DNA of 64,000 nucleotides from Lasiodiplodia sp. COLG20. Taxonomy: Eukaryota > Ascomycota > Dothideomycetes > Botryosphaeriales > Botryosphaeriaceae. Positions 1 to 64,000 of the stretch are shown here, in pieces (position 1 is the first letter of the stretch; each line of letters starts with the position of its first letter). The translations under genes were made by a program, and so were the position numbers. The notes below the pieces were generated by a model. That model did no database searches and had not been told where the DNA came from. It was given only the letters and a program-made list of their open reading frames with translations. The stretch covers positions 1 to 64,000 of the forward strand of contig VNWV01000049.1 in assembly GCA_009801085.1 (NCBI GenBank). The letters are read 5' to 3'.

Positions 1-668
1 TAATTACTATCTACTGTTTTTGCTTGGCATTTCCTGCGTACCGTGGCTGTAACAGAAACACCTCTAGCCAGCCAAATTTTCCTGCGCACACTGCTTCTTC
101 CACATCTTCCACAGAGTGTTGGTGAAGAAGACGGATGCGGCATTCTCCACTCCAAGCTGCACTCGTCCAGGCGATGTACGGATGGGTTCCCGGACCACAC
201 GACCACCACTCAAGGTCAGTTCCGTTCAGAGTCCCGCATCCCTTGACATGGAGAAATTGAGTCACAAAGTGCGCCGCAAACCCAGCGATTCCATTCAGTT
301 TGGTTCCATCAAGTCTGACGTTGGACTGCAGCAAAGATTCCGCGCAACTCTTGATATCTCAACCGGAACATCATCGCACTTTAGAGAATGCAGATCACAA
401 TATCCAAAGCAACATCAACGGAGAGAGACCTGGAGGTCATGTCGCATCAGGAGTACCTTTTAATGGTGTACAGTTGTAGTCTGACCTGCCTCGTTCCCAT
501 TTTGATGTTGTTGACTTATTGCGAGATGGCCGAGTGGAACTACTAAAGACTATAATTTCTTATCATACGCGTTTGCTATCGGAATGCAGCATGTTACCGA
601 ATTACCCAGATTTCGATTCTTATTTTCCAGATTACCCATCTATTTACTTAATTGCCCAGTGTTTCAAT
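1..668. other. Left edge, no confident gene; half of a CGGCAAATTAC-type repeat at 595-668
   Basis: GC content is higher in the first 470 bases than in the AT-rich DNA that follows, and open frames exist on both strands (about 11-334 minus, 116-463 plus), but neither shows a motif I recognise and they overlap, so I do not call a gene. From about 595 the sequence repeats AATTACCCA-like words found in the TIRs of the elements at 2601-3057 and 12695-13645. Here only the left-end half is present and it is joined directly to the next element at 669. Confidence 0.4.
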
Positions 669-1098
669 GGGGTGATTACTAAACAGCATATGTTAGGTAC
701 CCGAGCGGACCAAACAGCATATCTTTTAAAACTTATAACACCGTAGAACCATCAACAAATTTAAAATATGAGTATTATTTTATGTATATAATAGTATTTA
801 GACGTATATTTACTTATTGTAATAAAAAATAATTTTTCTACAGCGAGAATATCGATTTATTTATCTAAGTTTTTTTTTTTTAAAAATTCACTATTTGAGA
901 CGCGATTATGGCTTAAATTTAATAAATTTTTTTATAATAGTAGAGAGGCTAAAGAATATTAATTATTATACAGAAAGACTTATTTCTGCGTAGAAACGTT
1001 GTTGTTCTAGAAATAAAAATTTTAGCATATGCTATTTGGTCCCGCGTATGCTGTTTGGTCCGCGCGGCGCGAAACATATGCTGTTTGGTAATTACCCC
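669..1098. mobile_element. MITE-like TIR element, CATATG subtype
   Basis: The left end GGGGTGATTACTAAACAG is mirrored by a right end CTGTTTGGTAATTACCCC. Inside each terminus are two or three copies of CAGCATATG separated by a GC-rich spacer (GGTACCCGAGCGGACC on the left). The core is AT-rich, about 430 bp in all, with no coding capacity. Internal words such as GCGAGAATATCGATTTA recur in the element at 1740-2186, so they are related copies. The nine bases flanking each side (TGTTTCAAT and TTTTATATT) do not match well, so this copy may be chimeric or old. Confidence 0.8.
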
Positions 1099-1362
1099 TT
1101 TTATATTTACCCCTTGCTATTATCAAGATAAGGTACAGTAATATGGACAGAGCCAGCCAGGTGTTGGCGTAAGGTCGTTTTCTAAACGTCTCAAAATATA
1201 CACTGCCCTAGCAGCACGCCGCAATGTCTTTCTCTCTACCCTCTATCGTTGTGCACACGGAAGACGCTCGAAGGGACCAAATGTCTGAATTCAACAGTAT
1301 CTCAACTTTACGGAAGAGAAATCCCCCTAAAAGCTTTTGGTGCGAATTTCTGATCTAAAAAA
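1099..1362. other. Spacer without recognised features
   Basis: About 260 bp of unremarkable sequence between TIR elements. No open frame of note and no repeat that I can match elsewhere in the window. Confidence 0.4.
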
Positions 1363-1444
1363 CGGCAAATTACTGAATTACCCACCTTTTGATTTTGATT
1401 TTCTAAACTACCCACCTATCTACTCAATTACCCAGTTTTTATTT
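1363..1444. repeat. Half-copy of a CGGCAAATTAC-type element end
   Basis: Begins ACGGCAAATTACTGAATTACCC and contains the ACCCACC and ATTTTGATTTT words of the left end of the 2601-3057 element. No matching right end is found downstream before the next element starts. The same half-end followed by a GGGGTAATTAC element is seen at 595-668, so this junction type occurs twice. Confidence 0.6.
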
Positions 1445-1739
1445 AGGGTAATTACTAAAAGCGACACCTATTTGTGCCGAAAACCCCAGTTCCGACACCA
1501 CCAGCCCAAAAGCGACACCTCGACAATATAAGTCGACATTCTTACATGGAATATAGTATGATCGTCATCTATATACTTAGTTGATGCTATTAAGATAAAG
1601 AGAGTACTAAGATTCAGTTTTGTTGAAGTTCTACAACGCTTAAAAGATGGTGCATTTTGGTGGGAGGGTCGCTTTTGGGCCGGTGGTGTCGGAACTGGGG
1701 TTTTCGGCACAAATAGGTGTCGCTTTTAGTAATTACCCC
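1445..1739. mobile_element. MITE-like TIR element, GCGACACC subtype
   Basis: The termini are GGGTAATTACTAAAAGCGACACC and its mirror ending TAATTACCCC, shown here only by their key words. The subterminal region has GCGACACC, then CGAAAACCCCAGTTCCGACA, then AAAAGCGACACC, and these are inverted at the right end (GGTGTCGCTTTT, TGTCGGAACTGGGG). TIRs are about 70 bp, the longest inverted match in this cluster, and the element is about 295 bp. It shares only the outermost GGGGTAATTAC block with its neighbours. Its right end runs straight into the left end of the next element. Confidence 0.8.
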
Positions 1740-2186
1740 AATTACCAAACAGCATATGTTTCGCGCCGCGCGGACCAAACAGCATATGCGGGACCAAACA
1801 GCATATATCGAAATTTTACAACAACGTAAAACCCCCAAAGAGGATTAAAATATAAGTATATTTATATATATATATATATCTGTATAAACTTAAATTTACT
1901 TGTTATAATAAAAAATAATATTTTTTATGGCGAGAATATCGATTTATTTAGCTAAAATGTTTTTTAAAATTTAACCTTTTTAAGACGTAATTAAGGCTTA
2001 AATTTAATTTCTTTTTTATTTTTATAATAGTAAAGAGGCTAAAAAATATTATTTATTCTGAAAAATTTTTTTATCTACGTAGAAACGTTTGCGTTTTAGA
2101 AAAAAATTTTAACATATGCTATTTAGTCCCGCATATGCTGTTTGGTCCGCTTGGGTACCGAACATATGCTGTTTGGTATTTACCCC
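1740..2186. mobile_element. MITE-like TIR element, CATATG subtype, second copy
   Basis: Left end AATTACCAAACAGCATATG (lacking the leading GGGGT, as if cut by the previous element), right end CATATGCTGTTTGGTATTTACCCC in key words. Subterminal CGCCGCGCGGACC spacer and repeated CAGCATATG. The AT-rich core shares GCGAGAATATCGATTTATTTAG with the 669-1098 copy. No coding potential. Confidence 0.75.
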
Positions 2187-2600
2187 AATATAAAATTGCA
2201 TATATTCGGTGGCCACACGGTCCAAACAGCATATACCTAAATTTTATAACAACGTAAAACCCTCAACGCAATAAGAAATATAAGTATTTTTTAATATATA
2301 TAATACTACTAAAGCTTAAATCTACTAATTCCAATAAAAAAAAAAGTTTTATAGTAAAAATATCGACTTATTTAGCTAAGAAGATTTTTAAAATTGACTT
2401 TTTTTTCGCGTAAGAAAACGTTAATGAAGACCAAAATTTAATTAATTTTTATCTTTTTATAATAGTAAAAAGGCTAAAAAATAGTATTTACTATAAAAAT
2501 ATTTTTTATCTACGTAGAAACGTTGGCGTTTTAGGAAAAAAATTACGATATATGCTGTTTGGGTTCGAGTGTGCTGTTTGGACCGGGTGGCTACCGAATA
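2187..2600. mobile_element. Decayed CATATG-subtype TIR element, third tandem copy
   Basis: Starts AATATAAAATTGCATATATTCGG and ends with GCTGTTTGGACCGGGTGGC, both recognisable but eroded versions of the CATATG-subtype ends. The changes are mostly C to T and G to A, as expected from RIP or deamination. It abuts the previous element with the same missing GGGGT configuration. Confidence 0.55.
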
Positions 2601-3057
2601 CGGCAAATTACTCAATTACCCACATTTCGATTTTTATTTTCCAAATTACCCACCTATTTACCAAATTACCCACATTTTTTAAAATTTTTAATTTTTTTAA
2701 GATATCTCCGCGAAAGTATTATACTTTTTTATAAAAATTATATCGTTTTATAGACCTTATTTAGATGCATTTATAATATACTTTTAAAAATTTTTATCTT
2801 ATATATTTCGGCTAAAATTTAAGAAAAACGTATAGTAGAGATAGCTAAATATCTCGCTTAATATATAAGATTTTTTAAATTTTATTTCAGTTTTATACGT
2901 AGTTTTAGCTATAAATTCTAGTACTTAAACTAGAAATTCGATAACTAAAAAACCTGGAAAATTATTTAAAAAAAAAATTAAAAATGTGGGTAATTGAGTA
3001 AATAGGTGGGTAATTCGTAAAATAAAATCAAAATGTGGGTAATTTAGTAATATGCCG
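2601..3057. mobile_element. TIR element of a second family (CGGCAAATTAC ends)
   Basis: The left end CGGCAAATTACTCAATTACC is mirrored by GTAATTTAGTAATATGCCG at the right. The TIR is about 85 bp and built from repeated AATTACCCA words with ATTTCGATTTTTATTTTCC between them. The core is AT-rich and non-coding, 457 bp total. Related to the composite element at 12695-13645, with which it also shares ATATCTCCGCGAAAGTATTA in the core. No clear target duplication. Confidence 0.75.
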
Positions 3058-3322
3058 TATTTCGCGCTCAAATTAATTTTCGGCAAGCCAGGGCAAAACG
3101 GATTCTGAGTATACTATAAGCATCCCGTCTCCCAGGACAGAGGCTCATGGGGGAACCACGTTCCCAACAACTCAAGGGTATGCACTTGATCATAACTACT
3201 ACCATAGTACTTAATATGTCTCGCTGTTTTTTTTTTTTTTTTTTTGAACTGTAGACTATGACTGAATTAAGTGGCTATGAGACTGTTTTCGTGTTCCTAA
3301 GCAGCACTATATGTTTTTCAAT
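3058..3322. other. Spacer with a poly-T tract
   Basis: No gene. Contains a run of about 17 T at 3230-3246, nothing else recognisable. Confidence 0.4.
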
Positions 3323-3757
3323 GAGTAAATTACCAAATGCACACATTTTTCGCCGAAAAACCCAAATGCACCTCTTTTTTTTTTTAAAAGAACTTTTTTT
3401 TTCTAACGCGATAACACCTCAACAAAACCGCAAATATAATTATTTTCAACACTTATAATAATAAATATATATAAATATTATAAATTTATTAAGAAAATAA
3501 AAATTTAGCGTAGAAATAGTAAGATTTCTTAAGAAAATCCTCTTAAAAATCGATTTTTTTATGGGATAATATCTTGATAAAATCAAGATTTAAGTATTTT
3601 CTTTAATATTTATAATAGTAAATAGATAGAAAAATATAAATTTATAAAAGAAACTAATTTTATCAATAAATGTTGGCGGTTTTTATAAAAGATTTTAAAA
3701 GAGGTGCATTTGGGGAGTTTTTTGTAGCGAAAAATGTGTGCATTTAGTGATTGCCCC
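3323..3757. mobile_element. MITE-like TIR element, TGCAC subtype, with near-perfect 9-bp target duplication
   Basis: Flanked by TTTTTCAAT (3314-3322) and CTTTTCAAT (3758-3766), 8 of 9 matching, which is the target duplication length of Mutator-like elements. Ends are GAGTAAATTACCAAATGCAC and GTGCATTTAGTGATTGCCCC. Subterminally CGAAAAACCCAAATGCACC is inverted as GGTGCATTTGGGG. The 435-bp element has an AT-rich core without coding capacity. Confidence 0.8.
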
Positions 3758-3766
3758 CTTTTCAAT

Positions 3767-6199
3767 CGTTCACTCGGAAGTATGGAGGGCATCAATATTG
3801 TCCCACGTTGGTGTGCTCATTGGGAAGACCTAAATTCACTCTGACGCCTTGGAACAGCCCTCTTCTCAATTATCTTCGCTTTTGTTGGTTGCTATATAAT
3901 CCGCGTGTGGGTGGTTGGATAAATATAAAACTCCGCCGAAGCACTAACATATTTCATTGTTGAGAAACGTGGTGCGCAGCTCACTAGTGAAATACGTTAT
4001 CCAATAAAGATGACAGAGATGACCCAGCTCATTTTCCACTACCACTCATCCTCTACAGTAATCATGAGATCGAGTACCTGCCGGTTTCAAGTAGATGTCA
4101 TCATACACAGGCAATTTAAGAGATTCAAGGTTTATGTTAAATCTCATGCGAAAATAACCTACAATCACCCTCACTCATGGATGAGTAGCGTCCCAGGATT
4201 ATAGAGATTATATATAGTAGTCGGAGGTTTGGACTGCTTGTGATATGCCATTTAGTGGCGGACCGTGGAGACCCCGACAATTGCCAAGACTAGTTAGTGG
4301 AAGGCAGAGAGAAGAAGATGGCGGTAGGGATGTGAGTGCTACGTGAGAGTGTGAAGGTGACGTAGAAAATTTAGGCTCTCTTGGCCGGTTTTCCGGGGCT
4401 TCGCGATGTCCCACGGCCACCGTACAGCTCGGTATCCCCGACTCCCATATTGCACACATGCCAGCGGCCATCATAGTAATGCTACCATTCGACGCTGTAA
4501 TGTATTCAATTGCTTCCTGTTCTTATGTTTTAGCCCTCTATTAAGCGCTGTTGCAGCCGACAGCACGGCCAGTAGGATAGCCATGCTAACCACTTGTACG
4601 CTTAGCAATAACAAATCTTAGTGTATATATAATAGTAATAGAGATCAATACACTTTCTGGCTTATATAGGCTATATGGAAAAGGCGCACTAAGAAGTACT
4701 GTTCAAATACATGAAGATTCCTGCTCATCGAAAGCCCAGGCATTTAGAAGCGACAGTAGAGTGCAAATGTCTACGTGGCGAGGGAAACAAAAAGAAAAAT
4801 CTAGATCTCTAAAGACAGTGAAATGTGAAAGCCATCTTTACCTTAATCCTTTAACATACCACCTCGCGACTTCCATCGAGAGCAATTTCCTAGGTGTTAT
4901 GGGTTCCCCTACCAGCGGAGCAGAAAGCATCGGGGCCCTTATATTTGAGACCCGATTGCCTCCATACTACTAGCTTTCTCCTTCTCCTGCTATAATACAA
5001 TCACATCTACTCTAGAAGCCCGTAGTACTTCAGACAGCCTCTAAACGTCGACCCTATTAAAGGCAACTGGAAGCTGCATCTTTCAACGCCCGAAACCTTG
5101 GTTGCCTTCTTTACGTTGACGCCTGCACACCTAGCATATTTTGCTTCACTCGTGTGTCAAAATTGCCAATGGCTCGGACTTTAGCACTTGTAGTAGCACC
5201 GATCTGTAGAGATGGCTAGTAGGCTTGCTCAACAACGGACCCCGTTACTTAAACGTTGTTCTTCATGCCACTTATCCGGTATGCATCGACATGGACCGTG
5301 GTGCGGTTCCTACACAGGATTTCCAATTTGTCGACACTGTGTCCCTTAGCCGGATGCTTCTGGTAGCTCCTCTCATCCTCAGAGGTCGTTCAAGGTTCGG
5401 TCCAATGAGCTTTTCGTACTCCTCCGTTCTACACAATGCGCAATTTAGCCGTGTTGCTCAGGCTCCTTGTGATTCCACGGCACTTAGCTTCTTTTGTAGC
5501 TTCTTTGCTCTTCGACGCTCACTATAGCCGCATGTGGGTATCTCTTGGGACTTGCAGCATCGACGTTGACGTTGACGAGATCGAGCTTGACCGTAGGTGG
5601 TATTATTTGAGGTTTAGGGTCAGTCGCATGGCTCGTGTATGCTGGAACGGCGGCGGTGGACGGTGAACTGCTGTTCGCATGTGTCGGCGGAGCTCTTTGG
5701 AGCACGTTGACGTACATGCCGCTGATCTATAGCTGTGAGCGCGGGATTCTACACGTCGGCTATATGGGAGCCTCTGACTGGTTGTGCATCTTTCCAGCGC
5801 ACTCTCTCATCTTCGCCTGCGTTTCCTCAGATATGTTCAGGTTGGCTTGCCGTGGTGGAGAGTACGATGGTCGGGGCGTTCCTTAAGACGCGCAGCGCCT
5901 CGCGACGCGCCAAAGGTCACGCATCCGCTCCAATCATCTTCGTCCACAAAACAGTGCAGAATGGAGAAATTCGGGTCGTTGTTCAAATTCTACTCGATGG
6001 CGATCCGCTAGGTGCGACCGGTTTATTACGGGGTAACTCCTCAGGTAGCGCTGGGTCGAGGCTGATTGGTTCTCTTTGACCGCTCCTCCTGTGATGCAGG
6101 AGCTGGGTCCATCACGTGACAAAACTGTCCGTGCAGTAAATAAACCTGGCAACGCTGCCGCTTACCCTCGATCACCCCAACACACTCTCTCCAATCACC
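3767..6199. other. 2.4 kb upstream region without a confident gene
   Basis: Several overlapping short open frames exist (for example 5225-5527 and 5735-6079 on plus, 5484-5717 on minus). None has a recognisable domain, and no one frame stays open with splice signals linking it to others. The stretch 5000-6150 is more GC-rich than the flanks and could hold an eroded gene. Its last few hundred bases should contain the promoter and 5' leader of the JmjC gene that starts at 6200. Confidence 0.35.
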
Positions 6200-9049
6200 A
6201 TGAGTGCTAGCAACGAGACCATCGAACACCGCATCACCGATTTTGCACAAAGTCTTGTATCTGTGCAAGATCCTGAGCAGACGATCCGACTTGTCTATGA
6301 CTTACTTATACAGATCGTCAAGCTATTGTGCAATGCTTTTCCGGAAAAGACTGATGCAATCCAAGCAAAGCTCAAGAGCAAGTTTATCGACGTTCTACTT
6401 TACGCAGAGGCATCTTCTCTTGATCCCAGCGAAGCTCATTCCAGTGCGCTTCAACGGACGGGTACGCTCGCAGCCGTCGGTAAGCACATGTTTCCAAAAC
6501 TTCAACCTGTCTAACAGTATCGTACTAGCCCAAGTCGAAGCTCCAAATGGCGATGCAAACATCCGTCTGGATCATTGTACCGATTCAAGCCAGGCGCAAC
6601 GACGTGTGCCGGTCGACCAGCCGATCGAGAATCCAAGCATAACTGAACGCATCTTGGGGAATAACACCGAAGGCCCTATTCAGGATGGACTCGCTTGCGA
6701 AAACAGTGATCAGCAGAGCCAGCAATTGTCCCTGCCGGGGAGTCGTCAAACTCTCAAAGCATCAGGAAGCCATGCTTCCTGTCAGCCATCCTCAGCAGAT
6801 AATCAGAGCCACAACAATGCTGAACACCATGACGACGATGATCTTCACATACTAGAGAGGAATGGCGATCTACCTACATCTGTCCAGCGGAAGATCCGGC
6901 CTGCAGATGTCCTGAACAACATTCAGCCACCTCAGAGCAGGCAGCAGGATCTCGCCCCAGAGAGCGACCCAGCAGGCTCTTCCTCACAGCCAAAACTCCG
7001 TGGTCCAGAAGATGAAATTCGGTACGAGATGCAAGATGGCATATTGCGACTTCTTCCGACAGAGAATCAGTATCAAAACTTTCCCCGTCTCATTCAATTG
7101 GCGAGAGAACTAGGTGCACATCAGACGGGAGCTTTCAAGATTTTGGTGCCGAATACTAGTATTCGCTATGCGCTGTCTCCTCCTGATCGCGACTTCAAGG
7201 CCATGCAAAACTGGTTCTCAATACAGTCACGGGACAACGGGACATTCCAAGTCACGAGATCATCACGGAGGGCACGTCTACCCTCTACGTGTGGGGACAA
7301 TGCAGATGCCACAACGGACGACTCTGTACGAAGATTCGAGTCACTCCTTCAAACCCCCGACTGGTTCCAAGATGTTGAGTATTGCGTCGACCTCGACGCT
7401 CGTTCACGAGAGGAACGCCGTCGACTTGGTCTCCCGCTAGACTCACCAATCTTCCCTTTGGAAGGTAACCGACTGTCTAAGACGAGAACAAATATTCCGG
7501 GCATTCATACACCTTATGCATATTGGTCTGGGTCGAAGTTTGGCGCTCCGTTTGCCATGCACGTGGAAGATTGCTGGTTAAGTTCTGTGAACTACCTCTA
7601 TACTGGAGAGAAGATATGGTTCATTGTAGAACCTCAGTCTCTCAAGACTTTGGAAGACAAACTCAGAATTGAATCGCGAAAGACATCATGTTCTCAATTC
7701 CTCCGTCACGACGCCAGCTACAGTCCCAAGTCCTGTCTCGAGGAGTGGGGTGTCTCTTACAAAGTTCTGAGCCAAAAGCCCGGCGAAATCGTTTACACAT
7801 TCGGTCGCGCATATCACCAAGGCTTCAGCACTGGCCCAACCATTGCAGAAGCCGTGAACTTTGCAGAAGAAGACTGGACGGTGGACGGGTATCAATTTTG
7901 CAGAAGAAATTGCCCACGTGGTTCAATATTGAGTGGTATGATGGATCTGTGCAGTGAAAGAGAATTACAGAACGATCTGGAAGAAGACGATGATGATGGA
8001 GATGAAGGCGACGGCTACGATGCAGTAGCTGAGAACAGAAAGTGGAAAGAGAATGGGATAGGCAAAGGGAAAACCCCAAGCATGAGTAAGAAAAGGAAAC
8101 TTGAGAACGAGGCGATTTCAGAGAGAGAACAGAAGCGAAAGGCCACTGTCCTGAAGCGAAGGGCTACTGTCCTGGTTCGACACGTTGGAGTCCAAGAAGC
8201 CGCTTTACCACCAAAATTCCTCACGCCGGTCGAGATTCTTAAACAATTGGCACTGGCACCAGCACCGATCAAAGACGAAAATGTTCAGACCCTAAGCTGG
8301 TATTTCTTCAACATCGGCAGCCCTCAGGCATTGCTTAAGCTTCGTGAAGCCTTTATTGCTTCACGAACACGCAAAAGCTCCTCACCACAGGACTTAGCCG
8401 ATGCGACTGGTCACATAGTACGTTCACTTGACACTCTCGATGATCAGCAATTCGCAATAGCGATCCTTCGGCGCTATTATCTTGTCCGCCTTGTGCAACA
8501 TCGTGACGATGCGGTCGCGGCTTATCAAAAGCAAAAGCCGACGCGAAACCGTGCGCAAGGACCAAGCGAACGTTACTTGACACTAACGATAGACGATTTG
8601 ATGGAGCAAGCTTATCCGACTCTCTCGAGGGATGACAGTGAGTACAACAAACGCCGAAAATCGCTCCAGAATAGGATTAGCAGCGGACGAAATTGGCACG
8701 AGCTAGTCAAAGAATTTGGCTACGGTATACTTGCTTTGGTGCCTATATCGGAAGAGAACCCAAATTCTTCGTAAGTAAGCCCACAGGCAAACAGTACCTG
8801 AGACTCACGCAGCACAGGTTTGAAAGACTCCCAAGACCGGTTATACAACACCTCATCGGTTTTCTGAAAGATCACCGCGGAGAGTTCCTTCGTCAAGTCA
8901 GTAAGCTCATCAACGATCACTTGCTCAAAATCATCAACGGTGAAGAAAAAGATCGAAAATACCGTTTCGAGCAGGAAGACCACGACATCCTGAACATGAC
9001 TATCGATTCGCCGCAGTTGCTCGAGCTTTGCGGCGTAGAGGAGACATAA
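6200..9049 (+). CDS. JmjN/JmjC-domain protein (putative histone lysine demethylase)
   Basis: Three exons: 6200-6479, 6529-8770, 8818-9049, joined by 49- and 47-bp introns with GTAAGC/GTAAGT donors and a CTAAC branch point in intron 1. The frame is continuous and gives 917 residues. A JmjN-like segment (LPTENQYQNFPRL followed by ELGAHQTG) lies near residues 265-300. The JmjC domain spans about 405-545 and has the Fe(II) triad as H438, E440 (in MHVEDCW) and H523 (in RAYHQG), plus the 2-oxoglutarate-contacting lysine position at K455 (GEKIWF). By family knowledge it would demethylate histone lysines in the nucleus with Fe(II) and 2-oxoglutarate. A Gln/Ser-rich linker precedes JmjN. An acidic run (EEDDDDGDEG) and a basic KKRK patch follow JmjC. 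No PHD, Tudor or zinc-finger readers are visible. Ordinary GC content within AT-rich repeat DNA suggests it is maintained. Confidence 0.9.
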
Positions 9050-10561
9050 TTGGCTCCTTTTTTTAATCGTTCTATGTCAATCATCACCATTGAGCTGTTC
9101 AGGTTTTTCTTTTTCACTTGTCATTCACTCCTAAGTTGTTTCCGCTTTCTCTAAGGCTGTCAAAAACAAACATTCCGTAATCGCAGGTTTGATGGAGCTC
9201 TTGAATCAGAGGATACCTTCAGAGCAGACTTTGATAAGAGCATTCTAGTAGGGTTGGTTGCATCACTTTAGCATATCAACATGATTTTGTGGAGACATAT
9301 TAGCATTGTAAAAGACACCGCGAGGCGAAAAGAATGAGACTACTGGCTTTTCAAGCGTCCGTGTGTGCATCTCTTACCATCTTGCCCAATACCATTTAGT
9401 TTTTCTTGTCTTTTCTACTACTAGTAGGTGGTACGTTACTAGATGGCATTTCGTCTTGCCTTAAGTTCTGAGGAAGGCAATCTATTGGAATAAAAGGCTA
9501 CAAAGTTGACGTTGATAAGATTGCGTCTTTCCGCAGCATATCCTAAGCAACTTCACAGGCCACCCTTCCTAGGACATTTCTCGGAGTTCATATTATTGCT
9601 TGGCAAATTATCCGCTTAATTCTGGCAAGGCCGCATAATATGAGAGCGGTATATTCTAAGGAGCTGGCCTGGTGAAGAATATCAATCCGATTGCGCCATG
9701 TAGCCGTATCTTATGGGTCTGGCCATACTCTCCCCGGAAGTGTGCATGCTTTGAGAGTCTTACGGATTCCTACATGTGGGACAAAACCGTGCTTCGCGTA
9801 TTTGGTCGGTGTTCGAATATGCGGTCAGCATACAGACCCATCTCCGGCCGTGATTCTTTTTGATGCGTTATCTGAGTGCTAATCTGGGTAAGCTATCGCC
9901 TGAAAGGGCTTTCAAGGCGTTTTGCTAGAAGTAATCGACTCAATTATTCTTCGGCTATAACTTCTTGGGTGGCACAGCCTATGCGGACAAGGTGTGCACG
10001 ACATGGGCGCTCGGGACGATGGCGAGCCAGTCACTCCATCTGACGAGTGTGATGCATCAGCCGCACCATCTAGTGAGCGTGAAACTTCAATCCGCCTGTC
10101 CAAAGGGTCTACAATTGCCTTTAACCCCACCGGGTGGCAAGAATCGCACTGTCAACTGTTCAAACTTCACTTTATGCCCAGGTGGGAACATTTATCTCTT
10201 TGTGCGAGCAAATATCACAAAATACCCGCTCTGTTGTCTGATACCGATGAATTAATGGCTGGCGATGGGGCTTCAAGAAATCCGGGGCTTGCAATCCCCG
10301 TTTGGGACGGTCTGCATCTGTTGTTTCGAGTGAGCACTAGGAGAATAAGGGGAAAGAAAAAAAAAAAACACTGGAACTGTGGAACGTGAAAATTGCATCC
10401 GTGAAGATGAAGCGAAATATCTGAATGTTAGATTTCTCCTGCTTCTCAGCAAGATTGGTAAGGAAAGAATGAGAGTTGGGTCTTCACATATCTTGACAGC
10501 GTTATCTAATAAGATCTCAAAGTCAATGCATTTTATGTATACCTCCTGCCTCCAACTCCGA
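9050..10561. other. 1.5 kb without a confident gene
   Basis: The longest open frame (9994-10389 plus) has no recognisable motif and ends in a poly-A-encoded Lys run. The interval otherwise shows only short shadow frames. It should contain the 3' end of the JmjC transcript. Confidence 0.35.
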
Positions 10562-10910
10562 CGGCAAATTACTTAATTATCAGGTGTAGACATATCGGTT
10601 ATTTACATAAAAATCTGCTATGTATTAATACAAAAATCTGATATCTCAGTAATAAAAACGTAATTAGTGACATTTCAGTAAATATTAAAATTAGACCATT
10701 CTAAGTCGAATTTTAATATTTACTGAAATGTCACTAATTACGTTTTTATTACTGAGATATCAGATTTTCAGATTTATAAGTAATTTGCATAAATGTATAA
10801 TAAAATTAATCTAATATATGAGTAAGATTTATGCATGCCTGATATTTAGGTAATATTTTTGATATTTCGGTAATTAATTTTAAAAAATGTGACATTTCAG
10901 TAATTTGCCG
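10562..10910. mobile_element. TIR element with CGGCAAATTAC ends and a large internal palindrome
   Basis: Left end CGGCAAATTACTTAATTATC and right end CAGTAATTTGCCG. The interior is dominated by the near-perfect hairpin at 10638-10763 and is almost entirely A+T. GACATTTCAGTAA and GATATTTCGGTAA words are repeated subterminally. A related, longer copy lies at 11438-12159. No target duplication is evident. Confidence 0.7.
10638..10763. repeat. Perfect 55-bp inverted repeat (hairpin) with 16-nt loop
   Basis: Left arm 10638-10692 begins CTGATATCTCAGTAATAAAA. Right arm 10709-10763 is its exact reverse complement, and about five more flanking bases also pair. The loop AGACCATTCTAAGTCG contains one end (CCATTCTAAGTCGAA) of the palindromic element seen complete at 11634-11743. 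This suggests that such an element once sat here and was reduced to a stub. Confidence 0.95.
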
Positions 10911-11437
10911 TAGTGAATAGCAGATGTTATCCGAATTACCCATATATCTTAGTCTAATTTTTCAGTAATATTCTTGATATTTCGGTAACTGATTTGAAAA
11001 ATCCGATAATTGAGTAATTTGCTGTAGTGAAACCGAACGAAACGGGCCATGACAGCACCGCTTGTCTGAGAGCCGCCTTCGAAACGGTAAAAGATAGTTA
11101 AGACCTTTTTTTTTCCCAGTACAAATGGCTTCAAGCATAATAGTACACTTATGAATATCTATAGAATAAGAACAGGGATGCTGCCGGGGGGAGAGGAGGG
11201 GGAATTACTTTGGCAAAAATTCCGTTCGATGACGGCAAATGCTATTAAGTCAACGATAGTCTGCAATCGGCAACGCGCCAGACTCTACCACATCGACCGC
11301 ACACAGAAAAGGAAGGTATAGACTTGTGGTGTGGTGTTGAAGCACTTCTGCCGTCTAAGTGGGAATTAGGCACGATTTATACGCTTTACTGGGTTTGGAA
11401 CTGGCAGACATCGGTTAGCGAGAAGCCTCGGAATTGG
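10911..11437. other. Non-coding spacer with a further partial TIR end
   Basis: 10921-11030 holds AATTACCC and GATATTTCGGTAACTG words and closes with GAGTAATTTGCTGTAG, a diverged right end of the CGGCAAATTAC family without a visible left partner. The remaining roughly 400 bp show no gene. Confidence 0.45.
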
Positions 11438-12159
11438 CGGCAAATTACTGAAATGTCACATTTTTTAAAATTAATTACCGAAATATCAAAAATATTACCC
11501 AAATATCAGGCATGCATAAATCTTACTGATATGTTAGATTTTTTATGTAATACATTTATGCAAATTACTTATAAATCTAAAAACCTGATATCTCGGTAAT
11601 AAAAACGTAATTAGTGACATTTCAGTAAATATTAAAATTCGACTCAGAATGGCCCAATTAAAGGAGATTTTTATAATAAATTACTGTTATATATAAATTA
11701 CTATAAAAATCCCCTTCAATTGGGCCATTCTAAGTCGAATTTTGCAGTAAAAAAATAAAGGCGAAATTTTACTACGAAATTCGACTTATAATGGCTCAAT
11801 TGAAGGGGATTTTTATAGTAATTTATATATAACAGTAATTTACTATATAAATCTTCTTAAAATTACGTATTTTTTTAAAAAAATTTATATAATATTTCGG
11901 TAAAAACCTGATATTTTAGTAATTTTTTATTAATTTATATAATATTTTAGTAATAAACCTAACATTTCGGTAATTCTTCTATATATTTATTACTAAAATA
12001 TTATTAATTACGTTTTTATTACTGAGATATCAGGTTTTTATATTAATACATAGCAGATTTTTATGCAAATAACCGATATGTCTGCACCTGATATTTCAGT
12101 AATATTTTTGACATTTCGGTAATTAAATTTTAAAAACCTGATATTTGAGTAATTTGCCG
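11438..12159. mobile_element. TIR element with CGGCAAATTAC ends, host of nested elements
   Basis: The left end CGGCAAATTACTGAAATGTC is mirrored by the right end GAGTAATTTGCCG. The TIR is about 75 bp, with AATTACCGAAATATC words in tandem. The 722-bp length, against 349 bp for the related copy at 10562, is explained by insertions carrying a different palindrome (11634-11743 and 11777-11860). Confidence 0.7.
11634..11860. mobile_element. Nested palindromic mini-elements with TTCGACTYAGAATGG ends
   Basis: 11634-11743 is a 110-bp palindrome: AATTCGACTCAGAATGGCCC on the left, GGGCCATTCTAAGTCGAATT on the right, with a short AT-rich middle. A second half starts at 11777 (AAATTCGACTTATAATGGCT) and runs to about 11860 without a complete partner. 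A stub of the same sequence forms the hairpin loop at 10693-10708. Too small to code. Confidence 0.7.
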
Positions 12160-12243
12160 TATTCACTAATATAAAAACCTGACATCTCAGTAAATAAAAC
12201 GTGATTGATGCGGTGAGTTACTAAATTGTCCTACTTTTATTTT

Positions 12244-12670
12244 CGGGTAAATACAAAATCGCATATGTTTCACGCCGCGCGAACCAGACAGCATATGCCG
12301 AAAACTTTTATCGCCAAAACGTCAACGTTATTACGGAGAAAATAATTATTTCTATTATAATTAGTATTTTTTTAGTATTTCTACTACTATAAAAATATAA
12401 AAAATAACTAAATTTTTGTCTTTATTAACGTATTCTTACGCGATAAAAAAAGTCGATTTTAAAAAAGATTTTAGCTAAATAAGTCAATATTCTTACTATA
12501 GAAATAAGATTTGTTTATTATAATAAGTAAATATACGTCAGAATACTATTATATATATATATATACTTATATTTTAACTTCGTTGAGGGTCCTACGGTGT
12601 TGTAAAAATTTTCGACATATGCTGTTTGGTCCGCTCGGGTACCTAACATATGCTGTTTGGTAATTACCCC
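12244..12670. mobile_element. MITE-like TIR element, CATATG subtype, with 9-bp target duplication
   Basis: Flanked by TTTTATTTT (12235-12243) and TTTTATTTC (12671-12679), 8 of 9 identical. Ends are CGGGTAAATACAAAATCGC and CTGTTTGGTAATTACCCC with inverted CAGCATATG subterminal repeats. The core matches the copies at 669-1098 and 1740-2186 in inverted orientation. 427 bp, no coding capacity. Confidence 0.8.
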
Positions 12671-12694
12671 TTTTATTTCTTATTCTCTGGATTA

Positions 12695-13645
12695 CGGTAA
12701 ATTACGGTAAATTACCCATATTTTGATTTTTATTTTCCGAATTACCCAGCCATTTACCGAATTACCTGGATTTTTTGAAATTTTAATTTTTCAAAAGATA
12801 TCTCCGCGAAAGTATTATACTTTTTTTTTAAAAAAAAAACTTATATCGTTTTATAGAATTTATTTAGATATCTTTATAATATATTTTTTTTAAAAATTTC
12901 ATCTCGTATATTTTGGCTAATATTTAGTATAAACTTACAGTAGAAATAGCTAAATATCTTGTTTAATATATACGTTTTTTAATTTTTATTTTAGTACTAT
13001 ACGTAATTTCAGCTATGGTTTTTAGTAGTTTAATTAAAATTTAATAACTAGAAAACTTATAAAAGTATTTTAAAAAAATCAAAAACGTGGGAATTGAGTA
13101 AATAGGTGGGTAATTCAGAAAATAAAAATCGAAAATAGGGTCATTGAGTAATTAACCGGAGATATTCTAAAAAAAAAAAAAGCTCTTTTTAAAAAAAATC
13201 AGGGTAATTCGGTGATTCGAGAGGTAGTTTGGAAAATAAAAATGGGGCAATTACCAAATGCACCCATTTTCAATGCGAAAACCCCAAATACACCCATCCG
13301 TTCTAAATGCACCTCCTTCTACCCTCACTACGTTCAAAGTTGTTCAGATACCCTGTTCGGCGATGGTGAATTACTAGCGTAAGCGGCTTAAGTCCTAGCA
13401 ACGTACGGTTAGACCGTGCAAGCACCATTTAGGTACCAGTAGCGCAGTAGCTAGGGCGACGAGCGGGCGACGCACGGGCGACTCGTAGGCGGCCCAGGCG
13501 TTGCTCCAGCCAAACAAGGCAACACAGCGACTTCAAACGTAGTAAGGGTAAAAAGAGGTGCATTTGGGGTTTTCGCATTGAAAATGGGTGCATTTAGTAG
13601 TTTCCCCAATAAAAATCGAAATGTGGGTAGTTCAGTAATTTACCG
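12695..13645. mobile_element. CGGTAAATTAC-type TIR element interrupted by another element
   Basis: The left end CGGTAAATTACCCATATTTTG and the right end GTTCAGTAATTTACCG match the 2601-3057 family, and the core repeats the ATATCTCCGCGAAAGTATTA word. An additional internal right-end-like block at about 13085-13165 and the insertion at 13244-13607 make it a composite of at least two events. Confidence 0.65.
13244..13607. mobile_element. MITE-like TIR element, TGCACCC subtype, perfect 9-bp target duplication
   Basis: Bounded by AATAAAAAT at 13235-13243 and again at 13608-13616, a perfect 9-bp duplication. Ends are GGGGCAATTACCAAATGCACC and GGTGCATTTAGTAGTTTCCCC (key words). The next inverted block is ATTTTCAATGCGAAAACCCC against GGGGTTTTCGCATTGAAAAT. 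The interior is unusually GC-rich for this cluster and includes a duplicated GGGCGAC/GGGCGACG stretch (13457-13485). It sits inside the right part of the CGGTAAATTAC-type element, so it is younger than its host. Confidence 0.9.
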
Positions 13646-13729
13646 TATATATTTGCTATCTTTTGATCAATATACTCTATTCTGGCTATATCTGACTAGT
13701 TTAATCAGAACTTAGGTAAATAATAGACT

Positions 13730-14810
13730 TATAAATTTATTTTCCAAAGCTGCAAATCCGGGCAATTTGCTAAATAAAAACCGAAAAGTGACTCATTTAG
13801 TAATTTGCTGTCAATTACGTCTAGTTGACTACGTTGTAGCTCAAAATGCTTTAGCCATTTCACGGGAAGAGTATCATCGTTGTAGCCATTTTCACCATTC
13901 CGAAGAGCGTGCAATATGAAAGATCGTTATTCACGTATCCGTTGTAATGGCACATGCCAGGTAAGACAATCATGGGGTCAAGAACGCGGCTAGTAGCGTT
14001 GATACATTCACACACCGACACTAACTCACCGCTGTTAGCAATTGGCAGTTTATTTGCACGATTCGGCTCAAGTGTAATACACCGGGTGGAGTGCCCCATG
14101 CCAATACGAAAGCCCGTTTCATCGAAGTTCCAAGGATCATCTTCAACAATACTCCGATCCTCAATCTGCTTACGCAAATAGCTCGAAATAACGCAGCAAT
14201 GCTTGTGGATCGTGATTTGTATGGCGTAGCAGATCGAGCGGCTTCTACTTAAACTTATGGAGCTCTGGGTGACGCGTAAGAAAGCGACGCGTCCAATTTT
14301 CACCAACAGCAGGCGTGTTGGTTAGATCTCTGTGCGTACGAACGAGCAGGAGGTTGGCAGGACCTTTGATCTGAACGAGGCGCGCAGACGTATTCATAAG
14401 GCCCAGGTGCGCGCAGTAGCTAATAATAGCTGCCTCCTGCGTATCTTCTAGTTTTCTTCCAGGTCCAATACGACTCTCTTGTGGTCCAACGCCTCGGAGG
14501 CGTCGTTTCAACGTGTGGCGATCGGTACCCCATTTGGTGGCGATAGAAGCGATTTTTGGCTACAGCGACGTTTGGTGCTCATGAACGAGCTGCTTGGACG
14601 TGTTCTTCGCGTGTTACTTGGTGACAGGTCTTCATGGCTGTCGAATGAGCGCGTCTGAGAGAAAACAACACGAGATCTTGGAAAAGCGAGCGTTGGGGTG
14701 ATGTGCGCGTTAGGGTGGCGGCCATCCACTAGGCGGGTGGGGCCGAGGATCGCGAGACCTGCGATGAACAAGCAGCGCCTATTGAGAAGCACCTTGGCTA
14801 CTTTGTTTGA
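13730..14810 (-). pseudogene. Broken pogo/Fot1-type DNA transposase
   Basis: Reading right to left, 14511-14245 encodes a CENP-B/Tc5-type helix-turn-helix region (VGPQESRIGPGRKL, then ENWTRRFLTRHPEL). After a frame change, 14190-13920 encodes the start of the DDE domain (PWNFDETGFRIGMG, with the first catalytic Asp in NFDETG, and PNRANKLPIANSGE). Another change of frame leads to VKWLKHFE near 13860. The N-terminal DNA-binding part (14792-14508) lies in a third frame. Frame changes and stops make it non-functional. The second and third catalytic acidic residues are not recognisable because the C-terminal third is lost. No matching terminal repeats were found. Confidence 0.8.
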
Positions 14811-14869
14811 AACTAGGTAACTCAGTATACTCAGATGATTGATTTACGACATTAGCCATAATTATATTT

Positions 14870-15339
14870 GGGGTAATTACCAAACCCAACACTTTTTTCG
14901 CGAAACGGACCAAACCCAACACCAAGGGACCAATTCCAACTTCAATTAAAATTTACCCACGACTAACCAACACCCGCGTAGTATAAAATAATAATTCTTA
15001 TACATATTAAAATTATAAATGTTTTTACTATTATAAAAACATAAAGATACTTAAAATTTAATTTTTTTATTAACGCTATATAGTACTTTAAAAAAAAAGT
15101 CGATTTTAAGAGATTTTTCTTTAAAAAAAAATCGACATTATTATAAGATTTTTTTTTAATTATAATAAATAAATATAGATATAAACACTCCTATATATTT
15201 TAAAAATACTTATATTTTAATTGCGCTAAGGTTGTGTAGCGTAGAAGAAAAATACTCAATAAAAAAAAGTTGGGTTTGGTCCCTTGGTGTTGAGTTTGGT
15301 CCGTTTGTCGAAAAAAGGGTTGGGTTTGGTAATTACCCC
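14870..15339. mobile_element. MITE-like TIR element, CCCAACAC subtype, perfect 9-bp target duplication
   Basis: Flanked by ATTATATTT at 14861-14869 and at 15340-15348, an exact 9-bp duplication. Ends are GGGGTAATTACCAAACCC and GGGTTTGGTAATTACCCC. Inverted subterminal blocks: CGGACCAAACCCAACACC with GGTGTTGAGTTTGGTCC. The 470-bp element has an AT-rich core that shares AAGTCGATTTTAA-like words with the CATATG subtype. No coding capacity. Confidence 0.92.
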
Positions 15340-15348
15340 ATTATATTT

Positions 15349-16287
15349 CATCTACCGAGTTATCCTATTTATGTATCAGTACAGGGTAAGGATTTTACCA
15401 TCTACTGAGTCACTCACGGTGGATAATTGAGTAGATATCTGGGTAACGCAATGAGTATGGGCGGCAAAATGACCAACATATTAGGTTCGCCTTTTTATTT
15501 AGAGAACCTTTCTGAGAAAACTATTAAAGGGATGCAATAAAGCTTCCAAAGTTAAACATATTTTATCTAACGAAATAGCAAATGTCTTATATAATTAGAC
15601 TATATGAATGACTTTTAAATAATAATGAGCAATACACTAGCTTTGACATGTGAAATCATTTGGGAATCAAGGCTTATCCTTTTTTTTTTTTTTTTTTAAG
15701 AAATCATTATCTCGGTAAATACACCTAATATTTTAGCAAAGAAAAAAAAGCAAAAACCTTAAAAGCCTGCAATCTGCCAGATTCTTGCTAACAGAGAAGT
15801 TCTCTTGGCTGTATAGAGGTGTAATGGAAAGAGAAAGTGGGAGGTACGGGACCTTACCTGTTGCACTAGTCTGCTTGTACATGCTTTAGACCTAAACACT
15901 AAGTTCGTTGCCGATTTGGAGGAATCCTGTTGGCTGAGGTTACCGCTAATGATAGGCCGCGGTGCAGAATATCATGAAGTCGATCAAATTGGACCCGACT
16001 AGCCCGAGGGTTTTACCGGCCCCTTAGACGGACCAGCTATACGTGAGGAGAGTATTTAGCATGACTGAGTCGTTGCCAACTGCCAACACGAAATCTTGAC
16101 TACGTATCTAGCCTCGAAGCCTCACTTCCCGTTTTGTACGAGTCGTATCAAAGAAAATTTGTAAGTCCTTTGGAAAAATTTAGAGTGAATTTGAACAAAG
16201 TGGGTTGCCAGAACTGGTGCTTTGTAGCTCTTCCAAAAAGCTCACTTAACGTTAGTACTACTGAACGTCTGCATGCGGAAGCTACTA
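15349..16287. other. Non-coding interval with a poly-T tract
   Basis: About 940 bp without a gene. A run of 17 T lies near 15680-15696 and CTACCGAGTTATCC/ACCATCTACTGAGTCAC words near 15353-15410 resemble diverged repeat ends. No recognisable product. Confidence 0.35.
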
Positions 16288-16700
16288 GAATGCGCAAGTG
16301 GGGAGCGCCCTCACAACCAGTAGTGTCCGTGCTCGGCAACGGCCCGCAGCGAAACCCCGCAGCGAAACGACGGCCGTGGTATCGGCGCATTCTGCGCTGA
16401 CAACACCACTGCGATCTTTCTGGATTTCTTGCAGGCGACTCATATGGGGGGGCGGCGTGGACAATGTGCGCTATGTAGGACTGTAGATGATCTGTCAAAC
16501 GGCGTTCCAAGTGGTTCATGGTCCCCCTAGGGTGGTAACATGTTAGCTAAGACACAGAACGCGAGGCAGCTGGATGCTTTCCTCTCCTCACGTGGCCGCG
16601 GTATCATGAGTAGAGAGCAGATTTGCAGATCGCACATCTTAGGATTCGAAGACATTTCATTATGCTCGGAGGATGGACGGAGGCGAGGTAGCTAAGTAGG
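16288..16700 (+). pseudogene. Partial copy of a repeated gene segment (paralogue at 48080-48480)
   Basis: This strand matches the complement of 48080-48480 over about 400 bp, starting AATGCGCAAGTGGGGAGCGC and ending near GGACGGAGGCGAGG followed by GTAGCTA, a plausible 5' splice site. One frame is shared by both copies (ADNTTAIFLDFLQATHMGG, then CALCRTVDDL). Near the end the frame encoding LGFEDISLCSEDGRR also matches. Here it is broken by a stop just after KWFMVPLG, where the 48-kb copy reads on. Product unknown. Confidence 0.65.
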
Positions 16701-17972
16701 TCTTTCTTACTTAACATTGCAAGTTGTCAGGCTGCGGCTTCGACGCGACGGAAATTTTCCGTCAGTACACAGATCGCCATCACCATCATATCGTCTACTG
16801 TAGACACTTAGGACATATACTAATCTATCGAGGGAGACCTATCGGAGAATTCAGGATACGAGTATCAATCGACCTGTGGCTACTTAACTCGCAGCCAGAA
16901 CCAAAGTAGGCCCAATCTAGCCAGCCGATGTCGACACGCCCTAGAAGTACTACAGTACATCCTTATTATTGTACCGGATCTAAGGTGGCTGAGGATGCGG
17001 TGAGGCGCGGGGTTGATCTCCTTCTTGAGAGCCTATTAAAACTAGTCACAGGCTGTCAACTAGCACGACCGTTTGCTGAGGCGTATTACCGTCATTGATT
17101 ACCTGTCTCATGTACTGCATCAGGCACAACCGCATTTCACGAGCACAGCTTCAAGGCTCCTTCATGCATGATGTATGCTAGTAATCATCGCCATATCCAG
17201 TGCTTCGGATTATCAAAGAATTAGCGGTGGACCTCTCTTCCACGCCATGCAACACAGATACTTAATCTAAGACCTACTAATACCTTGGAAGCCCTGCCCG
17301 TGAAGGTCTTATGAAGGTGAATATTTAGAACTCGTCTAGGCGTCTCCGAGAGTCGACTCGCACGGATAAAAGAGAATCAGTGAGCGCATAGGCACTGGTA
17401 GTGGCGCCTCTTCACCCTGCGCAGTGAGCCATAAGGAATAGTGCGTAAGAGAACGTGTTGGACAACATATAGCCTACCTGTTGGGCAACACGAGTGACTA
17501 CAAGTAGGCTAAACTGGACAATTGATCTCAAATTCTAAACATCATGCTATGAAGAGATAATTTGGCCGTTGGCCCTTAATACAGCTGACACGATAGCTTG
17601 CACCACTTGTGTTGTTTTTTTACTATGCATTACATTCTATAGAATTTCTCTAGCCTTAGAACCTATCCTTCGCCTGCATCACGTATCCACAGTTTGCAAA
17701 GGCCCCAAATCATCGCTCCACCAACCTTTTTATGCCCTTTCACATGGCCGTTGATGCGCGCGAAGTCTCCAGCACTCTATACCCTGAGTTAGTCGCTTCA
17801 GTGCCTACTAGGGTGCCGAGAAACACCTTAACGTTAGATTTTCTTTTTGACTTATGTCAGTCTTTCTAACTATCTGCAGAGCACAAGCGACATCAGCGGC
17901 GCCCACTTAAATGTTTATTTGTTTTGTCTGACCCAGAGCCGTGAAAAAAAAAAAAAGACTGACGTACTTAGC
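16701..17972. other. 1.3 kb of decayed sequence, no gene
   Basis: Only short open frames. Lies between a broken gene segment and a broken patatin gene and may hold their eroded remains, but I cannot align it to either. A run of 13 A (17944-17956) sits just before the patatin remnant. Confidence 0.35.
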
Positions 17973-18910
17973 ATGTTTCTCATGAAGTTCATTGACTGTA
18001 TCGACTGCCATGTTCAGTACGGAGGGGTCGGAAAGCACAACAATCCAGTCAGCTCCGCTATCTCGGAGATCAGGAGTATCTGTGATATTGGCGTAGATGT
18101 GCTTGTATCGATTGGCACCGGCTACGTACCTGATAGACTCTCGATACAGGGTGCTAGACACCTCCATTCCGCGGTATTTCAGATCGTGGGAGTCCTTAAG
18201 AAATGGCCAGAAGATTGGGACGATTTCTGCAGACACCTCGGGGAGGAGGAGAGGCAAAACTACTTTCGTAGTAATGTCCCTCTTGACCGCGCGCCGGATC
18301 TGGATGCCATAGAGTCGATGCCTAAAATCCGAAGCACTGGAGTTCGCTTCTTGCAGAATATGGACCTACAAAGTATCCGCCGATCTCTGCTCTCATCAGC
18401 ATTTTTCTTCGAGCTAGACGAGATACCTGTAGTCAACGGCACGCTTCTTGAGTGTCGTGGTTCAATTCGATGCAGAAGTCCTAACAGCCGAGCGCTTATA
18501 GAAGGGCTAATTTCCGACTTCCCCCATGCCCGCTTTCAAACCCAGTCAAACGAGACGTTGGCGTTTGTACAAGATGCCGTTATATGTCAAAAATGCAGAC
18601 TCTACAGGGTTAGAGTGCAATTTCGAGTTGACTCTACTGATCAAATTGTCGTATTGCGTCTAAAGTTCAGCGACCAATTTAGCAACAAGATAAGCGGATT
18701 TCCAAACTCGATGTCATGGTTCGCGGCATGACAAGGACTGTACAGCCCTTTCGGAAGAGCAGATCATCAACTGTCCATTCGAGAATGCAAGTGCCCCGCG
18801 GAAAGGACAGGCCAGAGGAAGAGAAAAGCTTCGGCCCAGTCGACAGGTTGTTGATGAAAACTGTTGTCAACCATCATCACCAGTATGAATACGACCGTTG
18901 GATCATAATG
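17973..18910 (+). pseudogene. C-terminal remnant of a patatin-like protein
   Basis: The frame from 17973 aligns with the C-terminal half of the intact patatin gene at 49351-52739: GKHNNPVSSAISE and VSIGTGYVPD match the region after the catalytic Asp. Further on IRCRSPNSRALIEGL and CRLYRVRVQF match IRCRSPNPRAVVRRL and CGLYRRRVRF. The catalytic Asp of the D-G-G motif is replaced by Tyr (codon 18018-18020). A TGA at 18729-18731 interrupts the frame, but homology continues beyond it (QGLYSPFGRADH against QGLDSPFGSADH). The N-terminal half with GGGxRG and GxSxG is absent. It therefore cannot be an active lipase. Confidence 0.85.
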
Positions 18911-19006
18911 GGATGAACCCCGTCTCAGTTTGTCTGATCACTGCTATGTAACCTGCTCAAGAGTGTACTCAGAGGCGAACAGTTCCCAAATGTTTGCCAA
19001 ATAGTT

Positions 19007-19294
19007 CTAAGCTACACTCCTCTTCAAAACCCCCTTGAGTCTTTTGAGACGCCTCTCGTCCTCGTCTGACTGCCTCTTCATCAGGCTGAGTTGGTCTTTC
19101 AGCTGCTTTATATCTTCATCTTGGCTTAGAATATAACGCTGTAAACACGTAAACAAGAAGCTGTGCTCTTCTAGCTTTTGTTTGGCTTGCTCAAGGGTGA
19201 AATGTGGCGTGGTATTCTCGGAAAGTTGCTGAGTGGGCGGGCTGTGCGACTGCAATCGCTGGCGCTGGATGCCCATCAACGGGTCGGAGTCCAT
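19007..19294 (-). CDS. Small coiled-coil hypothetical protein
   Basis: A 95-residue ORF with biased composition. After a Gln/Ser/Pro-rich N-terminus, residues 34-90 form a probable coiled coil (LEQAKQKLEEH, EDIKQLKDQLSLMKRQ, EDERRLKRLKGVLKR), and the C-terminal basic cluster could be a nuclear signal. It begins with M-x-S-D-P, as does the longer coiled-coil protein at 46604-47512. I see no homologue or splice sites. Function unknown. It might be a fragment of a larger gene. Confidence 0.5.
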   Translation of the reverse strand: MDSDPLMGIQRQRLQSHSPPTQQLSENTTPHFTLEQAKQKLEEHSFLFTCLQRYILSQDEDIKQLKDQLSLMKRQSDEDERRLKRLKGVLKRSVA

Positions 19295-20255
19295 AGTTAC
19301 ATTGTTGCCTGAGCGAGTGGTCTAGAATTCCTTTAGTCTTGACATAATTAAAAGCTCAACCATGACTTACCACCATATTGAGAGGTAGGTGAATAGTAAA
19401 TTTTGTCAAAAAATAGAAAGGGTGTTGAGAAGGGTATGTGGAGACTTTGTCGGGAAAGTGCTTGGTCTATTCTATTGGCTTGTTCCAGACCCGTGAAAGA
19501 TAAAAACAAGTAGAAGGAATGGGGAAGGGGCGAACGGTGGTGTAGCTACGCGTTCAAATATTTCCTATCATAGAAGCACAGCTTGTTCAAAGGCTAACAG
19601 GGATGAAGGATATCAGAGGTCGACCATGTTTTCAATCGCGCCTGATCATGCCCCTCATGCAGTGACCACGTTGCAGCCTTGCGGTACGAAATAGACCTAC
19701 GCTACGCCCACAAGCTTGCCTCACGCCTTCTACGGATTACACGCGCCGTAGCAGCTCAATTGCAAGGTTTAGTGGGGGTTCACCTTAGCCTGTCATTTCT
19801 TCCCTTAGCCGCTCCTTTTTTTCCCTTGACGCCTTGCGGCTGTGCAGCCACTTCCATAATCGCCAAAAACTTCGTAACCCTGTGCTAACCTTCCCCCCCT
19901 GCCCCTGCCCCTGCCCCTGCTGTGTGACGAAAAACCCTGTGTACCGAAAAATGACCGAGGTACTTTGAACTTCAAGCAACTTAGAAGATGCGACTTTGCT
20001 TATACGCTTTTAAAATTAGCTTTAATGCGCTTTATAGATACTTCTCCTTACTTATGACTCTCCGGTGTACTATTTACACAAGGGTGGTTGTCCTCTTGCC
20101 GCGGTTTCTGCAAAGTACACGCTGGGGCCACAAACGATAACTCCCTTCTACAACATCTCCATCACTCCTTTTTTCTCTACAAAATCTTATGTAGGAGACT
20201 AGTCTATTGTAGAGACTATTTCATAATGCTAGAACGTCATTAGTAATAATGTACG
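19295..20255. other. Non-coding interval with a short CCCCTG minisatellite
   Basis: About 960 bp with no credible gene. CCCCTG is tandemly repeated about four times at 19896-19920. Confidence 0.4.
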
Positions 20256-20650
20256 TGATGTAGGAGGCGAGTTCGCCACGCAGGTCGGTACCTGTTGTGG
20301 CAGTGGGCCGGCACCCGCCACTGGCAGGGCAAGGACCTCTGGTGATATAAGCGCTAGTGGGCAGCTAGTCGGCCGTCAGGTAGACCAAGCTGGCGTACTC
20401 TTTTGCCCGGTGACAGAGTGACAGCTGCCCGTTATTCCCATCACACTGTTAACTTAGCTTTGGCCAATTACGGCTAGCTGTAATATATGTAAAGCTAGGT
20501 CAGCTCGTCTTCTCATTCCCGCTCGCTTGAAGCGCACGACTCAGCCCTCTGTTGTCCAATAAGATAACCAACTTCTCACAGCCGGTCTGCTTAGTAACTG
20601 CTGTTTAATACATTGCAGCTAGCTGCGTGGCGGATTCTTCTGCTACATCA
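20256..20650. repeat. Probable solo LTR
   Basis: Starts TGATGTAG and ends CTACATCA, a perfect 8-bp inverted repeat with the TG...CA ends expected of an LTR, 395 bp. A TATA-like stretch and GGTGATATAAGC lie in the middle. No 5-bp target duplication is visible (GTACG and CGCAC). GCCACGCAGGTCGGTAC at 20275-20291 recurs near 41003, so related sequence is dispersed here. Confidence 0.55.
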
Positions 20651-21206
20651 CGCACCCTGCTGCTAATAGTAACCCAGTACGTACTTCAACTTTAAAGGGT
20701 ATATGAATCTCTCTGCCTAGCTTTTTTTTTTTTTTTAGTAGAAAAAAAGCATTCATGGTGCTGTAGTAGAGCAATATCGTTCGCAACATCAAACCTTGTC
20801 CTGTAGAAATCAGACAAGAGAAGAACCACGCCTATGTAATATTAAGTTTGAAACACTTCGCAAGCAGTTTAAATGGGCGTGGGATATGTCTAGCATAGTT
20901 CTATGAGAATATCTATACAGATACTTCTATAAAGCTGCTGCAAGTCCGAAGTACCTTGGGCCTTTTTCGGCACACAGGGGTTTTCGTCACACCGGAGGGG
21001 AGGTCAGTAGTCTTGTTAGTAGGAAGGTGTTGACTGATTTCACGCGTCAAAGTTGACATTTTTCTGTGTGGCGGCATCAACATAGGACTTTTAATCCACA
21101 GTATCAGTTGAAAAGTTTCATGAATATCGCATCAGTAGGTACAGCGCCTTCAGATTTGCTACTTGGTCCTGAGAGAAACTGATCACCAGCTGCATCTGGG
21201 AAGGGG
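20651..21206. other. Non-coding spacer between LTRs
   Basis: About 550 bp. Contains a poly-T run near 20720 and no gene. Confidence 0.4.
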
Positions 21207-21211
21207 CATTG

Positions 21212-21638
21212 TGTAACGGCGGGCCTTTGCCTCTAAGGATTATCACACCGAAGAGGGTGAAAACCTGTCGTAAGGGTTTTCCTTGAGTGGGTACAAGAAG
21301 AGGTCGGGAACGTAGTGAGTAAGACGCGACTGAGCACTGCGTGTGCGAAGGCCTAGTTACCAATAGAATCCAAATCCTATTGTTGAAGTTGACCACGAAG
21401 GTCAAAGCTATCTAGGGAGTGTGGTTTATATACAGGTAGGAGAGGTTCATACAATCTGGTATGCTCTGGTTTGCTCTGTATTGCTCTGTAAGGTTGGGGG
21501 CTAATCCGAGGTAGAGCATTGTTCTCCGAGCAGAGCAAAGTCTCCGCGTCACGTGGGTCCTTTTCACGCCGGACGTGTGCACCCCACTTTCTTCCTTATC
21601 CTGCCTCTTCCTAACCCCGTGGAGGCTGTGCCGTAACA
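21212..21638. repeat. Solo LTR, family A, perfect 5-bp target duplication
   Basis: Begins TGTAACGGC and ends GCCGTAACA, with the imperfect inverted termini and TG...CA ends of an LTR. Flanked by CATTG at 21207-21211 and 21639-21643. 427 bp, no internal retrotransposon sequence. Highly similar to 23144-23630 along most of its length (for example CCTTGAGTGGGTACAAGA, TGGTTTATATACA as likely promoter). It has one CACGTG (21550-21555). Confidence 0.93.
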
Positions 21639-21643
21639 CATTG

Positions 21644-23138
21644 TGGTGCAGCAGTAATCAGTCGATGCAGTTCACCCTCGCAGGAGTCCATGAGGCTACG
21701 TAGATTTTGTGCAAAAAGCACCACATTCCAAACTATAGATTTAAAGTTGGGGTCAAAACCATTGACAAAAGCTTTCCGCAAGGACGAAGACTGCCGCTCT
21801 GTTGTGGTCCAAAGGTCTCCTCTTCAGCTCCCAAAAGCGAGGCTTGAGACACAGCTCTCCTTGTATTTTCCCTCTGTATAAAAAGCCCAGCTAATTGACA
21901 GAAGGACGGTATACTTGTATACTTGCTGGCACGCCATGATGTCTCCATGAGTCTGGTCCAGTTAGCTATCGATAGGTACGCACTGATTCTCCAGTCCACT
22001 TACTTGAGTTCTGCGCAATAAAATAAGTTGACCCTCTCCACGACAGTACATTTATCTCTTTAATTTATAAAGTTAAAGTTTGGGTGTCCTGAAGTTCCGG
22101 CGATTACCATTACGGAGATCAATGGAACCATCTGGGTTTTGCCGTTGTCGGATTGCGTCCCTCAGTTTTGAGCAGATAAACTTACATCTGTATTTGTATC
22201 TTGTAAAATGTTAGTAGGAGGAAACTAGCATTAGCAGTAATCCCCCTCCCTGCGTGCCGAGACAAATACGAGGTACTTCTACTTCACAGCGATATTAAGT
22301 CTATCCACACATTGAAAATTGTATAGCTCTGAATAAATTTTGATCCACAGGTACTACATAACCAACTAGTTAGTAGGGAAACCTCTATTGGGAAAGGCTA
22401 CATACCGTTTAGTCATATAAGTCTTGGCCTATTCGTGTCATTCACTACCATACTAAGACAAGCTGTCGGATGAGGAAATTCACAGCGTCGCAATGACTAA
22501 AGCTCCAGCTATGGGCCTTGATATTCAGACATAAGCAAATAGGTCATCCTAAACGTCAGTAAACAGCAGGATGATCCTTTACTGCATGCTCCATCCCTGC
22601 ATGCGGCTCTTCTATCATATAAAGACCCCAATAAGGGAGGGGCGATGTGAGTAGATAGTGCATAACTACTTGCAAAATATAAAATTGGGAACCCAACTAG
22701 TCTCATTGATAAGAGATGCATGCTGTGTATATACTTACAAAGGAAATCGAGCGATATCTTGAGGGTTCCTCGTAATTAGTCGTTGTTGGAATTTTGGTTC
22801 AATCCCATCTCTAAGTGTGGCCTAACCTTGTACCGACGAGTCAATCAGCACCGACGAGATACTATTATCGTCCACTACTGTCTTATCGCTCATCTTACAG
22901 GAAATGTCAATGCTGTTGCCGCCTTGACAGTTTGTGTATTCGCCATTTATCCAACTAAAGCTTGGTATGTTGCAGACAACAAATAATTTCCTCTTCAATC
23001 ATCTGCATATCAGGAAAGCTCCCATTTTAGCCTTGAGCAGCCTAAAGACGTGAATGCATGCGGTAGGATCTCACCGCTCAATTGGATAATCAGCTGGTTG
23101 GTGCTAGGTTGCGATTCTTTACTTTGCAACACACCCAC
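21644..23138. other. 1.5 kb between two solo LTRs, no gene
   Basis: No credible coding region and no reverse-transcriptase or integrase similarity, so the two LTRs are not the ends of one element; each also has its own target duplication. A dispersed repeat copy lies at 22236-22370. Confidence 0.5.
22236..22370 (+). repeat. Dispersed repeat B, copy 1
   Basis: Shares CCTGCGTGCCGAGACAAATA, then CGAGGTACTTCTACTTCACA and GCGATAT with 40640-40790, and a more diverged version lies at 37965-38100. After this core the copies keep TATAGCTCTGA-like words. Probably the end of a retroelement or a decayed MITE. No coding capacity. Confidence 0.7.
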
Positions 23139-23143
23139 CCTCT

Positions 23144-23630
23144 TGTAACGGCGGGCCTCTGCCTCTAAGGATCCAAACACCAAAGAGGGTGGAAACCTGT
23201 CGACGGGGTTTTCCTTGAGTGGGTACAAGAGGAGGATTGGGAACGTAGTGAGCAAGACGCGACTGAGCACTGCGTGTGCGAAGGCCTTGTTACCAATAGA
23301 GTCCAAATTCTATTGTTGAAGTTGACCACGAAGGTTAAAGCTATCTAAGGAGTGTGGTTTATATACACGTAGGAGAGTTGACAATTTGGTATGTTGCTCC
23401 GTATGCTCCGTCGTCTTGGCGGATGTTTGCCACAGAGCAGAGGGAGCAAGTTTGTTTGATCTGTCTGCTCTGTGGTGGCTCGGGCCACCTGGGGTGAGAG
23501 CAGGCAGAGCACCTTCTTGGCGTCACGTGAGCCACGTGACTCACGTGGGTCCTTTTCACGCCGTACGAGTGCTCCCCACTTTCTTCCTTATCTTGCTTCT
23601 TTCTAACCCTGTGGAGGCTGTGCCGTAACA
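23144..23630. repeat. Solo LTR, family A, with triplicated CACGTG
   Basis: Starts TGTAACGGC, ends GCCGTAACA, flanked by CCTCT at 23139-23143 and 23631-23635. It is 487 bp, about 60 bp longer than the copy at 21212-21638. Part of the extra length is a repeated CACGTG block: three CACGTG palindromes at 23524, 23533 and 23542 against one in the other copy. CACGTG is the classic E-box recognised by basic helix-loop-helix factors. Confidence 0.93.
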
Positions 23631-24014
23631 CCTCTCTATTAGTCCAACAAATGTAGCTGTTATCTAAGAGTGTATGCAGCGTAGTATATTAAAAGTAGAC
23701 AGTCAGTTTTTATAGAAGAATTTAGGTTATAGAACATGGTGTATCTCAAAAGAGAGAAGCCACCCTTATGATTGGTGGTTTGTGATGCTTTATGTTCTGA
23801 CAGAATGCCTTGAGCTATAGCTGTAGACGTTGTCTATTGCAAATTGGTTGAGTATGCTCAAGCATTTCACTAGATTTACATTGATTTGGATATGTTGATT
23901 TGATACTATCTAAGGTCCGAAGAGCAACTGTTTTGCCTCCTTAGGCGATGTTTTCAGTACGTCGTCAGAGTAGACAACATTTAATTTCAATTTCATGATG
24001 GTCAAAATAGCCTC

Positions 24015-25070
24015 TCAAATACGTCCTGAGTTATTTGAATCCATTGGAATAGGCCACGAAATCACCGGCTTCCATGCTTGAAAGCCAGATACTTTTTTCC
24101 GATTCCGCTTGACAAACCATACAGCTATCCCTGCGGACACCATCGCGCCGCCTACTGCGCCAATACATATCCCGACTGTCTTGAGCTTAGCTGAGTCGGG
24201 TTTTTTGTCATCGTTAAATGGCATGCCGTCGGTCGTAGTGGTGGAAGATGATGTTGCTGCCGTGTGGCTTGCCGTCGAGTGTGTCTGTCTCTCAGTACTT
24301 ATGGCCAGAAAGGTCGGCCCATTGGTTGAACTAGCCTCTTGTGGGCCGGTCTGTGTTGTGGGCCACAACCATTGAGAGCTTTGGTAGGGTTGAGACGTCG
24401 GCTGTTCGTTGTGGAAAGTCAATGTTGCTCGTGTGTCCCGGAACGGTATTAGCGGAGCAGCTGCAGGCTCATCCACACATGTCCTTGTCGCACCCATTCT
24501 GTCCAGCGACGATCGGCCTTCATCAGCCAATATAGCATCTTCTGTCGTGAAGGTCTCCTCCATAACTGACTTCATTGTGTAAGCTGAGCCGATAGTCTGA
24601 GATGGGCCAATGGTGCTAACTATAGAGCCTGCGTCGATACTCGTCGATAGAGCAGGCAAGGCAACGACCGCACCGTGAATGAGTTCAGTACCTTCCGTCA
24701 ATGCTACAAATGTCTGATAGAGATTGCTTGTGGATGAAGTCAAGCCGTCGTCGAGCGTAGGGCTTGGGTACGATGATACCGCTACTGTAAAAGAGCTCGA
24801 CCGTGCCTCCCCATTTGCGGTCGCTTCGTCACATATAGTGATGCTACTTTCCAGAATGGTCCACAAGGTCTCCGAGACTGCCAATGACCCTGCACTAGCA
24901 ATCACACCACTTGATGCTGTAGCTTCCGTGGTGGTACCGTATGGTATTCCTCCAGCCGACAATTCAATTCCATTTGGTTTGGCTTCCGTCGAATTTGTGT
25001 GGCGCAAGACCCACGAACTACACTCACACATTTTCGTAAGCATGAACAGAGAGACCGCAATGAGTTGCAT
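24015..25070 (-). CDS. Ser/Thr-rich single-pass membrane protein
   Basis: I start at the ATG at 25070 because residues from there (MQLIAVSLFMLTKMCECSSW) look like a signal peptide; an upstream in-frame ATG at 25139 would bury it. About 350 residues. The long ectodomain is rich in Ser, Thr and Ala, as in O-mannosylated cell-wall sensors. It is followed by a transmembrane helix (VGICIGAVGGAMVSAGIAVW) and a stop-transfer KRNRKK and short cytoplasmic tail. No WSC, CFEM or other ectodomain motif. Topology is that of Mid2/WSC-like sensors or of many fungal mucin-like proteins, but no function can be assigned. Single exon. Confidence 0.65.
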   Translation of the reverse strand: MQLIAVSLFMLTKMCECSSWVLRHTNSTEAKPNGIELSAGGIPYGTTTEATASSGVIASAGSLAVSETLWTILESSITICDEATANGEARSSSFTVAVSSYPSPTLDDGLTSSTSNLYQTFVALTEGTELIHGAVVALPALSTSIDAGSIVSTIGPSQTIGSAYTMKSVMEETFTTEDAILADEGRSSLDRMGATRTCVDEPAAAPLIPFRDTRATLTFHNEQPTSQPYQSSQWLWPTTQTGPQEASSTNGPTFLAISTERQTHSTASHTAATSSSTTTTDGMPFNDDKKPDSAKLKTVGICIGAVGGAMVSAGIAVWFVKRNRKKVSGFQAWKPVISWPIPMDSNNSGRI

Positions 25071-25139
25071 GCATTGATTTCCCTGCAGCCGAATTTCCGT
25101 TGTCCGAGGTATGACAGCGAAGCAACTACAGTCAGGCAT

Positions 25140-25478
25140 ATCATCCAGTCCGTAGGCTCTCCCACCTTACTACAACAGACAGGTTCCGCTGAGTACAGAC
25201 TGAGTTTCCCGAACAGCGGAAGTTGTGATGACTAGCTCGATGTATCCCGTGCTCGTTGGCTCGCCTGCAACCTACAATCTTCTTAGAGCCTCGGTACAGA
25301 GAGTGCGACTGGGCTCACATTAAAGACCCAAGGCGAGCACGAAAGTCCAGTGTTGAGGCTATTTATTGAGGTCTGGTTTCCGATCGACCTGATGTTTAAA
25401 TCTATATATATTTTTTTTTATAAAACTTCGAGCATACGCGCTTCATGATTTGAGCTTCGCTCCAGCTCTCAGTCACAT
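25140..25478. other. Intergenic region
   Basis: About 340 bp between a minus-strand membrane-protein gene and a plus-strand small ORF. No feature recognised. Confidence 0.4.
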
Positions 25479-25739
25479 ATGTCTCAACATAGTAGAGCGC
25501 GATTCTCCGGCAGTACAGCAGATGCATGGCATGAATATGTACAGCAACGACAGGAACTGCATCGCCAGGAAATAGCGAAAAGGCCGAGGGGTGAAGAGGA
25601 AACGCTTGACGCTGCGAAGCAGTGGTTGATACCGGCATGGCAGAGAAGCTTGTTGCGGAAGATGGCGCGACAGGAGAACCAATTGATGGAGGTGAGGGAG
25701 ATTTTGGTACAGTTAGGGATTGCGGTGGAGCTAGAGTAG
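25479..25739 (+). CDS. Small helical hypothetical protein
   Basis: 86 residues starting with ATG. The sequence is charged and helix-prone (YVQQRQELHRQEIAKR, then WQRSLLRKMARQENQLMEV), compatible with a short coiled coil. No signal peptide, no known domain. Composition looks more protein-like than the overlapping minus-strand frame at 25402-25682, but evidence is limited to that. Confidence 0.4.
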   Translation: MSQHSRARFSGSTADAWHEYVQQRQELHRQEIAKRPRGEEETLDAAKQWLIPAWQRSLLRKMARQENQLMEVREILVQLGIAVELE

Positions 25740-28669
25740 CCGGTTTACTGGAGGGTTGGACGTGGAGTCGTTGTCTTCTGCTAGCGGAGGTTGCAATCCA
25801 TCCGCATTATTCGGAATGGGCCTCTGTCAAATTCGTAACAGTCAGCGCTACGCCGTTGCTAGCACAGGCTGATATGCGTTGTGTTTGATAGCTTTGAGAA
25901 TTATTCAAAATCCGCCTAAAGTCTAACGTTATCGCTGATTATCGACGACCTGAAAGGTATCCACGAGTTAAAACTTGCTATTGAAACTCTCTAGAGATTA
26001 TTCCACCATGAGGCTACGGTGAACTGACACGAAATGTGCTCGATAGAATTTCCGAAAGAAAAGAAATCTAATAAACATATGGTTGCGATATTTTAGCCGC
26101 GCCACCTAGGTATTTTTTCTTTATATGAGCTGCGTGGGAAACATGTAGTACTGTAGCTCTTTGGTTCTGAATGAGTGTCAATGAGGCGTGGTGAGCCAGT
26201 ACCTGATATCTTCGCCTCCTAAAATCTATTCCCATGTCAAAATTTGTGTTTGTGAACCAATCCTACATCAAAAACAATATTCGTGCATTCCCTCTTGCCA
26301 TTGCGTGTAGTGTTATTGAGAGGCTGTATCCGCATATGATCGTCCGAGTACCCAGGGAACGAGACAAAAGTCTTGATTTTGATACTATTTCGAACGTTTG
26401 GGGCACTCTGTATGTTGTCTCAACGTGATATCGGAGACTTTGGGGTTTTAGGTATACCTATGATTTCTAGTGGTAGGAAGGAACCCTCATCTAGTGGGAC
26501 TAGAAGGCTATCGGGCTTCGGCACACATATTTCATTCTGTTCAGTCCATGCTTTATCCATAAAGCTGTCTGCCTAGAGGCACAAAGGAGTACATGTCACC
26601 AATTTGCTAGGTAATCTGCAACTATTTATGGAAACGGAGCTCTAGCATTCAAGTTCAGCTTTGTATGGTAGATTTATAACCTTGGAAGAGACGATTGAAA
26701 TCGTCCTGAAGGCTAGCTGCCAATGATGAACCGGACACCACTATGAGGATCAAAGCTCACAGTCTCTCGCGCGGGTTCGCCTTTTCCGCAGAAGATTCCA
26801 TTTTCATAGTGTTATACCTTCCTTAGCTTAGGAACATTCTCAATGAACTTTGTCCACACAAGATGTTTGTGAGTGCTTTGAAGAATATTGCGGAAGTATC
26901 AAGGTGCGTGCCGCCGATTGTTTGGAACATCTTGCAGAACGCGAGTTATAACTACCGGAAAATATAATAATGGCCTGCTAAGTTGACGAATACGTAATTA
27001 GATTAGAAGGGTCTTCATAGCTGTGAATAATGATTCGGATAGGAAAAGGGTCTCTAGTAGTAACTGAGTAAAGGGTTGGTTAAAAGTAGAGTACTAAATG
27101 CCACTAGAGGCTGTTGAAGTGTAGCTCGAATGAAAAAAAAAAAAAAAAACCTTCCTGCTTAGGAAATGCGACCATATATTTTGGGAGATAATCAAGAGAC
27201 TCGGATACGAAGACAACCTCGTGTATGATTACCCGGCTTACAGCCAGGCCAGGTACAGGCTCCATTCAGCCAGACAATGTATATGTGTCCTGGGCGTCCA
27301 ACAGGATGGCCTTGGCCTGTACTAGACCCTAGACAGCCGGAGATGTGGAGGAGGCATAGATGAATTTCTTTTCCAATACCAAGGTTATAACATTGCAGAT
27401 CCTGGTGTTTCACTGAGGCCACGAGGCTTTCAATCATAAGAAACTTGTCAGAGACCTACCTCGAGAACATTTCAAGGGATTTTCGAGAGACTATGTAGTA
27501 TTTACACAAGTAATATTGGTAGTGTGATGTTCTATAGAGAAGCTCTTTATGAAGAGATACCTTCTCATATGCTTTGGTGTCACTTGGAAGACTTGCTGGA
27601 ATGACGACACCATAATGCACTAGACACTTGATATTGCACAATAATACTTAGCATACAGACGGTGCTTTTCTATGTGGAGCGCATTTAATTACCAGCCTCG
27701 TTGACAATCTGCAGACTACTAACTGCTAGGTCGTTTCTGATAGACATGTCGAGTTCACCAAAAAGCTTCTCGGGGCTTATTCATTCAGTCACTTTTTAGT
27801 TTAGTCCTCGGATAAGCTGAATTCGCTGGATAGGTCACCTTTGTAATTTTGACTGAGAGAGTGCAAAAAGAAGCTAGAAGACCAATTTTAAAGGGAATTG
27901 CAAGTTATAATTACTATGTTCTTTATGAAAAATGATTGGTCTAAGCAAGCAAACCCAGCATGGGCTGAAAGCTGATTCCAAAGACGAAGAAGAAGGGTAG
28001 AAACAATTTGGTCTTGTTGGGCTTGTTGTTTGGAGCCGCTCTCGCATTGCTACATTCGTTTTTACAAGCAGATGCTGCTTGAATACCTGCTGGGAGGCTT
28101 CAGGTTGAATCCAAAGTATCCATACTCCACTTGTTGAGATAAGGTGCGCAGACTCAACTCTTATGACTTTAGTCTAAATGCGTGCAGCTTTTTTCTTTTT
28201 ATTTTTTTTAATGCAGTCTGCCTTTCCAAGCAAAGCCATGTGTGGCCGTAGAGCACTTAATATCTAGACACAGACTACATAATTGCATCTTCTCTGCCCA
28301 TCCATTCCTAGTACACCATAGGGTTATTGCTCACTGCATAACACTCTGGGCTTGCATCTCTGCACTGAATTGTCTGTGGCTCCATCTCGCTGAAATTACT
28401 AATACTGCCACGCATTACAGAGGCGCTGCGGTAAATCTGATTTTATTTTTGATGTTCTACGCAAAACAGCGTCATTTGCGAGCTAAGCGTGTACTTATCC
28501 GTAACAGAGACTGTGGATGTTCAAACCAACACTCGTTTCATCGTTCGCCCTTTTGTTCCCCCCTCGCCCTCCTAGTGGATTCCTTTAACTGGTGGCTACT
28601 AGGAGCTTGAAATAGCCGCATTGCAGTGGCTACCAGTATATTCCACACACAATCGCCACTATACGTGTC
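25740..28669. other. 2.9 kb gene desert
   Basis: Only short, overlapping open frames, none with recognisable motifs or linked by splice sites. A run of about 18 A lies near 27131. It separates the small ORF at 25.5 kb from the FRE1 gene. Confidence 0.45.
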
Positions 28670-30176
28670 ATGGATGCTGTTCATATCTACGGTATCGTTG
28701 TTGCGAGCCTTCTCCTTATGGCGAGCGTTCTGCCTCGCCTAGCAGCGATCATTCGACTCGTATTCGCCGTACTCATAAGGTTGTGGCGCATCACTGTGGA
28801 CACAGGCGCCAAACACTTGGCCTTCTCATACGTTATCGAGCGCCATCGGTACATCGGCCCATGGACGAGACTGGATGTTCTCGTATGCACTGTCTACTTT
28901 GCTATGAACGTCTTCTGTGTTACCTTCCGGGTACCTTCATGGCCAGAAGCGGGCCGCCGGGCTGCAGCTATGTGTCTAGTAAACATGATTCCCCTCTATA
29001 TCGGGCCGCATGTTGGATACATGGCAGATGTCATTTTTGTACACAGGAGGATCTATATCCAGATCCATCGTTGGGCTGGCATCGCGGCACTTGCGACTGC
29101 TTCCTTCCATGCATGTGTTGCATTTGGCAGCGTCAAGAATCAAAATATATACTCGCTTATCGTAAGATGGCGCCCATCTTTACCGACCCATATATGCTGA
29201 CTCCAAGCAGGCCCCGATCGTATTTGCTGTACTGACTATCACGTCCCTTACTCCGATCAGAAAGTATTCGCATGAACTATTTCTCCGCTTTCACCAACTC
29301 TCAAGTATTATTGGAGCTGTCAGCCTTTGGTGGCATTTCCCAGCCACCAACACCTTCCTTTTCATCTGCCAAACGGTGTCCGCTATCACCTTCCTCACAG
29401 CTCTTGCCACCCAAGTTGCGATGATACTTTACCGCAACGATGTCTATCATGGGGGCCCGACGGCGCGTATTACCGGCTCGGACGAGCTGTTGCAAATCGA
29501 CCTCGAGCTAAAAAAACCTCTGTGTATCCAACCAGGTCAGTACATAAACCTCTGGATCCCCTCTCTCAGCGTCTGGTCGTTCGCCCAAAGCCATCCATTC
29601 ACCATAACATCGTGGTCGGAGACGCCGGTACGTAATCTGCGCCTCGTCGTCGAGCCCCTCAATGGGCTTACCCAGAAGATGGTTGAGGCGGCAAAGCGAT
29701 CGTCGGAGTCGCGCACAGCGCTGTTTAGCGGACCCCATGGCAGAAATATTGCTCTAGAGAGCTACTCAAATGTTGTCATGGTTGCTACCGGGCTTGGTAT
29801 ATTTGTACAGCTGCCGTACCTGCAGAAGCTGGCTCATTGTTCTGACAAGAGGCGGATCCATGTACTGTGGTATATGGGCGAAGAAGATGGAAAACAAACA
29901 CCAGGAGTGGCATACGATATGGCTAAAGATACTATTAACAGGGCCCTAGAAAAAAATCATGTTTGTTGCACTCTTGATACTCTTCGCGTGTTCCTTCGCT
30001 GACGTCTGCGGTAGGACATCCACCTGTCTTCCTACAGGCCGTTGCTAGATAAGGACGAAGAATATGGCGATCGGGTAAAGATTTTTCATGGTTCACCTCC
30101 ACTACACGATATCCTCCATCAAGAGGTTAAAACGAGGGCCGAAAAACAAGAAAAAATCGTAGTGTTGGGTGAGTAA
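28670..30176 (+). pseudogene. Ferric-reductase-like gene FRE1, truncated and probably frameshifted
   Basis: Exon 1 28670-29161 and exon 2 from 29211 are joined in frame by a 49-bp intron (GTAAGA, CTGAC branch, CAG). Family function: plasma-membrane transfer of electrons from NADPH through FAD and two haems to ferric chelates. Both haem-ligand pairs with 13-residue spacing are present (HRWAGIAALATASFH and HQLSSIIGAVSLWWH). So are the FAD motif HPFTITSW and the start of the NADPH site (GPHGRNI, ATGLGI). After an A7 run (29949-29955) the frame meets a stop at 30000-30002. A later frame (PLLDKDEEYGDRVKIFHG) continues the family sequence but ends at 30176 in IVVLGE, before the C-terminal Cys-Gly-Pro motif that FRE2 retains. 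The NADPH domain is therefore incomplete. Confidence 0.8.
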
Positions 30177-30469
30177 CCTAGCTCGGTAGTCTCTCACAAT
30201 TGTCTTACTAACAACTTGGTACGCTGAAGTGGCTGCCTGTAGTAGAATCCAAGATGAAGTGCGAACCATTTCCAAAGACCTTTTACATATGCTTGACTTA
30301 GTCGACATAGGGTATTAGTCTTGTAGAGAGTTTTACTTTTCAATATATAGTCTTCCAGGCCGTCAGTAATTAGAATAGGATTACTGGCTCAATATAGTCA
30401 ATCTTAGTTGTTAAAAGAGCCCTGTCATCTAGTAATTGTTTATGTTCTAAAACCATGTGTCTACTATTT
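30177..30469. other. Region downstream of FRE1
   Basis: About 290 bp with no coding signal. The missing C-terminal end of FRE1 should lie here but I cannot find it in any frame. Confidence 0.4.
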
Positions 30470-30870
30470 CTGAGTTCCTAGAAGAAACATCCTAGAAAAT
30501 TCAGATTCCTAGGATATAAGTCCTAGGAATACTCGATCCCTATGAACATAATTCTAGGCTGACGGGGCTTCTAGGAATAACTAATTCCAGGAAAAGTTTA
30601 CCCAGAATGTTTGATACTTAGGAATACAAAATTCCTAGGAAAACAAAGCTTTTAGGAAGACAAAATTCCTGGGAAAACAAATTTCCTAGGAAAATAACAT
30701 TCATGGGAAGTATATAATTCTAGGAGTATTTTCCTAAAAGATGAGAGAATCTAGGGCAAAAATACTGACGTAATATAAATCCTAGAAAGGATACTCGAGG
30801 AATGCTGTATTTCTTAGGAACTACTATTTCCTAGGAAATGACTCCTGGGAATCTCAATTCCTTCATAGAT
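30470..30870. repeat. Array of degenerate TTCCTAGGAA palindromic units
   Basis: Over about 400 bp the sequence repeats TTCCTAGGAA or variants (TTCCTGGGAA, TCCTAGGAAT, TTCTAGGAAT, TTTTAGGAAG) roughly every 17-20 bp, separated by A-rich linkers such as AAAACAAA. In the best part (30628-30700) the unit is about 17-18 bp: AATTCCTAGGAAAACAAA, GCTTTTAGGAAGACAAA, ATTCCTGGGAAAACAAA. I count about 18-20 recognisable units. It lies between a broken FRE gene and a degenerate kinase gene. Confidence 0.85.
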
Positions 30871-30939
30871 CTTTAATCTTGAGAAATATTCATTTATAGA
30901 AATGTCGATGTTCCAAAATAAGAAATTCTTCTGAAATTG

Positions 30940-32314
30940 TTACGGATCTTCTTTCCGTCCGTAGGCCCACGGCTTCCAAGCAGCCATGTTCGAAAACAGC
31001 ACTAGCCATCTGAGTTCCTCTCTTCCCTTATCCGCTTGCTTAAAAAAAGCCTGATTTCTAAGAATGCCCTGATCCAAAGCTAATTCAATCTTCTGTGTGT
31101 GAGGGTATTGGTAAACCTGGTCCATACCCTCAACTTTAAGGAATGGCTTCTCCATCATTCTTCTCACCAAGCTAGCACCATCAGGATACGCACGTTCGCA
31201 GTTTGCTAAAGCTTTCTTGATCTCTTCGCTACCATTTACTTTAATCTTAGTCATTAGTTCAATGGCCACGCTGCTCAGCGCCTCGAGATATTGCGATCGA
31301 TGCTCATCGTTGAAAACGGGCGTAGGCACCCAGTTCACATGCCCCGCTGGGGTTAATGTCAGTATTATCTATCAAATAGCGGGCTGTAGGCCGATCGAAC
31401 TTACCGATTTTGACGTCTCCAGCTAACGTCACCCACGTGTTTTCCAGATTTTCCGGCGGGACATGGAGCATCTGGCGGGCTAGGAACTCTATGCCGTTAT
31501 TCATCTGCATGAGTTACTACGGACCATACCCTTTTCATAGCTGCTCATCACTAACTTGCTTCATGATTGTCGCGATGTGGCATTCCCAAGGCCAGGCCAC
31601 ACAATTCACAAAGTCAGCGATAGACCCTTCGCAGAACTCCATAATCGCGAAGAAGCTGTTGGCTGAAACGGGGAAGCTGTACGGTTCAACAAAGTGCACA
31701 ACATTCTGATGCCTGAAACTGTAGATCAGATTGAGGATTTCCTGCGCGCTGTCGTTATCTATCCTCTGTGTAACCGTAACTTTGCTCACAATAACCATGT
31801 CACGCGGTGAGTCCTTTCGTAGCGCAACAGCGACATCACTCCCCCTGCCCAGCGTGAAGTCGAAGACTCGCTCAAAACTCTGCCAGGGAGAAGAGAGGGG
31901 AGTTTTCCGCTTCTGATCTCGATCTTGAGGTGCGGTAGCTGTGGAACCATCTATGTGTTCCTCCCGCGATGTGTTGAGGATTAACTCTTGCAAGCGGCCA
32001 GTGGGCCGCACCTCTTGGCCCTTCGGCCACTTTTTTCGAATGGCACCGGAACTTTTACCCTGGCTGGAGGCGGTGGGCTGTTTGACTGCTGTCTTCTTGG
32101 GATGCAAGGCAGCGTGGTGGCTAGAAACATGGTCCAAGCCTGGGAGGCGGTCTGGAAGCCGGGATACCCTGTGTTCGTCACCTTGGCTCATTATGTTTAG
32201 TAGAAGAGTGGTCGGGGAACAGGTCACAGTCGGCAGGGTCTGTTGTGTTTGAGATAATGGCACAGAATTCCCTGCGCTTAATTGAGGCATCCAGGCCTCA
32301 AAAATATTCTTCAT
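30940..32314 (-). CDS. Protein kinase-like protein with lost catalytic motifs (pseudokinase)
   Basis: Exons 32314-31556, 31504-31405 and 31346-30940, introns 51 and 58 bp (GTTAGT, GTAAGT donors), giving 421 residues. Residues 1-145 are a low-complexity basic region. An N-lobe follows: glycine-rich loop LGRGSDVAV and the VAIK-like lysine K178 (VIVSKV), then RHQNVVHFVEPY and the hinge-like IMEFCEGSIADFV. The C-lobe starts normally (NNGIEFLARQ, VTLAGDVKI), but the HRDLKPEN position reads HVPPEN and the DFG position reads AGH. The catalytic Asp and the metal-binding Asp are both missing. The rest of the C-lobe is short. Phosphotransfer is unlikely; a scaffold role is possible. An alternative start is the in-frame Met at 32191. 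It is divergently paired with DUF3723 only 80 bp away. Confidence 0.7.
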
Positions 32315-32394
32315 GATAAGCCGCGAATGGCCGTCAGAAGCTACGACTCAGAGAAGTCTGGGGAATCACGCAAACTCACAGATCAGCATCAATC
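32315..32394. promoter_or_regulatory. Very short divergent intergenic region
   Basis: Eighty bases separate the proposed start codons of the pseudokinase (minus) and the DUF3723 gene (plus). If both starts are right, the two promoters overlap each other and probably each other's 5' leaders. Using the internal Met of the kinase widens the gap to about 200 bp. No specific binding site recognised. Confidence 0.35.
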
Positions 32395-35300
32395 ATGGAC
32401 TTCGCAAACGGTCAGTCGGACGAGCTTCTTGATGCAGAGAGGCGCCTGAAGTATAGGGGATCCGCTCGTATAAGTCTCGAAAACTTAATATTCTGCTCTT
32501 CCAATGGCAGCAAACTTGATGGAAAAGTTGTAAATCATCTCAAGGCGCGGTTCGAAAGCGATGAGTGCTTCCGGCTGGATAAACGCAACCACATACCCGC
32601 GAAGATTGACCAAAAAGTTTTGGATAGGGCTCTACAGCTCTCGAACATCTCGACGGATGCGCTGCAAAGCAACGGGTTGAATGGGTATCCGCGGCTGACA
32701 TTGCCCGATGGCTGTCGGCTCGTATGCCTAGACGGGCGCCATAGGTTGCAGGCCGCATCGGAGTTCTTCAAGTTCTCCAAGAACAGATGGTGGACTGTTG
32801 ATCTATACCTCTCAGGTAGCAACTACGAACTGTCTCTTGTTATCGGTTGCTAAGGACATTGTCCAGATATTAACTTCGAGCTGAAAACATACCTCAGCGA
32901 GCAGTATATAGAGCAGAAGAAGCCAAGCGATGGCGAAATATATTTCATGATACAGAAGTATGATCGCAATCCGGATCGCGCCAATCTCAAGAATTGGTGG
33001 CTGCATATGCTGGTGCCCCGTAGGCGACTCAACGTCGAGGCGATCAGTCGTCACCCCAAAATCGAAGCGGCGCTGAATTCTCTGTTGGATATACCAGGGC
33101 TGTGGTATGGAAAAGGCTTCAGGCTCTCGACCTGGCATAAGATTCTCTCTATGAAGTGTGACGAGGTTGGGCTGCCACCACTCGCGAATTAAAGTTTACC
33201 CTTGCTGACTCGGAACTTAGGACATTATCGCCTACCTTGAGCACATCAATGCGGTCTGGTCAGGTATACTCGGCGAAGACCGCGAGAAGCTTCGAACCGT
33301 CGATCAGGTTACCGTCGAGGCTTTGCAGCTGAAAGCCCCTGGTGCGTCAGAATCCGACTTTGCCACCCTTCACGGTCAACTTGCGAGCGGCCAAATTTTC
33401 AACGGCCTGTCCCAAGCTGAGCGGGAGGCGGTATTGCAGAGCCTGATGAAGGTAGAAGGCATAATCCCCTCCTTCGTTAGCTTCTTCGACGACCTCAACT
33501 ACCACGGAGACGTGGTCCGCTGCATGCAAAGACTGGTGCCAAGATCGATGAAGATTTCGACCGTCACCAACTTCCTTGACCACTTCGATGCACGCAGGCT
33601 ATCCGAGCAGGAGTTACCCATTCAAACATCCGAAGCTGTCTTCGAGATCAAGTCCGGTGACGAGATGTCCCAGTTCTTGGTCGGCTATCTACAGCTTTAT
33701 ACATACGCAGCCCGATTCTACGACAAAATCCCCGATCAGCCGACTAGGAGCAACACCAAAGTCCGAGCAGGGTCTACTGTAGATGCGGCAACACTACACC
33801 GATTTGCACAGTTGGCAGCGCGCATGGGCTTTGACTCGCCGCAGATATCGGCCTGCCTGCGTCTGACGGACGGCCCCGGGCTGGCTGCGGAAGCAGGCGC
33901 TCCTGGCTCTCCTGCGCTTGTGGTTGGTGGCCCGGGAGAGCCGTTAAAAAGAAGGTCCGGGAAGCCGTTGAAACAAGACTATCAGCTCGACAAGCATTTT
34001 TTCTTCCTGGGTCACTTGATTGACCAATCTCGAAAGAGAGGGGAGGGAATCTCATCGTTCTTCGTTTTGAAGTCGAGATTTCATGCGTTTTTCTGGAAAA
34101 GCCTGCAATATGTCAGAAATCATGCGAGCGGACCTTGGCAGGTGCCGGCCGATGATCAGGCGCGAAACGTTTGCCCTGGAGCTAGTGTGTGGAACGATGT
34201 TAATGCTGCTCATTTCGATCGTGTAATGGGCCCAAGGCGGGTCGGAGTGGTAGACCCTGACGCGGACGACATACGAATAGCAAACAATGCCAAAAAAGAA
34301 GTTTCTGGGACAGGACAAAACTCAAGGATCAGTGCTTCGATTAGAGATGCGGTTTTGGTGGCTGATGCAGAGTGCGTCCAGGCAGTCGACAAGAAGAGCG
34401 CAGAGGCGCGACGCGAAAGTCACAGAGAAGCCACGCATGATGAGCCAATGTCGGATGTAAATAGCACACTCCCGCGACAACGCTGCGAGGAAGTGCCGGA
34501 TATGCGGCTTGATGGTGACCAAAATGCTCGCATTGAAGGCGACAAGAGCGGTGCTGAACGTTGTAGCGACGCAAATATGGAATGTCTGGGGGATTTGCAT
34601 GCAAACTCTGAAAGTGCAAGTGGTCTAGCGACGCGACGCGGTGTGCCGGATCATCGTCTGCAACCTCCGGAAGATGCCGAACATGAGATCGGTGTGGGTG
34701 CGACGGAAGCGTCGTTGCTCCGAAATGGTCAAGGAGATGAGGATCGGCAAAACCAAACCGAGACAGCACCGCCACCCTGGGTCCGGTCGATCGAGAATGA
34801 ACCGATGTCTGAACCGTCGTCTCCCGTAGAATTCGAAGACCCTAGCAAAGAGCCGTATCGGAGCACGGATATTGCTCACGAAGCGCCGCTAGCCCCGTTT
34901 GCTCAGGCCATCAACGCGGCGTCAGATACCCCGATGCTGGACTTGTCAAAGCATGAAAGGAATAGTAGAGGCGCGATTGAGCAAGGTATGACGATCGGGG
35001 CTCCCGATTTGCGACATATCGGTTTTGGTGTCGATGGCGCTGCACAGCAGCGGCATGGCGGCCCGGAAACCCGGCATCCTCACGTGGAAGGTCTTGTCTC
35101 ACAACCTCCACCCGAGCAACAAACGGCACAGCTGCATGAGCATGAGAAAGAGAGTTTCGACGCACAAAACATCGTATCACCACCATCTTCTGTATACAGC
35201 TCCCAGGACCCGGGACCGCCACCCGGCGACATCCAGTCTGTGTACTTGCAACCACAATCCGCACAGCCGATACAACAGCGGGAGCCTCTTGACGAGGACA

Positions 35301-35947
35301 ATTGCAGGCACTCAGCACTCTGGAGATACATTGCACAGTCTCCGGAGGGACATAATTCTGACGTTCATGGGGACATTCATGTACCAGCACCGCATGAGCA
35401 AGACGGATCTTGGTTCCAAGCTCCTGTCGAAAACAATCTTGGCTCAAAGGCGCCTTCACGGCTGCCGTCCCCGCAACACAGCAGGCCAGCTTCGAAAACC
35501 CACCAGGGAGCTAGTAGCGGTCACGTGCCTATGTCATTAACTGCGCATTTCTCTCCGCCGAAGCGCGCTTCACCAGGTCCCAAGATTAGGCATGACTGTC
35601 ACATCAAGTTCCTGATTCAGAGTGAGGATATGCAATCCTGGGTCTTGTTTGATGAAATACTGGACGAAGACAATGCGGAGGTGCAGATGGAGCGATTCCT
35701 TCAAGAACAAATCAGAAGGGGAAGGTTCGCAGTCATCAACGGCCGGGGAGGAATGCGCTCGGTAGGTCCACGGGACTGCTACAGAGCATTAAGAGAGTCG
35801 GCTACGGCTTCAGTAGTGCTCTTGGATGCTCGCAACTTGAAAAATGTGGACGACCAACTTCGAGAACCGCTCGAGAGTGTTCAGAGGAAGAGGAAATCAA
35901 TCATGGAATGGCCGACACGACAGCGACAAAAAATACATCGAGGGTAA
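32395..35947 (+). CDS. DUF3723 family protein
   Basis: Exons 32395-32815, 32867-33165 and 33221-35947 (introns 51 and 55 bp, frame continuous) encode 1148 residues. The N-terminal 450 or so residues carry the family's conserved stretches in order: SARISLENLIF, the FRLDKRNHIPA segment, LPDGCRLVCLDGRHRLQAA, WWTVDLYLS, DGEIYFMIQKYD, LPGLWYGKGFRL, and TVEALQLKAPGAS. The remaining 650 residues are hydrophilic, Gln/Glu/Pro-rich and probably disordered, ending in a basic VQRKRKS stretch. The molecular function of DUF3723 is unknown. The family is one of the accessory families reported repeatedly in Starship elements. The stop at 35945-35947 lies inside a perfect GTAAGC donor context, so the protein may continue into the exons at 36096-36652. 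Confidence 0.88.
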
Positions 35948-36095
35948 GCAAAGACGTTATGTCTCACCTCAGCAGGTGGTGCAGGTTTCTTGAGGCTAGT
36001 CCGTGCTTGGCTATGCTGCGAATATATAAGTCACGTCTTATCAAGCAATGAGTATCGTATGCCCCCGCGACCACGGCAAGACCTTATCACCTCAG

Positions 36096-36652
36096 AAACA
36101 CGGATACTGCAGTGGTAGTCTACAATGAATGGCTCAAAGAGTCAGATGAAGGAAAAATTTCCCTTGAAGTATACGGAAGGATGCTTATCGTCCTCATCTC
36201 CCTCTCCAAATCGACGAAACTCCAGTCCTTCTTTGGTATCGACGAGGCTTATTATGAAAGAAAACGACGGCGCAAACGATGGTCTCAGCTCTGTAGGGTG
36301 AGCGTGTTTAATTTATTGCTTTCCTCTCTTGTCTCAAACAAAGGAGCTAAAGGATACTGATGTTGCTAGCCCAATTCCTACGATAGCCTACCCTCCTCGC
36401 CAACCATCGCCAAAAAGCTCTCGTCCCAGAGTCCGGGCTCGGACCAATCAACCAGGCGACAAGTGGTGGCGCGTTGGTCGTATGCATGAACGCCCGTCGA
36501 ACCTGGTGGCAACGCGGCCTCAGAACCCAGCTAATCCCACTGTCACTCATCGGAAATATCTGAATGAAGTTCATAAGAAAGGCGGAAAGTATCGGAAGAA
36601 GCATGAAAATGACAAGGAGGCGTCCGAGGAGATTTTCGTGATGAGTGACTAG
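36096..36652 (+). CDS. Possible 3' exons of the DUF3723 gene, or a separate small basic protein
   Basis: Two exons, 36096-36297 and 36344-36652, with a 46-bp intron (GTGAGC, AAG). The reading frame begins without an in-frame ATG (VVYNEWLKESDEGKISLEVY follows directly from an acceptor CTCAG), so an upstream exon is needed. A splice from 35943 (CGAGG/GTAAGC) to 36096 keeps the DUF3723 frame open. The encoded tail is rich in Lys/Arg (YERKRRRKRW, HKKGGKYRKKHE) and ends EIFVMSD. No domain recognised. Intron length for the proposed join, 152 bp, is long for this window, so the link is only plausible. Confidence 0.5.
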
Positions 36653-37443
36653 TTCGCTCCAGTAGTTGCGCAAGAGAATTTCATAGTTCTGTAATAGATG
36701 TCTTGTTGAACAGGGTGAGGTTAAGATATACCACTGCTGTGGTGCGCACGCCGAACACTGCGTTACATACGTGATGATGCCTTTGCACTTTCAACAATCG
36801 TAAGGTGACTTGATAATGAAAACGTATTCGTTCACAGAAATGCCAGAAACAGTATATTAGAAATTATTAATTAGTATTAGCAGTGACAGATGATAGTCAT
36901 AATTGAGGGATTTGAAAGCATGCTATGAATTTGATAACTCTCATACATAATCGGAATTCAGGCCTCGGCGATCCATGAATGATGTTGAAAACATTCTTTT
37001 CAAACTTGAACAGATTTGGAAAATGAAGTTTGAAATATTGGAAGTCGGTCAAACCGTCTCACAAAATCAAACGAGACCTAATATTTCTGTGTCAGAAGGC
37101 GCTACAGTAGATCGACTGTAGCTCAAACCACAACGAGCCTGGATGTAGAGAGATATTACATGATTTTGAAGTGTGCTACGTCTCACGGGGGTTGACCCAA
37201 CTGTAATGGTACGCAAAGAACAAAGACATGATCAATGTGCTCTATGAGCATGATAACGTAGTATTCTTTGTATACTGGTTAGGAAATTCAACTCAGCCAG
37301 CCGTGAAAAATTCAACAAAAAAAAGTCAATCGTTTTCTTATACTCGAAACCAAACAAAGTACCGATATTGAAAACGGGTTGATTGGCCATGCGTAATGCT
37401 GAATTGCGGACAAAAACAACCGAGCCCAATCCAGTAACGAAAT
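36653..37443. other. 800 bp without a confident gene
   Basis: AT-leaning sequence with no credible frame. Probably the shared 3' region of the plus-strand gene before and the minus-strand ORF after it. Confidence 0.4.
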
Positions 37444-37806
37444 CTACTTTGTTACATTATTGCAAGACCGAACACCACCTGGCGCTCGCTGTAGCTTTCG
37501 CCTCTCTCTGGAAAGATCAGAAATCAGAGGTTCCGGCAAGGAGAGTGGAGAAATTGGCGCATCGACTGAATCCACACCTTGCAGTGTTGGGCTTCGGAGC
37601 CGGCTTTCCCGGGCCACTTGCACGGAGTAGCGGGGCAGTTTGTCTAGAAGTGGGCTCTGTAACATCTGGAATGCCTCGGAGTCTACTTCATCCCTGCGGA
37701 ATAGTAGAGGGTGCCGTTGATGACGCTTAAGTCGAGGTGGCGACCTTACAGGAGTCGCGGTTGGAGGAGTTGAAGGGCATGCAGCAGTCGTCTTTGCCTG
37801 TGACAT
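37444..37806 (-). CDS. Hypothetical basic/proline-rich protein
   Basis: 120 residues, ATG at 37806. Pro-, Arg- and Leu-rich (CPSTPPTATPVRSPPRLKRH, ISPLSLPEPL), without a known domain or signal peptide. The opposite strand also has an open frame (37383-37730), so strand choice rests on composition that resembles the next gene (38437-39087). Unknown function. Confidence 0.4.
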   Translation of the reverse strand: MSQAKTTAACPSTPPTATPVRSPPRLKRHQRHPLLFRRDEVDSEAFQMLQSPLLDKLPRYSVQVARESRLRSPTLQGVDSVDAPISPLSLPEPLISDLSRERRKLQRAPGGVRSCNNVTK

Positions 37807-37964
37807 TATGGAGTCTGGAGAGTAGACCGTGTCTGAAGATGTGATAGAAATTTATATATAGCGTAAAGTATGTCCGGTACATGCACTAAAGTCTTAATCA
37901 TCGAGGCCTTGGGGCATTTGTGTGTAGATGGGAGATTGGGAAGGATTCGGATTGATGGTCTTGT

Positions 37965-38200
37965 AGCTCCCTCCCTGCGTGTTGGGCGTCCCTGCGTGCC
38001 GGAGCAAACGCGAGGTACTTTTATTTCACAGCAATCCAGAACCTGTGCACACGTGGATATAACTATACCTCTAAATAGAATATACTCTATAAGCGCTGCT
38101 TAACGTTTCGCACTTCTCTTGCTCAAGAATATCCCAACAAAGCCGTCTATCGCCCATTTACGGCAGGGTATATCTTCTTGGCGCGACCTAATCTCTACCA
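37965..38200 (+). repeat. Dispersed repeat B, copy 2
   Basis: Contains TGCGTGTTGGGCGTCCCTGC and CGAGGTACTTTTATTTCACA, a diverged version of the 40640 copy, and continues to match it into TATCGCC, then TATCTTCTTGGCGCGAC. The differences are dominated by transitions. Confidence 0.7.
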
Positions 38201-38436
38201 CAGTAGTTACTAACATCATTTTCTTAGTTAAAAAGGATACAAATTTTTATTCTTACGCTCCTTGTAGTCATTCTATCTTATAATAAGGCACCAATAGCTT
38301 GAAGTTAGGCCGTTACTATGCTGTCTAAGTACTGCAGCAGAAAAAGAAAGATTTATTAAGCCATGAATTGTGAAATGCCGGTGAAAGCCAACATTATGCC
38401 GCGTTACAATGTCAAAAATAGTCAGAGGTGCATTAT

Positions 38437-39087
38437 TCACCCTTCTATACCTCTACAGATAAAGTCCCAACTGCCCTTACGTCGCGCTTTTCGTGATCTT
38501 GAGTCGGTCTCTTGGCGCAGCACCACATCCTCGGTTGGCAGTTTGTAGCGAAGATCCTCATGTTCCCAATGAACTCTCTTTGCGCGCGACTCTGGAGTAG
38601 TTTTAGGCTTGTCTACAGAAGACAAGGAATACTCAGCAGCCAGTGTTGGTTGCCTCAAGTTTGCTTTTTCACGTGTAGGCGTAGCTGTCTTTGCCGGCGC
38701 ATCCATACGTCCATCTCCCTGACTGTCGAAACCAGCACCTCTTCTCTTCGCATTCTGGGTCTCTTTTACGTCGAGAGGAATCAATGAATGACATATAGAA
38801 GTTTTTGGAAGATGATTTTCATTCAGTAGCCTCTCTGCTCTCAGCTGCGTAGTCGAGGGATGAACGGAATCCAGCTTCTGGGGTGACTTTTCATTGGAAC
38901 AGTGCCTAACATGCTTTCTTTGGGGAGCTTGCGCAGTAAGACCGGGGTTATAGCAATTTACAATATGAGTTGCAGGCCTTGGAGGTCGGGGCGGGGGACG
39001 GAGCGGGGATCGCGGAGGGATTGGTGGTGGGGTGCCGTGGTCAGTACTGCTTGCTTCATCTCTCCTAGGCGTAAACATTGATGGCAA
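38437..39087 (-). CDS. Hypothetical proline-rich protein
   Basis: 216 residues in one exon. Residues 13-36 are Pro-rich with possible SH3-type ligands (TPPPIPPRSPLRPPPRPPRP). Later parts are basic and Ser/Thr-rich (RRKGSWDF near the end, ESRAKRVHWEHEDLR). No transmembrane segment or enzyme motif. It could be an adaptor or a disordered nuclear protein; nothing decides. Confidence 0.55.
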   Translation of the reverse strand: MPSMFTPRRDEASSTDHGTPPPIPPRSPLRPPPRPPRPATHIVNCYNPGLTAQAPQRKHVRHCSNEKSPQKLDSVHPSTTQLRAERLLNENHLPKTSICHSLIPLDVKETQNAKRRGAGFDSQGDGRMDAPAKTATPTREKANLRQPTLAAEYSLSSVDKPKTTPESRAKRVHWEHEDLRYKLPTEDVVLRQETDSRSRKARRKGSWDFICRGIEG

Positions 39088-39099
39088 GCGCGGGCTGTC

Positions 39100-40630
39100 T
39101 TGACTCTAGTAATGCACTGTAGAGCGTCTCTGACAGGAATTCTTTTTTTCTCGAATTAGAGAGTAGTAAAGCCACACCGGAATAAGAGGATGGATTTAGG
39201 CAGGAACAATTACCATAGTCAGGTCAATGCGGCCACTTTTCGATTATCGCTCCAGCTAAACCGTGCTGATCTACGTTATACCATGTGGAAGTCTGATATA
39301 TAGATAAATAGTAGAGAGCGACTGCTTCATTGATACATTGGTTAAATTCGAAAAGATCACAGCCGAAGACTGTTTCTTATGAGCTGGCGGGTCTCACGTA
39401 AGCCGATGATGATTTTTTGTCGGCACCCTTGGCCCGCTTACCATATGAAAAAACCATCTGAGTTCCGCTGTAGTAGGTCCACACTGCTACTATTCAAACG
39501 TTTTCCTTAAGATGGATGTAGGCTCCTCTAGACTAATGCCAAACATAGTAATCGTATTATTAGTCTAAGTCTATACTAGTTGGTAAGATCTGTTTTACCA
39601 TCTATAGACTTATAGCACTTACGCGAATTTGATTCATAGAAATGTGTATCTAAATGAGCTAGCCATAGAGACCTTCTAGTAGTACTCGATTGTAGAAGCA
39701 TGAATTGGTGGGCTACAAGTAGCTCGATGGCGTGGTAGTACGATTCGATCAGGGCTTTCACAAGGTCAGCCGGAAGCGACGGCTCGTACGTGCGCGATCT
39801 CGATAGAGACAGTTATGTGGCTGGTACCTTAGGAAAACTTACAAAATGTATGTTGATATGGCTAAACAGCTAGTTAGATAGAGGTGGCAAAATTGTGTCG
39901 AGATGCACCGCCGCTTCCAAGGCTCTCCGGGGTGCTCTACAATGTGGTGACTTACTGCAACACGAAAATAGTGGGCCCTGTATTCTCCTACGCTGACGGT
40001 ACCGGTAAAGATGGCGAATGCGATTACATAGAAGTTGACGCCTCGCCAGACTTGACAACCGCCTTGTGCAAAGGCATTTGGACTACGGAACACATACATA
40101 GGCCTTCAAATTGCCCTGGGAAATTACGCTAGATATCTCCTATTACTCTACAGTGCGCATCGACTAGAACAAGATGATCACTCAAATGTGCGAGGAGGGA
40201 AGACACCGAACTGCTCAGCAAAGATGAAAAATAAGACAGCTGCTCTCTTCAACGTTTTGGGCAGGATCTAGGCTTATGGCTGCAACTCAATATCTGTATC
40301 GTCAGTCTACCACCAATTCTAGCCGAACTAGTACGCACCACGCACACGAATGATCCACTTAAAATCTAATTATCACCAACGATTGAGCTCAATTTGTCCG
40401 ACGTTAGCATCGCCACCACGAAGCCACATTACATATGAGCGTACGACGGAACCTATAGGATACTGTGTCTTGACCAAGGATTGGAAGACTCAGTCAAAGT
40501 ACGTGTCAGTCATCACCACCATCTTCTATTGTTACTTAACGTTATTGTTTGCCTTCCCAGCAGTGTGTTAAGCGCTGACATTTTGTAGGAAATGGAGAGC
40601 TAAAGAAGAGAAAGATCATTAGAAGCAACA
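39100..40630. other. 1.5 kb without a confident gene
   Basis: Short frames only. Overlapping frames at 39839-40132 on both strands look partly protein-like (SYADGTGKDGECDYIEVDAS on plus) but cannot be extended by splicing or matched to a family. Confidence 0.35.
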
Positions 40631-40639
40631 CAATAACCT

Positions 40640-41020
40640 CCCTCCCTATGTGCCGGACGTCCCTGCGTGCCGAGACAAATACGAGGTACTTCTACTTCAC
40701 AGCGATATAAAATCTATGCACATATTGATATTTTTATAGCTCTGAGTGAACTATAATCTACAGATACTACTTAATAGCTAGAACCTTTCTTGCTTGAAAA
40801 TTTGTCGGAATGTGGCCGTTTATCGCCTCCTTTCTGCGGAGTGTATCTTCTTCGCGCGACAGGATTTCTTCGTTACAGCACCGACATAGATCTCTCATTA
40901 CTTTTTAACTTTATAGAAGAACCTCACCAGGGCTTTAAAATCCTACTAAATAATTAGAAAGTCAAAATCGACGATGTGGCTGGCGCAGCGTTAAAATTTG
41001 CCACGCAGGTCGGTACATAC
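40640..41020 (+). repeat. Dispersed repeat B, copy 3 (longest)
   Basis: Carries the same core as 22236-22370 (CGAGACAAATACGAGGTACT and following) and continues with the segment shared with 37965-38200. Towards its end it has GCCACGCAGGTCGGTAC, which also occurs inside the probable LTR at 20256-20650. This suggests that repeat B and that LTR belong to the same retroelement family. Confidence 0.6.
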
Positions 41021-41434
41021 GAGCAGATCGATAGGATAATCTTGGTTAGTGCAATACGACTAGCTATGCGCTGATCATCATTACAGTAAGATAAGACATA
41101 AGTAAGCTACACTATGTTCCTTGCCAAGTCTGTGGCTGTTCGACCTGTGGCTGCCCTCAGCCTAACTTCTTCTAGCGGACGTAGAATTCCCTGTGTAGGA
41201 ATAGAAACGCCGTCACTGCCTATCCTTTCCAGAAATGCCTTTTAGCCACCTCCAAGCAAGTCTTCTCTTCGAAGTATTGCTCGACTTTAGTTCCTGATCC
41301 TGATCTGCTGGCGACTGATCTGATACCGCAATAGATGCGCTGCTGTTGTAAGGTGTCGCTCGTGGAACCTCTGGTGATCGGCTGAACCGACGTCCGTCTT
41401 CACTCTCGGTTTTTGAGTTGTTAGTAGAAGACTC

Positions 41435-42361
41435 TTAGATCTGTTCCGCTTCAGACTTTTCAGATAAATCATTATAGAAAGTAGCCAGAACCCTCTCCGA
41501 TACTAATCGACTGGGATGGTCTTCTACGAGCACTTTCGCTTGTATCGTGACGACATGCTCGAGTAGCTCGACTGCGTCCTTAATCTGCCCGTTTGCTTGG
41601 TATGCTCGGGCGAGCTCGTACTGCGATAACAGTCGATCTGCGTCATCTTCGACAAGATTTCTATCTCTCCATTCGTAAGATTCCTGTAGCCAGAGAACAG
41701 CTTCATTTATCATTCCATCAACGTGTAAGCACCGTCCGACCCTCAAGCAGAGCTCGCTCGTTTCGTATGTACCTTGACACTGTTCATTTTTGTGTATGCG
41801 TGCCACATGCGGTAAATAATCGCGCCAGATCTCGCGATTTTGGTAATCTTCGGACGGAAAGACTTTCGAGAGGTGTTTTAGTGCCGCTACGCTCGTCGCT
41901 ACTTCCACCCCGTTCTGAACAAGCCATGTCCCAGTCGCCAAATGGAAAAGCCGATGCATATCAAATTTCTTGCCATCGCCTCGTCTCTCTAGAAACGAGT
42001 AGGCGCAGAGCGTGCCGATGGCCTCCACTAGCCGGGCTTGGGGATGTTCTGCCGGTAGAATGGAGTACGGAATCGCTTCCCATTCGATGCAAGATATGAA
42101 GGCAAGCAGATCTGCCGCTAGTTTGTCGTGTTCAAGAATCTCGTTAAACGTAATCGTCCATGTCTTTGCGACTGCGTTTGCCGAGTTCGGATATCGCGTC
42201 TTGTCGTCAAAGTTCCGGCTCAGAACGATTACAGCATTCTCGTCTGAGTTCTTCAACAGCAGGAGATAGTCGGAGATGGGAATTTTGTTTGTGTTGATAT
42301 AGGCTGCCGCCTGCGTGATAGCCAACGGGAGGCATTCTAGCTCATGGAGAAGATCTATCAT
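41435..42361 (-). pseudogene. NLR remnant: ARC region plus tetratricopeptide repeats
   Basis: 309 codons from an ATG at 42361. The frame starts at the conserved LPLAITQAAAYI segment of fungal NB-ARC proteins, followed by AKTWTITFNEI and the winged-helix-like LLAFISCIEWEAIPYSILP, then the MHRLFHLATGTWL motif. From about residue 225 it has TPR-like repeats (LLSQYELARAYQANGQIKDA, VELLEHVVTIQAKV, VSERVLATFYND). The P-loop (GxGGIGKT) and N-terminal effector domain are missing: upstream sequence goes straight into the FRE2 promoter region. The C-terminal frame also stops early, while the sequence to 41287 stays open in another frame. Normal fungal NLRs sense non-self and trigger heterokaryon-type cell death. 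This one lacks its nucleotide switch. Confidence 0.75.
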
Positions 42362-42659
42362 GATCCCGTCGTTGTCATGTTTTCGCTAAAGACATCGTAG
42401 CTTGATAAAACTGGCCCAATTCGACCACCTATTTTAGGAGATTCAACGTTATTGTCCGCGCTGAACTGGCTGCATTTGCGTGCTCTCACTTAATTTGTCA
42501 GTACTTAGGGGTTTGGAAATGAACGGCTTCCAATAGGCTTGACAAGAATCTGCCTCATTTAAATACTGGTCCGGACGCAAAACATACATGTAAGTCCTCT
42601 GTTCAGCTACAGAACTATCTCGCCAGCCAAAGTTTGTCTTGTTTATTTTCTTCGTTACC
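42362..42659. promoter_or_regulatory. Divergent intergenic region between NLR remnant and FRE2
   Basis: About 300 bp separates the two start codons. It should hold the FRE2 promoter and leader. Because the NLR lacks its 5' half, the breakpoint of that loss must lie at or near 42362. Confidence 0.4.
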
Positions 42660-44494
42660 ATGCCCGACGAGCCTGTCGATAAGCTTTTTGGCGAAGCTCG
42701 GTGGCTTCTATTATCATGGGCAGCTACTGTGACCATTGTTACGCTCTATTCGACCTACTTCAGGTTAAGCCGTCGGATTCGTCAGCTTATTTGCCTTGAC
42801 AAACCCATCCAGAGATACTTTTTCGAACCTAACAAGATCCATGCAGCTTTTAAACATCATCTACTCGACGCTCCGTGCTTTCGATACCGCCATTTTCAGA
42901 CCTTGACAATTTCACAGAAGCTACCAATCGGGAACTTACCAGGCCGATGTGAGGCTCTTTACCTTTTTCTTCATTTCTCGGTAAATATTCTGCTCCACGT
43001 CAGGTCGATCGACTGGAGCGATGAACACACAGCTACTATTACCTTACGCAGCCGCTCGGGCACTTTGTCTACTCTACATATCTTCGCCGTCGTTATGCTT
43101 GCAACTCGCCACAATCCACTTACGATGCTGTTTGGAGTGCCACGCCGTACAATTGGTGTTCTCCATCGCTGGTTTGGACGGATAGCAATCCTTGAAGCCG
43201 TTATCCACGCAGCTGCACACATTACCTTGCAGATTCGCACATGTACGTGAGATCCGCGTTGAAAACCACTCAGCGGCTAATTACATAGCTGGATTCGATT
43301 TCATCCTGGAATCCCTCCACGCAGATGTTTTTCTTCTCTCTGGAACTACTGTAGGAAGCAAAACCGAGCAGACGCAGATCGTGGTGTACATTCGCTGAAA
43401 AGAAACAGGGAACACTGACTGCGATGCTGATTTTGGTACAGACGGTTGCGGCGCTTCGATTTGTTGCTTACGAGATGTTTCTTCTGCTGCATATACTCCT
43501 GGTTGCTGCCACGATTGCTGGAGCATACATACACTGCCGGGCTGGTGGACTGGTCCAGCTACTGATCGTGAAGTGTACAATTCTGATATGGTTAGTCGAG
43601 GTGAGCCGATTCTAGATGGAATTACCAAAGGTGGAACACGTTCTAAATCCTAACTTCAAGCGAGCCCTCCGACTCGGCAGTGTCTGTATCCGAAGTGTGG
43701 GCTCTGGCGGTATCAGTGCGACAGTGGAAATTGATCGCGATGAAGCATTGCGTATCAGACTTCATCATAAAAGACCATGGAGAGCTCAACCGGGACAGTA
43801 TATTTATCTGATACTGCCCCGAATAAGTTTTGGCACATCTCATCCCTTCTCGATCGCGTGGGCCCAGGAAGTTTATAGCGCGCAGGGAACGCGACAATCG
43901 TCGACTATAGACCTTATTGTCCGTCGTCGCTCCGGTTTTACGAAGAAGTTGTTCAACGAAACAGTCTCGGAACCTGGACAGAAATTGACCACAGTAGCGT
44001 TGATTGAGGGCCCTTTCGGCTCTGAAGACCTATCCTCTTATGGAACAGTCGTCTTGTTTGCTGCCGGAATTGGCGTCACGCACCACTTGCAACAAATCTT
44101 GCATCTTACAAAATCATATGCGAACCACACCGCCGCAGTTAGACGTATAACGCTTGTGTGGGTAATTCGCTCCACGGGAGCTTTTGAATGGATTCGTCAG
44201 TGGTTGATTGACATTGTGGAGAGCCAAGACCCTCAAAGCGGGCTTCTTAGGATCATGCTCTTCGTTACAAAGCCAGATGCGGAGTTACCCCAAGCGTTCA
44301 ACGGATATCCGGCGCACGTATACTTTGGCAAGCCCAATTTGCAAGGGATTCTGGAACGACTCGTGTATGAAGATGGAGGCGCAGCGGCCGTAAGCGTATG
44401 TGGGCCGGGCAGCTTTGCAGATGATGTGTGCAAGGTCGTGAGATCACTGCAGCCAGTGTGGAATGTGGACTTGTATGTGCAAGGGTTTTCTTGA
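42660..44494 (+). CDS. Ferric-reductase-like transmembrane protein FRE2
   Basis: Exon 1 starts at ATG 42660 and runs to about 43246. A middle exon runs from about 43377 to 43600 (start uncertain). The last exon is 43661-44494, joined by a clear intron 43601-43660 (GTGAGC, CTAAC, AAG). Electron transfer from NADPH via FAD and bis-haem across the plasma membrane is the family role. Evidence: haem pairs HRWFGRIAILEAVIH and HILLVAATIAGAYIH, both with 13-residue spacing; the FAD site HPFSIAW; NADPH motifs IEGPFGS and FAAGIGVTHH; and the C-terminal VCGPGSF. All expected parts are present, in contrast to FRE1. The first intron has two possible splice pairs; GTGAGA at 43247 to CAG at 43376 keeps the frame. 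FRE genes are a recurrent Starship accessory family. Confidence 0.85.
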
Positions 44495-44794
44495 TAATCT
44501 CCATATACGACGTCTTTATGTAGGCTTAGATATAAGGTGTAGACCATGTCTTTTACGTGGTCATGAAGGCGTGCAGATATTGACTTTGACTTGGGTGATT
44601 GCGCAATGGTATATAGAAGCTCTCAAGGTCTTTCTTCGCTATCTGAGAACATTTAAACCGACACCTCCTTTGCTTTCGCGGCGACACTCACCAGACCTTG
44701 TGATACCAGTAAAGAGCTTAATCGGTATCCGCGTATGTTTGAAGCATCCCAATTAATTATCCGCTAACTGGGTAGTCTTACACCCTGTCAAATG

Positions 44795-45234
44795 TCAAGT
44801 ATTGCAAGTTTTGATTAGATAATCTATCCTTGCTTTTCCCTTCGAAACGCGGTCAACTATATTTAGCAGAACGGCGGGCAAGTCCAGCGCTTGTTGTCTG
44901 CAGTTGCCACTGCCATCAGAAGCCAAACAAAAAAACCCCCTTTTTGTCCCGAGAACGTCGACCTTTGAGAGGCTGGAATTTATTGTGGTTCCATTCACTG
45001 AACCTGTAGTCATAGTGGCGCTCATTACATTCTTCATGGATTGAATCACGCTGTTAGAACTTTTCGGACAGTAACAAATCGAGTCTCTTCTTCTGCACTC
45101 AGGCCAGAAAATTTGAACTGTGAATCAATTGTCGCTACAAAAGGAATGACAACGTTTAAAAGGGATAACTGTTGTACTATAATGGACTGGACGCGTTTTG
45201 TCTGATACGTGCTGTTATCCAGGATATCAAGCAA
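44795..45234 (-). CDS. Possible small two-exon hypothetical gene
   Basis: Two consecutive minus-strand frames look protein-like: 45234-45046 (QTKRVQSIIVQQLSLLNVV, SAEEETRFVTVRKVL) and 45049-44795 (SSLSKVDVLGTKRGFF, DLPAVLLNIVDRVSKGKA). A change of frame lies between them, so an intron or frameshift is required and I cannot place it. No domain recognised. Confidence 0.3.
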
Positions 45235-45711
45235 TGCTGTGTGCTGCCACTATCAAGTGATGGGAAAATTGGTGTGCCATTTTCGGCAGGGCCAAGCCAC
45301 TTTAGCTGTGAAATAGAAATGGAAGTACCGAGTAAGATGTGAATATGAGTCACTGCCGCTTATTCTATTGATACTGAGCTATTGACTACAAACAAATTGG
45401 TACTGCCCCTGTCATCCTGTACTTGTGGCGCCTTGATATGGGTGATGCTCAAGGGTATGAAGTTTGTGACTGAAAAAGTAAATAATAACGATAAGCAACA
45501 ATTGCAAACGGTTTCGAGGGTTGACAGGAAGTTATGTGACGAATCGGCGGTGACTTCTCTCTCGCGGCTTTGACGCTAAGCATATGGCATGGGTGGATTA
45601 GCAAAGAAAAGCAGTATCCCAGTAACGCATTGTATTTTGGTACTTCTATATACATGCGACGACTCATTGGTTGCGCTCTACACCGCTCCTAGCCAGCTAC
45701 AGTGCGACTGT
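45235..45711. other. Intergenic region
   Basis: About 480 bp with short shadow frames only. Confidence 0.4.
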
Positions 45712-46173
45712 TTATCCAAACCCGTTATACCTAGGAAGCCCTCCTTCATCTACAAACCGCATGAGCTCCTCTTCAACACGAAGTAAGTGTTCGATTACGC
45801 GTTTTCTAGCCATTCGAAAATTCTTCTCTTCCCAAACTACAACATCTGACGGATTACCACCATTTGCCGCGGCGATATCAACCTGGCTCTTGAGAGTCTG
45901 AAAAATATGCTCCACCTTTTTGCAAAGACTGGAATATGCCTCAAGCGCTTCCCGGAAGTATATGATTTCCACATGATGAGTACCAATCTGGCGAACAAGA
46001 TCATATATTTGATCTTCGGTTGGCTTGTTGTCGTGCTTGGCTACTTGAAGATATGTGGGCGTAAGACCAAAGGCGAAAGTAGTCACCCCACGTGAAGCCA
46101 AATTGAAGTCGACATTTTGAGGGGCTGGGGGCTTCGCAACGGGGCGCTGTTTGTCTTTCTTTCGAAATATCAT
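45712..46173 (-). CDS. Hypothetical helical protein
   Basis: 153 residues, ATG at 46173, one exon. Basic N-terminus (MIFRKKDKQRPVAKPPAP) then long amphipathic helices (EDQIYDLVRQIGTHHVEIIY, SSLCKKVEHIFQTLKSQVD, RMARKRVIEHLLRVEEELMR). No signal peptide or membrane segment. Composition and uninterrupted frame support a real gene; family not recognised. Confidence 0.6.
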   Translation of the reverse strand: MIFRKKDKQRPVAKPPAPQNVDFNLASRGVTTFAFGLTPTYLQVAKHDNKPTEDQIYDLVRQIGTHHVEIIYFREALEAYSSLCKKVEHIFQTLKSQVDIAAANGGNPSDVVVWEEKNFRMARKRVIEHLLRVEEELMRFVDEGGLPRYNGFG

Positions 46174-46603
46174 GTTGAGATTTGTTTCCGAATCGTGAGG
46201 GGCTTACGGTAGGTATCAAACTTTGCACTGAAAAAAAGTCTAGGGGGCGACTAGTCCAAGAAGTTAAATTGGCACGGGCCTCAAAAAACTCAAGGCCATC
46301 CACAAATTTCTGACTCTAACTTAAACAGCCCAGTCATGCGCTGGGCAACGAATATTTCGTGGGAATAGCGTTTTTAAAGGGGGAGTGATGGTCAAATGAC
46401 ACTCATACCAAATTTTGACTTAACCGCGAATACGTTTTACTTGAACAGCGCAGAGTAACAAGCATCGTCGATTAAGGACATTAGTAATAGTGTCTATGTA
46501 AGGGATGAAATGAATGTGAGGCATGGACTCTGTGATGAAACATCTCTGGAAGCTCCCCAAGACGTTGGCTTCTCACTACGCTACATGCTACTAAGTAAGC
46601 TAG

Positions 46604-47512
46604 TTACTTGGGTAGTGCATCAATAGCAGTAGGGGTACGAGGCTCCTCCTTGACTTTTCCAGCTCTCCTGCTTCTTCGCTCAGAGACAGGTTTTCCCTGG
46701 GACTCAATGCGACTGTTCAGGCGTTCTAGCTGCCCAGACATCTCACGTATTTCGCTAGAGCCCGCGCTCACCAGTTTCTCAAGGTCTCCGTTCCGTCGAC
46801 GCAGCTGCGCATTCTCCTCCAAGAGGTGGCAAAGCCTCCCGTCCGTGTCGTTCTCCTGTAGCAAAAGAAGTGTGCTTCTTAGTGAGGTAAGCTCGAGCAA
46901 CAGATCCGCCAGCTTCGGGAACGAAGGGTCGCCGGTGTCCGCTGTATAATTCGCCTCCTCTCCGTTAGCGATGGAAAGCTGCTGGATCAGGCTGTCCGCG
47001 AACTTTCCACACTCCTGAAGAGCGGAATGGGCGTTGGCAGAGTGATTTTCAACGGCCAACATCCTCTCACCCTGCCAGCTCAGTTCCGCCCTAGCAGCCC
47101 CATGGCCTAGCCGTTCTTCCTGAAGCAGTGAATCCGTTTTGCAGTGCTCGTCACGTTCATGCTCAAGCTGCTGATGTGTGGATGCATGTTCAGTGCGCTC
47201 CTGCTCCAACTGCTGCTGCAGGGATGCAAGGCTCTGGTAGCATATGCCCAGCTGATGTTTTTGCTGCGAGTGCGAGGCTATGATCTGGTAGGCATAGTTT
47301 TGACAATAACTAAGAGCTCGTAGAAGATGCTCCGGCTGCGATGTATTGTTGTTGTCTCTTAGGAAGCGACAGCCTTGTTCGACATGGTCGAGCCCATATG
47401 CGGTTGCCGTATTCATGGTTTGTGGTAAATTTGTCTTGGGATGGTAAGAGATTAGCGAGACAAAGAAAAAGATTTTACAACATACAGTTGGCTCATTTGG
47501 ATCGGAAGCCAT
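46604..47512 (-). CDS. Coiled-coil hypothetical protein
   Basis: Exon 1 47512-47486 and exon 2 47434-46604 with a 51-bp intron (GTATGT donor, GCTAAT branch, AAG acceptor) give 285 residues. The unspliced frame is also open. Long coiled-coil stretches (SLASLQQQLEQERTEHAS, LEHERDEHCKTDSLLQEER, LCHLLEENAQLRRRNGDLEK) end in a basic, probably nuclear tail (SERRSRRAGKVKEEPRTP). No enzymatic motif. Like the small protein at 19007-19294 it begins M-x-S-D-P and is built on coiled coil, so a distant relation is possible. Confidence 0.6.
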   Translation of the reverse strand: MASDPNEPTVCCKIFFFVSLISYHPKTNLPQTMNTATAYGLDHVEQGCRFLRDNNNTSQPEHLLRALSYCQNYAYQIIASHSQQKHQLGICYQSLASLQQQLEQERTEHASTHQQLEHERDEHCKTDSLLQEERLGHGAARAELSWQGERMLAVENHSANAHSALQECGKFADSLIQQLSIANGEEANYTADTGDPSFPKLADLLLELTSLRSTLLLLQENDTDGRLCHLLEENAQLRRRNGDLEKLVSAGSSEIREMSGQLERLNSRIESQGKPVSERRSRRAGKVKEEPRTPTAIDALPK

Positions 47513-47581
47513 GGTGCAATAGTCAATGCGATAGGTAGAGGTTTTGGCAGCGATGAAGGTTCGGTGACTGGGAGTGGCTGG

Positions 47582-48249
47582 CTAAATACCCAACGGCTCA
47601 GCAGCACAAATGGTCAAGTCGGCGTCTCGGGGCCGGAACAAAAAAAGGGTTATCTGGCCAAATAGGCTAGCTGGATCGTCCGATATTGACGAAATAATGG
47701 TCTGCGATTCATTCACACAGTAGTTAGAAAGAGGGAAAGAGTATTCTCCCATCTCAAGTACTGGAATCATGGCGATGAAGGCGTATATGAAGTATGAACA
47801 GCAGAGCACCTCTCCATGCTGACTTGCTCACAAACCGACTCCCAATCCTTTAGCAAAGAGATAGACATATTTCCTAGAGGTTGAGCATGCATTTCTGTCG
47901 GAACGATGAGCATAACATCGCGGGGAGATAGATTGGCCTTGTGTCGAGTGCATTTATTCGAACTGTCATTGTTCGTTTCTTCAGACACCAGTCTTATTCC
48001 CTTGAGCCTCACTACATTGAAGCACCATAACCACATGATCCCAACTGCTTTATTTTCAGTGGCTTCAGCATTATAGTTACCTTGCCTCCGTCCATTCTCC
48101 GAGCATAACGAAATGTCTTCAAATCCTAAATTGTACAATCTGCAAAACTGCTCTCTAGTCATAATACCGCGGCCGCGTGGGGAGAAGAAGGCATCCGGCT
48201 GTCTCGCGTTCCGTGTCCTCGCTAACACGTCACTACCGAGGAGGACCAT
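47582..48249 (-). CDS. Hypothetical protein, paralogue of the broken copy at 16288-16700
   Basis: The 48249-47767 frame reads MVLLGSDVLARTRNARQPDA and continues through FCRLYNLGFEDISLCSENGR to GNYNAEATENKAVG. GGACGGAGGCAAG/GTAACTA is a potential donor after the segment shared with 16 kb, where the two copies stop matching. Further down ANLSPRDVMLIVPTEMH looks protein-like, then a frame change leads to 47809-47582 (VLEMGEYSFPLSNY). The exon structure is not resolved and no domain is known. The promoter-proximal 240 bp (48249-48480) is part of the same repeat. Confidence 0.4.
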
Positions 48250-48480
48250 GAACCACTTGGCTCGCCCCTTGACAGATCATCTACAGTCCTACATAGCGCA
48301 TATTGTCCACGCCGCCCCCCCATATGAGTCGCCTGCAAGAAATCCAGCAAGATCGCAGTGGTGTTGTCAGCGCAGAATGCGCCGATACCACGGCCGTCGT
48401 TTCGCTGCGGGGTTTCGCTGCGGGCCGTTGCCGAGCACGGACACTACTGGTTGTGGGCGCTCCCCACTTGCGCATTCTAG
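48080..48480 (-). repeat. Inverted copy of the 16288-16700 segment
   Basis: Matches the 16-kb copy in opposite orientation over about 400 bp with high identity, including GTAGTGTCCGTGCTCGGCAA and CATATGGGGGGGCGGCGTGG. Differences include C/T and A/G changes and short indels. The similarity continues into coding sequence of the 47582-48249 gene and stops at its first putative splice donor. Confidence 0.8.
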
Positions 48481-49350
48481 CAGCTTCCGCATACAGACGT
48501 TCGGCGGTAACCGTGACGCAGAACCGGAGTGCCTACTGCTCCCTGCTCTGTGCTCCAGGAACGCGCCGCACTCGGTCAAAAGCGCCACGGCCGTTTCGGG
48601 TTAGGCCGGGACTCAACCGTGTCCTCGTAATTTAGGCTATGGTGCTCAGGGTCTTCGCAGGTACCCCGCCGACGGTGCTAATGGTCGCCTCTATCTCCTT
48701 CCTACGGCATGCCCTTGGTGCGACGTCTTCAGGGCTTTGCGACTGTCATCAGTCGTGTAAGTGAAGGGGCGGGCTGGGGCCGAACGGATGACGAGCGGAG
48801 GTCCGGTGATAGATTTGCTCCCACTCATGCACGTCATGATGAGGCTGGGGAGAGATGGTCATTTTGAAGGAGCCTCTATAGTAGATGGAGCGAGAATCTG
48901 ATGTGATAATATTTCTTTGTTCTCAATTTCATACCTCTGCCTCTCTGTACAGTTGTGAAACACCTGAATAATAAAAGGGAAGAAACATTCCAGAGCTTAT
49001 ATACATCGCTGCTGAGCTATGTGCATGTTCGTCTTTAGCGAGTAGAACGCGTACTCGGAGGTTAATCGAAAGGTTTAAATTCACGAATACTCGTGAAACA
49101 GTAGGAATACAACGGTGTGAGTTCGTTTGCGGGTACTTGAAACCATGCACATTGACAGAATACATATTTGAGGTGCTTGAGGATCAATCAATAATCCGAA
49201 CAAAGCTGCTACTCTTCCTCACAGTTACCTATGTAAATGGAATAGAGACGACAGCGATAAAGGAATGTAAGACAAAGAAGTGGACGTCGCTGCCCCATGC
49301 CCGCCGCCACCCGCACCACCATCGCTAGCACCCCCGGCGATTGAACGCAT
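48481..49350. other. 870 bp without a confident gene
   Basis: GC-rich part 48481-48780 with stop-broken frames, then AT-richer DNA. Probably flanking sequence of the repeat and the 3' region of the patatin gene. Confidence 0.4.
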
Positions 49351-52300
49351 TCATCGTTGGCTACGCAACTTTTTTGGAGCCCTCATGTTAACCTCTTCAG
49401 ATGCTTTTCTTTTCCGGGGAAGGCATTGAACTTCTGGTGGTGCACCCTTGCCAATACTCTTTTCGACTGGACTGAGCGGCGTGTTCAAGCTCCGCTTCGG
49501 CCCGAGACGTGAGCTTCTCTTCGTTGTTTCGACTGGAATCTGATTAAATTTCATGCAAACGCTTCTCGATGACTTGGAGCTTTGACTCGTGACCTTGACC
49601 ACAAACTTACCCCTTCTCCTCGACACGCACCCACAGGGCCTGCCATCACCTACGCTGTTGTTGACATGATCCGCGGACCCAAAAGGCGAATCCAATCCCT
49701 GCCTTTCGACGAACCAGCGCATCTTTCTCGACGGCTGGAATGCGCTAATACTCCACCTCCGCGTTTCATCAGACTGCACCGCAATCCCGACATCCTCATC
49801 GAGATCGCGAACTGCGAACCGCACTCTTCGTCTATACAGCCCGCAATCTTCGCAAATATCTAGCTCCTCGACCGGGGCGAGTAAACAATCTTTATCTTTG
49901 ACAAATGCAGCAGCGGTATATTCCTCCAGAAGTCGGCGAACGACAGCGCGGGGATTGGGGCTGCGACATCGGATCGTCGCGCGAACCTCCCAGCTCCCGC
50001 CAACATATGTGGGAAGGGCGTCGAGCTCGAGGAAGAATTGCGTACACAGCATGGCATGTACGATAGTCTGGATCTCGCAATCTGTTTGAGCTTGAGCGCG
50101 CGCCTTGTCGCGCAGCTCCGGTACGCGCTGCGCATCGTCGAGTGCCGGCAAGTCAGTGAGCGGCAGCGTAAGGCGGAACTTGTTGGACCGTTCCGCTTCC
50201 CCCTGCAGATGCCGCTTGAATGTCATTTCACTTTCTGAGGAGAACTCGATAGACTTGCAGATGCCATGCAGGAACGTGCGTGAGAGGCATGTTGGCAGCC
50301 AGGTCGATGGGCTCGGGGCGGTGGCATAGCCCGTGCCGGTAGAGACAACGAAGTCAGGTTCTTGCGCGGCAGGCCAGATAAGTCGTGCTTCCCATTTGGC
50401 AGCGTCGATGGGATTGTTGAACTCTCCGATGCCTCCGTCTTGGAGATGGCAGCTGAGGGCGGGGATGTATTTCGGCGGAAAGATGCTATGTGGCGGGGTT
50501 GGTAAGGTTTGTCAAACTTTCAAACAATTAACTTACGACGGAGCTGCCGAGGTAGCTTGAGCACTGTTCAGCGTCAGTTTTGGTATCTCCTCTTCTCTCA
50601 TCAGGAAAGCACGAACGCGTCACATATCAACACTTCATCTTCGGGGTTCTCTGGTCGGACGTGTTTGTAACCTATGCGCATATCAGCAAGCGCTGTTGAT
50701 ACAGGGTATACAGCATGGATGGAGCAGACCGGGATCCTCTGGGCGTGGCCCGCCGTTGTAGTTAGTCAAAAGACAGAGGCGCCCATCGCTGGTGGATAGG
50801 CCTGTTACTGCAACTTTTATTCCCGACAAGCCTCCTTGCTCTGCGTCGAATAGCCTTTGCCTCCGGCCGTACACACGCTTGAGGCAGTCCTCTAAGACAG
50901 TCACATCGTATCGTCCGTTTGCCATGATGGCTTTGACGAACTCGCATAGCCAACTGCACATGGGAGCTTTGGAGAAACGCTGGGGCTGGAAAACACGTGT
51001 CGCCAGGGTATCGAATGAAGACAGACAAAAGTTGACATCGCGCCGTTTCAAGAACATGAGAAGTACGATCAAACCCCCTGTGCGTCCCTGTTAGCAAAGC
51101 TCTTAGTCAATGGAATGTTTGCCTGCTGTACCGGAGCTTGTCCCGACAGCAAAGTCGAAATCGTCCTGGATGGGATACGGGAGCCGCCTGGCTAGGCTTA
51201 ACGCCCTAAAAAGTTCCAGTGACACAACGCCTCTCGCACCGCCGCCATCGAAAGTCGCAGTGCGGTAGCTCGCCGTCTTTGGGACCAGTCGGACGGTCAG
51301 CCGGGTGGAAGTCTGGCACAGAACGCAATGCGTCACGTCGTATGAGGCTTCTTTGCTAGGAGATGAGGCATAGAAGATACGTATGCAAGTTTCGCACAAG
51401 GCGTGCTTGCAGCGTAACACTCTTTCGGGCGCACACCGAAGGCAGCAGAGACATGTCGTGTTGCTTCTAAGGGGAGTCAGGTACTCGGTCATGGATGCCA
51501 TGGTTTGGCGGTGCAGCGCGGCGGCGGTGGCTTGTGGCTTTGCCACGGCCTTGGCCAGTGCAACAAAGTGACGTTCCACCTGGGCCGTTAGTGCAGCGGT
51601 GCGGCATCCCCTTACCGCCTGAGCAGCCGCGTGGCGGAACAGCTTGCGGTAAACGACTCGGAACACGGCGTAGGGGTCAAAAACTGTATACACACGCACA
51701 TAGTCAGGAGCCGCCGGCACGTACGAAGGTTTGGAACTTGAGATTGAGGGGAGATGGTCCTACAATGCATCCCCGGAGGGTAATGATCCAGCACCATCGC
51801 AGACGCTACATACTCCAAGGGGATTCTGCCGCCAGTACAGAGTTTCAGAAAAGCTTCCAGGTGGTGCAAGAAACCGGCGTGGTCGAGTCTGTTTGACATT
51901 CTAGCCAGGAAAATCGCGTTGAGCTCCTGCTCTGGATTCGCCACCACACGCTCAAGCGCGCGCTCGAAGAGCGCCGCCACATGGACCGCCGAGAAAAATA
52001 CCCCCCCTTGCTTCCGATCACTACGCGATATGCTGAGCATCCCGAGTAGCGATGCGCGTAGCCCACTGTATAGCGCTGCTGGCGACAGCTGCTGTGCGTG
52101 GCGGAGCTCGACAACCTCGACCCCGGCGAAGACGGTGGACACATCGGCCAAGAGGTGCATACTTGCGACAGCTTGTGGGTTCCTGGTTACAATGAGGAGC
52201 CGCGGCTTGCCCATATGGCCCGCGGAGCCGATGGCGGCCCATTCAGTCACGCTTGCAGCTATGTCAGCAAGTCTGGGGAAGTCGTCAGCGAAAATGCAAA

Positions 52301-52739
52301 GCACGTTTACGAAAGAAAGCAGCAAGCGAGCGAAGATGCGCGTCGCGGTTTGTTGTTGCGTGAGGCCTTTGCTCCACGACATGTTGAGCTGCGTCATTTC
52401 ATGGCAGCCGTGGCTTTCGCCAGCGGGCCGATCGATGTCTATCTCGCCAAACAGGATCGGATGCTCCGAATCGTGGGACTTGTTGTCGGCTCTTAGATTG
52501 ACTAGGCCTTGGCTACGATGCCTGGTAATGTTGTTTTCTGGGTATAGCTCTCTTAAGGCAGCGGTTTTGGTGGCTCTACCCATGAATAGGACCAGAGATG
52601 GGAATTGACCCTTTGCATCTGGCATGCCACTGACTATCCTCTTCAAACGGTTGCTAGAGAGTAGGGACCAGTTGTGGTCCGTCTCGTGCAGTTGCAGCCA
52701 TTCAAGGTGATTACAAGCGACCATTTCTGCCGCAGTCAA
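49351..52739 (-). CDS. Patatin-like phospholipase with central RING-like cysteine cluster
   Basis: Multi-exon minus-strand gene from ATG 52739. Clear exons: 52739-51764, 51683-51132, 51077-50730, then 50671 onward with two more introns before the last exon ends at 49351. Residues 1-325 form a domain I do not recognise; SLVLFMGR, PILFGEID and PRLLIVTRN recall a degenerate GTPase fold. Next is a zinc-binding RING-like cluster (CLCC, CKHALCETC, HCVLC). The patatin domain then has the oxyanion motif DGGGARG, the nucleophile GTSSG (split by the 51131-51078 intron) and the Asp motif QDGGIGEFNNP, so the Ser-Asp dyad is complete. The C-terminal region ends in a basic KKLRSQR. Expected activity is acyl-lipid hydrolysis. 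Patatin-like genes are recurrent Starship cargo. A dead paralogue lies at 17973-18910. The intron near 50600 is the least certain. Confidence 0.85.
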
Positions 52740-54444
52740 GGTGGAATGAATGATGAATCAAAGAAAAGATGAACGCTACCATGCTAGTATATATCCACAT
52801 GGCTATGGAAGTCAGTAAGTGGAGGCCTGATAACTGTGAGGTATCCAAGCAGAAAATTTAGGGTCACGTCAAGGATGAATTCAGACCTACTGGAGGGTAG
52901 CATCATCTAAGAAGCGAAGTCGGTACAGCCAGTTTTCGTGCGGCATCCCTTTGGCTTTGATGCTACAAAATCCATTACCGGAACCTAACGTAAAAACAGC
53001 AATTAACGTAGCAAGAAGATATTATAGGTGAGTCAGAAGAAGAGGAGGAAAACTCGAGCCACATAGTTGTTCGCATTATCGCGGTAACACGCTGCTCGTG
53101 TGATTGGGCTTCTGGAAAAGTCTAGATGAATCTCTCAATTAATCCACCCCCGCTTTTACGATAGTCTTACTAATTCGTTTATTTGATAGCTAAGAAAGCT
53201 TTGGTTGTAGTATTGGTAAACTACCGCCCACCTCTGTCTGCATTGGTCACCTGGCTACCCTCACCGGATGCGTAAACTAACGTGGTTGTCCATATTATCG
53301 CCAAGACGGATCATGCTAGTCTGACTGTAGTATTGTTCCCTAATAGTTACCTGCGTTTGTGAGGATGGAGAGGCGAGAGAAGCATCCGTAGGGAAAGCAG
53401 AATTGACAGTATTTAGATAAGCTTCCAAAGCGAAGAATAAGCGAGACAAAGCTTGGAGGCAAAGCAGAGGTGTTGTTTGACAATAATGTACAGCATCAAA
53501 TGTAGAATCAATGAATGCTACTTTTCATACAACGCAAATCGTTTTGTATAGCGGCAAGTTGCTCCACTAACTGGACACCTTGCTATAAATTCTGCCTACA
53601 GCTCCAAGTCATAATTATCAGAAATACTGAAAAAGGTCACTAGAATGCTTAGGTACCGAGGCATATCCTTAGGTATCCTTGTAGATAGGGTATGTCGTGG
53701 GCTCTAAAAGAAACTTTGCTTCGTATCTGGAACGTCGGTCCCTCACAAGAACAAGTGTTTGGTTTCCCATATGAAAGTAGGCTCTTCAATATCCTCATCA
53801 TACTACTTCAAGCAGAGATGCCTTGAAATGGCTACTACCATCTCTTTCTGCACCTCGATCATTCTGCACCTACCACCATTGCTATAATAATGTCTCGACC
53901 TTGACCTCTCGTCCTAGAAGACACAGAGTTACTAAGATCGTGAGAAAAGCTGAGTAAACTCATTCGATTATAGCTGCCTATACTCTATTAGAGGGGATAA
54001 CGACTATTTATGATTGTTCCTCGACCTGAAAATTCTGCAGAAATGGTGCCATCACTCGGATCCTCGTCCTATGCTTTTTCAGAGCCGAGTGGATATCATT
54101 ATCACGTAAATTGTTTTGAATCAATCAAGTGCTCGCTGCGCATGGGAACATTTGACTGTTGAATTGTGCCTCTGTGGAGAGGGTGAGACAAGGTAGTTGC
54201 AAGAGTACACAGGAACAAAGTGCGCAGCGACACTGTGTTCACTACGGCTATCAGCATGCCGCTGAGAATGAGTTCAGAGGATAGAAGTCGTAGTTAGACA
54301 GAGAAGGTATAACGTTACCCGGTCGAGATGGAAGAGGCAACTCGATAACTGTCATAGATGTGATAGAGACGACTGGCTGGTAGTTGCTGCGACTATATTG
54401 GAATGTAGTGTCTGGATGCAACGGGAGCATAGAAGACTTGCTAC
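52740..54444. other. 1.7 kb upstream of the patatin gene, no gene seen
   Basis: No credible coding region. The first few hundred bases should contain the patatin promoter. Words such as GAATTCAGACCTACTGGAGG give no recognised signal. Confidence 0.45.
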
Positions 54445-54985
54445 CTATGGATATGTCTGATAAGAATCTTGCTGCTCGGGAAAGTCTGATCGAGCGCGAG
54501 GCGTACGTCGTGAGACTCGCCGGTAAACTGCTTGAAGACTGCTGATTTCACATGCGGTGGCTTTTGCATTCATTTTGGTCTGTAGCAAGTGCTTCTTCTC
54601 ACTGAAAGTATCGAGGAGCAGACCAGGAAGTGGAAATGGCAGCTCCGATTGAGCGGCTTTTAGTGTGCTCACTGATATAGCGTAGCGCGCTCGACTGCAT
54701 AGTGCAGAGTACGGGTCGTCGAGGGCCATCACTGGTGACATCAAAGTAAAAATGATGTATAGACCTGTGTCGCCGTAGAAACCTCCGCTTAAAGAATTCT
54801 ACGTCGGGGCCATCCACCAACTGAGGAGATCCCAACCAACTGTGCGGCGTAATAGCCGTGTGGGCCATGCTTACCAAACGGCATCGTTCGATAAGGCTCC
54901 ACCTCGCAAAAGTGGCAAGAAAGTTACGTTGCTTACTGTGCATTCTGCTCAAAAAGTCTGTATAATCATCATTACTTGCTGTCAC
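54445..54985 (-). CDS. Possible eroded gene fragment
   Basis: Two overlapping minus-strand frames have protein-like stretches: 54985-54599 (SWLGSPQLVDGPDVEFFKRR) and 54744-54445 (ALDDPYSALCSRARYAISVS, PFPLPGLLLDTFSEKKHLLQ). They would need to be joined by an intron or frameshift that I cannot place. No family recognised. Confidence 0.3.
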
Positions 54986-55697
54986 TATGGGAAAAACTAC
55001 TCACTAACGTCAGTAGCATATGAATCAAGGAATTTCCGGAGTTGGAAGGCTCTCACCCGCAGAAGATACGGAGGTCTCGCCCTAGAAGAACTCAAGAACT
55101 GCTTTGTTGCTCTTAAAAGCTTCTGCATTACCTTCATAGTCGAGCATAGGATAACCGATTCTAATGCCGTAGGAAAACGTGATTCATCCACGATTACGAA
55201 CGCTACGAGGACTGGGCTCCTGACTCACTGCATATAAGCGAGTGATTTGACACCCACAAAATATATTCTACTGTGTAAGAATCTACAGAAAAACAACCTA
55301 GAGACTCGAGATCGATTCCAGTAACGCAAGCTTCTGCCTCGTGGCTGACGGTTGACGACTGGCGGATAAATGGTTAGTGACGTTAAAGTATTTTCAAAGC
55401 AACACAGAAGATGTTTCTCGCTATTTAGCTTGTTCGAAAGTAATGGCACCTGTGGAAAGAGTAGACAAGCTGGAGTGTAAAGGAAACTTCAAACCTTGGT
55501 GTGTGCTGTCCCAAATTGGATTACCATTGTTGGCGAAAAAGAGGACTTTCCCGCTACGACCATCAGGTAAGACTCAGCAAGCTTATTTTCTAACGCGAAG
55601 AGCTGAATAAGACGGAGACTGTATCGAAGCGTTTATCATGAGGACACTAACGGTAAACTCTTAGCAATCTTCAAAAATGGCCAGCGCTGCCGCGGTA
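54986..55697. other. Non-coding interval
   Basis: About 700 bp with short frames only and no recognised feature, up to the target duplication of the next TIR element. Confidence 0.4.
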
Positions 55698-55706
55698 TTG
55701 TGGAGT

Positions 55707-56119
55707 GGGATAATTACTAAACAGCACCTTTCGGGCCTCAATAGTACCGCGCCAAAATTTATCGCGATAATATTAACGTTCTTACCTAGAAGAGAATTAT
55801 CTCTATAATATTTAATATTCTTAGCCTTTCTAATATTATAACAATATATAAAGTAATTAAATTCTCGTCTTAGTCAGTGGTTTATCGCGTTTTGAAAAAG
55901 GTCGATTTCAAAAAAACGATTTAGTTAAAAAAGTCAATATTCTCGTGATAAGAACTATCATTTTCTATTATAATTAGTAAATATAACTTTGAATACTATT
56001 ATATATACAAAATTACTTATATTTCTTATTGCATTGGGATTCTGCAGTGGTTTAAATCTTATAGATTTGAATAAAGAGGTGCTGTTTAGGCCCGAAAGGT
56101 GCTGTTTGGTAATTACCCC
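55707..56119. mobile_element. MITE-like TIR element, GCACC subtype, imperfect 9-bp target duplication
   Basis: Ends GGGATAATTACTAAACAGCACC and GGTGCTGTTTGGTAATTACCCC (key words) with inverted TTTCGGGCC / GGCCCGAAA next to them. Flanks TTGTGGAGT (55698-55706) and TATTGGAGT (56120-56128) match at 7 of 9. The 413-bp body shares AAGGTCGATTTCAAAA and TCAATATTCTCG words with the elements at 12244 and 14870. It is an isolated copy 40 kb from the main cluster. Confidence 0.8.
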
Positions 56120-56128
56120 TATTGGAGT

Positions 56129-57677
56129 CTGCTTGTGAGGTGTCAGAAGGCCCCCGCAACACCTATGGCGGAAGAAAGATTCGCCTTGCATGACCTAATA
56201 CATTTAGGCAATGGTTGTGTTATTGCAACACAAAAGCAGACCTATTCCGTGACCCTACATATCTGAGACGAAGGTTACAGACTAAACGGATTGCATCCTT
56301 TTAGCTCCCAGGCTTTTAGAGTCGCCAATGGTAAGTCTTTCCCGGCTCCAGCTAGTCATCGGCAACAAAGATCTAAAAACGCTGCGGAAGATCGCAGTAA
56401 AGGAAGTCGCTCAAATCCTTCGAATCCAAAGCGAATACTCTATAGCGGCTTTTCCTGAGATCCTCCTTAACTCTTCCTACCGGAAGGGATTAATAAGAAG
56501 TACGAACCGGACTGGTACTGGAAAGCCCATGCCTGTATACGACTGAGTCAGCCGCCTAACGAAGACGGTGATCCGCCATGAATATGGCTAGTCGTTGGCT
56601 GAAAGCCACATTGTGTTAGGAGTGAGCCCCTAACCCACCACACCACGCACGTGTGGGCCCTCTCGAGGACACACGAGGTACTGGGATGAATGCTTCAGCG
56701 ATCATTCAGGCGTGGTTATCTAGTAAACCATGCATGTCAGGGCATGTTCGTGACAGGGGGAGCTTGAAGAATTAATTTGTTGCAAGCGGACAGCCGCCTT
56801 CGATTGAGCGAATGGTCTTGAAAGTGGAGCTCAATCATATTCTAGCGTGAGCTGGCAAGACACTTCATCATTTTCTTCTAGCCTAGCTAATGTAATATTA
56901 TGCATCTGACCCCAGAGCCCAAACTAACTACTGTAGATCTAACAAGCGTGTTGAGTTAGTGGATTTTTTCTAGGGGTGTATGAGTCCTACTATGATTGTA
57001 TGTATTTAAACCATTCTATGGGCAACACTATGGCGACGCGTACCATCTGTAAGCACATCCAAAACCGTATCATAGTTGATATTAGTATAATTATTCAAAA
57101 GATCGAACCAGCTGCGGAAAATGCACGGTAGCTTCACTTGCATACACCCCTCTATGAGCGCCATGAAAGAAGGGACTTGCAACATAATTACGTTCTCTGT
57201 CGGTAATAAGCTTGCGTTGGGGTCTGCTGTGGAGAAGGACGACATGAAGTTGTTTTTGCCTTTTCCTTTCCCTCTTCTTGCGATAAAAGCAGGCGCGTTT
57301 AATGGTCATATTTAAGAAGGACCACTATTCGACCATTTGATTAGAAACTATAGATCCCCTCAAAATTCAACCGTTAGAACGGAAGGAGAATGAACCTACA
57401 GAGCCGAGTTTGAACGAAGCAGTTTGGGGCACAAACCCGAAAGTAAATCTGATACCTTCGCTGAAGAGATTCTTCTGTGCTGGCTCGATTACCATAAGCT
57501 GTGGTGATCATTGCACTACTTAAACGGCATTCAGAACAAAGCACTGAAATGATACCAGTGAAGAAATACCTCAGCGGCTCAGTATTTGTTATTCTCTGCT
57601 TGGAGAGATCCGTTCAAGGAACTACCACTACAGTCGCCTACTGACGCTGATAAAGTTACGAAACATCCGGAAGCATC
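56129..57677. other. 1.5 kb without a confident gene
   Basis: A frame at 56328-56546 (SRLQLVIGNKDLKTLRKIAV) is mildly protein-like but short and unsupported. Nothing else recognised. Confidence 0.35.
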
Positions 57678-58031
57678 ATGTCGGGTGTTTTCTCGAGAAA
57701 CGCAGAGTTCCGTGCTAAGATCCAAAATTTGGGGACGAGGCTCCTCCCAATCTATCGCATGCCTGCTGGACCACCACATCTGCAATTTCCTAAGACTATC
57801 TTACAATTCTGGCTCCTACATGAGTCGGACCTTGATGAGATCGCTCTGTATTATTCCCAAGCGAAGCCAGATGAATACACATCGATGTACCCTCACCCAA
57901 TGCTCTGGAATAACCAGGATTTTTCCCGCATGAGCACAACCGAGCGCATATGCGCAAAGCGGAGGGAGCTAGCTTTATTCATCGGACTCCGTGTGATTAT
58001 GGATGAACAACACAAAGAGACGATGAATTAG
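57678..58031 (+). CDS. Hypothetical protein
   Basis: 117 residues from ATG 57678, one exon. Balanced, protein-like composition (PAGPPHLQFPKTILQFWLLH, ESDLDEIALYYSQAKPDE, STTERICAKRRELALFIGLR). No signal peptide, membrane segment or known domain. It lies 425 bp before the MADS-like gene on the same strand. Confidence 0.55.
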   Translation: MSGVFSRNAEFRAKIQNLGTRLLPIYRMPAGPPHLQFPKTILQFWLLHESDLDEIALYYSQAKPDEYTSMYPHPMLWNNQDFSRMSTTERICAKRRELALFIGLRVIMDEQHKETMN

Positions 58032-58456
58032 TATAAGCAATGTCAAGATCGTTGGGGTCTTTGATCTTACACGCTCAACACCGTGACAATGGAAGGGAGG
58101 TAGAGAGTTATGTAAAGTGTTGTGAATCTAATGAGATCTGCCTTAATTTTCCATAGAATAGGAAATATACGGCGGCCTGTAGAACCATTACGACGCTCAA
58201 CATGGAGACCAGGGCAATGATGATAGAAGTTAGGCTTTCCTGCAGCATCTTATCTAATTTCTTCTCCTGCATGCCTTTACAGAGAAATCTATACGGGAGA
58301 AGACGTGTCTGCGTCGATGTGGTACCCATACATTCCACCCATGAGATATGAATTATCGATGCCAGCAGTCACGAGATCATGTGGGCCTCTCGCTAGAAAT
58401 TTAAAAGACACGAGGTCCAAAGCGGCATCCTCAACTCCACTTTGTCAACTACCCCC

Positions 58457-58903
58457 ATGAAAAGCAAGAAAGTATCACAAGAGCGCTTCCGAAAGCGCAA
58501 GAACAACTTCATTCGTAGGGCGCACGAGATTTCTTGTCAGTCTGATGCAGAAATATACGTTGTTATTCTCAAGAACGGCGTCTTATATTCCTACTCCTCA
58601 TCGAACATGATGGATTGGCCGCCTCTACCGGACGAATCGGTACGAAATCTCTGCTCTTGCTGGCTTGGCATTGTATCTGACAATGGCTAGATGACCAAGC
58701 TCAAGCATGTACGAAGGACTCCAGAGGACTTTGTGAAGCAGATAGAACAGAAGCCTGCCAGAAATATGACGGCTGGAAGAAGCAGAAACTTCACTATTCC
58801 GAATCCCCCAGTACCAAGCTATCCATTGCGGTTTTCACAGCCTTTTGCGAACTCTGGGGAGTTAGACATGGATATTTGGCTAGGTGGAAAGTCAGAAGCT
58901 TAA
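58457..58903 (+). CDS. Small MADS-box-like protein
   Basis: Exons 58457-58639 and 58691-58903 with a 51-bp intron (GTACGA, CTGAC, TAG) that removes an in-frame TAG; phase is 0 on both sides. 131 residues. Residues 6-55 resemble the DNA-binding core of MADS/SRF domains: RFRKRKNNFIRRAHEIS, CQSDAEIYVVILKNGVLYSY, followed by WPPLPDE. The usual MADS basic start is shortened, so this belongs to a diverged fungal MADS-like group if the assignment is right. The second exon (EDFVKQIEQKP) is hydrophilic. Possible transcription factor; DNA binding is inferred from similarity only. Confidence 0.65.
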
Positions 58904-59222
58904 TCAATGGAATGGTTGTGATTAATTATGTGTTGAGCAAGTAAAAGATCACCGCATAGGCCGACGAGCGGAAATTAAGTTCTAAAGGACGGTTATATTG
59001 TCGGTTTTGTTTCAAAAGGATGGCAAAACTGTTAGGCAATATGTGCAGCTCAAGGCAGAAAAGCGAGGAAAATGCTCATCCATATGTTAAAAACGGAGCA
59101 GGAGCAGTCTCAGATCGAAAGTAACTTCAACCTTTCCTTACCAGCACTTCTATACTGTATACAAAATAACGTTCATCATATAATATAAAACAGACCGTTC
59201 GAAGTGCCAGAAAGCTTGTTAC

Positions 59223-60888
59223 ATGGCCATGACGAGCGAACGTTTCGAGCAAAGCCTCTGTCCCGAGCCTCTTCTAGATGCAAGATCTGTTGGCGAAGAA
59301 GGTGGATGTATATCTCTCTGGTAGCATACTCGGAAATGAGAAATGCTTAGGAGATCACAGACATCTCTGCCCGCGTTTGCTTCTCAGCCGTAGGCTCTAC
59401 CGAGGACCTTAGCTGCTGTCTTCCGTGTCCTGTGACGGAATGGGTATATACTGATTGTAAAGCCATAGCTCCATCTTTGCAAAGATAGCGTTACTGACCT
59501 AGCATGCTAGCATTCAGACAGCAATACCGAGCAGCGGAGAGTTTGTGTTTCGTCGGCTTTTTGCTGTGCATTTTCTTACTACTGTCCTGGCTTTTGCTAC
59601 CTAAGAAGGAGAGCAAACGCGATTATCTCAACGTTTGCCTCGTCATTAGTATCACAGCTCTTGCGGTACTTCAAATGCCCTAAAATATTTCTAGATGAAG
59701 CTAACCGCCTTTACTTTTCACTGAAGCTCGGTTTCGTCCTCCCTGTCGTAACACGACCAAAAGAATGCTTCGACGCAATCACCCCCCATGACATGAAAAC
59801 TAGTCTTGCATGCGCATGGTCCGGCACATTCATAGTCTTCGGTGGCCTTGCAGCTGGAACATGGGGTACGCGCTCTCGATGCATAGTACTCCAGCACTAT
59901 CTTCATGCTAACACCTTGCAGCCTTTTTGCGATCGCTGTCTTTGCATCTTCTTGTGTGCTGGGATGTACATGTCGGCCATTGCTTCTTCATTGTCGCGCA
60001 GGCCATCGGATGGAGCGCCATTATTATCCTGTCAGGTATCACACTGGGTGTTACCGGCGTCTCGTTCCGCTTCGGAGATGCGTGTCATGTCAACTTAAAT
60101 GGGTCAATTCCTAGCTTCTGGGGGCCGCTGATAATCGTTTCTGGATCTTCTGCGCTTCTCCAGATTATAACATTCGCTTTTGGGTTAAATTTATACATAC
60201 TGAAGCGGGCTTGGTGGACAGAGGGACATTACCAGTAAGTGACTTGAAGTCTCGCTCAGCCTGAGTTGACACGCACATTCACAGTACATCGACGTCTGAA
60301 AGGCTAAAGCAGGTTTGGAATCTTGTGAGGCTGCAGTGGCGTGCCATAACTGTCATTACCCTGATTTTGATCGACGTCCTTTTCTTTTGCTTCGTGTTCT
60401 TGCGTATCGACAGCAACGAAAAGCAGATCCGCACCCATGCTGAGAGAGCGCGTGCCTGGATTATCTGTTTGACATCGCATCTTGGGGATAAAGATGCCTG
60501 TGTTGCCCATGCGCAAGATCTGCTCATTGACCAAAACACCGCAGCGGCGCTCCTATTTTTATTAGCAGTAAGGCCTGGCATATATAAAGAGCAAGAAGTC
60601 CTGCTAATATTGTGTCAGGTTTCTGGCATCCAATGCTTCTTCGTCTTCATTCAGAAGTCTATTATATACGCCTGGGCTAACCTCGTGCGAAGAGGACTTC
60701 GCTGTGAGAAACCTATAACACATGCTGATTCTGATGACGCATTGCATGTGACAGAAGTGTCCAGCGCAACGTACGGTGTGGTCACACGCGCAATGACTGT
60801 TGAGGTACAGAGAGATGGCAGGCGGAGCATGGTGGTTAACGCTGGGAGTGGAAAGGTTGACCAAGCTGTCGTGCGCTCAGGGAGCTAG
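59223..60888 (+). CDS. Seven-transmembrane receptor with Cys-rich N-terminus (fungal GPCR-like)
   Basis: Seven exons: 59223-59307, 59361-59456, 59511-59665, 59727-59865, 59922-60234, 60285-60567, 60619-60888; all junctions keep frame and give 446 residues. The extracellular N-terminus has cysteines in the pattern CPEPLL ... VCF ... SCCLPCPVTEWVY. Seven hydrophobic helices follow, including LCFVGFLLCIFLLLSWLLL, LNVCLVISITALALGFVLPV, AQAIGWSAIIILSGITLGV, FWGPLIIVSGSSALLQIITF and WRAITVITLILIDVLFF. LGFVLP, CFDAITPHDM and GVTGVSFRFGDACHVN are hallmarks of a Pezizomycotina receptor family that I recall as annotated GPCR or Frizzled/Smoothened-like. Ligand unknown. The C-terminal tail of about 80 residues is cytoplasmic. 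The gene looks intact. Confidence 0.82.
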
Positions 60889-60963
60889 GCTGCAGTTCGC
60901 ACATGAAGTAATAGAGTGAAAGACAAGAAATATCTATTCAGAACCACTCCTTCGAACTAAAAG

Positions 60964-61795
60964 TCAATTTTCTTCTTCCGCCAGCGCGGTCCATCCCTGA
61001 GTTGCACTCATCTGTAACTCCCAGTCCATTGCTTGCGCGGACCAAGACCAAACATAATCATCGTCCCGGCTGCGCTGCCGCCAATAAGTCGCGTGTCGGG
61101 AACCAAACCGCTCCTCTCCTAGCTCTGAGCTTCTCAAGAAAGCATTGCTAATTGCTTCGCCGTGTTCTGAGTGGCAGGACATGCAGCCTTCGCAGTAAGG
61201 CCACGACTGCAGAAGTCGATTGCAATCCATCCATACACCTCCGATGTGATGGTCTTCTGGCGTCTCCGTGGTCTCAGCGCCTTGTTCAGACAGACAGGAC
61301 AGGCTTTTTCCCTCGTATGCGGCATCATAGTTTCCGTTGCTCGGCGTGGGGGAGCAGAAGGCAGAGTGACCGGGAATTTCATAGCTCGGAATATCCTGCT
61401 GAGTGGCATCCTCACCGCCAACGGATGCCAGTATGTCTTCGACGTTGTCCTTCTGAGCACCCATGTCAATAGCGTAGGGAGAGAGGAAGTATGGTATATC
61501 CTCCACTGCATGCTGTGATCTTGTATTCCCAATCGATTTTTTGCAACCCATTGACCGTTTCGAACTTGCTGTGGGCAGTAAGTCAACAGTGATTTCCTGA
61601 GACAACTAGTGGCGCTCACCTTCAACTCTTTTGTACTTATTGGATAGCGCCCTCGGTCCTCTGTATGGTAGCTTCGAATTGTTGTATATTGACGCGAATT
61701 TCGGCCAAGTCAAATGCGCATTGTACGACTTCAGTGTCCAGAGCCTCTCTATCTCCTTGTCGGTCCACCTCACAAACTTCTTTTTTTATGAACTG
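60964..61795 (-). CDS. SANT/Myb-like domain protein (5' end unresolved)
   Basis: Last exon 61568-60964 is preceded by an exon ending at 61620 (51-bp intron, GTGAGC to CACAG). The upstream exon encodes a SANT/Myb-type DNA-binding domain: KKFVRWTDKEIERLWTLK, WPKFASIYNN, RGPRALSNKYKRVE, with the Trp and helix spacing typical of such domains. The following 205 residues are acidic and Cys/Ser-containing (YCEGCMSCHSEHGE), probably a regulatory region. The frame is closed by a TAA at 61796-61798 immediately upstream, with no ATG after it, so a first exon exists that I could not place. Likely a nuclear DNA-binding protein. Confidence 0.6.
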
Positions 61796-61798
61796 TTT

Positions 61799-63999
61799 GA
61801 CCGGCCCTGGATCGAACGTGAAGAATCCGTCTCCAAATAGTTGCCAGTACTTTTAGACATGTTATCTGTGTAGAGTCGAATGGAGTCGTAGTAAAAAGAA
61901 TTCAAGCTGCGGGATGTATCCTTTGTAGATTTGGAGAATAAGATGGTGACGAGTACTGGAAAATCCGTTTGTATAGGCAAATTCTTCCTCGTGAGCGTAG
62001 CCTAGAGTTATTAGTTTTGTACATTCGTTCGACGGCGATGCTTGCTCACAATTCTTTACACAGTGCCAAGCAAATCGTTGGCCACTCGTGACTCGCTATC
62101 GCTCCTGACTCCACACCTCAAATGAAGCTCAGAAATCACCTAAATTGTCTGAGAGTGTGATCCCTGATTAGACAGCCTTACCATCACAGCCGTAACCCCT
62201 GGGTGGGCCTTTCTATTGCTTACTGTCGGAATTTCCGACTGTTCGCTTAGCTGCCTGCTCAGTTGCTGCACTGTGTCTGTTGGCTGATCAACATGTTTTC
62301 GAACCTGGCAATCGTGATTGAAAGTACAGTTGCACCATTAGTAGCACTTGTGGGTTGAGGCGAGTAGCGTCAGAGCTGTTCTAGCACACAGGCTCTGATT
62401 CTGTTGCGTATTCGACGGGCGACTAGTGTTGTTTCGGGTGGGCCCGCGGGACTGTCTCTTCCGTACCTCCGATGGTCAAGGGGCAAGCCTTGAGCGACAT
62501 CGTGTCTGTGCGAGACCCACTCACTCTACGTACGAGTCAAATTGAAGCTTGGGCCATTCCAGGCTAGTCAGGTGCAGGAAAGCGTGAGTAGCAACCGCTT
62601 TTGGGTTTGCACAGTGGCTGTGGGTTACCCAACACAGTACTATCTTACGATGCTCGGCTTGGCCGGTGGGTCCTCGATCGTCTGGAACTCGCCTCGCCCG
62701 GGTTTCTTCTTGCCAGTGTTGATCTTTGCTTGTTCTGCCCTCGAACCTCGCCGCCTTGGGGATCAGTAGCAAACCAATCATCAAATCACTCGAGTCTAGG
62801 CATAGGATTATAGCTGAAGCTATCACAAGAAAGTTAAGGATGGTGCCTTTGTAGATCCTTGAGATGTAAGCAGCTGTTTCGCTCGGTAGAGTCCGGCTAG
62901 AGCGGAAGTGCAGAATTGGCCCAGCGAAGAAAAGGTCGGTGTCATCGCAGTGCTACACAACGCTGATGGACAGCATGGATTTCCACCACCATCTTCACCA
63001 CAATTCCTACTGATTCTACGAAGGCTATGTAGTAGCAGTAGTCTGCATCCGTTACACCTATCTCAATAGTCCAAACCCGCACGGGCACTTTCCAGCGAAA
63101 GACGTCAACAACCAACAGCGCATGATGTATGTACAAGGAATAACAAGCAAAAGAGCAGAAGAAACCATCTCGGGAGTGACGCTCAAGCGGTAAGCGAGGC
63201 TAAAGCAGGCCCATACTAGCCTGGAAGAAATTCGGTCGAACCGGCATGAAGCTGGCCGTGTTGGTTCGTCGTAGAGGCTTGGGTATAGTGGAATTTTAAA
63301 CAGCTGTAAGGGACGCGGGAAAAAACATTTGATTTGAACTAAATAAAGGAATGCGCATTAACGCGCATTTAACCTTGATAATGTAAATTGTCCAGCAGAG
63401 ACAAAGCAGAAGTGCGTAGATGCCGACCGTGAGAAAAGTCCAGATGAAAGAAAGATAGCTTTGGTAAAACTCGCGCGGAGTAAGCAGTCAGTTTCAAGAT
63501 CCTAGTCGTCAACACAGACTTCCGAAGCTCGGTCTTGGCTGATCATGGCGACTCCCCCACATGATCAATAAAGCTCAAGAACCCGAGATTAAATTGCACA
63601 AGCTTGTGGAAGCGCACAGAGCAGATGAATCTGTGCGCTGCACCAATAACACAGGCTTTGGTGGGAAGGCCCGAGATAGCATACGCGCCTGACTGGGAAA
63701 AAGGAATATAAGTGACGACGCCGGTCTCATAGCTCAAAGGCAAGACCAGAGGACTGCAAAACTTTGATACTATCAACTTCTTCGGGGGTTCAATTGGTTT
63801 ATCGACGTTCAAAGGTGTGTGTATCCTGAACTGCGACGCCCCTACACCACATGAGGTACGTGTTCGAATCTAAATTAGCTTCAGTTGCATTGTATCTCAC
63901 TCCAACCCAGAGCGCCTCCCTCATGGATTCGGCTGGTTTTTCCTTTCCTCACTTCCACCAGCTGTGGAAGCCGAGCCAGCCGCTCACTAGAGCATCATG
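61799..63999. other. Right edge, weak coding signal only
   Basis: Minus-strand pieces with hydrophobic, protein-like character occur at 62826-62600 (MIASAIILCLDSSDLMIGLL) and 63136-62942 (MYIHHALLVVDVFRWKVPV), and a frame at 63812-63543 (MNVDKPIEPPKKLIVSKF). They might belong to a decayed multi-exon membrane-protein gene on the minus strand, but frames and splice sites do not join up. No terminal repeat, tRNA or recombinase seen before the window ends. Confidence 0.3.
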
Positions 64000-64000
64000 G

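Follow-up and report, generated by a model that had tools for sequence, protein, structure and literature searches.

A 76,313-bp contig of Lasiodiplodia sp. COLG20 (C44) is very probably a cargo-bearing segment of a Starship, the captain and edges of which were lost or left unassembled. Starships are giant transposons moved by a DUF3435 tyrosine recombinase. The window, meaning the whole stretch of 64,000 nucleotides that was analyzed, covers most of C44. We read C44 as Starship cargo because, genome-wide, DUF3723 and one patatin subfamily were found only there and in two clusters linked to captains; one of these clusters forms a complete Starship. That confinement supports the initial annotation, which had taken the window for cargo, or a degrading remnant, of such an element.

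Gene content and decay of the contig

The features of the window are as follows.

1..407, no strand: left end of the contig, matching its right end (C44:75948-76313) in inverted orientation
6140..9049, plus: JmjC-domain gene (ORF 6204-8774 and neighbouring ORFs; Pfam JmjC, 4.5e-23)
16263..16694, plus: inner inverted repeat, left copy (91% identical to 48502-48074)
17834..19887, plus: truncated patatin fragment and downstream DNA common to the C45 cluster
28670..30002, plus: FRE1, ferric-reductase-like (Pfam; NAD-binding end not seen)
31535..32347, minus: partial protein-kinase-like ORF (Pkinase, 0.003, under cut-off)
32395..36655, plus: DUF3723 gene with predicted open exons (PF12520; 3′ end placed by eye)
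39975..39986, minus: exact copy of the Voyager target site AGAATACAGGGC (no 5S gene found around it; chance expectation 0.009 on the contig)
41435..42385, minus: NLR fragment (TPR_12; end of nucleotide-binding region by eye)
42660..44494, plus: FRE2, three ferric-reductase domains matched (Pfam)
48074..48502, minus: inner inverted repeat, right copy (pairs with 16263..16694)
49351..52757, minus: patatin gene with predicted GBP/atlastin-fold N-domain, RING-like region, and patatin
57678..58031, plus: small conserved gene, 117 aa (no Pfam match)

Pfam ferric-reductase-family domains bore out both annotated FRE genes. The FRE1 ORF at 29,166-29,999 matched FAD_binding_8 (2e-11) and fell under the cut-off for Ferric_reduct, and FRE1 looks truncated because an NAD-binding domain was neither matched by Pfam nor visible past 30,002. 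FRE2 matched FAD_binding_8 (9e-14), NAD_binding_6 (1.5e-18), and Ferric_reduct (1.4e-9), the last over its first half alone (profile positions 2-61 of 121). The DUF3723 gene annotated at 32395 was confirmed by PF12520 on two ORFs (32,320-32,850 at 7e-25 and 33,221-35,944 at 2e-60), with the last exon matched by eye; its comparison with a 1,228-aa Neofusicoccum ribis protein (P0002) gave 55% identity at 98% query coverage, and that with protein P0001 gave 99%. An NLR remnant had also been annotated, and its TPR_12 part was recovered on the ORF at 41,438-42,385 (5e-13); no nucleotide-binding domain was matched by Pfam, and that part stands by eye only.

C44 thus carries DUF3723, FRE, PLP, and NLR genes together, and the mixed decay noted earlier holds: truncation affects FRE1, the NLR, and one of the patatin copies, and FRE2, DUF3723, and the RING-patatin keep predicted open exons. 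The four families are listed as Starship accessory genes (PMC12506042, PMC10128009). As described for Gaeumannomyces Starships, most of them are missing there (PMC12134995), so the expectation that Starships recurrently carry all four stands as an accessory gene list and not as a universal rule, a point against the Starship reading.

As had been annotated, neither a captain nor an element edge is visible. The suggested PF11917 profile search of the contigs found no DUF3435 captain anywhere on C44, and a tblastn comparison of captain-region ORFs with all 76,313 bp gave a best E value of 0.056 and no captain. A Starship has its DUF3435 tyrosine-recombinase captain as the first gene at the 5′ edge; none was found on C44, the true edge of which may lie beyond the contig. 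The sole 5S rRNA match on C44 was 11 bases long, with no 5S half, and no tRNA or Rfam feature was detected in the window at default thresholds. The lack of a captain, a 5S half, or a mapped edge on C44 speaks against the Starship reading, as do the closest relatives of two genes: the NLR fragment is nearest to C34:1896k (81%) and C75 (78%), and the JmjC gene is nearest to C1:3198k (49%), all on contigs with no captain match. Further JmjC relatives lie at C56:430k (42%), C45:1157k (42%), and C45:725k (36%).

Captain-linked clusters and a complete element in a 5S rRNA gene

Throughout the genome, DUF3723 matches were confined to three places, with 15 of 15 matching pieces on C44, at C56:441-443k, or at C45:1225-1267k. 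The patatin N-domain followed the same pattern, its three genome matches lying on C44, at C45:1239.6k, and at C56:443.2k, all inside the clusters. Three of the four matches to the 117-aa gene were also in clusters (C44, C56:425.6k, and C45:1237.7k); the other was at C88:1286.7k. A fourth cluster around the C88 ORF was considered and rejected, as in the two stretches compared, 1281-1291k and 1353-1359k, only the ORF and an FRE 71 kb away matched the three clusters. The C56 and C45 clusters lie near captains, and the chance of both falling within 65 kb of one is 1.4e-4, or 5.5e-5 at 40 kb, for radii picked after the data had been inspected. The nearest captain to the C45 cluster (1200k, minus strand) has the cargo behind it and not in front, which speaks against the Starship reading.

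C44 also has 2 kb of DNA in common with the C45 cluster, which favors that reading. The 2.05-kb piece aligns with the 3′ portion of the patatin gene in C45 and with downstream DNA at 89-90% DNA identity (88.8% over 2,077 columns against C45:1241756-1243819), in a comparison that, past base 17,000 of the window, covered the C45 and C56 stretches only. RIP-type changes in the shared piece are mostly in the C45 copy. The fragment lacks the catalytic front half, and Pfam did not recognise it; it is the dead patatin annotated at 17973.

On C56 the cluster forms a complete Starship, and its empty site can be recovered. The element is 72,155 bp long, sits inside a 5S rRNA gene, and with its repeats spans C56:402,116-474,294. 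It is flanked by 12-bp direct repeats, AGAATGCAGGGC, at 402,116 and 474,283; this sequence is the genome's common 5S variant and differs from the published Voyager site at one position. When the flanks were joined, a full-length 5S gene resulted that differed end to end from the C2 5S gene by three substitutions and one 1-base gap. The captain is the first gene: its reading frame starts 850 bp in from the edge repeat and is transcribed inward, and PF11917 matched three pieces, two above the cut-off and one just under it (24.8 versus 25.8 bits). The cargo consists of a small gene, JmjC, FRE, DUF3723, and RING-patatin, the same families as on C44. A test of the element's outermost 80 bp for terminal inverted repeats gave a score no higher than that of shuffles (115 of 500 shuffles reached it), and a comparison of its termini with C44 gave nothing beyond three 13-base matches (E = 0.83). 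The empty site in the 5S gene is testable, and the genome, by also holding a bounded element, supplies an internal control for the use of Starship accessory genes to flag captain-less pieces.

A patatin with a predicted large-GTPase fold

The annotated RING-patatin was recovered in its motifs and not in its domain scores. GGGxR, GTSSG, and C-x2-C...C-x-H-x2-C-x2-C...C-x2-C are readable in the sequence, and we take the first two to mark a patatin and the Cys/His pattern a RING. Patatin scored 2.5e-4 on the ORF at 51,106-51,759; that this is under the Pfam cut-off probably reflects the division of the domain among exons. RING had no Pfam match in the window, and the C56 relative, at 0.011, was likewise below the cut-off.

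The N-domain has the predicted fold of large GTPases of the GBP/atlastin superfamily, with 7-16% identity to GBP, atlastin, Sey1p, RNF112, and SMG8/9 rows. A Walker A P-loop reads GxxxxGK[ST], whereas the N-domain has an invariant F-x-G-x-x-x-K (5 of 5 and 7 of 7 aligned sequences). Nucleotide binding is putative because the P-loop is degenerate (hGxxxK). Unlike the GBP/atlastin large GTPases and RNF112, to which the likeness is one of fold only, the N-domain is both degenerate in its P-loop and fused to a patatin lipase. We tentatively suggest, at somewhat less than even confidence, that the Starship patatin-like accessory protein here has three parts: a GBP/atlastin-fold N-domain, a RING-like region, and a patatin lipase. 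No report of a GBP-fold Starship patatin was among the papers listed in our literature search. The most likely role of such a protein would be in recognizing self and non-self or in controlling the host, and the predicted fold hints at the role of one unexplained Starship accessory protein. If the suggestion is correct, the protein that these selfish elements carry joins an immune-type large-GTPase fold to a membrane lipase, and it might target the nuclei of recipients or rivals when the elements transfer horizontally.

Alternative explanations and known systems

A Starship would excise and reinsert via its captain at a short target, for the C56 element the 12-bp site in the 5S gene, and accessory genes would be carried along during that movement. 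C44 would have lost, or been separated from, its captain and would now be decaying, as the truncated FRE1, NLR, and patatin copies suggest; FRE2, DUF3723, the RING-patatin, and the small gene would still keep open exons. Movement of C44 would require a captain beyond the contig or one acting in trans.

Whether C44 represents one element is a separate matter. Several dead Starships and transposons may instead have gathered in a repeat-rich, RIP-affected region, a rather unlikely account that shares the Starship origin and differs over unity alone. It would explain why truncated FRE1, NLR, and patatin copies lie next to genes with open exons, why AT-rich RIP-marked blocks (at approximately 1-3 kb and 11-14 kb) also occur in repeat clusters on C1, C12, C45, and C9, and why a 2-kb piece recurs in the C45 cluster. 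Nevertheless, a stretch of 26 kb holds DUF3723, FRE2, the RING-patatin, and the small ORF, all with open exons, as in the C56 element. That the gene families simply cluster on an ordinary, never mobile chromosome is very improbable: FRE (20 matches), patatin (24 rows), NLR, and JmjC relatives do occur elsewhere in the genome, and a DUF3723 relative is present in Neofusicoccum ribis, but DUF3723 and the patatin N-domain are restricted to three clusters, two with captains and one of these a bounded Starship.

The contig ends, which are inverted and not direct repeats, raise another alternative. Long inverted repeats there are not known to us as a Starship feature, and this speaks against the Starship reading. 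Their outer 148 bp are identical, block 225-407 is 94.5% identical, no further copy was among the matches listed in the genome search, and a sample of 20 other contigs, covering the terminal 1 kb on both sides, contained no such inverted-copy ends. C44 could be a linear molecule of its own, or another type of large element, with the 0.4-kb inverted repeats as its termini. This is very improbable, as neither end carries telomere repeats, assembly alone can make a contig break off at a shared repeat, and the genes look nuclear, with inferred introns. Starship cargo remains the best reading of C44.

Voyager-type Starships are described as targeting the 5S rDNA site AGAATACAGGGC (PMC10128009). The C56 element resembles them in its 5S site, 12-bp direct repeat, and DUF3435 captain at the edge, whereas neither captain nor 5S fragment was found on C44, and its exact 12-bp site at 39,975 lies outside any 5S gene. 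Sanctuary of Bipolaris sorokiniana, in the account of that element, carries FREs, NLRs, and PLPs together, as C44 does, and DUF3723 is named there as an accessory family; in contrast to C44, a captain is present in Sanctuary and its haplotypes have been mapped (PMC12506042). Accounts of Starship relicts and rearranged regions describe cargo that persists as Starship features vanish, with some genes truncated and others kept (PMC11623301, PMC12289983). C44 is like these degraded relicts in its kept cargo, lost Starship features, and partly truncated genes, but it differs from them in retaining the element's own typical accessory genes and not just a host-useful cluster.

Genes and decay in the window

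Genes named in the initial annotation were recovered: the DUF3723 and ferric-reductase (FRE) genes were matched by Pfam, the patatin gene gave a Pfam match below the cut-off, and Pfam found TPR repeats in the NLR fragment. The starts assigned there to FRE1, DUF3723 and FRE2 were methionine codons in the correct frames. Mixed decay was likewise borne out, as FRE1 (NAD-binding end not seen), the NLR and the "dead patatin" (a 2.05-kb piece) were incomplete, whereas open exons were kept in DUF3723, FRE2, the RING-patatin gene and a 117-amino-acid small ORF at 57,678. The sole named relative found for the DUF3723 protein was from Neofusicoccum ribis (55% identity; 81,157-bp contig), and a second relative was a 99% copy in another sample. 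The single N. ribis match points to a host probably within the Botryosphaeriaceae. Two features were defined.

Window 49351-52757, minus strand: patatin gene whose N-domain is predicted to fold like the GBP/atlastin large GTPases; the P-loop is degenerate
Window 57678-58031: small conserved gene, no Pfam family; four genome copies, three of them in the clusters on C44, C45 and C56

Distribution of captains and cargo families

The genome comprises 43.5 Mb in 88 contigs, and C44, of which the window forms bases 1-64,000, totals 76,313 bp. A genome-wide profile search for DUF3435, the recombinase ("captain") that moves Starships, returned 10 pieces at four places (C45 at 1058, 1200 and 1372 kb; C56 at 403 kb) and none on C44, in agreement with the captain absence noted initially. 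Two of the three C45 loci had stops in the matched pieces, possibly introns; the 1058-kb locus had none. All 15 DUF3723 pieces in the genome fell on C44, C56 (441-443 kb) or C45 (1225-1267 kb), and the three matches to the patatin N-domain were on C44, C45 (1239.6 kb) and C56 (443.2 kb). The small ORF matched in the three clusters and at 1286.7 kb on C88, around which no further match to the clusters was found in the 10 kb read; that copy lies near an ORF that by eye is PCNA-like. FRE domains were common: of 20 matches, C44 carries 2, and 2 lie no more than 65 kb from a captain. A patatin search gave 24 rows without the C44 gene; the probable cause is that introns interrupt its domain. For two independent clusters, the probability of both falling no further than 65 kb from a captain, a radius picked post hoc, was 1.4e-4. 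We conclude that the proposal of C44 as captain-less accessory cargo of a Starship is supported, as DUF3723 and the patatin N-domain were found only there and in the captain-linked C45 and C56 clusters.

Points against this reading were also found. NLR relatives (81% and 78%) and the best JmjC relative (49%) lie on contigs without a captain match (C34 and C75, and C1, respectively), no element edge was found on C44, and the C45 cargo is on the wrong side of its nearest captain. An exact Voyager 12-mer occurs at window 39975-39986, minus strand (chance expectation 0.009 on the contig), with no 5S gene around it. Most of these accessory families are absent from Gaeumannomyces Starships (PMC12134995), and thus the set is not universal.

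Relatives, repeats and ends of C44

Genes common to C44 and C56 were 24 to 48% identical in protein, so C44 is a relative of the C56 element in content and not a copy. The C45 cluster shares one DNA stretch with C44 (2,077 columns, 88.8% identity). Transitions to A or T at CpA mark repeat-induced point mutation (RIP). Of the 164 transitions in the shared stretch, 111 have the A or T on the C45 side (71 at CpA) and 53 on the C44 side (11 at CpA), which indicates that the C45 copy was mutated as a repeat but the C44 copy hardly. This would be compatible with a later arrival of the C44 copy, a tentative suggestion.

Bases 1-407 and 76,313-75,948 of C44 are inverted copies, identical over the outer 148 bp, with no further copy among the assembly matches listed. 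A sample of 20 of the 87 other contigs, compared over the terminal 1 kb on either side, showed no inverted end repeats. C38 and C41 have an identical 139-bp end in common, so assembly stops at shared sequence seem to occur in this genome. The simplest reading of the C44 ends is a contig break caused by a repeat; possible alternatives are that C44 is a linear molecule or that the repeats are the termini of a larger element.

Elsewhere on C44, a 91% identical inverted pair lies 31 kb apart (window 16263-16694 and 48074-48502; no third copy among genome matches listed). AT-rich RIP-marked blocks at window 1-3000 and 11000-14000, possibly pericentromeric, are common to C1 (3.34-3.36 Mb), C12 (3.02-3.04 Mb) and C45 (1.13 Mb). 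By motif, window 13860-14321 (minus strand) resembles a pogo-type transposase remnant to the eye, with no Pfam match, and a CSC1-like calcium-channel gene (RSN1_7TM, PHM7_cyt, RSN1_TM) lies at C44:65053-66780, on the contig's right-hand side.

A complete Starship on C56

Beyond the initial inference, the analysis adds the predicted GBP-like fold and a bounded element that serves as an internal control for C44.

G000:C56:402116-474294: complete Starship in a 5S rRNA gene, 72,155 bp between 12-bp direct repeats AGAATGCAGGGC

The repeats lie at 402,116-402,127 and 474,283-474,294, and the element contains a captain, the small ORF, JmjC, FRE, DUF3723 and RING-patatin genes; no terminal inverted repeat was found in the outer 80 bp. 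The captain frame opens 850 bp into the element. About 0.85 kb from the captain lies a 5S rRNA-like gene with the poorest score among 35 listed, 43.5 bits against 68-80 bits for the remaining 34 (47 of 2,186 first-look candidates scored). Its sequence is normal 5S from roughly base 26 onward and foreign before that point. A pattern search for the 5S front part found 35 places, 33 of which were 5S genes already listed. One of the other two was C56:474,283-474,313, in matching orientation, where the sequence departs from 5S directly after CAGGGC. The other, G000:C56:815266-815296, has three mismatches and corresponds to none of the 35 listed 5S genes; it is possibly another old insertion edge or may be a 5S copy outside the scored set. 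When joined, the C56 flanks aligned end to end with a 5S gene on C2, with three substitutions and one 1-base gap. The repeat AGAATGCAGGGC differs by one base from AGAATACAGGGC, the target site in 5S rDNA given for Voyager in PMC10128009. We describe the C56 site as Voyager-type, a statement on the target alone and not on the captain family.
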